Assembly: GCF_002954765.1 (NCBI RefSeq)
Contig: NZ_MTPW01000001.1
Location: 1,935,501-1,999,500 of the forward strand
Reading direction: 5' to 3'
DNA: 64,000 nt
Source: Nonlabens arenilitoris
GTDB lineage: Bacteria > Bacteroidota > Bacteroidia > Flavobacteriales > Flavobacteriaceae
The notes beneath the pieces are model-generated. The model was given only the letters and a program-made list of their open reading frames with translations, was not told the DNA's origin and did no database searches. The translations under genes and the position numbers were made by a program. Positions 1 to 64,000 of the stretch are shown piece after piece (positions within the stretch are counted from its first letter, which is position 1; the number at the start of each line of letters is the position of its first letter).

Positions 1-1
1 T

Positions 2-4351
<4,350 letters not shown>

Positions 4352-4357
4352 ATGTTA

Positions 4358-4390
4358 TTGAACTCACCTAAATTTAATAGGTGAGTTCAA
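4358..4390 (+). terminator. Perfect 13-bp hairpin between adhesin and sprF
   Basis: TTGAACTCACCTA (4358-4370) pairs perfectly with TAGGTGAGTTCAA (4378-4390) around the loop AATTTAA, starting 6 nt after the adhesin stop. Only a weak TTCTTT tract follows, so it may be a partial terminator or an mRNA 3'-end stabiliser that lets some transcription reach sprF. Confidence 0.65.
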
Positions 4391-4411
4391 TTCTTTATAA
4401 CATAAGAAGAG

Positions 4412-5347
4412 ATGAATAAATTATTAACGATTATATTATTGTTTGCTTTCGCGAAAGCGGTTACAGCACAACAGGATCCACAATACACACAGTACATGTA
4501 TAATCCAATAACGATAAATCCGGCCTATGCAGGAAATCGTGGAGTGATGAGTATTGTCGGTCTTCATAGAAGTCAATGGGTAGGATTAGATGGCGCACCA
4601 CGCACTCAAAGTTTGTCATTACATACACCTATAGAGAACAGTCGAGTAGGTTTGGGATTAAGTGTAGTAAATGATGAGATAGGACCTAGTGATGAGACTT
4701 ATATAGCTGCCGACTTTAGTTATACTTTACCAGTAGGAGATGAGGCTCGATTAAGTTTTGGATTAAAAGGAGGAGTTCATTTATTAAATGTTGATTTTAC
4801 AAAGCTGAATATCTTTAATACATCAGATCCTAGGTTGCAGGAAAATATTGATAATAAGTTATCACCTACAGTGGGACTGGGATTGTATTATCATACAGAT
4901 CGTTTTTATGTAGGATTGAGTACGCCTAATGTGTTACAGACAAATCACTTTGATGATAGTAATGATACTAGTGCAACTACATTCATTGCAGAAGAGCGCA
5001 TACATTATTTTGCAACCGCAGGATATGTATTTGATTTAAATGACGATATTAAGTTTAAACCAGCAACCTTAGTTAAGATGGTAAATGGATCACCGTTACA
5101 GGTGGACTTAACGGCAAACTTTTTATTCAATGAGAAATTGACTTTAGGAGCAGCCTATCGCTGGAGTGCTGCGATAAGTGGACTGGTAGGATTTCAATTA
5201 AGTGATCAAATGATGATAGGATTTGCATATGATCGTGAAACGACAGAACTGGGTAATGCCCTATACAATGATGGAAGTTATGAACTCTTTGTGAGGTTTG
5301 AACTTTTCAATAGCTACGATAGAATAATAACGCCTCGATTCTTTTAA
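4412..5347 (+). CDS. PorP/SprF-family T9SS outer-membrane protein (copy 1)
   Basis: A 311-aa protein with an N-terminal signal peptide (about residues 1-19, ending VTAQ) followed by the family signature QQDPQYTQYMYNP..NPAYAG (residues 20-42), then alternating beta-strand-like sequence as expected for a 14-strand-type barrel. In Flavobacterium johnsoniae, SprF lies beside the adhesin gene sprB and is needed for its T9SS secretion; PorP is the P. gingivalis relative. The position directly after a type B CTD adhesin fits the same role. The signal-peptide h-region contains AFAKA, encoded by the recurrent 16-bp palindrome (4445-4459), which puts a Lys in the hydrophobic core. The protein is identical to the one encoded at 30883-31818. 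Confidence 0.9.
   Translation: MNKLLTIILLFAFAKAVTAQQDPQYTQYMYNPITINPAYAGNRGVMSIVGLHRSQWVGLDGAPRTQSLSLHTPIENSRVGLGLSVVNDEIGPSDETYIAADFSYTLPVGDEARLSFGLKGGVHLLNVDFTKLNIFNTSDPRLQENIDNKLSPTVGLGLYYHTDRFYVGLSTPNVLQTNHFDDSNDTSATTFIAEERIHYFATAGYVFDLNDDIKFKPATLVKMVNGSPLQVDLTANFLFNEKLTLGAAYRWSAAISGLVGFQLSDQMMIGFAYDRETTELGNALYNDGSYELFVRFELFNSYDRIITPRFF
4445..4459. repeat. Palindrome GCTTTCGCGAAAGCG (15 of 16 bp)
   Basis: Matches CGCTTTCGCGAAAGCG except for the first base. It lies in frame within the signal-peptide region of sprF copy 1, encoding AFAKA. Confidence 0.9.
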
Positions 5348-5358
5348 ATATAATCATA

Positions 5359-7350
5359 ATGATGAAAAATATACTAATTACTCTTGTTTGCCTTGTCTCT
5401 TTAATAAGTTATGGACAAGTAAAAGATGTAAAAAAGGCAAATAAAGAATTTGAAAAATTTGCATTTATTGATGCACAACAGATTTACCTAAAAGTCGTAG
5501 AAAAGGGCTATAAAAATGTTGAAATTCTATCTAAGTTAGGTGATACCTACTACTTTAATGATGAACTTACTGAGTCTTATAAATGGTATAAGGAGTTATT
5601 TGATTTAAACTCAGAATCGCTAGCTCCAGAGTATTATTTTAGATATGCGCAATCACTTAAAGCTGTGAAACGATATGCCGAAGCTGACGAATTAATGGCT
5701 AAATTTAATTCATATAAAGGATTTGATTCCCGTTCAAAATCTTATAGTGAGCAACCAGATTACCTACAAATTATTGACTTTCAATCTGGTCGATTTGAAG
5801 TAGAAAATACTGTGGCTATTAACTCAAGTACTGCAGATTTTGGACCATCTTATTATGGTGGTGCAAATCAGGTGGTATATGCAACAGCTAGAGATACAAA
5901 TTCATTTGTTAAAAGGACACACAGTTGGAATGATCAGGCATTTTTACAATTATATGTTGCAGATGCAGATGAGACTGGAAAACTTTCTAATGAAAAAAGG
6001 TTATCTAAAGTTTTAAATACTAGGTATCACGAGAGTACTCCTACATTTACTAGTGATGGGAATACAGTTTATTTTACCAGAAATAATTATAATGCAGGTG
6101 TTTACAGACAAGATATAGATGGTATAAATAAGTTAAAGATTTATAAATCAACAAAAAAAGGTAAATCATGGACTGCTCCAGTAGAATTACCTTTTAATAA
6201 TGATGAATACTCTGTTGCCCATCCTGCTTTGTCTCCTGACGGCAAATACCTTTATTTTGCTAGTGATATGCCAGGTAGTATAGGTTATGATAGTAATGAT
6301 GAGTTTACAAAATCAGATCTTTGGGTAGCTGCTATAAATGAGGATGGTAGCTTCGGAGAAATAAGAAACCTTACAGAGATTAATACTGAAGGTAGAGAGT
6401 CATTTCCGTTCGTATCTAAAAAAGGAATTTTATATTTTGCATCTACAGGTCATCAAGGCCTTGGTGGTCTAGATATATTTGCAAGTTCTATAAATCCTGA
6501 TGGAACTTTAAGTTTACCTATTAATATTGGTAAACCTGCAAACACAGAAGACGATGATTTTGCGTTTATCATAAACGATGATACTAATATGGGATACTTT
6601 TCTTCTAACAGGCCAGGTGGTCAAGGAGATGATGATATCTATCGATTTGTTCAGCTAGAAGATCTTAAAGACTCTTGTGAAATTATATTAACAGGTACTG
6701 TTACTGATGAGAAAACAGGCCTGCCTATGGATAAGGCTACTGTTATGGTGATGGATGCAAATAATAATAAAGTAGATCAATTAATAACCAAAGCAAATGG
6801 TAAATACGTTTTCAAATTAGAATGTGGTAAACAATATTTTGTGAGAACCGAAAAGGAGGACTATTCATCAGATGAGGATCTTTTTACAACTCCTACACAA
6901 AGTGATTTCTTAGATGTTCCACTAGCTATGGTAAATGAGAAAATCCCTGTTGTAGATTGTGATGACATTGCCCCATTGCTTAATATTAAAGATATTTACT
7001 TTGACTTTGATAGGTTCAATATTAGGCCAGATGCGGCACTAGAACTATCTAAGATATTAGCCTTTATGGAACTGTATCCTCAGACCTCTGTAGAGATAAG
7101 ATCTCACACAGATAGTAGAGCTCCTGATGCTTATAATGATGTGCTGTCAGAGAAAAGAGCACAAAGTACTAGAAAATGGTTGATAGAAAAAGGTATCAAC
7201 GCTTCTAGACTTACGGCAAAAGGTTATGGTGAACGACAGTTAGTTAATAACTGTTCTAATGGAGTAGATTGTACACCAGAAGAACACCAGTTAAATAGAA
7301 GATCTGAATTTATAGTGACAGGTCTAGGTCAATACAGTGATTGTGACTAG
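5359..7350 (+). CDS. OmpA-family protein with TPR, PD40 propeller and CRD domains (PorE-like), module 1
   Basis: 663 aa. Order: signal peptide (1 to about 20, ending ISYGQ), TPR-like helices (about 25-130; LGDTYYFND, KAVKRYAEA), WD40-like PD40 beta-propeller blades (about 150-430; HPALSPDGKYLYFASD, STGHQGLGGLDIF, YFSSNRPGG), a carboxypeptidase-regulatory-like domain (about 440-530; GTVTDEKTGLPM), and an OmpA C-terminal domain (about 540-655; IYFDFDRFNIRPDA, IRSHTDSR, LSEKRAQSTRKWL) expected to bind peptidoglycan. PorE of the P. gingivalis T9SS is described with this domain order. The start is 11 nt after the sprF stop, so it is probably co-transcribed. It likely anchors the secretion or adhesin machinery to the cell wall (inference). 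Its paralogue at 31830 shares about half its residues by eye. Confidence 0.85.
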   Translation: MMKNILITLVCLVSLISYGQVKDVKKANKEFEKFAFIDAQQIYLKVVEKGYKNVEILSKLGDTYYFNDELTESYKWYKELFDLNSESLAPEYYFRYAQSLKAVKRYAEADELMAKFNSYKGFDSRSKSYSEQPDYLQIIDFQSGRFEVENTVAINSSTADFGPSYYGGANQVVYATARDTNSFVKRTHSWNDQAFLQLYVADADETGKLSNEKRLSKVLNTRYHESTPTFTSDGNTVYFTRNNYNAGVYRQDIDGINKLKIYKSTKKGKSWTAPVELPFNNDEYSVAHPALSPDGKYLYFASDMPGSIGYDSNDEFTKSDLWVAAINEDGSFGEIRNLTEINTEGRESFPFVSKKGILYFASTGHQGLGGLDIFASSINPDGTLSLPINIGKPANTEDDDFAFIINDDTNMGYFSSNRPGGQGDDDIYRFVQLEDLKDSCEIILTGTVTDEKTGLPMDKATVMVMDANNNKVDQLITKANGKYVFKLECGKQYFVRTEKEDYSSDEDLFTTPTQSDFLDVPLAMVNEKIPVVDCDDIAPLLNIKDIYFDFDRFNIRPDAALELSKILAFMELYPQTSVEIRSHTDSRAPDAYNDVLSEKRAQSTRKWLIEKGINASRLTAKGYGERQLVNNCSNGVDCTPEEHQLNRRSEFIVTGLGQYSDCD

Positions 7351-7372
7351 TATTCTTTAAATATCAATAAAC

Positions 7373-7404
7373 AAAAAAAGCCTACATTATTGTAGGCTTT
7401 TTTT
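7373..7404. terminator. Bidirectional intrinsic terminator
   Basis: AAGCCTACA and TGTAGGCTT form a stem around TTAT, flanked by an A-run on the left and a T-run on the right. It lies between the convergent OmpA-family gene and prfC and can serve both. Confidence 0.9.
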
Positions 7405-7429
7405 ATTTAATAAGTTGAAATGCAGTTAG

Positions 7430-9040
7430 CTATGCTTCCATAGGTTCAAACTCAGATACAAAATGAAATTTAATGCTAGGATATTTTTGTTGTGTCATTT
7501 GTAACGAGAAAGAAGAATCTGCTAGAAAAACTAGTTGATCTCGCTTATCATGAGCAAGAAACTTAGCCTTTACTCTTTTGAAATCTTTAAATTCAGCGCT
7601 GTTAACGTCCTTAGTTTCTATCCAGCAGGCCTTGTATACATTTAAGTTTTCATAGCTACAGGATGCGCCGTATTCGTGTTCTAGACGGTATTGTATAACC
7701 TCAAATTGCAGTGCGCCTACAGTACCTATTATTTTTCGGCCATTTAGCTCTAGAGTAAAAAGTTGTGCAACACCTTCATCCATTAATTGATCGATACCTT
7801 TTGCAAGCTGTTTAGACTTCATCGGGTCAGAATTATTAATGTATCTAAAGTGTTCTGGAGAAAAGGATGGTATTCCTTTATAATGTAACGTTTCACCAGA
7901 CGTTAACGTGTCACCTATTTTAAAATTACCAGTATCATGCAGCCCTACTATGTCACCAGGGAAAGACTCATCTACAATTTCTTTTTTCTCTGCAAAAAAA
8001 GCATTAGGGCTAGAGAATTTAAGGTTCTTATCTAGTCTTATGTGTTTATAGGCCTTGTTTCTCTCAAATACACCACTTACTATTTTAATAAAAGCTAGAC
8101 GATCTCTGTGCTTTGGATCCATATTAGCATGTATTTTAAAAACAAAACCGCTAAAATCAGATTCGTTAGGTTGTACTAAGCGTTCTTCTGCCTTTTTAGG
8201 TCTTGGAGCAGGAGCAATCTCTATAAATCCATCAAGTAATTCCTTAACACCAAAATTATGTAAAGCACTACCAAAAAAGACCGGTTGTAGATCTCCAGCT
8301 AGATACTCTTCTCTGTCAAAATCCGGATAAATCCCAGTAACTAGCTCTAGCTCATCTCTTAAAATTCCAGCGGCTTTATCACCTACCAGTTGATCCAGTA
8401 ACTGGTCGTCTAAGTTCTCAATAGCAGTAGTACTGTGTATGTCTTTAGAAGATGCACCAGTGAATAGATTAATGTTTTGTTTATGAATGTTATAGATCCC
8501 TTTCAAATCATAACCCATTCCTATAGGGAAACTTAATGGGGTAACTCTCAAACCTAACTTTTGTTCGATTTCATCCATTAAGTCAAAAGCGTCTTTACCT
8601 TCACGATCCATTTTATTTATAAAAACAATCATTGGTATATTACGCATTCTACAAACTTCGACTAGTTTCTCAGTTTGCTCCTCTACACCTTTTGCTACAT
8701 CTATTACTACAATGACACTATCTACAGCGGTTAGCGTTCTAAAAGTGTCTTCAGCAAAATCTTTGTGACCAGGTGTGTCTAAAATGTTGATTTTAATATT
8801 TTTATATTCAAAAGCTAGTACAGATGTTGCAACAGATATACCTCTCTGTCTCTCAATCTCCATAAAATCACTAGTAGCACCTTTCTTAATTTTATTGTTT
8901 TTCACGGCACCAGCTTCCTGTATGGCACCACCATATAACAACAGTTTTTCAGTTAAGGTCGTTTTTCCAGCATCTGGGTGAGATATAATACCAAAGGTCC
9001 TGCGTCTAGCGACCTCTTTCTCAAATTGTTTTTTATTCAT
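7430..9040 (-). CDS. prfC: Peptide chain release factor 3
   Basis: A 536-aa translational GTPase of the normal RF3 length. The G1 P-loop SHPDAGKTT is at about residues 20-28, followed by RQRGISV (switch I), DTPGHKDF (G3, about 88-95) and NKMDREG (G4, about 142-148). RF3 removes RF1/RF2 from the ribosome after termination. Its RF3-specific C-terminal region includes GALQFEVIQYRLEHEYG. It is a single gene on the minus strand between the two T9SS modules, with no functional link to them evident. It starts at ATG 9040. Confidence 0.97.
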   Translation of the reverse strand: MNKKQFEKEVARRRTFGIISHPDAGKTTLTEKLLLYGGAIQEAGAVKNNKIKKGATSDFMEIERQRGISVATSVLAFEYKNIKINILDTPGHKDFAEDTFRTLTAVDSVIVVIDVAKGVEEQTEKLVEVCRMRNIPMIVFINKMDREGKDAFDLMDEIEQKLGLRVTPLSFPIGMGYDLKGIYNIHKQNINLFTGASSKDIHSTTAIENLDDQLLDQLVGDKAAGILRDELELVTGIYPDFDREEYLAGDLQPVFFGSALHNFGVKELLDGFIEIAPAPRPKKAEERLVQPNESDFSGFVFKIHANMDPKHRDRLAFIKIVSGVFERNKAYKHIRLDKNLKFSSPNAFFAEKKEIVDESFPGDIVGLHDTGNFKIGDTLTSGETLHYKGIPSFSPEHFRYINNSDPMKSKQLAKGIDQLMDEGVAQLFTLELNGRKIIGTVGALQFEVIQYRLEHEYGASCSYENLNVYKACWIETKDVNSAEFKDFKRVKAKFLAHDKRDQLVFLADSSFSLQMTQQKYPSIKFHFVSEFEPMEA

Positions 9041-9090
9041 AAGATCACAAAAATAGAGAATACTTCAACTTTAAAATAATTTTTTTTATC

Positions 9091-9108
9091 ACGCTTTCGC
9101 GAAAGCGT
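9091..9108. repeat. Intergenic palindrome ACGCTTTCGCGAAAGCGT
   Basis: An 18-bp perfect palindrome containing the recurrent 16-mer, in the 230-bp divergent gap between prfC and the giant adhesin gene, 51 bp upstream of the prfC start. Confidence 0.95.
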
Positions 9109-9219
9109 ATAATGGAAACAAAATGGTTGAAATGTTCTAGTTAAAGTTCGAACAATGTATTTTAACCACACTTAACTACAGTTAAACGATTAATGTTTTC
9201 TTAATGTTTCTTTTAAGGA

Positions 9220-9227
9220 TATGTTTG
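9220..9227 (+). promoter_or_regulatory. Candidate -7 box TATGTTTG for the giant adhesin gene
   Basis: Exact match to the Bacteroidota TAnnTTTG consensus, 43 nt before the ATG at 9271. No clear TTG -33 box was found, so this is tentative. Confidence 0.4.
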
Positions 9228-9270
9228 CGATATTAATTTAGATTTACTAGTTATATATTCTTACAAAAGA

Positions 9271-12200
9271 ATGTATTCTGATTTTAAATATCTGTTTATG
9301 GGAGTTTTTACTTTATTCAATTACCTTTTTAAAGTTTCTTTACAAAAGAGTAACCTTAGATTTTTCTCTTTATTATTATTGATGTTAGTTGGCTTTACTC
9401 AAGCCGCAGTTGCGCAGTGTGATATCACTAGTGTATCAACATCTATGATATCGGCATGTAACGATAACGGTACGACTCCAGATGCTAGCGATGATTTTTT
9501 CACAGCAGATGTTACCATACTTTTCCAGGCTACACCTGCTTCTGGTTTTTTGCAAATTACAGGTGATAATACTGTCGTTCAATCTGTAGATGTAACTACA
9601 TTACCATCAGGAGCTACATCATATACTTTTCCCGCTGTGTCCTTTACAGCAGATGGTACTGCTATAGGTATAACAGCTTCATTTATTGGCGATCCTACAT
9701 GTACGTTTTCTTTGGCAGAGCCATCTGCAGGTCTTGCACCTGCATCTTGTAGTCCTGATTGTGTAGTTTCTAATATAACAGTAAGTGATATTACTTCTTG
9801 TAATAATGGCGGTACTCAAGGTGATCCTTCAGACGATACTTTTACCGCAGATGTTACAGTTACTTTTTCAAATCCTCCGTCAGCAGGGACTTTAGCGTTA
9901 ACAGGTGACGGTACTAATACAGTCGGTGTTGGGGCACTTAACTCTACTACTTCTCACACATTTCAAGATATATTGATGAGTGCTGATGGTGGCGCAATTG
10001 ATTTAACAGCAACTTTCATAAATGGTACACCAGCATGTTCCATAAATGTGCCTATGGCTGGGACCGCTCCAGCAAGTTGTAGTACAGAGTGTATAATTAC
10101 TAACATAGTAGAAAGTAATGTGTCCATCTGTAATGATGGCGGCACTTCTGGAGTTGGTCAAGATGGAGATGATACTTTCACAGCAGACATAACAGTGACA
10201 TTTGATTTTGTTCCGGCTTCTGGGACATTAGATTTAACAGGTGATGGATCAGACTCAGTTGGTGTTTCAGGTTTAGATTCTCCTACATCTCATACATTTG
10301 TCGGTGTTGAATTTCCAGCAGATGGTGGACCAGTTAGTTTGTCGGCAGATTTTTCTGATGCATTTACCTCTTGTATTTTTACTTTACCAAATGTTTTTAC
10401 AGCACAATCTCAATGTAGTGTACCTACAGGAGATGGTGGATTAGAGCTTACTAAAACCCATTGTGATTGGGGTTACACGACTAACGATAGATATAAGTTG
10501 CGTTATGAAGGTGTTTTAACAAATAGAGGTTCTAATCCTGTTTATAATGTAAGTATCACTGATGATTTAGGAGGTGCTTTTGGTAATGATGCGTTTATCG
10601 TCAATTTTATTTCTCGAACTGTTGGGCCTACCGTTGATGGATGGTCTTTAAATGGAGGTTTTAATGGTACGACAGATGAAGAGCTGTTAAGTGCGGCGGT
10701 TCTTAACGAGCTAGGGCCAGGTGAATCTATAGATTACGCTTTTTGTGTTGAAATAGCAGCAGATCCTTCATTAGATCAAACAACAGTGATTAATACAATA
10801 ACGGCGACAGCAAACGACGCCAGTACTGGAGAGGCTTATTCAATATCTGCTACAGATTCTGAATTTTTTGAAGAGAACACGGTAATATTAAGTGCAGGTT
10901 TTGAGGTTAGTGATCCTAACCCAACAATTAATACTGATGGTACTTATGATTTTTCATATACTATCACCATTAGAAACTCAGGAACTAATGATGCTACAAA
11001 TGTTCAGTACACAGATGTGTTTAATCATTTAGCTGGTGCTGGAGTTCCTATTAACACATTTGTTTTAAATTCTAGCTCTGGAGGTATTACGGCTAATCCT
11101 GGTTTTGATGGAGCATCTGGAACTTTAACAGGATCAACTTCAGATCTATTACCTACAGGTACTACACTTGCAGCTGGAGCTGTGGCTCAATGGACCTATG
11201 ATTTAAATGTCGGACCTACGACAGTCACTTCGACTAGGAATTCTCAAGGTGTGATTACTGGAGTAGATGCTTCTTATACAACTAATAGAACTGTTAGTGA
11301 TATATCTAGAAGAAATTTAGATGCTGCTCACGATAGTGAGCAATGTGGTTGTGAGCAAACTCCTGTAACTTTTAGATCAACTCCTTTGCCGGCAATTACA
11401 AAAACGGTATTAAATAATGACCCAGCTGGCACATTAGGGAATAGAGATATTACATTTCAAATAGAAATAGAGAATGGTCCGTTGTCACCGATTGATTTAA
11501 GTAATCTACAAATCACTGATAATATTGGAGCAATGTGTCCGGGTAATATTGTGAGTGTCTCAGCTCCTGTAATTACAACATCAACGGCGCTTACAGATCC
11601 AGTGTTAGATCCAACTTTTACAGGATTAGGTTCTAACGATATTTTTCAAAACAATACGGGTGTATTAAGACCTGGTGAAAGAGTAATAGTGCAGTATGAG
11701 GTAGAAATCACATTACCATGTACAGGTGATAATACCGCAATATTTAATGCAACAGATCCAGGTAATAATCCAGTGGCTTCTGTGTCATCATCTGTAGGTA
11801 TTAATAATCCTCCAGAAGCAACAGATGACAATGACACGACTCAGGTGGATACACCAATTACTATTGATGTATTAAATAATGATTCTGATCCTGATATGGA
11901 TCCTATCATGATAACAGAAGTTGATGGAATGGCTATATCTGATGGAGGATCACCAGTATTGCTTAGTGATGGTACTATTGTTCAGATTGTTTCTGGAGAG
12001 TTGGTGATTACACCACCACCAGGTAGTAGCGCTCCAGTTTCATTCCCTTATATAGTAGAGGATACTTTAGGGAATCGAGATACGGCAAATGTTTTTATAA
12101 CTATAGTACCATGTACGGTTGCTGTGATTTCCTTAGATAATATTTCAGCCTGTAATTCCAATGGTACCTCGGGAGACCCAACGGATGATACTTTTACAGC

Positions 12201-15200
12201 AGATGTAGTTGTTCAATTCACAAATGCGCCTGGTTTAGGAAATTTAGATTTAACAGGTGCTGGAATTAACACTTTTGTTCCAGTAACTGGATTAGATAGT
12301 GCAACACAACATAGATTTACCAATTTAACATTCTCTGCAGATGGTGGTCCTGTTAATTTAACGGCAACGTTTGATAATCCTAGTGGATGTACCGATACAC
12401 AAAATGCAGGAACTGCTCCAGACTCTTGTAGTGTGGCACAATCTGACATGGGTATTACTAAAACTTTAAATCAATCAGGTCCTTTTGCACCTGGTGATAC
12501 GGTTTCATGGAACATTGTAGTTAGTAACTTAGGTACAGACTTAGCAACAAATGTTTTTGTAACTGATACTCCTACAAATGTTACAATAACAAATGTTACG
12601 GGTGGTGGATGTGTTACTTTCCCGTGTAACTTAGGATCCATAACAGCTAATACACCATTTAGTGACGTTACTATTGTCGTTACCGGTACTATAGACGGAC
12701 CTGGGGTATTTACAAATATAACTGCAGTATCTGCAGATCAGGTAGATAGCGTTCCTGCTAACGATACGGACGATGGTAGTGATGGAAATAATGATGGGAT
12801 TGCAGTTGGTAATGCAAACTTGGTGACAGTTAAAACTTTAATGAGCGGAGACAGTACGCCAGCAGAAGGTGATACTGTAGCCTTTGCAATAACGGTAACT
12901 AATAATGGTCCTGATGACGCTACAAATGTTTCGTTAGTAGATACTATTCCAGCTGGCCTTACGGCTACAATAAACAATGGAAATACTGGTGGAGATCAAC
13001 CTTCAACTTATACAGATCCTAACTGGACAATTCCATTTATCGCTAGTGGACAATTTGTAACATTGAATATTGAAGGAGTAGTAGATGCTGGTGAGGATGG
13101 AAATACGATTACGAACAGCACAACTGCAGCTACAACGCCTGATCAAACAGATCCAACGACAGCTGGTGATGATTTGAATGAAAGCATTACTGTAGATGGC
13201 GCAATACCTGATCCTTGTGATGCTCTTGCTTCAGGGAATTCAGATAGTGATGGTGATGGAGTAAGTGATATTTGTGATGTAGATGATGATAATGATGGTA
13301 TCTTAGATACGGAAGAATGTGAAGCTCCTATTGGATCAATTACAATGGGTGATGGGACAACAGTTTTAGATGGAAATTATAGCAATTCAACTGGTACTTC
13401 TGCTGAAATTACTATTACAAGTGATCACAATACTTCGGAGTTTACAAGTGGCGTTACGAGTGGTCTTCAATTAGTTTGGGATCAAGGTGCTGACGTAATA
13501 CATAATATGTCATTGTCTATTGAACAACCTGTCTTAGGAACTGTAGGTAGTATAGTCGTGGCTAACAATGCTCCAGGTTCTAACTATGGAGCGGCAAATG
13601 CGACAAAAGAGGTGAATATAACGTGGCCTGGAGGTGGCTCTGCGATTCTTAATGATCCTAATGATGAAATTTCTGGATATAGTTCAGGTGACGTCATTAC
13701 TTCTGGGGAAGTATTTGTCGTAAATACAGGCTCATTGGTGAGAGATTCAAGATGGACATTGTCTATTGATTTAACTGGATTAAATACTTATCCTGTAGTT
13801 ATAGGTTATAATTCAGATGCTTCAATCGCTACGACGGGTATCGCTAATGAAGGTTTTGCATTCAATTTATTGTTAGATTGTGATTTTGACCAAGATGGTA
13901 TTCCAAATAGAATAGATTTGGATAGTGATAATGATGGTTGTAATGATGTATTGGAATCAGAAGGAACAGATAATGATGATGATGGTGTACTTGGTGATAC
14001 TGCTACAATAGTTGATTCAAGTGGGCAGGTGCTAACACCAGGAAGTGGTAACACTACTGGCGGTTATAACGGAGTAGATGGTAATGAATTTAATGCAACA
14101 GAAGTAGTTGTTGATTCGCCTCCTTCAGATCAAAGTGTGGAAAGTGGATCCAATGCTACTTTTACCGCAGTAGTGAGAGCAACGAGTACAATAGAATATG
14201 ATGGATTTGCGCCAAGTACAACACCAGATTTTAACGATCTATCTGCAATAGATATTTCTGGGACTGCAACATACCAATGGTATTTGGGAGATCCTAATAG
14301 CGGTGGATCATTGCTAGCAGGTGAAACAGGTTCTTCGCTAACACTGACTACTGATCCTTCAATGGATGGGAATCAATATTGTGTAGTGATTACACATCCA
14401 GACAACATATGTTTTGTTCAAACAGAATGTGCTGTTTTAACCGTAACAATTCCTGTAGATCAATGTGATCCTGTTGCTTCGGGGAATCTAGATTCAGATT
14501 TAGATGGAGTGAGTAATATTTGTGATTTAGATGATGATAATGATGGGATTTTGGATACAGAAGAATGCCCGCCATTGATTGGTAGTATAACATCTGGTAA
14601 CATAAGTAATGACTTAGAAGGTATTTATTCAAACGCGCAAAATACATCTATAGAATTTGGAATAACTACTACTCCTTGGCCTGTAAATAGAAACGGAGCT
14701 GGTGTTACAGAAGGTTTACAATTAGTTTGGGATCAAGATAGTACAGATCCTATGACTGGTGATAATGCAGTTCAGGACATTCAATTTACTTTGGAGCAAC
14801 CAAGTAGAGGTTTAATCAGTAATTTCCGATTAGGTTCTTCTGCTCCTGGTTCAACATATACTGCTAATAACGCAGTTAAAGATATAACGGTATCGTGGAC
14901 TTCTGTTGCTAGTGCTGTATTGGTTGATCCATTAGGTGAAATAACCTCACATAATAATGGTGATGTTATACCTTCTGGAACTACATTGCATCTAGATGGT
15001 CAGGCGGTAGGAGTTACCCAAGTAGGTCAATCGCAATGGTATTTGGATATAGATGTTTCTTCTGTTTCCTTTCCATGGATTTTTGATTATAGATCTTTTA
15101 ATGCTCTAGGAACAGTTCGTTTTGAAGGTTTTGGCTTCTGGACGGTTACTGATTGTGATTTTGATCAAGATGGTGTGCCAAATTCTCAAGATTTAGATAG

Positions 15201-18200
15201 TGATAATGATGGGTGTAATGATGTAATTGAATCAAATGGTTTAGATAATGATGATGATGGTGTGTTAGGTGATACAGCTACGGTAGTTGATTCTAATGGA
15301 CAGGTAACAAATGGAAGTGGAGATATAACAGGTGGTTATGATGGTGCAAACGGTAATGAAATATTAGCTACCGAAGTTATTGTAGATCAAGCACCTATGG
15401 GTCAAATAGTAAATAGTGGTTCTGATGCCACATTTATGGTAGCAGTTACAGCAACAAGTACAACAAATTATACAGGAGGTGCTCCTAGTACTTTCCCTGA
15501 TTATACAACAGGTGCTCCGGCACCAGGTACAATGTACCAATGGTATTTAGGAGATCCTACAGTTCCAGCAAATGCAATAGCTGGAGAGACTAATGCCTCT
15601 CTTACCTTGACAAGCGTGGACAGCAGTCAAGATGGTAATGAATATTGTGTGGTGATTACACATCCAGACAATGTATGTTTTACACAAACTGAATGCGCTA
15701 TATTAACTGTAATAACAACAGATTGTTCCCAAGTTATTGATGGAACAGTTGACGTTTGTGCTTTATTAGCTGCTAATCCGGCAGATCCTATAGGTCTAGA
15801 AGATTGTGATGGTGATGGAGAAACAAATTTAGACGAATGTAATGCAGGTTCTGATCCTACAGATCCTTGCTCGATTCCTTCAGGAAGTTCAGCAACGGCA
15901 GACACGAGTAATCCAATCTGGCAAGCCGCCGATTGTGATGGTGACGGAGAGACCAATGGAACAGAAGACATGAACGGATCCGATCCAACAGACCCATGTG
16001 ATGTAAGCGGAATATCAACTGTTCCAGATGTAAGTGACTCAAACTATTCTGTATGGGCAGCTGCAGATTGTGATGGAGATGGTGAGACAAACGGAGAAGA
16101 AGTAATGAATGGTACAGAGCCATTTGATCCTTGTAGTGTAACAAATGCTACGATACCAACAAATCCAATGATGGCAGGAACTCCAGCTCAAAATGCATAT
16201 GATGTATGGGCAGCAGCAGACTGTGATGGCGATGGAGACTCTAATGGAACGGATGCAGATCCAACAGATCCATGTGTGTTTACAGCCGGAAGTATAGCAG
16301 ATACAAGTAATCCAATTTGGCAAGCAGCAGATTGTGATGGTGATGGAGATTCCAACGGAACCGATCCAGCACCAAATGATCCATGTGTGTTTACAGCAGG
16401 AAGTACAGCAGATACGAGTAATGCAATTTGGCAAGCCGCCGATTGTGATGGTGATGGAGATTCTAACGGAACCGATCCAGACCCAACAAATCCATGTGTA
16501 TTTACAGCAGGAAGTACAGCAGACACGAGTAATCCAATCTGGCAAGCTGCCGATTGTGATGGTGATGGTGAGACTAATGGATCAGAAACAGCAAATGGTT
16601 CAGACCCAACAGATCCATGTGATGTAAGTGGAACAGCAACAGTACCAGATGTAAGTGATGCGAACTATGCCGTATGGGCAGCCGCTGACTGTGATGGTGA
16701 TGGCGAGACTAACGGAGAAGAAGTAATGAATGGTACAGAGCCATTTGATCCATGTAGTGTAACCAATGCTACGATACCAACAAATCCAATGATGGCAGGA
16801 ACTCCAGCTCAAAATGCATATGATGTATGGGCAGCAGCAGACTGTGATGGCGATGGAGACTCTAATGGAACGGATGCAGATCCAACAGATCCATGTGTGT
16901 TTACAGCCGGAAGTATAGCAGATACAAGTAATTCAATTTGGCAAGCAGCAGATTGTGATGGTGATGGAGATTCCAACGGAACCGATCCAGCACCAAATGA
17001 TCCATGTGTGTTTACAGCAGGAAGTACAGCAGATACGAGTAATGCAATTTGGCAAGCTGCCGATTGTGATGGTGATGGAGATTCTAACGGAACCGATCCA
17101 GACCCAACAAATCCATGTGTATTCACAGCGGGAAGTACAGCCGATACAACAAATCCAATCTGGCAAGCCGCCGATTGTGATGGTGATGGTGAGACTAATG
17201 GAACAGAAATAATGAATGGATCAGATCCTACTGATCCATGTGATGTAAGTGGAACAGCAACAGTTCCAGATGTAAGTGATGAGAATTATGCCGTATGGGC
17301 AGCTGCCGATTGTGATGGAGATGGCGAGACTAACGGAGAAGAAGTGATGAATGGTACAGAACCATTTGATCCATGTAGTGTAACCAATGCCACGATACCA
17401 ACAAATCCAATGATGGCAGGAACGCCAGCTCAAAATGCATATGATGTATGGGCAGCAGCTGATTGTGATGGCGATGGAGACTCCAATGGAACGGATACAG
17501 ATCCAACAGATCCATGTGTATTTGCAGCAGGAAGTGTAGCAGATACGAGTAATGCAATTTGGCAAGCCGCCGATTGTGATGGAGATGGCGATTCTAACGG
17601 AACCGATCCAGACCCAACAGATCCATGTGTGTTTACAGCCGGAAGTACAGCCGATACGAGTAATGCAATTTGGCAAGCTGCCGATTGTGATGGAGATGGC
17701 GATCCTAACGGAACCGATCCAGACCCAGAAGATCCATGTGTGTTTACAGCCGGAAGTACAGCAGACACGAGTAATGCAATCTGGCAAGCCGCCGATTGTG
17801 ATGGAGATGGAGAGACTAACGGAACAGAAATAATGAATGGATCAGATCCTACTGATCCATGTGATGTAAGTGGAACAGCAACAGTTCCAGATGTAAGTGA
17901 TGAGAATTATGCCGTATGGGCAGCTGCCGATTGTGATGGAGATGGCGAGACTAACGGAGAAGAAGTGATGAATGGTACAGAACCATTTGATCCATGTAGT
18001 GTAACCAATGCCACGATACCAACAAATCCAATGATGGCAGGAACGCCAGCTCAAAATGCATATGATGTATGGGCAGCAGCAGACTGTGATGGCGATGGAG
18101 ACTCTAATGGAACGGATGCAGATCCAACAGATCCATGTGTGTTTACAGCCGGAAGTATAGCAGATACAAGTAATTCAATTTGGCAAGCAGCAGATTGTGA

Positions 18201-21200
18201 TGGTGATGGAGATTCCAACGGAACCGATCCAGCACCAAATGATCCATGTGTGTTTACAGCAGGAAGTACAGCAGATACGAGTAATGCAATTTGGCAAGCT
18301 GCCGATTGTGATGGTGATGGAGATTCTAACGGAACCGATCCAGACCCAGAAGATCCATGTGTGTTTACAGCCGGAAGTACAGCAGACACGAGTAATGCAA
18401 TCTGGCAAGCCGCCGATTGTGATGGAGATGGAGAGACTAACGGAACAGAAATAATGAATGGATCAGATCCTACTGATCCATGTGATGTAAGTGGAACAGC
18501 AACAGTTCCAGATGTAAGTGATGAGAATTATGCCGTATGGGCAGCTGCCGATTGTGATGGAGATGGCGAGACTAACGGAGAAGAAGTGATGAATGGTACA
18601 GAACCATTTGATCCATGTAGTGTAACCAATGCCACGATACCAACAAATCCAATGATGGCAGGAACGCCAGCTCAAAATGCATATGATGTATGGGCAGCAG
18701 CTGATTGTGATGGCGATGGAGACTCCAATGGAACGGATACAGATCCAACAGATCCATGTGTATTTGCAGCAGGAAGTGTAGCAGATACGAGTAATGCAAT
18801 TTGGCAAGCCGCCGATTGTGATGGAGATGGCGATTCTAACGGAACCGATCCAGACCCAACAGATCCATGTGTGTTTACAGCCGGAAGTACAGCCGATACG
18901 AGTAATGCAATTTGGCAAGCTGCCGATTGTGATGGAGATGGCGATCCTAACGGAACCGATCCAGACCCAGAAGATCCATGTGTGTTTACAGCCGGAAGTA
19001 CAGCAGACACGAGTAATGCAATCTGGCAAGCCGCCGATTGTGATGGAGATGGAGAGACTAACGGAACAGAAATAATGAATGGATCAGATCCTACTGATCC
19101 ATGTGATGTAAGTGGAACAGCAACAGTTCCAGATGTAAGTGATGAGAATTATGCCGTATGGGCAGCTGCCGATTGTGATGGAGATGGCGAGACTAACGGA
19201 GAAGAAGTGATGAATGGTACAGAACCATTTGATCCATGTAGTGTAACCAATGCCACGATACCAACAAATCCAATGATGGCAGGAACGCCAGCTCAAAATG
19301 CATATGATGTATGGGCAGCAGCTGATTGTGATGGCGATGGAGACTCCAATGGAACGGATACAGATCCAACAGATCCATGTGTATTTGCAGCAGGAAGTGT
19401 AGCAGATACGAGTAATGCAATTTGGCAAGCCGCCGATTGTGATGGAGATGGCGATTCTAACGGAACCGATCCAGACCCAACAGATCCATGTGTGTTTACA
19501 GCCGGAAGTACAGCCGATACGAGTAATGCAATTTGGCAAGCTGCCGATTGTGATGGAGATGGCGATCCTAACGGAACCGATCCAGACCCAGAAGATCCAT
19601 GTGTGTTTACAGCCGGAAGTACAGCAGACACGAGTAATGCAATCTGGCAAGCCGCCGATTGTGATGGAGATGGAGAGACTAACGGAACAGAAATAATGAA
19701 TGGATCAGATCCTACTGATCCATGTGATGTAAGTGGAACAGCAACAGTTCCAGATGTAAGTGATGAGAATTATGCCGTATGGGCAGCTGCCGATTGTGAT
19801 GGAGATGGCGAGACTAACGGAGAAGAAGTGATGAATGGTACAGAACCATTTGATCCATGTAGTGTAACCAATGCCACGATACCAACAAATCCAATGATGG
19901 CAGGAACGCCAGCTCAAAATGCATATGATGTATGGGCAGCAGCTGATTGTGATGGCGATGGAGACTCCAATGGAACGGATACAGATCCAACAGATCCATG
20001 TGTATTTGCAGCAGGAAGTGTAGCAGATACGAGTAATGCAATTTGGCAAGCCGCCGATTGTGATGGAGATGGCGATTCTAACGGAACCGATCCAGACCCA
20101 ACAGATCCATGTGTGTTTACAGCCGGAAGTACAGCCGATACGAGTAATGCAATTTGGCAAGCTGCCGATTGTGATGGAGATGGCGATCCTAACGGAACCG
20201 ATCCAGACCCAGAAGATCCATGTGTGTTTACAGCCGGAAGTACAGCAGACACGAGTAATGCAATCTGGCAAGCCGCCGATTGTGATGGAGATGGAGAGAC
20301 TAACGGAACAGAAATAATGAATGGATCAGATCCTACTGATCCATGTGATGTAAGTGGAACAGCAACAGTTCCAGATGTAAGTGATGAGAATTATGCCGTA
20401 TGGGCAGCTGCCGATTGTGATGGAGATGGCGAGACTAACGGAGAAGAAGTGATGAATGGTACAGAACCATTTGATCCATGTAGTGTAACCAATGCCACGA
20501 TACCAACAAATCCAATGATGGCAGGAACGCCAGCTCAAAATGCATATGATGTATGGGCAGCAGCTGATTGTGATGGCGATGGAGACTCCAATGGAACGGA
20601 TACAGATCCAACAGATCCATGTGTATTTGCAGCAGGAAGTGTAGCAGATACGAGTAATGCAATTTGGCAAGCCGCCGATTGTGATGGAGATGGCGATTCT
20701 AACGGAACCGATCCAGACCCAACAGATCCATGTGTGTTTACAGCCGGAAGTACAGCCGATACGAGTAATGCAATTTGGCAAGCTGCCGATTGTGATGGAG
20801 ATGGCGATCCTAACGGAACCGATCCAGACCCAGAAGATCCATGTGTGTTTACAGCCGGAAGTACAGCAGACACGAGTAATGCAATCTGGCAAGCCGCCGA
20901 TTGTGATGGAGATGGAGAGACAAATGGAGATGATCCAGCTCCATTTGATCCTTGTGTAGGAATAGAGCTTGCTAACGTTGATTTGTCAGATAATAACACA
21001 AATTGGTATAACGCTGATTGTGATGGAGATGGTGTGATTAATGGTTTAGAACTAGATCCAGATATGGATGGTGTTGCTGGTCCTAATGGAACCGATTTAA
21101 ATGATCCTTGTGATTACAATGATGAGGATGTGGTAGATGGAACTCAAGCGGAGCCATGGTTGTCCGCTGATTGTGATGGAGATGGTGTTCTAAATAGTGA

Positions 21201-24200
21201 AGAGATAGCAAATGGAACGGATCCAAATGATGCATGTGATTATATAGATGGAGCAGCAACCGTACCAGCTACGAGTATGGGAGACTGTGACGGCGATGGA
21301 GTAACGGATGCCGATGAGATTAATGGGCCAGATGGAGATCCAACGACACCAGACGGAACAGATAGTAATGACGCCTGTGATTATGAAGTAGCAGATATAA
21401 GTTTACCAGTAACTAGCACAGTAGATTGTGATGGTGATGGAGCAACCGATGCTGATGAAATCAACGGACCAGATGGTGATCCAGCTACAGCAGATGGAAC
21501 CGATCCAAATGATCCATGTGATTATGATCCAGCAAGTGTGACGTTAGCAGTAACAAGTACCGTAGATTGTGATGGAGATGGAGTAACGGATGCCGACGAG
21601 ATAGCAGCAGGAACCGATCCAAATGATCCATGTAGTTACAATGTTGCAGCTGTAACCGTAATAGCAACAAGTACAGTAGATTGTGATGGAGATGGAGTAA
21701 CGGATGCAAATGAAGTAAATGGACCGGATGGAGATCCAACGACACCAGATGGAACCGATCCAAATGATGTATGTGATTATATAGATGGAGCAGCAACCGT
21801 ACCAGCTACGAGTATGGGAGACTGTGACGGCGATGGAGTAACGGATGCCGATGAGATTAATGGACCAGATGGAGATCCAACGACACCAGATGGAACAGAT
21901 AGTAATGATGCCTGTGATTATGAAGTATCAGATATAAGTTTACCAGTAACCAGCATTGTAGATTGTGATGGAGATGGAGTTACCGATGCCGATGAAATCA
22001 ACGGACCAGATGGTAACCCAACTACAGCAGATGGAACAGATCCAAATGACCCATGTGATTATGATCCAGCAAGTGTAACGGTAACTGTAACAAGTACCGT
22101 AGATTGTGATGGAGATGGAGTAACGGATGCCGACGAGATAGCAGCGGGAACCGATCCAAACGATCCATGTAGTTACAATGTTGCAGCTGTAACCGTAGTA
22201 GCAACAAGCACAGTAGATTGTGATGGAGATGGAGTAACGGATGCAAATGAAGTAAATGGACCGGATGGAGATCCAACGACACCAGATGGAACCGATCCAA
22301 ATGATGCATGTGATTATATAGATGGAGCAGCAACCGTACCAGCTACTAGCATGGGAGACTGTGACGGCGATGGAGTAACGGATGCCGATGAGATTAATGG
22401 ACCAGATGGAGATCCAACGACACCAGACGGAACAGATAGTAATGACGCCTGTGATTATGAAGTAGCAGATATAAGTTTACCAGTAACTAGCACAGTAGAT
22501 TGTGATGGTGATGGAGCAACCGATGCTGATGAAATCAACGGACCAGATGGTGATCCAGCTACAGCAGATGGAACCGATCCAAATGATCCATGTGATTATG
22601 ATCCAGCAAGTGTGACGTTAGCAGTAACAAGTACCGTAGATTGTGATGGAGATGGAGTTACAGATGCAGATGAAATCGCTGATGGAACTGATCCAAACGA
22701 TGCGTGTTCATACAACGTAGGAAGCGTAACTGTATCAGTAACAAGTATGGTAGATTGTGATGGAGATGGAGTAACGGATGCAAATGAAGTAAATGGACCA
22801 GATGGAGATCCAGCGACACCAGATGGAACCGATCCAAATGATGCATGTGATTATATAGATGGAGCAGCAACCGTACCAGCTACGAGTATGGGAGACTGTG
22901 ACGGAGATGGAGTAACGGATGCCGATGAGATTAATGGACCAGATGGAGATCCAACGACACCAGACGGAACAGATAGTAATGACGCCTGTGATTATGAAGT
23001 AGCAGATATAAGTTTACCAGTAACTAGCACAGTAGATTGTGATGGTGATGGAGTAACCGATGCTGATGAAATCAACGGACCAGATGGTGATCCAGCTACA
23101 GCAGATGGAACCGATCCAAATGATCCATGTGATTATGATCCAGCAAGTGTGACGTTAGCAGTAACAAGTACCGTAGATTGTGATGGAGATGGAGTTACAG
23201 ATGCAGATGAAATCGCTGATGGAACTGATCCAAACGATGCGTGTTCATACAACGTAGGAAGCGTAACTGTATCAGTAACAAGTATGGTAGATTGTGATGG
23301 AGATGGAGTAACGGATGCGAATGAGATAGCCGATGGAACTGATCCAAACGATGCGTGTTCATACAACGTAGGAAGCGTAAGTGTGCCAGTAACAAGTACA
23401 GTAGATTGTGATGGAGATGGGGTTACAGATGCAGATGAAATCGCTGATGGGACTGATCCTAATGACGCATGTTCTTACACAGTAGGAAGTATTAGTGTTC
23501 CAGTAACCAGCACAGTAGATTGTGATGGAGATGGAGTAACCGATGCTGATGAGATCAACGGACCAGATGGTGATCCAGCTACAGCAGATGGAACAGATCC
23601 AAATGATCCATGTGATTATGATCCAGCAAGTGTGACGTTAGCAGTTACCAGCACAGTAGATTGTGATGGAGATGGAGTTACAGATGCAGATGAAATCGCT
23701 GATGGAACTGATCCAAACGATCCTTGTTCTTACATAGTAGGAAGCGTAACTGTATCAGTAACAAGTATGGTAGATTGTGATGGAGATGGAGTAACGGATG
23801 CGAATGAAATAGCCGATGGAACTGATCCAAATGATGCTTGTTCATACAATGTAGGAAGCGTAAGTGTGCCAGTAACAAGTATGGTAGATTGTGATGGAGA
23901 TGGAGTGACGGATGCAGATGAAATCGCTGATGGAACTGATCCTAACGACCCATGTTCTTACACAGTAGGAAGTATTAGTGTTCCAGTAACCAGCATTGTA
24001 GATTGTGATGGAGATGGAGTTACCGATGCCGATGAAATCAACGGACCAGATGGTAACCCAACTACAGCAGATGGAACAGATCCAAATGACCCATGTGACT
24101 ACGATCCCGCAAGTGTAACGGTAACTGTAACAAGTACCGTAGATTGTGATGGAGATGGAGTAACGGATGCCGACGAGATAGCAGCGGGAACCGATCCAAA

Positions 24201-27027
24201 TGATCCATGTAGTTACAATGTTGCAGCTGTAACCGTAGTAGCAACAAGCACAGTAGATTGTGATGGAGATGGAGTAACGGATGCAAATGAAGTAAATGGA
24301 CCAGATGGAGATCCAGCGACACCAGATGGAACCGATCCAAATGATGCATGTGATTATATAGATGGAGCAGCAACCGTACCAGCTACGAGCATGGGAGACT
24401 GTGACGGCGATGGAGTAACGGATGCCGATGAGATTAATGGACCAGATGGAGATCCAACGACACCAGACGGAACAGATAGTAATGACGCCTGTGATTATGA
24501 AGTAGCAGATATAAGTTTACCAGTAACTAGCACAGTAGATTGTGATGGAGATGGAGTAACCGATGCTGATGAGATCAACGGACCAGATGGTGATCCAGCT
24601 ACAGCAGATGGAACAGATCCAAATGATCCATGTGATTATGATCCAGCAAGTGTGAAGTTAGCAGTAACAAGTACCGTAGATTGTGATGGAGATGGAGTTA
24701 CAGATGCAGATGAAATCGCTGATGGAACTGATCCAAACGATGCGTGTTCATACAACGTAGGAAGCGTAACTGTATCGGTAACAAGTATGGTAGATTGTGA
24801 TGGAGATGGAGTAACGGATGCGAATGAGATAGCCGATGGAACTGATCCAAACGATGCGTGTTCATACAACGTAGGAAGCGTAAGTGTGCCAGTAACAAGT
24901 ACAGTAGATTGTGATGGAGATGGGGTTACAGATGCAGATGAAATCGCTGATGGGACTGATCCTAATGACGCATGTTCTTACACAGTAGGAAGTATTAGTG
25001 TTCCAGTAACCAGCACAGTAGATTGTGATGGAGATGGAGTAACCGATGCTGATGAGATCAACGGACCAGATGGTGATCCAGCTACAGCAGATGGAACAGA
25101 TCCAAATGATCCATGTGATTATGATCCAGCAAGTGTGACGTTAGCAGTTACCAGCACAGTAGATTGTGATGGAGATGGAGTTACAGATGCAGATGAAATC
25201 GCTGATGGAACTGATCCAAATGATGCGTGTTCATACAACGTAGGAAGCGTAACTGTATCAGTAACAAGTATGGTAGATTGTGATGGAGATGGAGTAACGG
25301 ATGCGAATGAAATAGCCGATGGAACTGATCCAAATGATGCTTGTTCATACAATGTAGGAAGCGTAAGTGTGCCAGTAACAAGTATGGTAGATTGTGATGG
25401 AGATGGAGTGACGGATGCAGATGAAATCGCTGATGGAACTGATCCTAACGACCCATGTTCTTACACAGTAGGAAGTATTAGTGTTCCAGTAACCAGCATT
25501 GTAGATTGTGATGGAGATGGAGTTACAGATGCTGATGAAATCAACGGACCAGATGGTAACCCAACTACAGCAGATGGAACAGATCCAAATGACCCATGTG
25601 ACTACGATCCCGCAAGTGTAACGGTAACTGTAACAAGTACCGTAGATTGTGATGGAGATGGAGTAACGGATGCCGACGAGATAGCAGCGGGAACCGATCC
25701 AAACGATCCATGTAGTTACAATGTTGCAGCTGTAACCGTAGTAGCAACAAGCACAGTAGATTGTGATGGAGATGGAGTAACGGATGCAAATGAAGTAAAT
25801 GGACCAGATGGAGATCCAGCGACACCAGATGGAACCGATCCAAATGATGCATGTGATTATATAGATGGAGCAGCAACCGTACCAGCTACTAGCATGGGAG
25901 ACTGTGACGGCGATGGAGTAACGGATGCCGATGAGATTAATGGACCAGATGGAGATCCAACGACACCAGACGGAACAGATAGTAATGACGCCTGTGATTA
26001 TGAAGTAGCAGATATAAGTTTACCAGTAACTAGCACAGTAGATTGTGATGGTGATGGAGCAACCGATGCTGATGAAATCAACGGACCAGATGGTGATCCA
26101 GCTACAGCAGATGGAACCGATCCAAATGATCCATGTGATTATGATCCAGCAAGTGTGACGTTAGCAGTAACAAGTACCGTAGATTGTGATGGAGATGGAG
26201 TTACAGATGCAGATGAAATCGCTGATGGAACTGATCCAAACGATGCGTGTTCATACAACGTAGGAAGCGTAACTGTATCAGTAACAAGTATGGTAGATTG
26301 TGATGGAGATGGAGTAACGGATGCAAATGAAGTAAATGGACCAGATGGAGATCCAGCGACACCAGATGGAACCGATCCAAATGATGCATGTGATTATATA
26401 GATGGAGCAGCAACCGTACCAGCTACGAGTATGGGAGACTGTGACGGAGATGGAGTAACGGATGCCGATGAGATTAATGGACCAGATGGAGATCCAACGA
26501 CACCAGACGGAACAGATAGTAATGACGCCTGTGATTATGAAGTAGCAGATATAAGTTTACCAGTAACTAGCACAGTAGATTGTGATGGTGATGGAGTAAC
26601 CGATGCTGATGAAATCAACGGACCAGATGGTGATCCAGCTACAGCAGATGGAACCGATCCAAATGATCCATGTGATTATGATCCAGCAAGTGTGACGTTA
26701 GCAGTAACAAGTACCGTAGATTGTGATGGAGATGGAGTTACAGATGCAGATGAAATCGCTGATGGAACTGATCCAAACGATGCGTGTTCATACAACGTAG
26801 GAAGCGTAACTGTATCAGTAACAAGTATGGTAGATTGTGATGGAGATGGAGTAACGGATGCGAATGAGATAGCCGATGGAACTGATCCAAACGATGCGTG
26901 TTCATACAACGTAGGAAGCGTAAGTGTGCCAGTAACAAGTACAGTAGATTGTGATGGAGATGGGTTACAGATGCAGATGAAATCGCTGATGGGACTGATC
27001 CTAATGACGCATGTTCTTACACAGTAG
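9271..27027 (+). CDS. Giant Cys/Asp-rich repeat surface protein, N-terminal part of a frameshifted gene (module 2)
   Basis: 5918 aa before a premature stop caused by a one-base deletion at 26962-26964. A hydrophobic segment (about residues 31-48) ending AVA-Q indicates Sec export; the long N-region means a later start such as 9298 is possible. Approximate order by residue: three Cys-flanked repeats (50-383, each with [14 protein letters not shown] sequence), DUF11-like domains (390-840), a cadherin-like segment (846-946), a fourth Cys-flanked repeat (948-1055), DUF11-like domains (1059-1310), two paralogous modules of TSP3 motifs plus an Ig-like domain (1314-2150), array 1 (2150-3882) and array 2 (from about 3950). 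Each array repeat carries DCDGDG and a DPC/DAC, giving calcium-binding loops with paired cysteines. The sorting domain lies after the frameshift (27174-30818). By size and sprF linkage the intact protein is comparable to SprB of F. johnsoniae; this is context, not sequence homology. Confidence 0.85.
13210..15720 (+). repeat. Two tandem paralogous modules of about 1.25 kb in the giant gene
   Basis: Modules at about 13210-14457 and 14458-15720 share one order: DPC/DQC..ASGN, a TSP3 motif ([13 protein letters not shown]), a lectin-like segment beginning IGSI, a second TSP3 motif ([10 protein letters not shown]), and an Ig-like domain with YQWYLGDP and CVVITHPDN. They are clearly related but much more diverged than the later arrays, so they are an older duplication. 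Confidence 0.8.
15949..20916 (+). repeat. Array 1: eight higher-order units of 621 bp
   Basis: The GAG codon of DGDGETNG recurs at 15949, 16570, 17191, 17812, 18433, 19054, 19675, 20296 and 20917, exactly 621 bp (207 codons) apart. Each unit holds five DCDGDG sub-repeats in a fixed order. Units 18433-20916 look nearly identical; the first units carry more changes. All stay in frame. Confidence 0.95.
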
Positions 27028-28582
27028 GAAGTATTAGTGTTCCAGTAACCAGCACAGTAGATTGTGATGGAGATGGAGTAACCGATGCTGATGAGATCAA
27101 CGGACCAGATGGTGATCCAGCTACAGCAGATGGAACAGATCCAAATGATCCATGTGATTATGATCCAGCAAGTGTGACGTTAGCAGTTACCAGCACAGTA
27201 GATTGTGATGGAGATGGAGTTACAGATGCAGATGAAATCGCTGATGGAACTGATCCAAACGATCCTTGTTCTTACATAGTAGGAAGCGTAACTGTATCAG
27301 TAACAAGTATGGTAGATTGTGATGGAGATGGAGTAACGGATGCGAATGAAATAGCCGATGGAACTGATCCAAATGATGCTTGTTCATACAATGTAGGAAG
27401 CGTAAGTGTGCCAGTAACAAGTATGGTAGATTGTGATGGAGATGGAGTGACGGATGCAGATGAAATCGCTGATGGAACTGATCCTAACGACCCATGTTCT
27501 TACACAGTAGGAAGTATTAGTGTTCCAGTAACCAGCATTGTAGATTGTGATGGAGATGGAGTTACCGATGCCGATGAAATCAACGGACCAGATGGTAACC
27601 CAACTACAGCAGATGGAACAGATCCAAATGACCCATGTGACTACGATCCCGCAAGTGTAACGGTAACTGTAACAAGTACCGTAGATTGTGATGGAGATGG
27701 AGTAACGGATGCCGACGAGATAGCAGCGGGAACCGATCCAAATGATCCATGTAGTTACAATGTTGCAGCTGTAACCGTAGTAGCAACAAGCACAGTAGAT
27801 TGTGATGGAGATGGAGTAACGGATGCAAATGAAGTAAATGGACCAGATGGAGATCCAGCGACACCAGATGGAACCGATCCAAATGATGCATGTGATTATA
27901 TAGATGGAGCAGCAACCGTACCAGCTACGAGCATGGGAGACTGTGACGGCGATGGAGTAACGGATGCCGATGAGATTAATGGACCAGATGGAGATCCAAC
28001 GACACCAGACGGAACAGATAGTAATGACGCCTGTGATTATGAAGTAGCAGATATAAGTTTACCAGTAACTAGCACAGTAGATTGTGATGGAGATGGAGTA
28101 ACCGATGCTGATGAGATCAACGGACCAGATGGTGATCCAGCTACAGCAGATGGAACAGATCCAAATGATCCATGTGATTATGATCCGGCAAGTGTGACGT
28201 TAGCAGTTACCAGCACAGTAGATTGTGATGGAGATGGAGTTACAGATGCAGATGAAATCGCTGATGGAACTGATCCAAACGATGCGTGTTCATACAACGT
28301 AGGAAGCGTAACTGTATCAGTAACAAGTATGGTAGATTGTGATGGAGATGGAGTAACGGATGCGAATGAAATAGCCGATGGAACTGATCCAAACGATGCG
28401 TGTTCATACAACGTAGGAAGCGTAAGTGTGCCAGTAACAAGTACAGTAGATTGTGATGGAGATGGGGTTACAGATGCAGATGAAATCGCTGATGGGACTG
28501 ATCCTAATGACGCATGTTCTTACACAGTAGGAAGTATTAGTGTTCCAGTAACCAGCACAGTAGATTGTGATGGAGATGGAGT
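22081..28582 (+). repeat. Array 2: about 3-kb block duplicated at a 3543-bp offset
   Basis: Sub-repeats of about 38-50 aa ([13 protein letters not shown]...) are themselves arranged in a duplicated block, about 22081-25040 versus 25624-28582. The offset is 3543 bp (1181 codons) before position 26962 and 3542 bp after it. Rare variants recur at the same offset, for example the SYIVGS variant near 23730 and 27270. An inner 1503-bp period is also visible (23133 to 24636). Confidence 0.85.
26962..26964 (+). other. Frameshift site: GGGG reduced to GGG in the giant gene
   Basis: The sub-repeat here reads GATGGGTTACAG, whereas the parallel copies at 23419-23422, 24922-24925 and 28464-28467 have GGGG. 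After the missing G, the upstream frame stops at 27027, while the original frame (codons from 26964) stays open to 30818. Restoring one base gives 21549 nt, exactly 7183 codons. It could be a real mutation, phase-variable slippage, or a sequencing or assembly error. Confidence 0.9.
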
Positions 28583-30818
28583 TACAGATGCCGATGAGAT
28601 AGCAGCTGGGACTGATCCTAATGACGCATGTTCTTACACAGTAGGAAGTATTAGTGTTCCAGTAACCAGCACAGTAGATTGTGATGGAGATGGAGTTACA
28701 GATGCTGATGAAATTAACGGTCCAGACGGTGATCCGACAACTCCAGACGGAACAAATCCGAACGATCCATGTAGTTATGATGTTGCTAGTATTAGTCTAA
28801 CTATTACCAGTATGGTAGATTGTGATGGAGATGGAGTAATTGATGCAGATGAAATCGCTGATGGAACGGATCCGAATGATCCATGTGATTTCAATTTAGC
28901 TAGTGTAACTGTTACACAAACGGGAGATTATTTAACCGCAGATTGTGATGGAGATGGTATTTCTAACGGAGATGAACTTGCACAAGGAACAGATCCAAAT
29001 GATCCTTGTGACTATGATGCTTCAGCACAAAATATTAATAACGTTTCCACTCTTTGGTTAGGAGGAGATTGTGATGGTGACGGCGTATCGAATGGAACTG
29101 AAATAGGTGATGGTACGGACCCACAAGATCCATGTGATTTTGATGTGAATAGTCAAGTTATCGCAAATGTTACTAACGCATGGAATAGTTTAGATTGTGA
29201 TGGTGATGGTGTAATAAATGGTGACGAAATGTTAGATATGACAGATCCACAAGATCCATGTGATTATGTTTTAGCTAGTCAAACATTAACACCTTCATTA
29301 GCATGGGAAGCTTTAGATTGTGATGGTGATGGTGTAAGTAATGGTGTTGAGATAATAGATGGTACAGATACGCAAGATCCTTGTGATTTACTGTATACCA
29401 GTCAAGATACTATTCCTTCAACGACTTGGAATAACTCTGATTGTGATGGTGATGGTGTTACAAATGGTGATGAAGTTATAGATGGAACAAATCCTATTGA
29501 CCCTTGTGATTTTATGCTTGAAAATGTAACAGTGCCTCAGACAATGGCATGGGAAGCTTTAGATTGTGATGGTGATGGAGTAAGTAATGGACTAGAAGTT
29601 ATAGACGGGACAGATCCTTTAGATCAATGTGACCTGAATGTTAGTAGTCAAGACTTAACTCCAAGCGCTGATTGGCAACTTCTAGACTGTGATGGTGATG
29701 GTGTTACTAATGCAGATGAAGTTGCAGATGCCACTAATCCAACTGACCCTTGTGAATTTGTTGTCGCTAGTCAAACAACACCAGTTGGTGGAGACTTTAA
29801 TGATGCAGATTGTGATGGCGATGGTGTGACAAACGGTAATGAAATTATAGATGGAACTGATCCAAATGATCCATGTGATTTCTTAACAACTAGTCAGACA
29901 GTAGATACATCAGATGAATATGGTCAATTAGACTGTGATGGTGATGGAGTGTCCAATAGACAAGAGGAAATCGACGGAACAGATCCTCAAGATCCATGTA
30001 GTTATGAAGCAATCTCTCAAGATTTAGTTTCCGCAACAGGAGAATGGGATAATTTAGATTGTGATGGTGATGGAGTAAGCAATATTGATGAGCTATTACC
30101 ACCAAATGGAGGTATTCCTACAAATCCTCAAGATCCTTGTAATGTTGATCTTGATAATCAAAATATGACGCCTGATCAAGCATGGTTAGATGCAGATTGT
30201 GACATGGATAATGTATCAAATGGAGATGAGCTAGGTCAAGGAGATACTGATGGTGATGGTATACCAGATGTGTTCGATATTGATGATGATGGCGACGGTG
30301 TTGCTACAATCTATGAGGACTATGATGGTGATAACGATCCGACTAATCAAGATTCTGACGGAGATGGAATTCCGGATTATCTAGATGTTGATGATGACGG
30401 TGATGGTCTTGCTACTGCAGATGAAGGAGCTAATCCAGATGGCGACCTTAATCCTAACACTGGTAATACTAGTGATATTGATGGAGATGGTATCCCAGAT
30501 TACTTAGATCAGGATGCTAGAAGAGTTAGAGTTTGGAATGCAGTTACTCCAGATGGAGATGGTCAGAATGACTTCTTCTTCATTCAAGGTATTGAGAATT
30601 TTGAAAACACGGTTAGAATATTCAACCGTTGGGGAATTGAAGTTTTCAATGCAGATAATTATGATAACTCTACTAAGCGTTTTGTAGGAGTATCAGATGG
30701 AAGGACTACAATAGGTCAAGGAGATAAATTGCCTACAGGTACTTACTACTACGTGGTTGAGTATATCGATGACTTTGGTGGTGTTCAACAAATAGCAGGA
30801 TACCTTTACGTACGATAA
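27174..30818 (+). CDS. Giant repeat surface protein, C-terminal part with T9SS type B sorting domain
   Basis: This frame is the continuation of the 9271 gene; it is open from 26964, and the GTG at 27174 is only the first usable start codon, so independent translation is doubtful. It contains the end of array 2, a degenerate array of [11 protein letters not shown]...DPCDF repeats (about 28900-30230), TSP3 motifs ([12 protein letters not shown] and [12 protein letters not shown], about 30245-30510), and a C-terminal gliding-motility-associated domain (about 30530-30815: [28 protein letters not shown]). The latter closely resembles the end of the module 1 adhesin. If the frameshift is real, the exported N-terminal part lacks its sorting signal and should not reach the surface by T9SS. 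Confidence 0.8.
28900..30230 (+). repeat. Array 3: diverged DCDGDG repeats
   Basis: About ten repeats of roughly 40 residues keep the DCDGDG...NG.E..DGTDP.DPC frame with a SQ....W..L linker. They differ from one another at many positions, in contrast to the homogenised arrays 1 and 2. Confidence 0.8.
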
Positions 30819-30828
30819 ATAATTTCAC

Positions 30829-30860
30829 GTATCCCGATTCGTTTTAACTTATCGGGATAC
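30829..30860 (+). terminator. Hairpin between giant adhesin gene and sprF copy 2
   Basis: GTATCCCGAT (30829-30838) pairs with ATCGGGATAC (30851-30860), a 10-bp perfect stem with a 12-nt loop, 11 nt after the adhesin stop. No T-run follows. It occupies the same place as the hairpin at 4358-4390 but has unrelated sequence. Confidence 0.55.
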
Positions 30861-30882
30861 ATTAATTGAAACATAAGAAGAG

Positions 30883-31818
30883 ATGAATAAATTATTAACG
30901 ATTATATTATTGTTTGCTTTCGCGAAAGCGGTTACAGCACAACAGGATCCACAATACACACAGTACATGTATAATCCAATAACGATAAATCCGGCCTATG
31001 CAGGAAATCGTGGAGTGATGAGTATTGTCGGTCTTCATAGAAGTCAATGGGTAGGATTAGATGGCGCACCACGCACTCAAAGTTTGTCATTACATACACC
31101 TATAGAGAACAGTCGAGTAGGTTTGGGATTAAGTGTAGTAAATGATGAGATAGGACCTAGTGATGAGACTTATATAGCTGCCGACTTTAGTTATACTTTA
31201 CCAGTAGGAGATGAGGCTCGATTAAGTTTTGGATTAAAAGGAGGAGTTCATTTATTAAATGTTGATTTTACAAAGCTGAATATCTTTAATACATCAGATC
31301 CTAGGTTGCAGGAAAATATTGATAATAAGTTATCACCTACAGTGGGACTGGGATTGTATTATCATACAGATCGTTTTTATGTAGGATTGAGTACGCCTAA
31401 TGTGTTACAGACAAATCACTTTGATGATAGTAATGATACTAGTGCAACTACATTCATTGCAGAAGAGCGCATACATTATTTTGCAACCGCAGGATATGTA
31501 TTTGATTTAAATGACGATATTAAGTTTAAACCAGCAACCTTAGTTAAGATGGTAAATGGATCACCGTTACAGGTGGACTTAACGGCAAACTTTTTATTCA
31601 ATGAGAAATTGACTTTAGGAGCAGCCTATCGCTGGAGTGCTGCGATAAGTGGACTGGTAGGATTTCAATTAAGTGATCAAATGATGATAGGATTTGCATA
31701 TGATCGTGAAACGACAGAACTGGGTAATGCCCTATACAATGATGGAAGTTATGAACTCTTTGTGAGGTTTGAACTTTTCAATAGCTACGATAGAATAATA
31801 ACGCCTCGATTCTTTTAA
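30883..31818 (+). CDS. PorP/SprF-family T9SS outer-membrane protein (copy 2)
   Basis: 311 aa, identical to the product of 4412-5347: signal peptide, QQDPQYTQYMYNP..NPAYAG signature and a beta-barrel-like body. It lies after the C-terminal part of the giant adhesin gene and 11 nt before the second OmpA/PorE-like gene, so it probably assists secretion or surface attachment of the giant protein, as SprF does for SprB. Because the two copies are identical, neither sequence alone can determine specificity for the two different adhesins. Their closely similar C-terminal sorting domains may be what both copies recognise (inference). Confidence 0.9.
   Translation: MNKLLTIILLFAFAKAVTAQQDPQYTQYMYNPITINPAYAGNRGVMSIVGLHRSQWVGLDGAPRTQSLSLHTPIENSRVGLGLSVVNDEIGPSDETYIAADFSYTLPVGDEARLSFGLKGGVHLLNVDFTKLNIFNTSDPRLQENIDNKLSPTVGLGLYYHTDRFYVGLSTPNVLQTNHFDDSNDTSATTFIAEERIHYFATAGYVFDLNDDIKFKPATLVKMVNGSPLQVDLTANFLFNEKLTLGAAYRWSAAISGLVGFQLSDQMMIGFAYDRETTELGNALYNDGSYELFVRFELFNSYDRIITPRFF
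30916..30930. repeat. Palindrome GCTTTCGCGAAAGCG (15 of 16 bp)
   Basis: Same in-frame AFAKA-encoding palindrome as 4445-4459, carried within the duplicated sprF segment. Confidence 0.9.
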
Positions 31819-31829
31819 AAATAAAGATT

Positions 31830-33809
31830 ATGACTAAAAAACTATTTATACTATTTGTCTTGATTTCCACTGTGGTATTTGGGCAAAAGGAAAAGGTAAA
31901 AGAATCTAATCAAGATTATAAAGATCTTGCTTACATCGATGCTCAGAAAATGTATTTGAGTATAGTGAAAAACGGATATGAAAATAAAGAGGTTTTTGAA
32001 AAATTAGGTGATACTTATTACTACAATAATGATTATACAAATGCTAATTTATGGTACTCAAAAGTTTTTCAATATGATCCAGAATCAATTGATCGCAATT
32101 ACTATTTTAAATACATTCAAACTTTAAAAGCCGTACGAGAATATGAAAAAGCTGATCAGATTTTAAACCTTTATGCAGAGGTGAAAGGAGAAGATCAGTA
32201 TCTAGAGAATTATCTTAATCAGCCTAATTATCTAGAAAAGATTAAAAGGCAATCTGGTAGGTATGAAATTAAAAACCTTGAAATGAATAGTGAGATTCAA
32301 GATTTTGGAACGTCTTATTTACCTAATTCTAATAGTATTGTTTATGCAAGTTCTCAAGACACAGCGTCTTTAGTTAAAAGACGTCATAAGTGGAATGAAA
32401 GAGTTTTTCTGAATTTATATAAAGCGACTGCAGATTCAATTACACTAGAATTAAGTGATGCTGTAAAACTTAATAAAGCTCTTAACACAAAATTCCACGA
32501 GAGTAACGCAGTATTTACAAAGGATGGTAATACCATGTATTTCACTAGAAATAATTACATAAAACGTAACTATAAGACAAGTTCTGATGAAATAAATAAG
32601 CTTAAAATTTTAAAAGCAACCAGGGAGAATGCGACTTCTCCATGGGAAAACATCACAGAATTGCCATTTAATAGTGACGAGTTTTCTACGGCACATCCTG
32701 CATTAAGTAAGGATGGGAAAAGATTATTTTTTGCTAGTGATCGTCCAGGTAGTATGACTGATGGAAATAATAGATTGACATCAGACATCTGGTATGTTAC
32801 CATCGATGAAAATGGTGATTTCAGTGAGCCTGTTAATGTGAATTCAGTGAATACAATTGGTAATGATTTATTTCCTTTTATAAGTGATAATGGCGATTTT
32901 TATTATTCTTCAACAGGTCATCAAGGTTTAGGAGGTTTAGATGTTTATGTCGTTCAAACTAATGATAAAGGAATGCCAGTCAAAGAAGTAATCAACATAG
33001 GTAAGCCAGTAAACAGTTCATATGATGATTTTGCTTTTATAATAAAGGATAGTTTAAAAACTGGATATTTTAGTTCTAACAGGAAATCAGGTAAAGGACT
33101 AGATGATATTTACAGTTTCAAACAAACTAAAGATCTGAAATGTGTTGTAGATATTAATGGTATCGTTACTAATGAAGAAAATGGAGAATTAATGCCGTTT
33201 GCAACAGTAACTCTATTAGATAAAGACAATAAGAAAATAAAATCTATCGTAGTAGGTGAAGATGCAGCTTACAGCTTTGTGTTAGAGTGTGGACAGAATT
33301 ATTCAATAAGAGCGCAAAAAGAAGACTTCTCTATTGCTGAAGAGTTTGTTCAAACACCTAAAATTTCTACTACATTAGAGCAACCGCTTGCTGTTGCAAA
33401 AGCAGTAGAGGATAAGGTTGTCGATATTAAAGTAGGTGATGATTTAAATGATATACTAGATCTTAATATGATTTATTTTGATTTTGATAAACACAACATT
33501 AGGTATGATGCAGAGATTGAATTGCAAAAAGTGCTTGCGTTTATGAAAGCTTATCCTAACTCAATCATTGACATAAGATCACACACAGACAGTCGTGCGT
33601 CTGATGGTTATAATATTAAATTAAGTGATCGTAGAGCAAAAAGTACGAGAGCATACCTTATCATGAAGGGTATAAAAGCAAATCGCTTGACAGCTAGAGG
33701 CTATGGAGAGTATCAATTGGTAAATGAATGTTCTAATGGTGTGGATTGTACTGAAGAGCAACATCAACTCAACAGACGTTCAGAATTTATAATAATGAAA
33801 TTGAAATAA
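31830..33809 (+). CDS. OmpA-family protein with TPR, PD40 propeller and CRD domains (PorE-like), module 2
   Basis: 659 aa, with the same domain order as its paralogue at 5359-7350: signal peptide (ending VVFGQ), TPR-like helices (LGDTYYYNND, about 55-65), PD40 blades (HPALSKDGKRLFFASD, STGHQGLGGLDVY, YFSSNRKSGKG), a carboxypeptidase-regulatory-like domain (about 440-530) and an OmpA domain (IYFDFDKHNIRYDA, IRSHTDSR, LSDRRAKSTRAYL). It starts 11 nt after sprF copy 2 and ends before a strong terminator, so it closes the module 2 transcription unit. About half the residues match the module 1 paralogue by eye, far below the identity of the two sprF copies. It probably anchors the complex to peptidoglycan (inference from the OmpA domain). 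Confidence 0.85.
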   Translation: MTKKLFILFVLISTVVFGQKEKVKESNQDYKDLAYIDAQKMYLSIVKNGYENKEVFEKLGDTYYYNNDYTNANLWYSKVFQYDPESIDRNYYFKYIQTLKAVREYEKADQILNLYAEVKGEDQYLENYLNQPNYLEKIKRQSGRYEIKNLEMNSEIQDFGTSYLPNSNSIVYASSQDTASLVKRRHKWNERVFLNLYKATADSITLELSDAVKLNKALNTKFHESNAVFTKDGNTMYFTRNNYIKRNYKTSSDEINKLKILKATRENATSPWENITELPFNSDEFSTAHPALSKDGKRLFFASDRPGSMTDGNNRLTSDIWYVTIDENGDFSEPVNVNSVNTIGNDLFPFISDNGDFYYSSTGHQGLGGLDVYVVQTNDKGMPVKEVINIGKPVNSSYDDFAFIIKDSLKTGYFSSNRKSGKGLDDIYSFKQTKDLKCVVDINGIVTNEENGELMPFATVTLLDKDNKKIKSIVVGEDAAYSFVLECGQNYSIRAQKEDFSIAEEFVQTPKISTTLEQPLAVAKAVEDKVVDIKVGDDLNDILDLNMIYFDFDKHNIRYDAEIELQKVLAFMKAYPNSIIDIRSHTDSRASDGYNIKLSDRRAKSTRAYLIMKGIKANRLTARGYGEYQLVNECSNGVDCTEEQHQLNRRSEFIIMKLK

Positions 33810-33824
33810 TAAATTTCTGTTCAA

Positions 33825-33861
33825 CAAAAAAACCGTCAGACGATCTCTGACGGTTTTTTTT
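33825..33861 (+). terminator. Intrinsic terminator after module 2
   Basis: ACCGTCAGA (33832-33840) and TCTGACGGT (33846-33854) form a stem with a 5-nt loop, followed by a T-run and preceded by an A-run. Confidence 0.92.
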
Positions 33862-33900
33862 GTTAACATGGTGACTAGTAAAAGATATAACGTCATTTCG

Positions 33901-33908
33901 TAAATTTG
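33901..33908 (+). promoter_or_regulatory. -7 box TAAATTTG for idi-queD-manA
   Basis: Exact TAnnTTTG match, 17 nt before the idi ATG and downstream of the module 2 terminator. A -33 TTG was not found at the expected spacing. Confidence 0.5.
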
Positions 33909-33925
33909 AAACTATAATTAAAATA

Positions 33926-34444
33926 ATGGATAATAAAGAGTACGTTATATTAGTAAATCCCGAGGATGAAAAAGTAGGCCTCATGGAAAAGATAGAGGCC
34001 CATGAAAAAGCACTTTTGCATAGAGCGTTTTCAGTGTTCATTATTAATGACAAGGATGAGATTTTACTTCAACAAAGAGCACTAAGTAAATATCACTCTC
34101 CTGGATTGTGGACTAACACATGTTGTAGTCATCAAAGAGATGGAGAAAGTAATATAGAGGCTGGTAAAAGAAGACTAGTGGAGGAAATGGGTATGACCGC
34201 AGATCTTAAAGAACTATTTCACTTTATATATATAGCACCATTTGACAATGGCCTTACAGAACATGAGCTTGATCATGTAATGGTAGGATACTCAAATGAT
34301 GATCCTGTTATTAATCCAGATGAAGTAGCAAGCTTCAAATGGATGAAAGCAAACGACATTCAAGAAGATATGATCGCGCAACCAGATCTTTACACTGCGT
34401 GGTTTAAGATCATTTTTGACAAATATTATAATCATATCTCATGA
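33926..34444 (+). CDS. idi: Isopentenyl-diphosphate delta-isomerase, type 1
   Basis: A 172-aa Nudix-fold enzyme of the usual type 1 length. It interconverts isopentenyl and dimethylallyl diphosphate in isoprenoid synthesis. Visible features are the catalytic-Cys motif TNTCCSHQR (about 68-76), the Nudix-like helix with RRLVEEMGM (about 88-96) and the acidic motif EHELDHV (about 112-118) that supplies metal and acid ligands. It is first in an overlapping run, sharing ATGA with the following gene. Confidence 0.95.
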   Translation: MDNKEYVILVNPEDEKVGLMEKIEAHEKALLHRAFSVFIINDKDEILLQQRALSKYHSPGLWTNTCCSHQRDGESNIEAGKRRLVEEMGMTADLKELFHFIYIAPFDNGLTEHELDHVMVGYSNDDPVINPDEVASFKWMKANDIQEDMIAQPDLYTAWFKIIFDKYYNHIS

Positions 34445-34851
34445 GAATAACAGCCTATCGTAAAGCGCACTTTAACGCTGCGCACAGACTGCATAGACCA
34501 GACTGGAGTGATCAAAAAAATGCAGCTATCTTTGGTAAGTGCAATAACCCAAATTTTCATGGTCACAACTATGATCTTGAAGTAGGTGTGACAGGTGACG
34601 TGGATCCAGAAACAGGATATCTTATAGATTTGAAAATTTTAAAAGATGTTATCAAATCTGAAGTAGAGGAAGCCTTTGATCATAAAAATTTAAATATTGA
34701 AGTCCCAGATTTCAAAACATTAAATCCCACGGCAGAAAATATTGCTTATGTGATTTATAATAAAATAAAAGCAAAACTCGACTCAAAGTACGACATAGAA
34801 ATAAAACTCTATGAAACAGAACGTAATTTTGTAGTCTATAAAGGAGAATAA
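34441..34851 (+). CDS. queD: 6-carboxytetrahydropterin synthase / PTPS-family protein
   Basis: 136 aa, the usual QueD/PTPS length. It carries the family's zinc-binding histidines (FNAAHRLH, about 12-19; FHGHNY, about 39-44), a candidate catalytic Cys in GKCNNPNF (about 33-40), and the C-terminal ETERN segment. QueD makes 6-carboxytetrahydropterin for queuosine/7-deazaguanine; some relatives act in other pterin pathways, and no other queuosine gene is visible here. Its ATG overlaps the idi stop by 4 nt, and its TAA overlaps the next ATG by one base, so it is translationally coupled in the operon. Confidence 0.9.
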   Translation: MRITAYRKAHFNAAHRLHRPDWSDQKNAAIFGKCNNPNFHGHNYDLEVGVTGDVDPETGYLIDLKILKDVIKSEVEEAFDHKNLNIEVPDFKTLNPTAENIAYVIYNKIKAKLDSKYDIEIKLYETERNFVVYKGE

Positions 34852-35822
34852 TGAAGTTATACCCGTTAAGTTTCGAGCCTATTTTAAAGGATAAAATATG
34901 GGGTGGAGATAAACTCAATAAGATAAAAAATATAGAGCCGCCCATATCAAAACTAGGAGAAAGCTGGGAGATTTCAGTTGTCGAAAATGATATAAGTGTC
35001 GTGAAATCAGGTGCTTATCGAGGTCTTAATCTTAATGAGTTGATTGAGAAATTCCCACAAGAATTACTAGGTGAAAAGGTTATTGAACAACACGGTAAAC
35101 AGTTTCCACTACTTATTAAATATATCAATGCGGCACAAGATTTATCGATTCAGGTACATCCCGATGATGCTGTAGCTATGAAAAAGCACAACAGTTTTGG
35201 TAAAACTGAAATGTGGTATATTATGGATGCGCAACCAGATTCAAGATTGATTTTAGGATTTAAGGAAGAGAGTAATAAAGACGCTTTCGCGAAAGCGATA
35301 TCTGAAAACACTGTAATGGATTTATTTAATCAAATCGAGGTTACAGAAGGTGATTCTTTCTTTATTAAACCGGGCTTAGTACATGCCATAGGTGCAGGGA
35401 TTACCCTTGCTGAAATTCAACAGTCTAGCGATATTACCTATAGAGTATACGATTTTGATAGAAGAGATCATTTAGGGAATGCAAGAGAACTACACATAGA
35501 CGACTCTATAGAAGTTAGTGATTATAAAGTGTCTCATAATCATGTGATTGATTATAATCCTAATCAATCAGGTGAACAGAATCTAGCCACTAATCAATAT
35601 TTTACAACAGATTATCTTTTCTTTAAAGGATGCAAGCGTATCGAAGTGAATGTGCATAAAAGTTTTATGGTATTAATGAATGTAGGTAAGTCTTGCGATG
35701 TGTACTGTAATGGCATAAGTCATAAACTAGAGCCTGCACAGACTATTTTAATACCTGCTGCGGTACCCTATGTATTAGTAAAATCTAGTAATGAAGCAAA
35801 ATTGTTGAGCGTTCATCTATAG
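34851..35822 (+). CDS. manA: Type I phosphomannose isomerase (mannose-6-phosphate isomerase)
   Basis: 323 aa, the length of the short bacterial class I enzymes. It interconverts mannose 6-phosphate and fructose 6-phosphate, feeding GDP-mannose and surface glycans. Metal-site motifs are visible: SIQVHPDD (about 97-104), KTEMWYIMDA (about 113-122) and PGLVHAIGAG (about 173-182), followed by DITYRVYDFDR (about 193-203). The residues DAFAKA (about 144-149) are encoded by a copy of the 16-bp palindrome. It is third in the idi-queD-manA run. Confidence 0.93.
   Translation: MKLYPLSFEPILKDKIWGGDKLNKIKNIEPPISKLGESWEISVVENDISVVKSGAYRGLNLNELIEKFPQELLGEKVIEQHGKQFPLLIKYINAAQDLSIQVHPDDAVAMKKHNSFGKTEMWYIMDAQPDSRLILGFKEESNKDAFAKAISENTVMDLFNQIEVTEGDSFFIKPGLVHAIGAGITLAEIQQSSDITYRVYDFDRRDHLGNARELHIDDSIEVSDYKVSHNHVIDYNPNQSGEQNLATNQYFTTDYLFFKGCKRIEVNVHKSFMVLMNVGKSCDVYCNGISHKLEPAQTILIPAAVPYVLVKSSNEAKLLSVHL
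35282..35297. repeat. Palindrome CGCTTTCGCGAAAGCG in manA
   Basis: Exact 16-mer inside the coding region, read as AFAKA. Confidence 0.95.
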
Positions 35823-35837
35823 CGTTTAATTTTGGTG

Positions 35838-35845
35838 TATTTTTG
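35838..35845 (+). promoter_or_regulatory. -7 box TATTTTTG for the 88-aa gene
   Basis: Exact TAnnTTTG match 16 nt before the ATG at 35862, implying a very short leader. Confidence 0.5.
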
Positions 35846-35861
35846 CACAAAATAATTTACC

Positions 35862-36128
35862 ATGGCAAGTATTAGAGACCTTAAACAAGATATCAACTTT
35901 GTAATAGGAGATATTATAGACGCAGCACTAATTCAACAAGATACAAATCCAGATGCAGATGTTGCAGCTACTGAAGCAATTGTAGATGATAGTATCGTTG
36001 TATTTGATGAGTTGATCGCAAAAGTGAACGACAAAAGTGTAGAAAACCGTAAAGCTCACTTAAAGAGTGTACGTCAAGACCTTGAAACTAAAGGTGGAGA
36101 ACTTATTGAGCGTATCAATAAATTATAA
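35862..36128 (+). CDS. Small conserved hypothetical protein, helical
   Basis: 88 aa, acidic, predicted largely alpha-helical with no signal peptide or membrane segment, so probably cytoplasmic. The sequence (MASIRDLKQDINFVIGDII at the start, LIERINKL at the end) resembles an uncharacterised small protein found in Bacteroidota; I do not recognise a function. It has its own promoter-like box and its end overlaps the convergent lipoprotein gene by 6 nt. Confidence 0.8.
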   Translation: MASIRDLKQDINFVIGDIIDAALIQQDTNPDADVAATEAIVDDSIVVFDELIAKVNDKSVENRKAHLKSVRQDLETKGGELIERINKL

Positions 36129-36836
36129 TTCCTCTTTTCTTTCTTTAATAAATTCAGACAGTTGTTTTCCATAACGACTGCTCTGAATTTTTTTTGGCAT
36201 CATGTTATAAGCACTATCTAGATATACTGGATTAGCTTCATAACCTTCTTTTAAAAGTATAAATGGGGCAATTTCATAGTCCTTATTAAGCATTGCAAAA
36301 TTTAATGCATATCCTACTTTTCTTTTTAAATGCTTGTTGATGTCAGTAGATAGAGCATCAATAGAATCTTGATCTCTTACATCAGCTTGACTTAAATTCA
36401 TACTGCGCTTAAATAAATCTGTATAACGTTCTGATAGTTGCCTATTCACCTCATTAAACTCATTATATAATTTTTGGTTTTTTGAACCAGTAACGACTGC
36501 GCTAGTTTCAAATTTATCAAGTGTTGTATTGATTGTGATGATTGTATCCTCTGCAAAAAATGTTAGTCTGTCATCATAGATGGTACCGTCTTTTTTATCT
36601 AGATATATGTACATTAATTGTGGTTCATCTATAGTCGCGCTCATTTGAAAAGGCGCTTCTCCATCTACAATAACAGAATCTACGTTTACTAAAGTAGTAT
36701 CCTGCAATTGTTGCAAGTATAACTTACCTATCTTAAGTCCATCTACGGTACCATTAACAATCAGATTACCACTCTTATCATTACCGCAAGAGGTTAAAAT
36801 TAATAAAGTGATTATGGCTATAAATGTGTTTTTCAT
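36123..36836 (-). CDS. DUF4369-containing lipoprotein
   Basis: 237 aa from ATG 36836. An upstream ATG at 36857 would add 7 residues, but the later start puts the lipoprotein signal directly at the N-terminus: Lys, a hydrophobic stretch, then the lipobox LTSC with Cys at residue 17. The mature part begins as a DUF4369-like beta domain (VNGTVDGLKIGKLYLQQLQD), often found at the N-terminus of thioredoxin-like Bacteroidota lipoproteins. No thioredoxin CxxC is present here; the rest is helical. Envelope location is inferred and substrate unknown. Confidence 0.85.
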   Translation of the reverse strand: MKNTFIAIITLLILTSCGNDKSGNLIVNGTVDGLKIGKLYLQQLQDTTLVNVDSVIVDGEAPFQMSATIDEPQLMYIYLDKKDGTIYDDRLTFFAEDTIITINTTLDKFETSAVVTGSKNQKLYNEFNEVNRQLSERYTDLFKRSMNLSQADVRDQDSIDALSTDINKHLKRKVGYALNFAMLNKDYEIAPFILLKEGYEANPVYLDSAYNMMPKKIQSSRYGKQLSEFIKERKEEL

Positions 36837-36917
36837 GAGCTTTTTATTGGGCTGCAAATATGATATATAAGTTTGAATTATACCATAAAGTCATTTGAAA
36901 TAGTTAAGAGAATATCT

Positions 36918-38246
36918 TTAAGATGTTGCGACAATTTGCATTAATACTGTACAGGCTATAGCACCTATAGTACCGACTACATAGCCAAAAACGGCTAGTA
37001 ATACACCGACACTAGTCAGTGATGGATGAAACTCTGCAGCAACGATAGGAGCGCTGGCTGCACCACCGACATTTGCCTGTGAGCCTACGGCAAGGAAAAA
37101 ATATGGAGCTTTAATTAACTTAGCCATAAGGATTAATAATCCAGCATGGATAGCCATCCATACAATACCTACTAGAATTAATAATGGGTTTTCTACGATT
37201 TGCGTTAAATCCATTTTCATTCCTATGGTCGCTACTAGTACATAAATGAAAATACTACCTATACTACTGGCGCCAGTACCTTCATAACTCTTTGCTGGTG
37301 TAAACGACAACAAGATTCCTATCATTGTCGCTATGGAAATCATCCAAAAGAACTGACTCGTTAAGAAGCTTAAATAGATATTATCAGATATCCCATCCAT
37401 GTTACTTGTTAAATCAGATAGGTAATTTGCTCCAAAGTGAGCTATGGCGACAGCTCCAAAACCTATTCCTAACATCACCATGGTATCAGTAAAAGTAGCT
37501 TCTCGTTTTACACTTGCTGTATAATCAGAAACTCGTTTTTTAAGATCTTCTATCGCACGACTGTCAGCACCAAACCATCGATCTATTTTTGCAGCTTTCC
37601 CTATCCCAAAAAGAAGAATTCCCATCCACAAGTTTGCCACCACAATATCTACCAGTACCATACCGCCATATTTTGCTTGATTGAACTCATAAACTTCAAG
37701 CATGGCTGTTTGATTTGCACCACCACCTATCCAGCTTCCAGCAAGAGTAGAAAGTCCGCGCCATACTGCGTCAAAACCTTCGCCACCGACTGTTTCTGGA
37801 GAAAAGGAACCTATAATTAAAATAGCGATTGGTCCACCTATAACAATTCCTATAGTTCCAGTAAGAAACATAATAAGTGCTTTAGGGCCTAAGTTAAATA
37901 CGGCCTTTAAGTCTATTGATAAAGTCATCAACACTAGTGCTGCTGGTAATAAGTAACGCGACGCCATGTAATATAGAGATGAGCTATTCTCAGTAACCGT
38001 TCCATCCTCATCTATAGTAGTCCATTCTGGAGCAATAATTCCCAGAGAACTTAAGATAGATGGTAATAAATAGCACATTAGTAAAGCCGGAACAATTTTA
38101 TAAAATCCAGTCCAAAAGCCTTTTTTTAAAGAAGAAGAATAAAATACCAATGTGAGACATATCATCAATAAACCAAAAACGATAGTGTCTTTAGTGATGA
38201 AAGGAGTTGTGTCGATGGCATTTTCTACTAGCTCTTGAAAAATCAT
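36918..38246 (-). CDS. DUF819-family multi-pass membrane protein
   Basis: 442 aa with about a dozen hydrophobic segments and internal conserved stretches WIGGGANQTAM (about 175-185) and VGSQANVGGAASAPI (about 386-400). The two similar Gly-rich loops suggest an inverted-repeat transporter fold. DUF819 proteins are uncharacterised putative permeases of the inner membrane, and the substrate cannot be read from sequence. It stands as a single gene; a palindrome copy lies downstream of the hydrolase operon and just upstream of this gene's start. Confidence 0.88.
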   Translation of the reverse strand: MIFQELVENAIDTTPFITKDTIVFGLLMICLTLVFYSSSLKKGFWTGFYKIVPALLMCYLLPSILSSLGIIAPEWTTIDEDGTVTENSSSLYYMASRYLLPAALVLMTLSIDLKAVFNLGPKALIMFLTGTIGIVIGGPIAILIIGSFSPETVGGEGFDAVWRGLSTLAGSWIGGGANQTAMLEVYEFNQAKYGGMVLVDIVVANLWMGILLFGIGKAAKIDRWFGADSRAIEDLKKRVSDYTASVKREATFTDTMVMLGIGFGAVAIAHFGANYLSDLTSNMDGISDNIYLSFLTSQFFWMISIATMIGILLSFTPAKSYEGTGASSIGSIFIYVLVATIGMKMDLTQIVENPLLILVGIVWMAIHAGLLILMAKLIKAPYFFLAVGSQANVGGAASAPIVAAEFHPSLTSVGVLLAVFGYVVGTIGAIACTVLMQIVATS

Positions 38247-38306
38247 AAAGTCGTATTTTGAATGATTGCAAAATACGACTTTATATACATTGTGTGGTTG
38301 AAATCA

Positions 38307-38322
38307 CGCTTTCGCGAAAGCG
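38307..38322. repeat. Intergenic palindrome CGCTTTCGCGAAAGCG
   Basis: Exact copy with A/T extension to an 18-bp palindrome (38306-38323). It lies between two minus-strand genes, about 15 nt past the end of the hydrolase gene. Confidence 0.95.
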
Positions 38323-38336
38323 TAATTATTAAGAAG

Positions 38337-39287
38337 TTATCTCTTAATAAAAGCGACCATTTTTTCTATTAAAACAGGATGGATAGGGAAATTTACGTCA
38401 GTATAACTTTTTGCAGCTTCGATATCGTCTTTACCTACCTTTTTAAGTACATGATTCAATCCTTCAATGATTTCTAATTGACTAGAAGGTGCAGCAGCAT
38501 GCAGCATTTTTGCCTGTTCTATAGATACTTGAAAATCACGATCTCCATTAATAATCAAAATAGGTGTTTTTAATTTTGCGATTTCTATGGCTGGATCATA
38601 AGCCATCCAGGACTCCATAAAAGGTTGCATTTGCGGACCTTGTAATTGCATCAGATAAGGATTTACATCTTCCACGATTTCTTCTTGGGCACGCATTTTA
38701 TCAAAAGTAGTTCTCGCGATGGTGTCCAGTCCGGGACTTTGTGCTGCTATTTGAGAGACAATGACGTTATCAATAACTTCTCCGGCACCAGCTAGTGAAA
38801 TAAACCCGTCAATATTTTTATTAACGGCTAGCATACCTACTAATGAGCCTTGACTATGACCGGCGATGTAAATCTTTGAAAAGCGTTTGTCTTTCTCAAA
38901 ATAGGCAACGATATCACGCGCATCTTTAACAAAATCGTCAAAGCTAGTATCAGGATCTACTTTTTTCTTTTTCATCTGTGTTACTACACGCTTGTCATAT
39001 CGATAGGTGGCAATACCTTCCTTTTTTAAAGCAAGAGCGAGTTGTTTATGACTATCGTTTTTAGTCATTACACTATTACCATCTCTGTCATTAGGGCCAC
39101 TACCAGTTAACATAATTACTAGAGGTGGATTAGACACTCCATCTGGTAACCATAATGTTCCTTGAACATTTTCTGTAATGTTTAATTCTGTAGGGTCTTT
39201 TTCTACTTCTTTATTGCCTTTATTAAATAGGTTTTGTGAAAAACATAGTAGAGGAAGTAGTGCTATTAAAATGATTATTTTTTTCAT
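38337..39287 (-). CDS. Secreted alpha/beta hydrolase (S33-like)
   Basis: 316 aa with a signal peptide (1 to about 17, ending LCFSQ). Catalytic elements are visible: the oxyanion-side loop LTGSGPNDRDGN (about 60-71), nucleophile Ser in GHSQGS (about 143-148), acid in INGDRDFQV (about 246-254) and His in GLNHVLKK (about 278-285). It probably acts as an esterase or peptidase in the periplasm; the substrate is unknown. The start lies 2 nt after the sdpI-like gene, so it belongs to the sdpR-sdpI operon. Confidence 0.88.
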   Translation of the reverse strand: MKKIIILIALLPLLCFSQNLFNKGNKEVEKDPTELNITENVQGTLWLPDGVSNPPLVIMLTGSGPNDRDGNSVMTKNDSHKQLALALKKEGIATYRYDKRVVTQMKKKKVDPDTSFDDFVKDARDIVAYFEKDKRFSKIYIAGHSQGSLVGMLAVNKNIDGFISLAGAGEVIDNVIVSQIAAQSPGLDTIARTTFDKMRAQEEIVEDVNPYLMQLQGPQMQPFMESWMAYDPAIEIAKLKTPILIINGDRDFQVSIEQAKMLHAAAPSSQLEIIEGLNHVLKKVGKDDIEAAKSYTDVNFPIHPVLIEKMVAFIKR

Positions 39288-39289
39288 GA

Positions 39290-39943
39290 TTACTGTAGTT
39301 TTTTATAAAGTGTGTAACTGTAAATAAAGGTCCATGCCGCTATGACAAATGCTGTGCCAATCGTGGCATAAAAAGCGATTTGAAAATTAAGTAATAACGA
39401 CGTAGTTAATATTATAACGCCTGATATGATAAATAATATAGCGCCTACACGATGTGTTTTGCGCCATACATTCTCATTATCAAGTGTCCATGGTGTTCTT
39501 ATACCGACAAAATAGTTAGGTTTCATAGCTGGCATGTAATTGCCTATCACGATAAATAATAGCCCTATAAGCATAAAAATCCATGAAGGTGAACCGGTAT
39601 CACCATCCTTATAAGTGGTAGACATATATATAATACCTACCGCAAGTGCAGTCTGAAATAAAGTGATGGCAACTCTTAAATGGCCAAATTTATTTCCCAT
39701 TTTTTTAATTTGACCTTTTGGGTCTAGTTTAGGTACATATTTTAATATAACGTACATCAATCCAGTTAATAAGATGGGAATTAACCACAATTCTTGTTTA
39801 CTGCCCATGCGGTCCACCTCGCCATTTGCATTCCAGTGCATCGGTAATATGTCTGGTAAGCTACTATAAACGAACCCTAAATATATAAATGGTATAAGAG
39901 TGAGGATGATAATAACCGTTTCTTGTAAAGATGAATTTCTCAT
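39290..39943 (-). CDS. SdpI/DUF1648-family membrane protein
   Basis: 217 aa with about six hydrophobic segments. An N-terminal DUF1648-like part (LPDILPMHWNANGEVDRMGSK, about 29-49) is followed by the SdpI signature PNYFVGIRTPWTL..NVWRKTHR (about 128-151). In Bacillus subtilis, SdpI is the immunity protein against the SdpC toxin and also signals by sequestering the repressor SdpR at the membrane. Pairing here with an ArsR-type repressor 3 nt upstream matches that arrangement, but no SdpC-like toxin is visible, so a stress-sensing role is equally possible. Confidence 0.9.
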   Translation of the reverse strand: MRNSSLQETVIIILTLIPFIYLGFVYSSLPDILPMHWNANGEVDRMGSKQELWLIPILLTGLMYVILKYVPKLDPKGQIKKMGNKFGHLRVAITLFQTALAVGIIYMSTTYKDGDTGSPSWIFMLIGLLFIVIGNYMPAMKPNYFVGIRTPWTLDNENVWRKTHRVGAILFIISGVIILTTSLLLNFQIAFYATIGTAFVIAAWTFIYSYTLYKKLQ

Positions 39944-39946
39944 TTT

Positions 39947-40201
39947 TTAATCTTTTAGTTTCATAATCCATTGAACTAACTCATCCATAACCGTTGTGTT
40001 AATAGAGTAGGTGATGTACTGCCCATTTTTTATAGCCGTTACTAAACCAGCTTGCTTTAATAAATCGAGATGATGCGATATGCTAGGTTTAGAAATATCA
40101 AAATGACTTGCTATTTCTCCAGCGTTGAGGTCTTCATCCTTAAGGATTTCAAGAATTTCTCGTCGCGTGTTATCATTTAAAGCTTTAAAAAGGCTGTTCA
40201 C
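39947..40201 (-). CDS. ArsR/SdpR-family winged-helix autorepressor
   Basis: 84 aa, the short ArsR form. It has NDNTRREILEIL (about 9-20), a recognition-helix region FDISKPSISHHLDLLKQAG (about 38-56) and a wing (GQYITYSIN, about 64-72). No metal-binding Cys pair is present, consistent with the SdpR group rather than metal sensors. It heads the sdpR-sdpI-hydrolase operon. An inverted repeat 9 nt upstream of its start is a good operator candidate, implying autoregulation. Confidence 0.92.
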   Translation of the reverse strand: MNSLFKALNDNTRREILEILKDEDLNAGEIASHFDISKPSISHHLDLLKQAGLVTAIKNGQYITYSINTTVMDELVQWIMKLKD

Positions 40202-40210
40202 TTAATTAGG

Positions 40211-40232
40211 TATTTAGACAAATTTCTAAATA
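40211..40232 (-). promoter_or_regulatory. Inverted-repeat operator upstream of sdpR
   Basis: TATTTAGA (40211-40218) and TCTAAATA (40225-40232) form a perfect 8-bp inverted repeat around CAAATT. On the minus strand it contains GAAATTTG, one mismatch from TAnnTTTG, so repressor binding would cover the promoter. Confidence 0.65.
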
Positions 40233-40308
40233 AGTAGATAATAAAACTAATTTGTTACAATTTATTTGATCATTTTTCAGAAAACAACCTAATTGAAAAT
40301 AATAGCCA

Positions 40309-40341
40309 TAAAAAAATGAGCAAACTTAGTTTGCTCATTTT
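40309..40341 (-). terminator. Intrinsic terminator after the TIGR03643 gene
   Basis: AAAATGAGCAAAC (40313-40325) pairs perfectly with GTTTGCTCATTTT (40329-40341) around TTA. On the minus strand it is followed by a T-run. Confidence 0.9.
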
Positions 40342-40363
40342 GCTCCTTAAAATAATATTATAA

Positions 40364-40660
40364 TTATCGTTTTGATACCTTATTATTAGATATATGACGT
40401 TGTCTAGAGCAGCGGAAACGGTCCATTTCTGGATCACGTTGTGCGACATGTTTAGTAGAACGACCTTGAACACGAGCTCGCCACATACGGAAACTACTTT
40501 CCTTCATCTGGTTGCGCATGATTTTAATGACTTGACTTTCTGTAACACCAAACTGTGCCTCGATAGCATCAAAAGGTGTACGGTCTTCCCAGCCCATTTC
40601 TATAATACGGTCTATTGCTCTGTCATCTAGGTCTTTTAAAATATCTTTTGCTCTTGCCAT
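40364..40660 (-). CDS. TIGR03643/DUF2805-family protein
   Basis: 98 aa, basic, with no signal peptide. The N-terminal half (ILKDLDDRAIDRIIEMGWEDR, then TPFDAIEAQFGVTESQVIKIMR) reads as a helix-turn-helix-like domain, and a basic tail with SFRMWRARVQGRSTKH follows. The family is conserved in Bacteroidota and Proteobacteria but has no established function; DNA binding is an inference. It is downstream of alkB on the same strand with a 72-nt gap and is followed by its own terminator. Confidence 0.88.
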   Translation of the reverse strand: MARAKDILKDLDDRAIDRIIEMGWEDRTPFDAIEAQFGVTESQVIKIMRNQMKESSFRMWRARVQGRSTKHVAQRDPEMDRFRCSRQRHISNNKVSKR

Positions 40661-40732
40661 AAGTAAATAGTCGTAAACTAGATTACTAATTTACAATCAC
40701 TAGATTTTTCTTAACGTTAATACTTATCTAAA

Positions 40733-41338
40733 CTATGGTTTAACAATCTTTCTAAAGGTAAGGTTGATACGTTCATCAATAGGTCTTTTAGTTTTGGCAA
40801 TTTGATGTTTATAGGTATGTTGTGTTTGACCTGCCATAACTAATAAGCTGCCGTGTTGTAGTGGGAATTTAAATTTCCAGTCTTTATTATTAAGATGTTT
40901 TAAATGAAAAAACCTTTCTTGACCTAGACTTATAGAAGCAATTACTGGATTGGTTCCTAGTTCTTTTTCATTATCTGCATGCCAGCCGTTAGAATCTTGC
41001 CCATTTCTATATCTATTTATGAGGCAAATATTAAATGTTGCACCTGTAGCATTTTCAACATCTTGCTTAATTTTTTGCAGTGTCTTGGTCCATGGTAACG
41101 CATTAAAAGAGATGTTGCTGTAACCGTAATTTATTCCTGGATCTCCATAGAGCTGGGTTAGTCTAGGTTCGTCATATTCTTTACCATAAACCGTAATCTT
41201 ATTTTGTCTCCATGGTGTTTCTTTGATTAATATGGATAGTAGTTCTTGCGCTTCCGCGAAAGCGTAAAAATTACCATCATAATGCACTAGAGCATCTGGT
41301 ATATCTGGAAAATCTGTCGGGAACAAATTGTTATGCAT
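40733..41338 (-). CDS. alkB: AlkB-family Fe(II)/2-oxoglutarate-dependent dioxygenase
   Basis: 201 aa, typical of AlkB homologues related to eukaryotic ALKBH2/3. It has the iron-binding WHADNE motif (about 117-122), the distal His in TQHTYKHQ (about 172-179) and the RINLTFRKI motif (about 190-198) whose arginine binds 2-oxoglutarate. It is expected to reverse alkylation on DNA or RNA by oxidative demethylation. AFAEA (about residues 26-30) is encoded by a one-mismatch copy of the 16-bp palindrome. It is divergent from the fabH-like gene. Confidence 0.93.
   Translation of the reverse strand: MHNNLFPTDFPDIPDALVHYDGNFYAFAEAQELLSILIKETPWRQNKITVYGKEYDEPRLTQLYGDPGINYGYSNISFNALPWTKTLQKIKQDVENATGATFNICLINRYRNGQDSNGWHADNEKELGTNPVIASISLGQERFFHLKHLNNKDWKFKFPLQHGSLLVMAGQTQHTYKHQIAKTKRPIDERINLTFRKIVKP
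41249..41264. repeat. Palindrome variant CGCTTCCGCGAAAGCG in alkB
   Basis: One mismatch from the 16-mer. Read on the minus strand as AFAEA. Confidence 0.85.
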
Positions 41339-41413
41339 GCATATTAAATTAAAGAAAACTTCTAGTACCTTATGTAGGCTAGGTCTTATCTTGCGACCCT
41401 TACAAAGATAAAT

Positions 41414-42421
41414 ATGTATACTTCTCGCATTACCGGAATGGGAAAATATGTCCCAGAAAATATAGTTACTAACGACGATCTTTCCAAATTAATGGATACT
41501 AATGACGCCTGGATACAGGAACGTACAGGTATTAAAGAAAGACGTCATATTAAAATAGGTGATGGAAACTCTACCGCAGTAATGGGCGTTAAAGCAGCAG
41601 AGATTGCTCTAGAGCGTGCAAAAGTTTCTAAAGATGATATCGATATGATAGTGTTTGCCACCTTATCGCCAGATTATTATTTCCCTGGTTGTGGTGTACA
41701 AGTGCAGGAAATGATGGATATACATACTTGCCCAGCGATAGACGTGCGCAACCAGTGTAGTGGATTTGTATATGCACTATCAGTTGCAGATCAGTTTATT
41801 AAAACAGGTATGTATAAAAATGTGCTGGTAATAGGATCTGAGAATCATAGTGGTGGATTGGATTTTACGACTCGTGGTAGATCTGTTTCAGTAATTTTTG
41901 GTGATGGTGCAGGTGCTGCAGTTCTTTCAAGAAGTGAAGATGAAGGTCATGGAATTCTTTCTACGCACTTACATAGCGAAGGAAAGCATGCACTTGAGTT
42001 ATCGCTTAAAGGTCCATCAACTAACCATTGGGTACCTCAATTAATTGAAGAAAACCCACAAGAGGACATTCCTTATTATCCTTATATGAATGGTCAGTTT
42101 GTATTTAAAAATGCCGTAGTGCGTTTTAGCGAGGTGATTATGGAAGGTTTAAAGGCAAACAATCTTGAGGTAAGTGATATCGATATGCTCGTACCACACC
42201 AGGCAAACTTGCGTATTTCTCAATTTATTCAAAAGAAATTTCAGTTATCAGACAATCAGGTGTACAATAATATCCAGAAGTATGGAAACACCACGGCAGC
42301 TTCCATTCCTATCGCATTATGTGAGGCATGGGAAGAAGGTAAGGTTAAGGAAGGTGATACGGTTGTATTAGCAGCCTTTGGTAGTGGATTTACATGGGCT
42401 AGTGCTGTGATCAAATGGTAA
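41414..42421 (+). CDS. fabH: 3-oxoacyl-ACP synthase III family protein (FabH-type)
   Basis: 335 aa, the normal KAS III length. The catalytic Cys lies in RNQCSGFVYA (about 112-121), His in LVPHQANLRI (about 258-267) and Asn in YGNTTAASIP (about 290-299), giving the full Cys-His-Asn triad. KAS III starts fatty-acid synthesis from acyl-CoA and malonyl-ACP; paralogues serve special lipids, and no other fab genes are adjacent, so the exact substrate is open. It is followed by a strong terminator, so it is a single-gene unit. Confidence 0.9.
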   Translation: MYTSRITGMGKYVPENIVTNDDLSKLMDTNDAWIQERTGIKERRHIKIGDGNSTAVMGVKAAEIALERAKVSKDDIDMIVFATLSPDYYFPGCGVQVQEMMDIHTCPAIDVRNQCSGFVYALSVADQFIKTGMYKNVLVIGSENHSGGLDFTTRGRSVSVIFGDGAGAAVLSRSEDEGHGILSTHLHSEGKHALELSLKGPSTNHWVPQLIEENPQEDIPYYPYMNGQFVFKNAVVRFSEVIMEGLKANNLEVSDIDMLVPHQANLRISQFIQKKFQLSDNQVYNNIQKYGNTTAASIPIALCEAWEEGKVKEGDTVVLAAFGSGFTWASAVIKW

Positions 42422-42451
42422 AATAATTACGATTTCTTATTTTATAAAATC

Positions 42452-42481
42452 AAAAACCCGAGCCTGCAAGCTCGGGTTTTC
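42452..42481 (+). terminator. Intrinsic terminator after fabH-like gene
   Basis: ACCCGAGC and GCTCGGGT form an 8-bp GC-rich stem around CTGCAA, followed by TTTT. The rest of the 226-nt gap to 42648 shows only the promoter box at 42611. Confidence 0.92.
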
Positions 42482-42610
42482 TAAATCGTATAATAACACT
42501 AACCATTAATTATGAACTATACGATTGTTATCTTGAACTTTTCTTTTTCATAAAATTCAATCTTAATCAAATAAATCAAAAGGTAATCAGCCTCTTCACC
42601 TAAAAGACGA

Positions 42611-42618
42611 TACATTTG
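42611..42618 (+). promoter_or_regulatory. -7 box TACATTTG for the CoA-binding protein gene
   Basis: Exact TAnnTTTG match 29 nt before the ATG at 42648. Confidence 0.5.
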
Positions 42619-42647
42619 TATAATTGTTACAGCAATTATCTTAAAAT

Positions 42648-43010
42648 ATGTCTAAAAAAACATTAGTACTAGGAGCATCTCTTAAAGAAGAACGTTATTC
42701 TAATATTGCCATCTATCGACTACGCAAGTTTAATATTGAGACCGTGGCAATAGGTATGCGCACAGGTATGGTTGACGATGTTAAGATCCATAAGGAACTG
42801 TTGCCATTTATAGGTGTTGATACAGTGACGTTATATCTTAATGCACAACGACAACCACAGTACTATGACTATATTATAAGTTTAAAGCCTCAACGGGTCA
42901 TATTTAATCCAGGAACTGAGAATCCAGAATTCTATGAGAAATTAAATCAAGCTGGTATTAAATCTGAGGTCGCTTGTACATTAGTACTTTTAGGTACAGG
43001 ACAATACTAG
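42648..43010 (+). CDS. CoA-binding (YccU-like) domain protein
   Basis: 120 aa forming one Rossmann-type domain of the CoA_binding_2 family. The nucleotide loop LVLGASLKEERYSN is near the N-terminus (about 6-19), and the later FNPGTENPEF (about 84-93) is a family landmark. Members of the family bind CoA, but the cellular role is unclear. The 3' end overlaps the convergent symporter gene by 4 nt. Confidence 0.88.
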   Translation: MSKKTLVLGASLKEERYSNIAIYRLRKFNIETVAIGMRTGMVDDVKIHKELLPFIGVDTVTLYLNAQRQPQYYDYIISLKPQRVIFNPGTENPEFYEKLNQAGIKSEVACTLVLLGTGQY

Positions 43011-44458
43011 TTTTTTGTAAATAAAGAAGCAATTAGTAAGCCTATAAAAGTGACCGCTCCATTAAGTAATAAGATAAAAAAGCCAAATTCAAATTCAAAT
43101 ATGTCAAGGGCAATCCAACTTAACAAGTAAGCAATAAATGGAGACGCTATAGCTATAAATGGCGTTGCGATATGGTGCACCTTGAGTCTAGTTAAGATTC
43201 CAAAAGAAAATAATCCCAGCAGTGGTCCATAGGTGTATCCAGCAAATGTAAATAGCTTGTTAATAACACTGGCGTCTTTTATCAAGTACTCAAAACTTAC
43301 AATAACTAGTATAAGAACAGCTGAGAAGCCTACATGTATCAATTTACGCAGTAGATTTTGCTTTTTTACACCATAGCGTTCTTCTATTTTTAAGATGTCT
43401 ACTGAAAATGAAGTGGTAAGTGATGTAAGTGCACTGTCTGCGCTAGAATAAGCCGCGGCAATTAAACCTAGTATAAATACCAGACCTAGACCTATGCCCA
43501 TTTTAGTCTGTAATGCAATCGTAGGAAACAATGCATCTTTATGAGCATCTATTCCAGTTGATATAGCATACTCTGTTAATAGAACTCCTAATCCTAGAAA
43601 TAATAAATTTACAAATGTCAATACTATGGTAAACCAGAACATGTTCTTCTGTGCGTCTTTTAAACTACGACAGGTTAAGTTCTTTTGCATCATATCTTGA
43701 TCTAGTCCTGTCATAACTATAGCGATAAAAGCACCAGCCATAAATTGTTTGACAAAGTGTTGACCACTTTTCCAGTCATCCCAAAAGAATATTTGTGACA
43801 TCTCACTGTCACTAATAAAAGAGGCAATTTCTCCTATACCATTTAAGCCTAGTCCGTCTGACACAAAATAGATGGCAACACCTACTGCGATAAGCATAAA
43901 TAAAGTTTGCAAAGTGTCAGTCCAGACAATCGTTTTGATTCCAGATTTGAACGTATATAGCCATATAAGTATAACGGTTAACGTTACCGTTTGCCAGAAC
44001 TGGATTCCCATACTTTCAAAAACAAAATCCTGTAGCACTCCTGCAATTAAGTATAGGCGGAAACTCGCACCTACAACTCTAGATAATAAAAAGAAACTAG
44101 AACCTGTATATTGTGCCGCACTACCATAGCGATCGTGTAAATAACTATAGATAGAAGTAAGATTCATTCTATAATATAGCGGTAGCAGTACTAATCCTAT
44201 CACCACATAACCTAATATATAGCCCAGTACCACTTGAAAATAATTCATCGCGCCCAGTTCTACCGCGCCAGGAACAGATATAAAAGTCACGCCACTTAAT
44301 GAAGCGCCTATCATCCCAAAAGCTACTACATACCACGGCGAGCTGCGATTACCTCTAAAAAATGTAGCGCTGTCACCTTTGCGACCTACAATAAATGAAA
44401 TCAAGATAAGAACGGCAAAGTATACCGCAATAGTTATAAGAATTTGAGTAGAAGTCAC
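43007..44458 (-). CDS. Sodium:solute symporter family protein
   Basis: 483 aa with about 13 hydrophobic segments, the SSS-family size. Landmarks are GRKGDSATFFRGNRSSPWYVVAFG near the first loop (in two stretches, about 25-48), GASLSGVTFISVPG (about 51-64) and AAYSSADSALTSLTTSFSVD (about 332-351), which holds the Ser/Thr residues that bind the second sodium in this fold. It probably imports a small organic solute with Na+; the substrate cannot be told from sequence. No partner genes adjoin it. Confidence 0.9.
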   Translation of the reverse strand: MTSTQILITIAVYFAVLILISFIVGRKGDSATFFRGNRSSPWYVVAFGMIGASLSGVTFISVPGAVELGAMNYFQVVLGYILGYVVIGLVLLPLYYRMNLTSIYSYLHDRYGSAAQYTGSSFFLLSRVVGASFRLYLIAGVLQDFVFESMGIQFWQTVTLTVILIWLYTFKSGIKTIVWTDTLQTLFMLIAVGVAIYFVSDGLGLNGIGEIASFISDSEMSQIFFWDDWKSGQHFVKQFMAGAFIAIVMTGLDQDMMQKNLTCRSLKDAQKNMFWFTIVLTFVNLLFLGLGVLLTEYAISTGIDAHKDALFPTIALQTKMGIGLGLVFILGLIAAAYSSADSALTSLTTSFSVDILKIEERYGVKKQNLLRKLIHVGFSAVLILVIVSFEYLIKDASVINKLFTFAGYTYGPLLGLFSFGILTRLKVHHIATPFIAIASPFIAYLLSWIALDIFEFEFGFFILLLNGAVTFIGLLIASLFTKN

Positions 44459-44621
44459 AGGAATTATTTTGGCGCTAATGTAGGCATAGAAACTGAAAAC
44501 ACAAATGTAAGTCTCAGTCTAGTCAATAACTGAAATAAGAAAGTAATAAATCAAAATTTACATGTTTAGATCCTGTAAAAAAACCTTTTTCCTCATCGCT
44601 TATACCTAATTCCACAACCAT

Positions 44622-44629
44622 TATATTTG
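44622..44629 (+). promoter_or_regulatory. -7 box TATATTTG for recR
   Basis: Exact TAnnTTTG match ending only 6 nt before the recR ATG (44636), which predicts a leaderless or nearly leaderless transcript. Confidence 0.5.
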
Positions 44630-44635
44630 TAGCAC

Positions 44636-45253
44636 ATGAATTTTTCCTCAAAAATATTAGAAGAAGCTGTTAATCAAGTCTCGCAATTACCAGGTATAGG
44701 TAAGCGCACGGCCTTGAGATTAGTATTACATTTAATGCGGCAGCCCGCAAACCAGACAGACGTTTTATCACAAGCGCTTACTAATATGCGTCATGATTTA
44801 AAATTTTGTAAGAACTGTCATAATGTAAGTGATGTCGATATCTGTGAGATATGTGCCAGTCATAATAGAGATAAAACCATCGTTTGTGTGGTAGAAGATA
44901 TACGCGATGTAATGGCGATAGAAAATACCAGCCAGTATAGAGGTTTATACCATGTTCTTGGTGGAAAAATAAGCCCGATGGACGGTATAGGTCCACAAGA
45001 TTTAAATATTAAGTCTTTGATACAACGCATTCAGAATGATGGAGTTCAAGAACTTATTTTTGCGCTTAGTCCAACTATAGAAGGTGACACGACTAATTTT
45101 TATATATTTAAACAGCTCAATGGTTTAGAGGTGAACACATCTACCATAGCCAGAGGAATCGCTGTAGGTGATGAACTAGAATTTGCAGATGAGGTTACTC
45201 TAGGGCGCAGTATCTTACATCGTGTTCCTTATGAAAACTCGCTAAAAAACTAA
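44636..45253 (+). CDS. recR: Recombination mediator RecR
   Basis: 205 aa, the usual length. It has an N-terminal helix-hairpin-helix ([15 protein letters not shown], about 14-28), a four-Cys zinc finger ([16 protein letters not shown], about 58-73) and a Toprim domain ([14 protein letters not shown], about 81-94). RecR acts with RecO/RecF to load RecA at single-strand gaps. The following glycosyltransferase begins 2 nt after the stop, so the two are co-transcribed despite unrelated functions. Confidence 0.97.
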
Positions 45254-45255
45254 AT

Positions 45256-46365
45256 TTGGATTTATCCATTATCATACTTAATTATAATGCTGCAGCTTTT
45301 CTTGAGCAGTGTTTATATAGTGTTCTTAAAGCGGTCAACAATATTGATGCAGAGGTTATTGTGGTTGATAACGACTCTACAGATCACAGTGTTGAAATGT
45401 TGCAAAACAATTTTCCACAAGTTAAGTTGGTTACAAATCAAGAGAATCTAGGCTTTTCAAAAGGTAATAATATTGGAGTGCAACACGCGCAAGGTGATTA
45501 CTTAGGCATTCTTAATCCCGATACCATTGTTGGAGAAACGGTTTTTGATGAAGTTCTCGCTTTCGCGAAAGCGAATCCACAAATAGCATTCACTACCACA
45601 CAATTGATAGACGGCATAGGATCTTATTTGCCAGAAAGCAAACGCAATGTCCCAACTCCACAAATCGCTAGACAGAAAATCTTAGGTAATGATTCTAAAT
45701 ATTATGCTAGTCATTTAAAAAAAGATGAGAATGGAGAGATAGAAGTGCTGGTAGGAGCGATGATGGTTTGTAAAAAGTCTGTTTACGAGAAGTTAGGTGG
45801 TTTTGACCCAATGTATTTCATGTATGGTGAGGACATTGATCTTAGCTACACAGCGTTGCAACATGGTTATCGCAATTATTATTTAGGCAAGCTTAAAGTC
45901 ATACATTTTAAAGGAGAAAGTACGGTAAAGGATAGAAAATACTTAGAGCGCTTTTATGGTGCTATGGGATTATTTTATAACAAACATTTTAAGAAATCCA
46001 AAATAGAAAAAGCACTAGTAGATCTTGCCTTAAAAGGTATTATCGCTGCAAAATCTATAGAAAATGAAAATGTCGTAAATACAAATAGCTCCTATAAAGT
46101 CCTTGTTACTAATGATAATACACTTCAATTACAACTATGTGATGAGGTAATTACTTATGAGCAGTTATGTAGTCGTGAGCATAGTGCTCAAACTCAATTT
46201 ATTTGGGATACGGCGACACTTTCCTTTGATGAAATAATCAATTTTATGGCCGGCAACACATCGTTACAGTATACTTATCGCTTCTTAAATGTAAAACGCA
46301 ATTTAATTATAGGAAGTGATAGTAGTTCCTCTCGTGGAGAGGTTAAAGAGCTGATGCCTCAGTAG
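45256..46365 (+). CDS. Family 2 glycosyltransferase (TTG start)
   Basis: 369 aa. The start is TTG at 45256, 2 nt after recR; the first in-frame ATG would remove the N-terminal strand LSIIILNYN and the VDNDSTDHS motif, so TTG is favoured. GT-A landmarks are NYNAAAFLEQCL (about 9-20), the DNDS motif (about 38-41), NPDTIV as the DXD equivalent (about 93-98) and GEDIDLSYTALQHGY (about 190-204). The form resembles rhamnosyltransferase-like cell-surface enzymes. LAFAKAN (about 100-106) is encoded by a palindrome copy. Confidence 0.88.
   Translation: MDLSIIILNYNAAAFLEQCLYSVLKAVNNIDAEVIVVDNDSTDHSVEMLQNNFPQVKLVTNQENLGFSKGNNIGVQHAQGDYLGILNPDTIVGETVFDEVLAFAKANPQIAFTTTQLIDGIGSYLPESKRNVPTPQIARQKILGNDSKYYASHLKKDENGEIEVLVGAMMVCKKSVYEKLGGFDPMYFMYGEDIDLSYTALQHGYRNYYLGKLKVIHFKGESTVKDRKYLERFYGAMGLFYNKHFKKSKIEKALVDLALKGIIAAKSIENENVVNTNSSYKVLVTNDNTLQLQLCDEVITYEQLCSREHSAQTQFIWDTATLSFDEIINFMAGNTSLQYTYRFLNVKRNLIIGSDSSSSRGEVKELMPQ
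45558..45573. repeat. Palindrome CGCTTTCGCGAAAGCG in the glycosyltransferase gene
   Basis: Exact 16-mer, in frame as AFAKA. Confidence 0.95.
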
Positions 46366-46424
46366 CTGAAACTTAAAATAGTCCTAACGCGAGATAAATT
46401 GTGCTTTTCTTTCTTTAGAATTCT

Positions 46425-46432
46425 TACTTTTG
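46425..46432 (+). promoter_or_regulatory. -7 box TACTTTTG with upstream TTG for the E2 gene
   Basis: Exact TAnnTTTG match 35 nt before the ATG. TTG at 46399-46401 lies 23 nt upstream, close to the expected -33 spacing. This is the best two-box promoter in the window. Confidence 0.55.
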
Positions 46433-46467
46433 CAACTTCTAAGAAAACGATATAGTTACTATACGAT

Positions 46468-47787
46468 ATGGCAAAATTTGAACTTAAATTACCTAAAATG
46501 GGTGAATCTGTGGCTGAGGCCACAATTACTTCATGGCTTAAGAATGTAGGTGACACGATAGAGGCCGATGAGGCCATTCTTGAAATCGCAACAGATAAGG
46601 TAGATAGTGAAGTCCCTAGTGAGGTGGACGGTACGCTTGTAGAAGTACTTTTTCAAGTTGATGATGTAGTTCAAGTAGGCCAGACGATAGCTATTATTGA
46701 GACAGATGGCGATAACGCATCTGTTCCAGCACCAGCTGCAACAGAAACTACTGCACCAGCAGCGACAACTGTTGAGACAGCAAGTGCACAGGTAGAAAAA
46801 GGTATGGAAACTGCTGCACCAGTAGATTATACTGATTCAGATAGTTTTTACTCTCCATTAGTAAAAAACATTGCCAAAGAAGAAAATATTTCTTTGCAAG
46901 AACTAGAGTCTATAAAAGGTACTGGTAGTAATGGTCGTGTGACTAAAAATGATATGCTTAGTTACGTAGCAGATAAGAAAGCTGGTAAAACAACTACCGC
47001 TGCTGCACCACAAGCTAAAACAACTGCGCCAGCCAATGCGCCAGTTCAAAAACCAGCGGCGCCAGTTAGTGTAAACGGTGGTGATGAGATAATTGAAATG
47101 ACGCGTATGGGAAAACTTATTTCTCATCACATGATTGCATCAGTTCAAACTAGTGCTCATGTTCAAAGTTTTATTGAGTGTGATGTTACTAATATCTGGA
47201 ACTGGAGAAAGAAACATAAAGACGCCTTTGCAAAAAGAGAAGGAGAAAACCTTACGTTCACACCTATTTTTATGGAAGCCGTTGCTAAGGCTCTCAAGGA
47301 ATTCCCGATGATGAACATAGCGGTAGATGGTGATAACATTATCAAGCGCAAGAATATTAATCTAGGTATGGCAGCTGCTCTACCAGATGGTAATTTAATT
47401 GTACCGGTTATTAAAAATGCTGATCAATTAAATCTTATGGGAATGGCAAAGGCTGTAAATGACCTGGCTAGAAGATCTAGAGATGGTAAGTTAAAACCAG
47501 ATGATACACAAGGTGGAACTTATACAGTTACTAATGTCGGTACTTTCGGGTCTGTATTAGGAACTCCTATTATCAATCAACCGCAAGTAGGTATTCTTGC
47601 GCTAGGAGCAATCAGAAAAGTTCCTGCGGTTGTAGAAACACCACAAGGTGATTTTATAGGAATACGTATGAAGATGTTCTTATCACACAGTTATGATCAC
47701 AGAGTAGTCAATGGAGCGCTAGGTGGACAATTTGTTCAACGAGTAGCGCAATTATTAGAAGGATTTGATGATAAACGTGAAATCTAG
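46468..47787 (+). CDS. 2-oxo acid dehydrogenase E2 component (dihydrolipoamide acyltransferase)
   Basis: 439 aa. An N-terminal lipoyl domain carries the lipoylated Lys in ATDKVDSEVPS (about 41-51). A Pro/Ala/Thr-rich linker follows, then a peripheral subunit-binding domain (about 130-172; LVKNIAKEENI, GSNGRVTKNDML), a second linker, and the catalytic acyltransferase domain (about 205-439) with the active-site His in SYDHRVVNGALGG (about 410-422). It transfers acyl groups to CoA within a pyruvate, 2-oxoglutarate or branched-chain complex; the E1 and E3 genes are not here, so the substrate is undecided, with a branched-chain-type enzyme plausible. It has its own promoter and terminator. Confidence 0.93.
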   Translation: MAKFELKLPKMGESVAEATITSWLKNVGDTIEADEAILEIATDKVDSEVPSEVDGTLVEVLFQVDDVVQVGQTIAIIETDGDNASVPAPAATETTAPAATTVETASAQVEKGMETAAPVDYTDSDSFYSPLVKNIAKEENISLQELESIKGTGSNGRVTKNDMLSYVADKKAGKTTTAAAPQAKTTAPANAPVQKPAAPVSVNGGDEIIEMTRMGKLISHHMIASVQTSAHVQSFIECDVTNIWNWRKKHKDAFAKREGENLTFTPIFMEAVAKALKEFPMMNIAVDGDNIIKRKNINLGMAAALPDGNLIVPVIKNADQLNLMGMAKAVNDLARRSRDGKLKPDDTQGGTYTVTNVGTFGSVLGTPIINQPQVGILALGAIRKVPAVVETPQGDFIGIRMKMFLSHSYDHRVVNGALGGQFVQRVAQLLEGFDDKREI

Positions 47788-47820
47788 AATTAAATAATTA
47801 CTTTATCATATTTTTATAGA

Positions 47821-47851
47821 AAAACCGCTTCAGTATTCTGAAGCGGTTTTT
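47821..47851 (+). terminator. Intrinsic terminator after the E2 gene
   Basis: AAAACCGCTTCAG (47821-47833) pairs perfectly with CTGAAGCGGTTTT (47838-47850) around TATT, and a T follows. Confidence 0.93.
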
Positions 47852-47906
47852 CAATTTACTTAGGTTTCATAACTCATGATTCATAAACAATTACTTAAAA
47901 ACACCT

Positions 47907-47914
47907 TACCTTTG
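47907..47914 (+). promoter_or_regulatory. -7 box TACCTTTG for the 94-aa gene
   Basis: Exact TAnnTTTG match ending 4 nt before the ATG at 47919, implying a leaderless transcript. Confidence 0.5.
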
Positions 47915-47918
47915 TCAC

Positions 47919-48203
47919 ATGGAAAAAGATATCTACTTACAGCAAATCGATTACTTTAAAGGTGCTAGGGTACTGCATTATTTTGAGTTTGTAGAGCCAC
48001 AAGAAGTGAAGGACGAATATTTCAATGTTCATGAAATTCACGCTGTTGTTATCTGTGATTATGAAGGCGAAGAAACCATGTTGTTCTATCTAGATGATGG
48101 TCTAGAAGTGGTCTTAGAATTCGAATTTATGATTCCTAAACAGGCAAAAGAACAAGCTGCGACAGATTTTAATGGTATCGATATCCAGTGGAAGAATAGA
48201 TAA
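47919..48203 (+). CDS. Small hypothetical protein, acidic
   Basis: 94 aa, rich in Glu and aromatic residues, with no signal peptide or membrane segment. It reads as alternating strands (VLHYFEFVE, HAVVICDYEG, TMLFYLDDG, VVLEFEFMI), suggesting a small beta-sheet domain ending in a short helix. I do not recognise the family. It has its own promoter-like box and lies convergent to the GT-B glycosyltransferase, 24 nt away. Confidence 0.75.
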   Translation: MEKDIYLQQIDYFKGARVLHYFEFVEPQEVKDEYFNVHEIHAVVICDYEGEETMLFYLDDGLEVVLEFEFMIPKQAKEQAATDFNGIDIQWKNR

Positions 48204-48227
48204 TCCACTTATTTTTGGATTTCTTTT

Positions 48228-49367
48228 TTAAGCGATATATAAAGCCTGATACTTTCTAGCAGTGTCAATAGCATTATGATGTCTCTCTACAAATTCTCTA
48301 GCTTCTTTACCTAATTTAAAAATTTCATCAGGATGTTCGATGAGGTTAGATAGTTCTTGCACTAGATAATCAACATCTGGTTTGGCATCTATAAGTGGAG
48401 CCTTTTCAAGTTGATAAGCTTTTAAAAATGGTATTCCAGCTCCTGCAAACACAACTTTACCTTGTGCCATTGCTTCTAGTGCATTATAACCTTGATCATA
48501 GCTAAGGACTTGATCTAGTAAGATGTGACTTTTTTGATAGGACTTGATGTATTCATCATAAGGCAAGTTTTCGGCAATGGTGATATTTACTTTTTGACTG
48601 TATTTAGATTTTAAAATATCAAGGGATTTTTCAAAATAAGGAATCCCTTTTTTAAAATAGTTTCCTCTATTAATCCCCATAAAGATTTCGATAGGTTGCG
48701 CGATATGATTTTGATGCAATTCAAGTTGCTCCATAATTACTGCACTGGGAATCATGTCAGCACATTTAGGTTCTTCAGTTAATGCCATTTGAAAATCAGT
48801 ATGAGATGGTATGATGGCTTTGCACTTGCTTAATAATCGATCATAATTCTCTCGATATCCTTTTTTTAGGTATTTAAAAGTATGGAGATATTGGTTTTTT
48901 AGAGAAGTGTCTTCTAGATATGGTGTCAGTATACTGTAGCCTTGATGTTTTTCGGTTAGATACTGTGCATATGGATAGTCATCTCCACAAGCTACTAAAA
49001 AAGCTTTGTTATTATTTTTGAGAAGGTAATCAATCATTTGCCACTCGATCGGTGGTTCACAACCCAGCGCGTTTGAATTGATAAATTGAACGATATCATA
49101 ATCTATCATAAGATGCTCGCTTTCGCGGAAGCGTGCTAAACGAATATTATCCTCAAGATTATGACCGGTAAGTTTCCACCAGGCTACTTTAACTTTTTCT
49201 CGCAACCAGTCTCTTCTAAAGTAATCACTACCTACTTCTATGTCTACAGGAAATTTTTTAAAACCATCACCATCGCCCACAAGAGTTACCTCGTGACCTA
49301 ATTGTTGAAGTCCATATTTAAGAGAATTGTGAAAACCACTGTACTCGCCTATGAGCAAAATGCGCAT
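48228..49367 (-). CDS. GT-B fold glycosyltransferase (group 1 / family 4-like)
   Basis: 379 aa. An N-terminal Rossmann half begins MRILLIGEYSGFHNSLKYGL, with a Gly-rich nucleotide-fold start. The C-terminal half has the donor-site region SYDQGYNALEAMAQGKVVFAG (about 292-312; E-x7-type acidic motif) and ends AREFVERHHNAIDTARKY. It is expected to be cytoplasmic and to use a nucleotide sugar. The residues LARFRESE (about 79-86) come from a one-mismatch palindrome copy. It is divergent from the 49398 glycosyltransferase and is the left end of a small surface-sugar cluster. Confidence 0.85.
   Translation of the reverse strand: MRILLIGEYSGFHNSLKYGLQQLGHEVTLVGDGDGFKKFPVDIEVGSDYFRRDWLREKVKVAWWKLTGHNLEDNIRLARFRESEHLMIDYDIVQFINSNALGCEPPIEWQMIDYLLKNNNKAFLVACGDDYPYAQYLTEKHQGYSILTPYLEDTSLKNQYLHTFKYLKKGYRENYDRLLSKCKAIIPSHTDFQMALTEEPKCADMIPSAVIMEQLELHQNHIAQPIEIFMGINRGNYFKKGIPYFEKSLDILKSKYSQKVNITIAENLPYDEYIKSYQKSHILLDQVLSYDQGYNALEAMAQGKVVFAGAGIPFLKAYQLEKAPLIDAKPDVDYLVQELSNLIEHPDEIFKLGKEAREFVERHHNAIDTARKYQALYIA
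49118..49133. repeat. Palindrome variant CGCTTTCGCGGAAGCG in the GT-B gene
   Basis: One mismatch from the 16-mer. It is read in a different frame here, as RFRES. Confidence 0.85.
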
Positions 49368-49373
49368 AAAAGT

Positions 49374-49381
49374 TATCTTTG
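49374..49381 (+). promoter_or_regulatory. -7 box TATCTTTG for the TTG-started glycosyltransferase
   Basis: Exact TAnnTTTG match 16 nt before TTG 49398. It supports the upstream non-ATG start. Confidence 0.5.
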
Positions 49382-49397
49382 ACGTAAAGATACACTG

Positions 49398-50249
49398 TTG
49401 AATTCATACACTAATCAAGATTTACAAATCCTTATCGCAACGATGAATAGGAGTGATCTATCTTTTCTTGAGACGATGTTTCAATGTAAGGTAAGTGAGA
49501 TTAAGTATCGTCTTATTATTGTTAATCAGTCTAAAACGACAACTTTAAGGTCGGATTATCCCAATATACAAGTTTTTAATGAATCAAATTTTGGTTTATC
49601 TAGAAGTAGGAACATGGCGATTAGTAAAAGCGATGCTTCATATGCTTGGATACTTGATGATGATGTTCAAATTTTGCCTGGTGCCATTGATACTATTATA
49701 GATAGCATCAATATTTATGAAGGTGCTGATCTATTATTTTTTAAAATACGGACTCCAGAAGGATTTGATAAAAGAATATATCTCAACGAAGAGAAAAGTA
49801 TTACAAGCAGAAGTGAATTAAATCATATACATTCTGTCGAAATGGTGCTTCATGTAAATTTTCTTAGAAAACACAATTTAAATTTTGATTTAAGATTTGG
49901 TTTAGGAGCACAATTTGAAATGGGAGAAGAATTCTTACTAGCACAAGAAATTTTTGAGACGAGTAAGCAAATTGTGTTTATACCTAAAGTTGTTGTATTA
50001 CACGATGAGATGAGTACTGGAAATGATCCAGCAAATAATCGAGTGATTTATGCACGTGGAGCACTAGCGGCTAAAGAAAACCTATGGACTGCACAAATGA
50101 AGCAGTTTAAATATGTATTTTTCTTGTGGCGTAAAGGTTATGTGAAAGGTTGGCGCAATTTATATGATAAATACATGGTTTTTAATCACGGCATGAATGA
50201 TTACTTAACTGGTTTTGAAGGTCATCGTATAGGTCATCCAGACTTATAG
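49398..50249 (+). CDS. Family 2 glycosyltransferase (TTG start)
   Basis: 283 aa. TTG at 49398 is preferred because the first strand, LQILIATMNR, begins before the first ATG (49443), and the promoter box at 49374 leaves room for it. GT-A landmarks are NFGLSRSRNMAISKS (about 55-69) and the metal-binding WILDDDVQILPGA (about 75-87). It likely transfers a sugar to a surface glycan or lipid-linked intermediate. The next gene, the FdtA-like isomerase, starts 13 nt after its stop, suggesting one transcript. Confidence 0.85.
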   Translation: MNSYTNQDLQILIATMNRSDLSFLETMFQCKVSEIKYRLIIVNQSKTTTLRSDYPNIQVFNESNFGLSRSRNMAISKSDASYAWILDDDVQILPGAIDTIIDSINIYEGADLLFFKIRTPEGFDKRIYLNEEKSITSRSELNHIHSVEMVLHVNFLRKHNLNFDLRFGLGAQFEMGEEFLLAQEIFETSKQIVFIPKVVVLHDEMSTGNDPANNRVIYARGALAAKENLWTAQMKQFKYVFFLWRKGYVKGWRNLYDKYMVFNHGMNDYLTGFEGHRIGHPDL

Positions 50250-50262
50250 TTATATTTACCAC

Positions 50263-50658
50263 ATGGACATAAAAATTATCGATATTCCTAAAATTACAGA
50301 CCCAAGAGGAAATCTTGCGGTCATAGAAGGTGACACCATTCCTTTTAAAATGGAACGCGTCTACTATTTATACGATGTTCCTAGCACCTCACAACGTGGT
50401 GGTCATGCGCATAAAGAGTTAAGACAGCTTATTATAGCGTTAAGTGGTAGCTTTGATGTGGTCCTAGATGATGGTAAAGAGCAAAAAACCATCACGTTGA
50501 ATAAGCCAGATAAAGGTCTGTTAATACCAATAATGGTATGGCGCGAATTAGAGAATTTCTCTAGTGGCTCTGTCTGTATGGTTGTCGCTTCTATGGAATT
50601 TAGTGAAGATGACTACATTAGAGACTATAATGAATTTAAAGACTTAGCCAGTTCTTAA
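50263..50658 (+). CDS. FdtA/WxcM-like sugar 3,4-ketoisomerase (cupin)
   Basis: 131 aa, a single cupin domain. The family landmarks are DPRGNLAVIEG (about 12-22) and RGGHAHKELRQLIIALSGSF (about 45-64), which holds the catalytic histidines. FdtA-type enzymes convert dTDP-4-keto-6-deoxyglucose to its 3-keto isomer for amino-sugars such as dTDP-Fuc3NAc. Neither the expected RmlA/RmlB nor an aminotransferase is visible nearby, so the product must be completed elsewhere or the enzyme acts on another sugar. It overlaps the end of the convergent glycosyltransferase gene by 15 nt. Confidence 0.85.
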   Translation: MDIKIIDIPKITDPRGNLAVIEGDTIPFKMERVYYLYDVPSTSQRGGHAHKELRQLIIALSGSFDVVLDDGKEQKTITLNKPDKGLLIPIMVWRELENFSSGSVCMVVASMEFSEDDYIRDYNEFKDLASS

Positions 50659-51585
50659 ATCTAACCCAATTACTTCAAGAATTTTTTTGGTCTTGTGAAG
50701 CGCTTTAAGTTGCAAACGACTCATTTTTAATAACTGTAGCTGTTTACATGATAAATGGTCAAGGTCAATTTTTCTTTGATAAAACACCGCTCTTTCTATA
50801 AGGCCATGCATTCTATAATTAACAGCAATAGAAAACCTATTAATGTCTAGATATTTTTTTAATCCTTCAACTGCTCCATATTTCTCTTCATAACAGTCAA
50901 AGTTGGTTACCGTTCTTTTAAGAATGTGTACAGCATCAGATCTGTTATCTGCTTGTTTGTCAATAATTACAGTAGCTTTATTATTAAAAGCAACAGTTTT
51001 TGTTAACCCGACTTTTATTAAAAAATCAGTGTCCTCAGTATGTGTCAGTTCTTCGTTATAATAAATAGGATCGTTTCCTATTAAACGCATGCAGTAACTA
51101 GAAGAGCTTAAAATAGAGTTGAGGTAGTTTGCCTTAAAAAAAGGTTTCACTATTTGAGATTCTTGATCTTTAAGGTTGCTGAATTTAGTTCGGTTCCATC
51201 GCGATTCACCTATTTTAAGGTGATAGTTATTTGCAAATACAGAAGCTTCAGGAAATTTTTCAATCAGCTGTTCTATTTGCTCAATGTGATTATCTAACCA
51301 GTAATCGTCAGCGTCTAGAAATGCTATATATTCATAACCATTTTTTAGGGCAGTTTTAATTCCTCTATTTCTAGTAAAACTCACACCATGATTAAGCTGT
51401 GATGTATAGGATAGTCTAGGATTGTTGAATTTTTCAATAACAGATGCGCTATAGTCTGTAGAACCGTCATTTATTACAAGTAAATCACAAGAAACAGTCT
51501 GTTCTAAAACTGAATTGATAGCACGTTCAATAGTAGCCTGTTTATTGTATACAGGTATAATAACAAGTATGTTAGGGTTACTCAT
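50644..51585 (-). CDS. Family 2 glycosyltransferase
   Basis: 313 aa. GT-A fold begins at NILVIIPVYNKQATIERAI (about 4-22), followed by VINDGSTDYS (about 38-47), FTRNRGIKTAL (about 70-80) and the DXD-type FLDADDYWLDN (about 89-99). The C-terminal part is helical and Lys-rich. Its start overlaps the end of the upstream glycosyltransferase gene (51582) by 4 nt, so the two are coupled, and they probably add successive sugars to the same glycan (inference). Confidence 0.88.
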   Translation of the reverse strand: MSNPNILVIIPVYNKQATIERAINSVLEQTVSCDLLVINDGSTDYSASVIEKFNNPRLSYTSQLNHGVSFTRNRGIKTALKNGYEYIAFLDADDYWLDNHIEQIEQLIEKFPEASVFANNYHLKIGESRWNRTKFSNLKDQESQIVKPFFKANYLNSILSSSSYCMRLIGNDPIYYNEELTHTEDTDFLIKVGLTKTVAFNNKATVIIDKQADNRSDAVHILKRTVTNFDCYEEKYGAVEGLKKYLDINRFSIAVNYRMHGLIERAVFYQRKIDLDHLSCKQLQLLKMSRLQLKALHKTKKILEVIGLDLRTG

Positions 51586-52325
51586 CGAGTTATTCTTGAA
51601 AACATTCCTTTCGTTATATTAAAAACAACTTTTAGTTTACTGTTTCTGTTTATTGCGTTAAGATAATACATTGAAATTAAGTCCTTTCTAAATTGATGAT
51701 CCTTTGTTCTAGAACTGTAACCACCATCTGCATAATGCGCAATAACTCTGTTGAAATACTGATTTGTTATTTCAGAATTAAAAAACCAATTGATGTTATG
51801 AGCCCAGTCTGCGTGAGTTCTATATTTTAAATTGAAATAGCCGGTGAGTTCAAAAATTCTTCTGTGAAAAAAGATAGATTGATGCGCAATGTTTTTGTGA
51901 AATATCAATTGATCATCGCATTCACCCATGTAACTGGAGCCTAATGATGGGCTTAGTACATTACCATAAATAACATCTGTACTGGTTATGATGAGTTGCT
52001 GGTGAATGTCTGCTAGAACTGTATTGTCGATGAGGTAATCGTCTGCGCCCAAAAAATAAAAGTATAGGCCACGTGCCTTTTTAATTCCATTATTCATAGC
52101 ATCATAAATTCCATCATCTGATTGAGAGATGATAGAAATAGGATGGTCAAAATTCAAAAAAGACTTAGCAATCTGTACAGTAGTATCGCTGGACTCGCCG
52201 TCCATGATTAAAATTTCAAAACTAGTAAAGGTTTGAGAAAGAATACTGTCTATAGCTTTAGCAAGAGTTGAAGACGCGTTATATGTTGGTATAATGATGC
52301 TAAAAAATGGGCGAATTTCTTGCAT
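51582..52325 (-). CDS. Family 2 glycosyltransferase (WcaA-like)
   Basis: 247 aa, the short single-domain form. FFSIIIPTYNASSTLAKAI (about 7-25), MDGESSDTT (about 40-48), DDGIYDAMNNGIKKARG (about 70-86) and the DXD equivalent FLGADDYLID (about 91-100) identify a GT-A enzyme of the type common in O-antigen and colanic-acid clusters. It follows ftsE by 10 nt on the same strand and is coupled to the next glycosyltransferase. Confidence 0.88.
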   Translation of the reverse strand: MQEIRPFFSIIIPTYNASSTLAKAIDSILSQTFTSFEILIMDGESSDTTVQIAKSFLNFDHPISIISQSDDGIYDAMNNGIKKARGLYFYFLGADDYLIDNTVLADIHQQLIITSTDVIYGNVLSPSLGSSYMGECDDQLIFHKNIAHQSIFFHRRIFELTGYFNLKYRTHADWAHNINWFFNSEITNQYFNRVIAHYADGGYSSRTKDHQFRKDLISMYYLNAINRNSKLKVVFNITKGMFSRITR

Positions 52326-52335
52326 CTGTATGAAC

Positions 52336-53019
52336 TTATAGTGTTTTTTGAACTACTTCAAAAACTTCGCCGCCATCACATTTTAAAGTTTTTGACGGAT
52401 ATTTCAATAGCAATGCATAATCATGTGTCGCCATAAGAATGGTATTCCCATTTTTATTGATTTGTTGTAGCACTTCCATAATCTCGACACTAGTTTGTGG
52501 ATCTAGGTTTCCTGTAGGCTCATCTGCAATGATAAGTTCTGGGTCATTTAAAAGCGCTCTTGCAATGGCAATGCGCTGTTGTTCTCCACCAGATAGTTCA
52601 TGTGGATATTTAAATCCGGTCGTTTTCATACCTACTTTATCCAGTACTTGATCTATTTTCTCTTCCATCTCTGCCTTTTTCTTCCAGCCAGTGGCCTTTA
52701 AAACAAATTTGAGATTGTCCTTAATGGTACGATCAGTTAAGAGTTTAAAATCTTGAAAAACCACACCTAGTTTACGTCTCAAATACGGTATGTCACGCTC
52801 TTTTAAGGTGGATAAATTATGTTCTACGATGGTTCCTTCGCCCTTTTTAAGTGGTATATCGCCATAAAGTGTCTTCATTAAAGAACTTTTACCACTACCT
52901 GTTTTACCTATTAAATAGACAAACTCACCTTTCTTAATACTCAAGTTAACGTCCTTAAGTATCAGATTTTCTTGCTGGTAGATGTCTACATGGTTCAATG
53001 ATAAAACGTGGTCTGACAT
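52336..53019 (-). CDS. ftsE: Cell division ATP-binding protein FtsE
   Basis: 227 aa from ATG 53019. An in-frame ATG at 53049 would add ten residues (MCNFTAKPIL) that FtsE proteins normally lack, so the shorter form is chosen. ABC-ATPase motifs from this start: Walker A GKTGSGKSS (about 38-46), Q-loop VVFQDFK (about 86-92), signature LSGGEQQR (about 140-147), Walker B LIIADEPTG (about 161-169) and the switch His ATHD (about 194-197). FtsE works with the membrane protein FtsX to control peptidoglycan hydrolases at division. ftsX is not adjacent here. Confidence 0.9.
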   Translation of the reverse strand: MSDHVLSLNHVDIYQQENLILKDVNLSIKKGEFVYLIGKTGSGKSSLMKTLYGDIPLKKGEGTIVEHNLSTLKERDIPYLRRKLGVVFQDFKLLTDRTIKDNLKFVLKATGWKKKAEMEEKIDQVLDKVGMKTTGFKYPHELSGGEQQRIAIARALLNDPELIIADEPTGNLDPQTSVEIMEVLQQINKNGNTILMATHDYALLLKYPSKTLKCDGGEVFEVVQKTL

Positions 53020-53145
53020 AAGTATAGGTTTTGCTGTAAAGTTACACAATGCTGTGAATAAGATTATGAATAATTAAACAGACTTTATGACGTTATAGTA
53101 TCGTAAGATTTTAACTTTACTTTCCTATAAATAACATAACCCGTT

Positions 53146-56100
53146 ATGAAAAAAATCGTGCTTACTCTGTTGCTGGCTGCTACTTCTTTTATAGAGGTTA
53201 ACGCACAACAGTCCAAAATATTTACAGATGACCTGCGCACTTATAATCAGGCGATTGATTTATATCAAGAGCAGCAATACATTGCAGCGCAACGTTTATT
53301 TGAAAAAGTAAAAAATCAGGTAGAAGATGATGCCATTCAAGGTAATGCGGCATATTACATCGCAAATTGTGCCGTGCGTTTGAACCAGCGCAATGCAGAC
53401 GCGCTTATGGAATCTTTCGTTGAAGAGTATCCTACTTCTACAAAACGCAATACGGCTTTTATTGATGTGGCAGATTTCTATTTTGATAATGGTAAATACA
53501 ACCAGGCGGCAAAATGGTATGAAAAGGTTGATGAGAGCACGCTTTCGCGAAAGCAAAAAAGCAGATACTATTTCAATACTGGATATACTCTTGTGCAAAG
53601 CAAAAAGTATGAAGAGGCAAAACCTTATCTAAATCGAGTAAGTGATGATCCAGAATATGGATCGCAGGCAAAATATTATCTAGGGTACATCGCTTATGAA
53701 GGAGACGATTATCAAGAAGCTAGCGATTTATTTGATGAAGCTGGAGAATCACCTGATGAGGATGAAAAGCTTTCTTACTATCAGGCAGATTTAAATTATA
53801 AGTTAGGGAATTTTGATAAAGCTATTACTCTTGCAAATGAGCAACTATCTCGCTCTACACCACAAGAACAGTCTGAATTAAATAGAATCATAGGACAAAG
53901 TCTTTTTAATCAAGGTAAATATGATCAAGCACTACCTTATTTACAAGAATATAAAGGTGTGCGCGGCAGGTTGAATAATAATGATTACTATCAGTTAGGA
54001 TATGCTTATTACAAACAAGGCGATTTTGAAAAGGCTGTAGAGACTTTTAATAAAATCGTAGATGGTGAGAATAAAACGGCACAAAATGCATACTACCATC
54101 TAGCGCAGAGCTATATTAAACTTAATAAAAGCGAAGATGCATTGACTGCTTTTAAGAAAGCGAGTGAGATGGATTTTGACGCTCAGATCCAGCAAGATGC
54201 TAGTTACAACTATGCTAAGATCAGTTATGAATACGGCAATCCATATGATAGTGTGCCTGCTGTAATACTGGCTTATCTAGAAAAATATCCAAACACTGAT
54301 AAAAATGCAGAGATGAATGAATTCTTAATAGATTCATATTTCTCTTCAAAAAACTATACTGAGGCATTGCGTCTTATGGAAGATGGACGTATTGCTGGCA
54401 ATGAAGATGTGTATGGTAAAGTGGCGCTTTATGAAGGTTTGAGTCAATTTAAATCAGGAGATTATAAAAAATCTATAGAGAACCTTAATAAAACCATTCA
54501 ATATGCGCAGTCTGCAGATTTAAAAAAGAAAGCAACTTTTTGGAAGGCAGAAAGTTATTATGAACTCAATGATTTTCCGGCAGCACTTACTGCTTTTAAT
54601 GCTGTAAAGAAAATGAATAATAGTATTGAAGAAGATGATTTATTGAACTATGACCTAGCTTATACACAGTTTAAACTTAAAAATTACACTAATGCCATCA
54701 ATACATTCACCGCTTATACAAAGCAATCTGGTATTAATAATGAGCCAGCTAGATTGAATGATGCTTACCTGCGAATAGGTGATGCAAACTTTGTAAGTAA
54801 GCAATACTGGCCAGCAATGGAGGCTTATAATAAATCCATTTCAATGAATGGTTTTAATGCAGATTATGCGGCATTTCAAAAGGCTATTTCATATGGTTTT
54901 GTAGGTAAGAATGATCGTAAGATTGAAGACCTTAACGGGTTTTTAAATAAATTCAATAAATCTGCTTATCGCGATGACGTGTTGTATGAATTAGGTAATA
55001 CATACATTAATACAAATAATGTTGATAAAGGTATACAGACCTATGACCGATTAATTAATGAATTTCCACAAAGTAGTTACACCTCGCAAGCGATGATGCG
55101 TAAAGGGTTACAGCTTTATAACGATTCAAAACTAGATGATGCATTAGTAGTGTTTAAAGATGTTGTAGCAAGATATCCAGGCACGCCACAAGCAAATGAA
55201 GCTGTAAGTAGTGCACGATTGATTTATGTGGATCAAAACCGTACTAATGACTATGCCGCATGGGTGCGCACACTGGACTTTGTAGATGTGAGCGATTCTG
55301 AGTTGGATGATACGGCTTATGAAAGTGCAGAGCAGCCTTATCTACAAAATGATATGTCTGGAACAACACGTTCTATGAGAAAATATCTAGCAGAATATCC
55401 TAATGGTAAACACACATTACAAGCACACTTTTATCTAGCACAAGCATTGTTTTCTCAAGATAAAAAACAAGAGTCTATCGCTAGTTATGAATATGTGATT
55501 AATAAAGAACGCAGTGAGTTTACAGAACAAGCTTTGGCACGTTTAAGTGAGATTTACTTGGGCGATAAAGCTTATGCAAAAGCGATTCCAGTGCTCACTC
55601 AATTAGAACAACTAGCAGATTTTCCTCAAAATGTGATTTATGCACAGTCTAACCTGATGAAAGCATATTATGAGCAAGAAAATTATAACCAGTCTGTGAG
55701 TTATGCAAATAAGGTGTTGTCAGACCTTACTATAAGTGATAATGTAAGATCAGATGCAAACGTGATTATTGCTCGCTCAAGTTGGAAAACAGGAAACGAA
55801 GCTGCTGCAAAAACAGCTTATGAAGCGGTAAGATTGAATGCAAGTGGTACACTAGCGGCAGAGGCTACTTACTTTAAAGCTTATTTTGAACATAAAGCAA
55901 GTAATTATGACGCTGCCATCGCTACTGTGCAAAGTCTTACTAAAAACTATGCTGGTTATAAATTATGGACTTCAAAAGGTTTAGTAATTATGGGTAAATG
56001 TTATAACGCACAAGGGCAAACATTAAATGCAACTACTATACTAGAATATGTCGTTGGTAATTTTGCTCAATACCCAGAAGTAGTCGCTAGCGCTCAAGCA

Positions 56101-56166
56101 GAATTAGACGCTATAAAAACTAACGCTGCCAAAACAAATTCATCAGTAGTTCCTGCAGGAAATTAA
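53146..56166 (+). CDS. Exported TPR-repeat protein
   Basis: 1006 aa with a signal peptide (1 to about 20, ending VNAQ) and tetratricopeptide repeats through most of its length (for example YYQLGYAYYKQGDFEKAVETF about 284-304, in two stretches, and later DELGN-like repeats). This long TPR protein is conserved in Bacteroidota and is predicted to be periplasmic or outer-membrane associated, acting as a scaffold. It starts divergently from ftsE and is followed 11 nt after its stop by an outer-membrane barrel protein, suggesting a complex between the two (inference). TLSRK (about 132-136) comes from a palindrome copy. Confidence 0.88.
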   Translation: MKKIVLTLLLAATSFIEVNAQQSKIFTDDLRTYNQAIDLYQEQQYIAAQRLFEKVKNQVEDDAIQGNAAYYIANCAVRLNQRNADALMESFVEEYPTSTKRNTAFIDVADFYFDNGKYNQAAKWYEKVDESTLSRKQKSRYYFNTGYTLVQSKKYEEAKPYLNRVSDDPEYGSQAKYYLGYIAYEGDDYQEASDLFDEAGESPDEDEKLSYYQADLNYKLGNFDKAITLANEQLSRSTPQEQSELNRIIGQSLFNQGKYDQALPYLQEYKGVRGRLNNNDYYQLGYAYYKQGDFEKAVETFNKIVDGENKTAQNAYYHLAQSYIKLNKSEDALTAFKKASEMDFDAQIQQDASYNYAKISYEYGNPYDSVPAVILAYLEKYPNTDKNAEMNEFLIDSYFSSKNYTEALRLMEDGRIAGNEDVYGKVALYEGLSQFKSGDYKKSIENLNKTIQYAQSADLKKKATFWKAESYYELNDFPAALTAFNAVKKMNNSIEEDDLLNYDLAYTQFKLKNYTNAINTFTAYTKQSGINNEPARLNDAYLRIGDANFVSKQYWPAMEAYNKSISMNGFNADYAAFQKAISYGFVGKNDRKIEDLNGFLNKFNKSAYRDDVLYELGNTYINTNNVDKGIQTYDRLINEFPQSSYTSQAMMRKGLQLYNDSKLDDALVVFKDVVARYPGTPQANEAVSSARLIYVDQNRTNDYAAWVRTLDFVDVSDSELDDTAYESAEQPYLQNDMSGTTRSMRKYLAEYPNGKHTLQAHFYLAQALFSQDKKQESIASYEYVINKERSEFTEQALARLSEIYLGDKAYAKAIPVLTQLEQLADFPQNVIYAQSNLMKAYYEQENYNQSVSYANKVLSDLTISDNVRSDANVIIARSSWKTGNEAAAKTAYEAVRLNASGTLAAEATYFKAYFEHKASNYDAAIATVQSLTKNYAGYKLWTSKGLVIMGKCYNAQGQTLNATTILEYVVGNFAQYPEVVASAQAELDAIKTNAAKTNSSVVPAGN
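53540..53554. repeat. Palindrome CGCTTTCGCGAAAGC (15 of 16 bp) in the TPR gene
   Basis: Matches the 16-mer except the last base. Read in a third frame as TLSRK. Confidence 0.85.
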
Positions 56167-56177
56167 TAAGAAGCATT

Positions 56178-57920
56178 ATGAAATTATATCAATCATATAT
56201 ATCAGTTGTCATCGCATTAATAGCTTTTAGCAATGCGCAGGCACAAGTAGAAGAAGAAAGTGAATTGAATGGTGGAACCATTACGGTTGTAAAACCTTAT
56301 GATCCTACCATTAGTGATGCCTTTAAAGTAAAAAGCACACCATCAGTAAATGACACGACCAAGGTTAAGAAAAAGCCAGTTACCTATAGCATTTTCTCTG
56401 TGCCGGTAGCATCTACTTTTACACCAGCCAAAGGAAAATTGTCTAGACGCAAAGCTCCTAAAAGAGCAAAATTCTTTGATAATTATGCACGATTAGGTGT
56501 TGGTAATTACGTGAACATCTTAGGAGAGTTTGCAGGTAATTTTGAGATAGATAGAGACTCAGACGTAGGCGTGTTTTTTAATCATAACTCATCGCAAGGT
56601 GGTATCGATGACATTGCTTTTGACGATGATTTTTCAGATACGTCTCTAGACATATCTTATGGAAAACGCAATCGCGATTCAAATTGGGGAATTACCGCTG
56701 GTGGTAGGTATCAAACCGCAAACTGGTATGGTGTAGCACCAGTAGCGTTATCTAGTGTTCCTACCGGTATAGAGGTAGATGCTGGGACTTCTTATTTAAC
56801 CATAGGCCTGTCTGGTAAAGCACAGTTCTTTGATTCTGTTTTAGAAAAGGTTGAGGTAGGACTTTCTAATATAAGTTCTGGTAATGATGGTTCTGAAACT
56901 CGAGTAAGATTACAACCACAACTAGCATTTGAAGTACTTGAAGAAGAAATTGCACTAGGAGTTGAGGTAGATTACTTAACCGGTTCTTTTGATACACAAG
57001 GATCACTACCAGCGCCAGACGCTTATTCTTATTTAAACATAGGAGCAAATCCTAGTATCAATCTTTATGGCGATAAGTATAAAGTAGAATTAGGAGCTCG
57101 ATTAAATTATATCACAGACAGTGAGAATTCTGAAAGTAACTTTTATGTCTATCCAGATATTAATGCCAGCTATATATTGATGGAAGAAAAAGTGATTGCT
57201 TATACGGTCATCGGTGGTGGATTAGATATGAATACATTACAAAATTTTGCAGATGAGAACGTATTTATCGCTCCAGCAATAACCGTAGCGCCTACTAATC
57301 GTCAGGTAGATGCACAATTAGGGATCAAAGGAAAGCTGTCTTCTAATTTTGGTTACAAGCTTTATGGAGGTTATAGCCTAGAAGAAAACAGATATTTCTA
57401 TACTAAAGATAATAATGCCATTTTCACAGGAATCGGAGTTGAGCGACCATCCTACAATTATGCAAATACATTTGCGACTCAATATGGTGATTTAAACACA
57501 TTGACTTTTGGAGGATCTGCAAGTGTGGATTTAAATACTCAATTCAATCTTACCTTAAATACTCAGTTCATGAGTTATGACGTCACTAATGGCGACGATT
57601 TTGATAACGTAGCATCGCAGTTACCAACCTTTACTGCAGATATTGTCGGTAACTATGATATCAATGATAAATGGAACATCGGGACAACGCTATACTTCGT
57701 CGGAGAGCGTGATGTTTTCAGAATCGGTAACACAACGGCAACAGAAACTTTAGATTCCTTTATAGACTTGAATCTAGATATCAATTATAAAATTAACCCT
57801 AAGTTGACCGCTTTCTTAAGAGGTCACAATCTTACTGGCGGCAACTACCAGTATTATCTAGACTATCCTGTACAGAATTTACAGATTTTAGGTGGTGCAG
57901 TCTATAAGTTTGATTTTTAA
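56178..57920 (+). CDS. Outer-membrane beta-barrel protein, TonB-receptor-like without plug
   Basis: 580 aa with a signal peptide (1 to about 23, ending NAQAQ), a short region EEESELNGGTITVVKPYDPT reminiscent of a receptor N-terminus, then amphipathic strands of a barrel ending in a terminal aromatic (YKFDF), the usual outer-membrane signal. Homologues are often labelled TonB-dependent receptor, but no clear plug domain or CarboxypepD-like domain is present and 580 aa is short for that family. It is paired with the exported TPR protein 11 nt upstream; together they may form an outer-membrane assembly or transport unit (inference). Confidence 0.82.
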   Translation: MKLYQSYISVVIALIAFSNAQAQVEEESELNGGTITVVKPYDPTISDAFKVKSTPSVNDTTKVKKKPVTYSIFSVPVASTFTPAKGKLSRRKAPKRAKFFDNYARLGVGNYVNILGEFAGNFEIDRDSDVGVFFNHNSSQGGIDDIAFDDDFSDTSLDISYGKRNRDSNWGITAGGRYQTANWYGVAPVALSSVPTGIEVDAGTSYLTIGLSGKAQFFDSVLEKVEVGLSNISSGNDGSETRVRLQPQLAFEVLEEEIALGVEVDYLTGSFDTQGSLPAPDAYSYLNIGANPSINLYGDKYKVELGARLNYITDSENSESNFYVYPDINASYILMEEKVIAYTVIGGGLDMNTLQNFADENVFIAPAITVAPTNRQVDAQLGIKGKLSSNFGYKLYGGYSLEENRYFYTKDNNAIFTGIGVERPSYNYANTFATQYGDLNTLTFGGSASVDLNTQFNLTLNTQFMSYDVTNGDDFDNVASQLPTFTADIVGNYDINDKWNIGTTLYFVGERDVFRIGNTTATETLDSFIDLNLDINYKINPKLTAFLRGHNLTGGNYQYYLDYPVQNLQILGGAVYKFDF

Positions 57921-57925
57921 AATTT

Positions 57926-57941
57926 CGCTTTCGCGAAAGCG
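57926..57941. repeat. Intergenic palindrome CGCTTTCGCGAAAGCG
   Basis: Exact copy 5 nt after the stop of the barrel-protein gene. The self-complementary RNA could act as a short hairpin, but no T-run follows. Confidence 0.95.
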
Positions 57942-57980
57942 TATGACATATAATTAAGATGTTTTTATATAGTTAGTGGT

Positions 57981-58325
57981 ATGAATGAAATATTTGAGTT
58001 AAGACATCAACCAGAATTGAAGTTCATTATAGGTGAAGACAGTTTTCAAATTATCGACGGCTATGATCTTGGGAATAATGGTGAATATCCATTTGAAATT
58101 TTCAAAAGCGCCTTGTTAAATAATGACAGAACGAACTGGTGGATTTCTATCGCAAGTATTGTTGTCGACCTATTTTCAGGAAGTGCTGTTGGTGGTAAGT
58201 TTAAGGATAAAGCAAACCTTATTCTTGAAATGAAAAATCAAAAAAATATCATCTATTTAATGGATGCTGATTTTGAAAAAGCAAAACAAGTTACTGAGCT
58301 TCTTAATTCTAAAAGTAAAATTTAA
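57981..58325 (+). CDS. Hypothetical protein, possible PH-like fold
   Basis: 114 aa without a signal peptide. A hydrophobic stretch around WWISIASIVVDLFSGSAVGG (about 54-73) could be a membrane segment or a buried strand-helix. The strand-rich body followed by a C-terminal helix (FEKAKQVTELLNS, about 97-109) is reminiscent of a bacterial PH-like domain, but I do not recognise the family. It lies 9 nt upstream of the lipoprotein gene on the same strand, so the two are probably co-transcribed. Confidence 0.7.
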   Translation: MNEIFELRHQPELKFIIGEDSFQIIDGYDLGNNGEYPFEIFKSALLNNDRTNWWISIASIVVDLFSGSAVGGKFKDKANLILEMKNQKNIIYLMDADFEKAKQVTELLNSKSKI

Positions 58326-58334
58326 TCTGGTATT

Positions 58335-59105
58335 ATGAGATTGCTGTTTGTTTTATTATGTTCTACTTTCTTTCTATTTTCTTGTGAGGAGAAAATAGAA
58401 GGGTCAGAAGAGATGAGTTCGTATCTACGGCAGAGCTTTGAGTTTAATAATAGGATTCTAAATAAATATAAAGCCGAATACTGTCAATTAACCGAAAGTC
58501 AGCCTTCAAGGGAAATCGTAAGGTTAAATGAGTTGGATGCTAAGTTTAAGTCGCTCATTATTAAAATAGATGAAGCGATTTTGAATGACGCATACAATCT
58601 GAAAAATATAACTTCTGAATCTAAAGAAATTTTTAATGAACTTCCAAAAATTGTAGATAATAGAAAAGACTATTTGTTGAATCAATTAATAGAACCAAAA
58701 AACAATTCTCATGAATTGAGATTAAGGTATTTGAAGAATAGACTCGTGATTGCCATGGCTTATGCTTTTGAATATGGAAGTAGAAAAACACTCTCGGTAG
58801 ACAGTTTTTATAAAGTAGAAATAGATAGTATCATTTCCAGAAAAATCGAAAATGGAATAAAACTAACCTTCACTTCTGAATATGGTCAAGCAATTAAAGA
58901 AAATAGACATATTATTATTAATCAAATGGAATTGAATGGTCAGCAAAAAATGATCGATTACAAATTGAAAGATAATTACTCTTTTGCCGATATTGAATTT
59001 CAATCGTTGCAAAAAGGCACATATGAAATCGACGGAGCTTTAAGGTTTTATGGAAGAGATGGAGAAATAGATATTCCATTTCACAAAACGATGGAAGTGA
59101 AATAA
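58335..59105 (+). CDS. Putative lipoprotein of unknown function
   Basis: 256 aa. The N-terminus is a hydrophobic stretch ending in lipobox LFSC (Cys 17), so membrane-anchored export is likely. The mature part starts with long helices (SSYLRQSFEFNNRILNKY; REIVRLNELDAKFKSLIIK) and ends with a beta-rich domain (YEIDGALRFYGRDGEID). The helical half followed by a beta domain is loosely similar to the periplasmic part of GldM-like proteins, but there is no clear match and I make no functional assignment. Confidence 0.7.
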   Translation: MRLLFVLLCSTFFLFSCEEKIEGSEEMSSYLRQSFEFNNRILNKYKAEYCQLTESQPSREIVRLNELDAKFKSLIIKIDEAILNDAYNLKNITSESKEIFNELPKIVDNRKDYLLNQLIEPKNNSHELRLRYLKNRLVIAMAYAFEYGSRKTLSVDSFYKVEIDSIISRKIENGIKLTFTSEYGQAIKENRHIIINQMELNGQQKMIDYKLKDNYSFADIEFQSLQKGTYEIDGALRFYGRDGEIDIPFHKTMEVK

Positions 59106-59212
59106 GTTGAGTGGTAATAATATTTAACTTTTTGATGTTAGGCATAAGAGAACTCAAAAACTTTCACAGCATTTTATATTTCTGTTCGTTTTCTATGGCT
59201 TAATTTTCGGTC

Positions 59213-60847
59213 ATGAAAAAAATTTACCTACTCGCGCTATCTATTATTTTAATTTCTTGTAATAAGGAGCAACAAGCAACTGCTGACTTAATTATTACCA
59301 ATGCAAAAATTTATACCGTAGATAATGACTTCTCTGTGGCAACAGCAATGGCTGTAAAAGATGGTAAAATACTCGCTACAGGAACTAATGCTGAGGTGCA
59401 AGTTTATAGCGCAACACAAACCATAGATGCACAAGGAAAAGCCATCGTTCCAGGATTAATCGATGGACATTGTCATTTCTATGGATTAGGACAACAGTTA
59501 CAACGCGTAGATCTAGTAGGAACTAAAAGCTATGATGAGGTCCTAGAAAGAATCTCTAGTTTCCAAAAAGAGAAAAATAAATCTTTTATCATAGGTCGTG
59601 GTTGGGATCAAAACGACTGGGAAATTCAAGAATTCCCTTCAAATCAAGAGCTTAATGAAATGTTTCCTAACACACCAGTCGCCATTACTCGTATAGATGG
59701 TCACGCCATGATTGCAAATCAAGCAGCACTAGACGCAGCCGGAATAACCATAACTACAGACGCATCTGGCGGAGCTATTGAAATTAAAAATGGCGAACTC
59801 ACAGGGATTTTAGTTGATAACCCTATGGAATTAGTAGAGGCTGTTTTTCCTAAAGAAACAACTCAAGAATCTATCGCATCGTTAATGGCGGCACAAGACA
59901 TTAATTTGAGCTATGGATTAACCACCGTTGATGATGCGGGATTATTTAAAGAAACGATTGAATTAATAGATAGTTTGCAACAAGCTGGTGATTTAAAAGT
60001 TAAGATGTATGCGATGATTAGCAACACGCCAGAGAATCTAGACTATTACCTCAATAAAGGAATCATAAAAACAGATCGTTTAAATGTAAGATCTGTTAAG
60101 TTTTATGCAGATGGTGCTCTGGGAAGTCGTGGTGCAGCGATGAAAGAACCTTATTCTGATAGACACGATCATTATGGAGCGCTACTTAGCCCTATAGAAA
60201 CCATTAAAGAAACCGCAGCTCGTATAGCAGCAACAGAGTATCAAATGAACACGCACGCCATAGGTGATAGTGCCAACTATGTGGTACTTAAAACTTATCA
60301 AGAATTATTAAAAGATAAAACAGACAGACGCTGGAGAATTGAGCATGCTCAAATCGTTGACTCTGCAGATTTCAATCTTTTTGACGAGCAAAATATTCTG
60401 CCATCTGTACAGCCTACACATGCGACCAGTGATATGTACTGGGCACAAGATCGAGTAGGAGCAGACCGAATTAAAGGTGCTTATGCTTATCAAACTCTTT
60501 TGAAACAATCGAAGAGAATCGCACTAGGAACAGATTATCCAGTAGAACAAGTAAATCCATTCTTGACATTTTATGCAGCCGTAGCTCGTCAAGATACGAG
60601 TGGTTATCCAGAAGGTGGCTTTTTACCAGAGCAAGCCTTGAGTAGAGAAGATGCCTTGAGAGGTATGACTATTTGGGCGGCTTATTTCAATTTTGAAGAA
60701 ACAGAAAAAGGAAGTTTAGAGCCAGGAAAGGCTGCAGACTTTGTGATTCTTAATGATAACATTATGGAGATTCCAGTAACTCAATTACATCAGGCTACCG
60801 TAAAATCAACCTTCATAAATGGAGAACAGGTTTATGAGTCTAAGTAG
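59213..60847 (+). CDS. YtcJ-like amidohydrolase lipoprotein
   Basis: 544 aa. Signal with lipobox LISC (Cys 16) suggests an outer- or inner-membrane lipoprotein. Amidohydrolase family 3 landmarks are [13 protein letters not shown] (about 81-93; HxH metal ligands), [10 protein letters not shown] (about 159-168), [12 protein letters not shown] (about 297-308), NTHAIGD (about 344-350) and LGTDYPVE (about 440-447). These enzymes hydrolyse amide or related bonds of small molecules; the substrate is unknown. The gene end overlaps the convergent VOC gene by 8 nt. Confidence 0.9.
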
Positions 60848-61256
60848 CAAATACCTGACTCATATCCTTAAAGGCTTTGAATTCTAAGGCGTTTCCGCTT
60901 GGATCTTTAAAGAACATAGTGGCCTGCTCGCCTGGTAATCCTTCAAATCTTATGTACGGTTCTATGATGAACTCGATGCCTTTTTCTTGTACCGCTTTCG
61001 CGAAAGCGTGAAAAACATCCCACTCTAGCACCACACCAAAGTGAGGAACTGGCACCGCTTTTCCATCTACGGCATTTGTTGCGTTTACAGGAGCATTATC
61101 AGAAATATGAATCACTAGTTGATGACCGAAGAAATTAAAATCTACCCAATGGTCTGAACTGCGTCCTTCTTCACAACCTAAGGTGTCTCGATAAAATGCT
61201 CGTGTGGTAGTGATTTCTTTTACTGGGATAGCGAGGTGAAAAGGTGTGAGTTTCAT
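60840..61256 (-). CDS. VOC-family protein (glyoxalase/bleomycin-resistance fold)
   Basis: 138 aa with two beta-alpha-beta-beta-beta halves. [20 protein letters not shown] (about 3-22) starts the first, and [10 protein letters not shown] (about 70-79) starts the second; [12 protein letters not shown] (about 118-129) holds the typical C-terminal Glu. The His, His, Glu metal ligands of dioxygenase-like members are plausible, but the reaction cannot be named. HAFAKAV (about 84-90) is encoded by a palindrome copy. It is transcribed toward the amidohydrolase gene and separated from clpP by a terminator. Confidence 0.88.
60993..61008. repeat. Palindrome CGCTTTCGCGAAAGCG in the VOC gene
   Basis: Exact 16-mer, read as AFAKA on the minus strand. 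Confidence 0.95.
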
Positions 61257-61270
61257 AATTGCATATATTT

Positions 61271-61302
61271 AAAAAGCCACCCTAAAGATAAGGTGGCTTT
61301 TT
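61271..61302 (-). terminator. Intrinsic terminator after clpP
   Basis: AAAAAGCCACC and GGTGGCTTTTT form a stem around a 10-nt loop. It lies 20 nt past the clpP stop on the minus strand, just upstream of the VOC gene. Confidence 0.9.
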
Positions 61303-61321
61303 AAAATATGTTGAATTGTTT

Positions 61322-61864
61322 TTAAACGATTCCGTCTACGATTCCGTATTCCACGGCTTCATCTGCGCCCATCCAGTAATCACGATTAAAGTCTTTCATT
61401 ACCTTTTCAAATGTCTGACCACAATTGTCTGCAAGAATGTGAGCACTTAGTTCTTTAGTTTTAAGAATTTCGGCCGCTGTAATTTCTATATCTGCACTGG
61501 TTCCGCGTGCTCCACCACTAGGTTGGTGTATCATTACACGACCGTGTTTTTGAATAAAACGGCGTCCTTTTTCTCCTCCTGAAAGTAAAAGAGATCCCAT
61601 AGATGCGGCAAGACCAGAGCATACAGTGCTTACTGGACTTTTAATTTGCTGCATCGTGTCATAAATGGAGAAACCTGAAGTCACATAACCACCTGGGCTA
61701 TTGATGACAAATGTAATTTCTTCATGGTTTAATGAATCTAGATATAATAATCTATCTACACAATGCTTTGCAGTTTGATCATTAACCATTCCCCATATAA
61801 AAATTTTACGTTGTTCTATATGGACATTATCTATCTTATCTTGAAGTTTAGATGTTTTGCTCAT
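61322..61864 (-). CDS. clpP: ClpP-family serine protease
   Basis: 180 aa, slightly short for ClpP because it has little or no N-terminal propeptide. The catalytic Ser is in GLAASMGSLL (about 84-93), His in KHGRVMIHQPSGG (about 105-117) and Asp in FNRDYWMGADEA (about 158-169), so the triad is complete. It probably forms a self-compartmentalising tetradecamer that works with a Clp ATPase. No clpX or tig is adjacent, which suggests a second, solo ClpP rather than the tig-clpP-clpX locus. Confidence 0.93.
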   Translation of the reverse strand: MSKTSKLQDKIDNVHIEQRKIFIWGMVNDQTAKHCVDRLLYLDSLNHEEITFVINSPGGYVTSGFSIYDTMQQIKSPVSTVCSGLAASMGSLLLSGGEKGRRFIQKHGRVMIHQPSGGARGTSADIEITAAEILKTKELSAHILADNCGQTFEKVMKDFNRDYWMGADEAVEYGIVDGIV

Positions 61865-61925
61865 TCAATTTTATTTAAGTGTTAAAAATAAGGAATCTAA
61901 AAAAATAATTACCGATTTAACAAGA

Positions 61926-62948
61926 CTATATGGTCTCACCTTCTTTTCCGTATTCGTTTTTATAAATTTTTAGAAGTAGCAAAAATAAGCTAACTAAAAG
62001 TGGACCAAAAATTAAACCTATGAATCCAAATAAAGGTACACCTACAATGACACCTATCAATGTAACCAGTGGATGAACATCAGCTAATCGTTTTTGAACA
62101 ACTAGCCTGAACAGGTTGTCAGTAGATCCTACCACAATCACACCGTATATTAATATACCGATTGCCGCTGCAGTTTCTCCTTGAGAAAATAATAATATGG
62201 TCACAGGTAATATACCCAATGCTGTTCCTACAAAAGGTATCATACTACCTATAACTGTAATTACAAACCAGAAAAACGGATTTTCAACTCCAAAAATGAA
62301 ATAACCAATCAGTGCAACTATACCTTGCAATAAGGCTACTAAAGGGATGCCGATGGCATTAGATTTTACTAGATCAATACTTTCTTTTCCTATTATTTTT
62401 AAATTCTTTTCTTTTAATGGCATATAAATTAATGCTGCTTCAAGCCATTTTTTACGATCTACCAGCATAAAGTATAATAAGAAAAACATGATACCAATAG
62501 AAATGGAAACGGTAAGACTTGAGTTGGCTAGATTTTGCACGTTGCTCGATACCCAACTGCTCACTTCTTCTGTGTTAATGTTTTCGGATACATTAACTCC
62601 TATAAGATTTTCTGTTTCGGCAACTTTTGATTTTATAGTTTCTGTGATTTGTGTACTATTTTCAATTGCCGTTTTTACTTTTGAACTCATCATCAATCCT
62701 ATTCCAACTATAGGTAATAGTATAATAACAAAAGAAAATGCGATAAGAAACGAAGAGGCTACAGACGGTTTCCATTTTTTTGCTTCTAACCATTTTTGCA
62801 TTGGTTCTAATAGCACGTATAAAGTAATCGCACCTAGCAAACCACCTAAGTATGGTGCTAGCTCTTTACCAATAAGGTAAAGGATATACATTATCACAAT
62901 CAGAATAAATATCTGACGTATTTTAATAGTTGGGATTTGATGGGACAT
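61926..62948 (-). CDS. AI-2E family transporter (PerM/TqsA-like)
   Basis: 340 aa with about eight membrane segments and a soluble helical stretch (about 90-140) between the N-terminal and C-terminal groups, as in the AI-2E family. Landmarks are FVGTALGILPVTILLF (about 241-256) and VGVPLFGFIGLIFGPLL (about 300-316). Some family members are Na+/H+ antiporters and TqsA exports autoinducer-2; substrate here is unknown. The gene follows the 77-aa Rho_N-like gene by 3 nt and is probably co-transcribed with it. Confidence 0.9.
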   Translation of the reverse strand: MSHQIPTIKIRQIFILIVIMYILYLIGKELAPYLGGLLGAITLYVLLEPMQKWLEAKKWKPSVASSFLIAFSFVIILLPIVGIGLMMSSKVKTAIENSTQITETIKSKVAETENLIGVNVSENINTEEVSSWVSSNVQNLANSSLTVSISIGIMFFLLYFMLVDRKKWLEAALIYMPLKEKNLKIIGKESIDLVKSNAIGIPLVALLQGIVALIGYFIFGVENPFFWFVITVIGSMIPFVGTALGILPVTILLFSQGETAAAIGILIYGVIVVGSTDNLFRLVVQKRLADVHPLVTLIGVIVGVPLFGFIGLIFGPLLVSLFLLLLKIYKNEYGKEGETI

Positions 62949-62951
62949 AGG

Positions 62952-63185
62952 TTAGTTATTACGCAAGGCGTTTATAAGTTCTTGTTTATTCATATTTGAC
63001 CTACCATCTATCCCTATTTCTTTAGCTTTTTGGTAGAGTTCATCTTTTGTTCTAGACTCATAGTTACTAGCTTTTCCACCCTTTTTGCCAGCGTTTTTAG
63101 TATTAGCTATGCGAGCGGCTTTTTCTTTAGAATATCCTTGATCGCGCAAAGCCTCATATTGATCTCTATTTTTAATTGAATCCAT
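62952..63185 (-). CDS. Small basic protein with KGG-like and Rho_N/SAP-like motifs
   Basis: 77 aa. The first half has YEALRDQGYSKEKAARIAN followed by KNAGKKGGKAS (a KGG-type basic motif), and the second half, TKDELYQKAKEIGIDGRSNM then NKQELINALR, is a helix-extended-loop-helix like Rho N-terminal or SAP domains. Homologues in bacteria are labelled Rho termination factor-like or DUF7218. Nucleic-acid binding is a reasonable inference; the role is unknown. Confidence 0.82.
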   Translation of the reverse strand: MDSIKNRDQYEALRDQGYSKEKAARIANTKNAGKKGGKASNYESRTKDELYQKAKEIGIDGRSNMNKQELINALRNN

Positions 63186-63239
63186 TTTTATTTTTAAGAT
63201 AATTCAATCTCAATAATAAATCTGTTAAAATGACTCTAA

Positions 63240-64000
63240 TTAAGCTTTTGATAAGAAATCGAGAATGTGCTTAGTGTTTTCTTCGGTATGCAAACTATGA
63301 CCACCTGTTTGTGTCTCAATATAGATAGCATTTTTCATGCGTCCTGCAATAGCTTTACTCGCTGAGCATGGTACTATTGCGTCTTGTTGAGCATGTAATA
63401 ACAAAGTGTTAGCCTCTATATTTACAGCAAAATCTGCCGCGTTAAATTTCTCTATTTCATAACCAAATTTCTCTTTTAGCGTTGCGTTTAACCCATTATA
63501 AACACGGTTATTGAAACTGAGTAACCTTTGATAGTCTTGCATGATCGTCTCTAGAGAATTAGGACCACCTAATAGAATTAATTTTTTGAGGCTAGGAGAA
63601 GGATGGTGATATTCATTATAAATGGTAGCCATCGCGCCTACACTATGAGAAATGATTATTTCTGGTTCATACAATTCAATGGTTGATTTGATAACCTTTG
63701 AGTACTTAATAGCGGTAAATAATTTGCCGCTAGAATTACCATGAGCAGGTCCATCTACAGCAATAATGTTTAAATCTAATCTCTTTAAATCATCAAATAG
63801 ATATTTCCATCTAAAAGCGTTTGATTCCCATCCATGGTTTAATAAGACAGTAGGACCATTACCTTTCCAATGATAAAGCATATAGAGACAATCTTCAGAC
63901 GTGATGCGCTGTTGACGTGCCGTGTTTAAAAATGGAGCTTGATGTTCTAGAATACGACCTCTACGTGGAGTACTGAAAACTTCTAGAGCTAGTTGTGCTG
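63240..64000 (-). CDS. Alpha/beta hydrolase, 5' end beyond the right edge
   Basis: The frame is open from the right edge: codons upstream of the Met at 63881 continue without a stop to 64000 (reading ..VFSTPRRGRIL.. and ..RQQRITSEDCLY..), so that Met is internal and the true start lies outside the window. Visible motifs are LNHGWESNAFRW (oxyanion side), DGPAHGNSSG, the nucleophile Ser in SHSVGA and the late-strand LLLHAQQDAIVP with the acid, then TGGHSLH with the catalytic His. It is probably a cytoplasmic esterase-type enzyme of unknown substrate. Confidence 0.9.
   Translation of the reverse strand, partial: AQLALEVFSTPRRGRILEHQAPFLNTARQQRITSEDCLYMLYHWKGNGPTVLLNHGWESNAFRWKYLFDDLKRLDLNIIAVDGPAHGNSSGKLFTAIKYSKVIKSTIELYEPEIIISHSVGAMATIYNEYHHPSPSLKKLILLGGPNSLETIMQDYQRLLSFNNRVYNGLNATLKEKFGYEIEKFNAADFAVNIEANTLLLHAQQDAIVPCSASKAIAGRMKNAIYIETQTGGHSLHTEENTKHILDFLSKA

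Follow-up and report, generated by a model that had tools for sequence, protein, structure and literature searches.

The window analysed here is a stretch of 64 kb (positions 1,935,501–1,999,500) within a 3.3-Mb contig of the Nonlabens genome G000. It contains 11 matches, with at most one mismatch, to the 16-bp perfect palindrome CGCTTTCGCGAAAGCG; six are exact, five carry one mismatch, and no copy with two mismatches was found in the window. Eight copies lie in open reading frames (ORFs) and three between ORFs. The single-mismatch copy at 4444–4459 encodes FAFAKA near the start of ORF 4412–5347, and the one at 30915–30930 encodes FAFAKA in ORF 30883–31818. The latter is a duplicate of the former with identical flanks; since the two are located within duplicated genes, they are not independent. 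The exact copies at 35282–35297 (ORF 34851–35822), 45558–45573 (ORF 45256–46365) and 60993–61008 (ORF 60840–61256, minus strand) encode DAFAKA, LAFAKA and HAFAKA, respectively. Three further copies with one mismatch, at 41249–41264 (ORF 40733–41338, minus strand), 49118–49133 (ORF 48228–49367, minus strand) and 53540–53555 (TPR-repeat ORF 53146–56166), encode YAFAEA, RFRESE and TLSRKQ. The copies between ORFs are all exact: 9092–9107 lies between the divergent ORFs 7430–9040 (minus) and 9271–27027 (plus), 38307–38322 lies between ORFs 36918–38246 and 38337–39287 (both minus), and 57926–57941 is located 5 bp past the stop of ORF 56178–57920, ahead of ORF 57981–58325. The giant ORF 9271–27027 itself has no copy. 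An earlier note on this DNA had reported at least 11 copies (six exact and five with one mismatch), eight of them coding and three between genes, with none in the giant repeat gene. Our recount gave the same figures and kept nine of its coordinates; the other two (4445 and 30916) were off by one. The note had also held chance occurrence to be negligible, and 100 dinucleotide shuffles of the window bear this out: their mean is 0.01 copies, compared to 11 observed, and chance was rejected as an explanation.

The motif is also abundant outside the window. With up to one mismatch allowed, it occurs 634 times in the whole G000 genome, where the reversed control, a palindrome of the same composition, is absent. 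In a 1.2445-Mb sample of G000 (37% of the genome, window included), we found 262 copies with up to three mismatches (158, 66, 29 and 9 with zero, one, two and three, respectively), whereas an equally long sequence, simulated once with an order-4 Markov model, had none in any of these classes. The TCGCGA core is mostly confined to the motif, 204 of its 281 occurrences being inside motif copies. All 22 Nonlabens genomes searched carry hundreds of copies (362–897). In an even sample of 397 genomes of the family, such numbers were reached in three genera only, which are Nonlabens, Dokdonia (g225; 879 copies in G250) and g209 (377 copies in G234); the remaining genomes have 0–27 copies each. Counts of the inner 12-mer agree (558 in G000, 917 in G250 and 445 in G234). 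Among 296 genomes sampled across the phylum, only G000 has more than eight copies. At least 111 motif-bearing stretches were found in named genome contigs; among the matches listed, 96 belong to Nonlabens, Dokdonia or BBFL7 and 15 to others.

Many of the other non-carrier genomes contain only one or few copies. In G120, all 21 copies are located within 78 kb of one contig, and the copies of G330 and G095 are on three contigs each, mostly clustered; recurring distances, such as 933 and 2446 bp, tie these clusters to clusters in further genera. This motif-bearing chromosomal island has genes of metal-efflux type, as judged by eye, and we read it as a transferred element. Some species of the genus g146 have 5–8 dispersed near-copies, for which we have no explanation.

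To follow the fate of individual sites, we compared the sucB-region sites of 15 other Nonlabens genomes against each other and against G000. Of 790 site-pairs, which derive from a modest number of independent positions, 493 are retained (at most two mismatches), 199 are aligned without a site and 98 are gapped. Within the window, the copy at 41249 is present at the same place in all seven congeners with an aligned orthologue in the stretches compared, and the copy at 49118 is present with 0–2 mismatches in 14 of the 14 congeners compared. The copy at 45558 is retained in some congeners and absent from others; its place is also used in G234, at ∼42% protein identity. The copy at 53540 is retained in most congeners compared; it is absent or decayed in G004, G017, G019 and G020, all of which have another motif copy further along the same TPR-repeat gene. 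Retention extends to the choice of codons. In a test limited to proteins that are 50–80% identical, all codons were identical in 234 of 307 peptide-identical pairs at the sites (76%; 44 query sites), compared to 4.4% of the five-codon windows in the remainder of these genes (555 of 12,582). The Nonlabens sites thus keep both their place and their exact codons, and are under constraint at the codon level.

Different from the congeners, the non-carrier orthologues have the site in none of 44 comparisons, 34 of which are gapless and 10 gapped. For the G000 sites with a non-carrier orthologue, 11 of 16 align without gaps to other codons and five are gapped. Because the site-free orthologues mostly align without gaps, copies arise mostly by substitution. 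These alignments bear on one explanation, namely that the motif is a mobile repeat of REP or MITE type or an RNA hairpin terminator. As a perfect inverted repeat it has the right form, and 92 of the 253 G000 sites with at most two mismatches are intergenic, although intergenic DNA makes up 10% of the sample. However, an inserted repeat is contradicted by the gapless comparisons, and the flanks share base preferences only, not conserved or homologous sequence. A terminator is contradicted by the other 161 sites, which are located in ORFs (defined simply by their length) and occupy all three frames (AFAKA 85, RFRES 38 and LSRKR 38), and by the intergenic sites, which show no clear preference in gene orientation. 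Both forms were rejected, and we regard this explanation as extremely improbable. Within genes, the first 90 bases are enriched in sites (31, compared to 14 expected).

Positions are mostly not common between genera. Dokdonia shares 1 of 12 positions with G000, G234 shares 1 of 9 with G000, and other Nonlabens share 4 of 12 with G234; the corresponding number for other Nonlabens and G000 is 55 of 88. With at least 50% protein identity, 1 of 14 positions is common between genera (1 of 7 for Dokdonia to G000, 0 of 7 for G234 to G000), compared to 446 of 677 within Nonlabens at 50–90% identity. The low sharing is partly a matter of divergence, because none of the 59 site-pairs within Nonlabens is retained in the fast-evolving set (40–50% protein identity). 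In a small phylogeny of five genes, G250 and G234 group with the non-carriers G033 and G330, and G029 and Nonlabens lie on the other side of this split (support 82 by ultrafast bootstrap and 0.99 by FastTree); in that tree, therefore, the carriers are not one clade. Since the positions mostly differ between genera, the motif seems to have been built up separately in these lineages, and separate build-up calls for a shared factor acting in trans. Very probably, a dedicated factor of some kind keeps the motif.

The site extends beyond 16 bp: the palindrome forms the centre of a dyad-symmetric element of at least 44 bp, which in Nonlabens reaches ∼55 bp on each side. Its flanks are symmetric and AT-rich on either side of the 16-mer; the symmetrised flank of the 92 intergenic sites has A at −1 (0.68), T at −2 (0.71), A at −4 (0.60), T at −9 (0.76) and G at −14 (0.39). 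In G000, the A–T skew oscillates further out and has its maxima at distances of 18.5, 36.5 and 54.5 bp from the dyad. The peaks appear separately in the intergenic (91) and coding (159) sites, and the spectral power of the skew is higher than in all 500 shifted controls. For 77 sites from further named Nonlabens loci, some of them orthologous to G000, the power also exceeds all 500 controls, narrowly. By the same spectral test, neither Dokdonia nor G234 shows significant phasing of the flank. The interval between the peaks is 18 bp, whereas the best Fourier period is 19–20 bp. Ordinary A-tract curvature follows a helical phasing of 10–11 bp in the excerpts of PMC3940949; the flank of the motif proceeds in steps of 18–20 bp instead. 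From this phasing, we infer occupancy of the flank in steps of 18–20 bp.

Spacing along the chromosome was analysed with the 253 sites in the 1.2445-Mb sample; the nine sites with three mismatches were dropped. The 233 gaps between them have a median of 4.1 kb (5–95% range 1.9–9.5 kb). None of these gaps is below 500 bp, one is below 1 kb and 15 are below 2 kb, whereas random placement that keeps the genic/intergenic split predicts 27.2, 47.6 and 82.8, respectively. Plain random placement predicts 23 gaps below 500 bp and 44 below 1 kb. The coefficient of variation of the gaps is 0.61, compared to 0.98 for random placement with the split kept. The copies repel each other at short range. In smaller samples, counted on the inner 8-mer, gaps below 500 bp are rare though present (1 of 23 in G234 and 2 of 20 in G250). 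One of the largest gaps in G000 (at positions 507–523 kb) overlaps a run of ORFs that by eye resemble ribosomal protein genes, and another large gap is filled by the giant repeat ORF of the window. Density and distance from the origin are not significantly correlated (Spearman −0.17, p 0.47; 20 sampled blocks of G000), and a gradient from origin to terminus was rejected.

The motif is also found in mobile DNA. Exact copies are present in 41 stretches of viral contigs; some of these stretches come from other hosts and have a single copy each, in GC-rich DNA. Two groups of contigs, assigned to tailed phages by portal, capsid, head protease, terminase, tape measure or tail sheath, have several copies each. 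No nucleotide similarity was reported between the two groups, and one of them has an integrase. One viral contig of 37.4 kb contains six exact copies and one with a single mismatch in the 27.9 kb examined, a density that is biased upwards because such contigs were found through the motif itself. In L183 and L191, which are ∼65% identical in DNA, a copy is located at about the same place in a gene of head-maturation type (one and two mismatches, respectively; positions were compared rather than aligned). The viral capsid region has distant relatives at most among the phages searched by BLAST. Two related Nonlabens phages that have no annotated integrase, and are presumed to be lytic, lack the motif (up to two mismatches allowed) over 71 kb, for which ∼14 copies would be expected at the density of the host. 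The motif is likewise absent from a 29-kb contig of G008 that encodes a replication protein of plasmid type and whose ends are partly repeated. These are small tests, with one plasmid and two related phages; contigs C2 and C3 of G000, which resemble inverted duplications of chromosomal DNA, were left out of the plasmid count. DNA that is in the chromosome or able to enter it, namely the phage contigs (one group of which has an integrase) and the chromosomal island, bears the motif.

One could also imagine a Chi-like mark of self, or a signal for processing of broken or incoming DNA, in a palindromic form that acts from both sides. The presence of the motif in integrated mobile DNA and its absence from the two presumed lytic phages agree with such a mark, as does one copy per 4–5 kb, evenly spread. 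Chi-type sites are short, oriented and strand-biased. The motif, however, is long and symmetric, in Nonlabens it is flanked by phased AT tracts, and as a 16-bp palindrome it has no orientation; we give the Chi-like mark a very slim chance.

Candidate trans factors were tested by protein family in 11 carriers and 11 non-carriers. Nine of the 11 carriers have a single ParB-domain match, and so do nine of the 11 non-carriers; the number of ParB copies does not follow the presence of the motif, and an extra ParB paralogue was rejected as its reader. G000 has an exact canonical parS separately, at 1,338,579. Five of the 11 carriers, G000 among them, lack a match to the C5 methyltransferase family PF00145, and five of 11 lack one to the N6/N4 methyltransferase family PF01555. 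In G010, a carrier with 601 motif copies, neither family is matched at E ≤ 1e-10, and a requirement for either family was thus rejected. Among the basic soluble proteins of the sampled 37% of G000, we inspected 67 candidates by eye, none of which was compelling; neither this search nor the ParB, PF00145 and PF01555 families yielded the binding protein.

The methyltransferase results bear on the HIP1-like explanation, in which a methyltransferase reads the core and the palindrome accumulates by repair bias or methylation signalling. The motif is a GC-rich palindrome within a low-GC genome, and 38 of its 66 one-mismatch copies deviate at the first or last base. Deviations of HIP1 are also biased to end positions, and different palindromes are iterated in different cyanobacterial lineages, as the excerpts of PMC4390886 describe for HIP1 and the alternative HIPs. 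According to the same excerpts, HIP1 is 8 bp in length and has cognate methyltransferases, whereas our motif has 16 bp with long flanks and requires neither PF00145 nor PF01555; a further difference is the strong short-range exclusion shown for the motif. The confinement of TCGCGA mostly to motif copies also speaks against this explanation. We know of no methyltransferase that reads 16 bp, and consider the HIP1-like explanation very unlikely. The earlier note had likened the motif to iterated palindromes, uptake signals and architecture signals; these three hold as leads, whereas the link to methylation, the defining trait of motifs of HIP type, gained no support for PF00145 and PF01555, both of which are absent from G010. 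Neither outcome that the note would have taken as refutation, near-expectation counts beyond the window or a lack of conservation in relatives, was observed.

We favour an intracellular site that structures the chromosome, on account of the perfect dyad, the phased symmetric flanks, the short-range exclusion and the even coverage, and also of the presence of the motif in integrated replicons and its absence from the few free replicons tested. Preservation inside genes together with even spacing suggests that a predicted protein uses the motif as a chromosome landmark. We place the probability that the role of the motif lies in chromosome architecture at roughly 45%. A putative sequence-specific, probably dimeric protein would nucleate on the 16-bp palindrome, then occupy or wrap the flanks in steps of ∼18–20 bp, and in this way anchor or compact the chromosome roughly every 4 kb. 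Binding by a protein, action on chromosome structure, and patchy spread or loss in the family are all inferred from the sequences. Put together, and only tentatively, the motif may belong to a chromosome organiser new to marine flavobacteria, which would nucleate on the palindrome and assemble over ∼110 bp with flanks phased at 18–20 bp, keep one nucleation point for every ∼4 kb of DNA resident in the chromosome (adapted phages and integrative elements included), and have been spread or lost patchily, the network of sites being rebuilt in separate genera.

Known systems offer partial likenesses. The sites of parS and Noc are palindromes of 14–16 bp with TTTC...GAAA arms, as in the motif; the motif has a different centre, far more copies and no bias towards the origin, and the depletion at the terminus that characterises Noc sites is absent (no density trend in 20 blocks). 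SegB sites of Sulfolobales also consist of a scattered palindrome that is mostly genic, and there it is linked to chromosome organisation; in the excerpts of PMC12284271, they are 13 bp in length, with 46 motif sites, several near segAB, whereas our motif has hundreds of evenly spread copies. Some observations count against architecture. It would be odd for a general organiser of the chromosome to occur in just three of the genera sampled, phasing fails in Dokdonia and G234, and the Fourier period of 19–20 bp disagrees with the 18-bp peaks. Even spacing and exact copies also fit accumulation driven by DNA uptake (PMC7811141, in excerpt).

Uptake is indeed the explanation that comes close behind architecture, and it accounts for most of the same facts. 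The motif would be a palindromic DNA-uptake sequence: a putative surface receptor would prefer fragments that contain it, and transformation would spread and maintain the copies by molecular drive, as for USS and DUS. The flank of USS is AT-rich, like that of the motif. The mismatch profile (158:66:29), the genic location, the intergenic enrichment, the AT-rich flank and the exclusion between neighbours all fit. Like the motif, USS and DUS of Pasteurellaceae and Neisseriaceae have hundreds of near-exact copies, in genes and with an intergenic excess, fairly evenly distributed (PMC1939737 and PMC7811141, excerpts). Riemerella, placed in Flavobacteriaceae in the excerpted text of PMC7965970 and PMC8459023, is naturally competent, prefers its own DNA and has a partly unknown machinery, which helps this explanation. 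ComEC (PF03772) was found in 11 of 11 carriers tested; however, it does not discriminate, because 10 of 11 non-carriers also have it. USS and DUS are non-palindromic (PMC1939737, excerpt), whereas the motif is a perfect palindrome with a symmetric flank, and with one copy per ∼4 kb it is sparser than USS/DUS, which in H. influenzae are ∼1 kb apart (PMC7811141, excerpt). The flank also argues against uptake: we know of no uptake sequence with dyad symmetry and phasing that extend to 55 bp in both directions. We hold uptake to be possible, though the less probable of the two main readings.

In loosely matched and partial searches of the open-access literature, no title or abstract described the motif. 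No open-access paper was found with a 12-mer or longer part of it, and those that contain the inner 10-mer were assessed from their titles alone. If true, either main reading, architecture or uptake, would be new for Bacteroidota as far as we know. If the motif is a chromosome landmark, few networks of exact sites known to us are as dense or have sites as long, and its spacing rule can be read from the sequence alone. If it is an uptake sequence, we know of no earlier one in Bacteroidota and of no other that is palindromic, and it would offer a way into the only partly known machinery for DNA uptake in Flavobacteriaceae. Its separate accumulation in several genera would be a natural experiment on how genomes acquire regularly spaced sites. 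Other iterated words were searched for in other genera, with a test that recovers the motif in 49 of 60 G000 stretches. None of the 19 stretches examined (18 with a length of 20 kb, one with 11.5 kb) has a comparable palindrome; one of them, L327, has a single non-palindromic repeated element.

The motif-bearing island of G120, a non-carrier genome, lies on contig C3 (32330–110030), and related clusters were found in G330 and G095, both non-carriers, and in G122, G145, G204 and G259. The island is apparently common to several genera of Flavobacteriaceae in which the motif is not otherwise present; judged by eye, it contains metal-efflux genes. In genus g146 (genomes G360, G596, G630 and G646), near-copies of the motif number 5–8 per genome and are dispersed, not gathered in a single island; the reversed control, a palindrome of the same composition, gave 0 in all four.

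Genomes G015, G019 (a Nonlabens congener) and G033 (a non-carrier) each encode a ParB-domain protein with a 616-aa open frame, additional to the usual single ParB (C1:2891885, C1:1269093 and C18:76088, respectively). That of G033 adjoins the motif cluster of this genome.

In the window, the giant repeat ORF (9271–27027) is bordered on both sides by similar three-ORF modules (68–7350 and 27174–33809). The middle ORF of each module is 311 aa in length, and the sequence around the motif copy is identical between both. Elsewhere in the N. arenilitoris genome, a motif-free 16-kb gap (C1:507329–523294) overlaps a gene cluster that apparently encodes ribosomal proteins. Contigs C2 and C3 of this genome are small, with their own genes repeated in inverted order; they are probably assembly artefacts of chromosomal DNA.

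L327, a stretch of genome G187 from another genus, carries a conserved element of ∼55 bases in four copies within 6 kb, all on the same strand (around 5223, 6006, 9606 and 11203). Compared with Rfam, the element matched 0 families at or above their own thresholds. It starts with CGCGAAAGACAGACA, and TGTCT follows further downstream.
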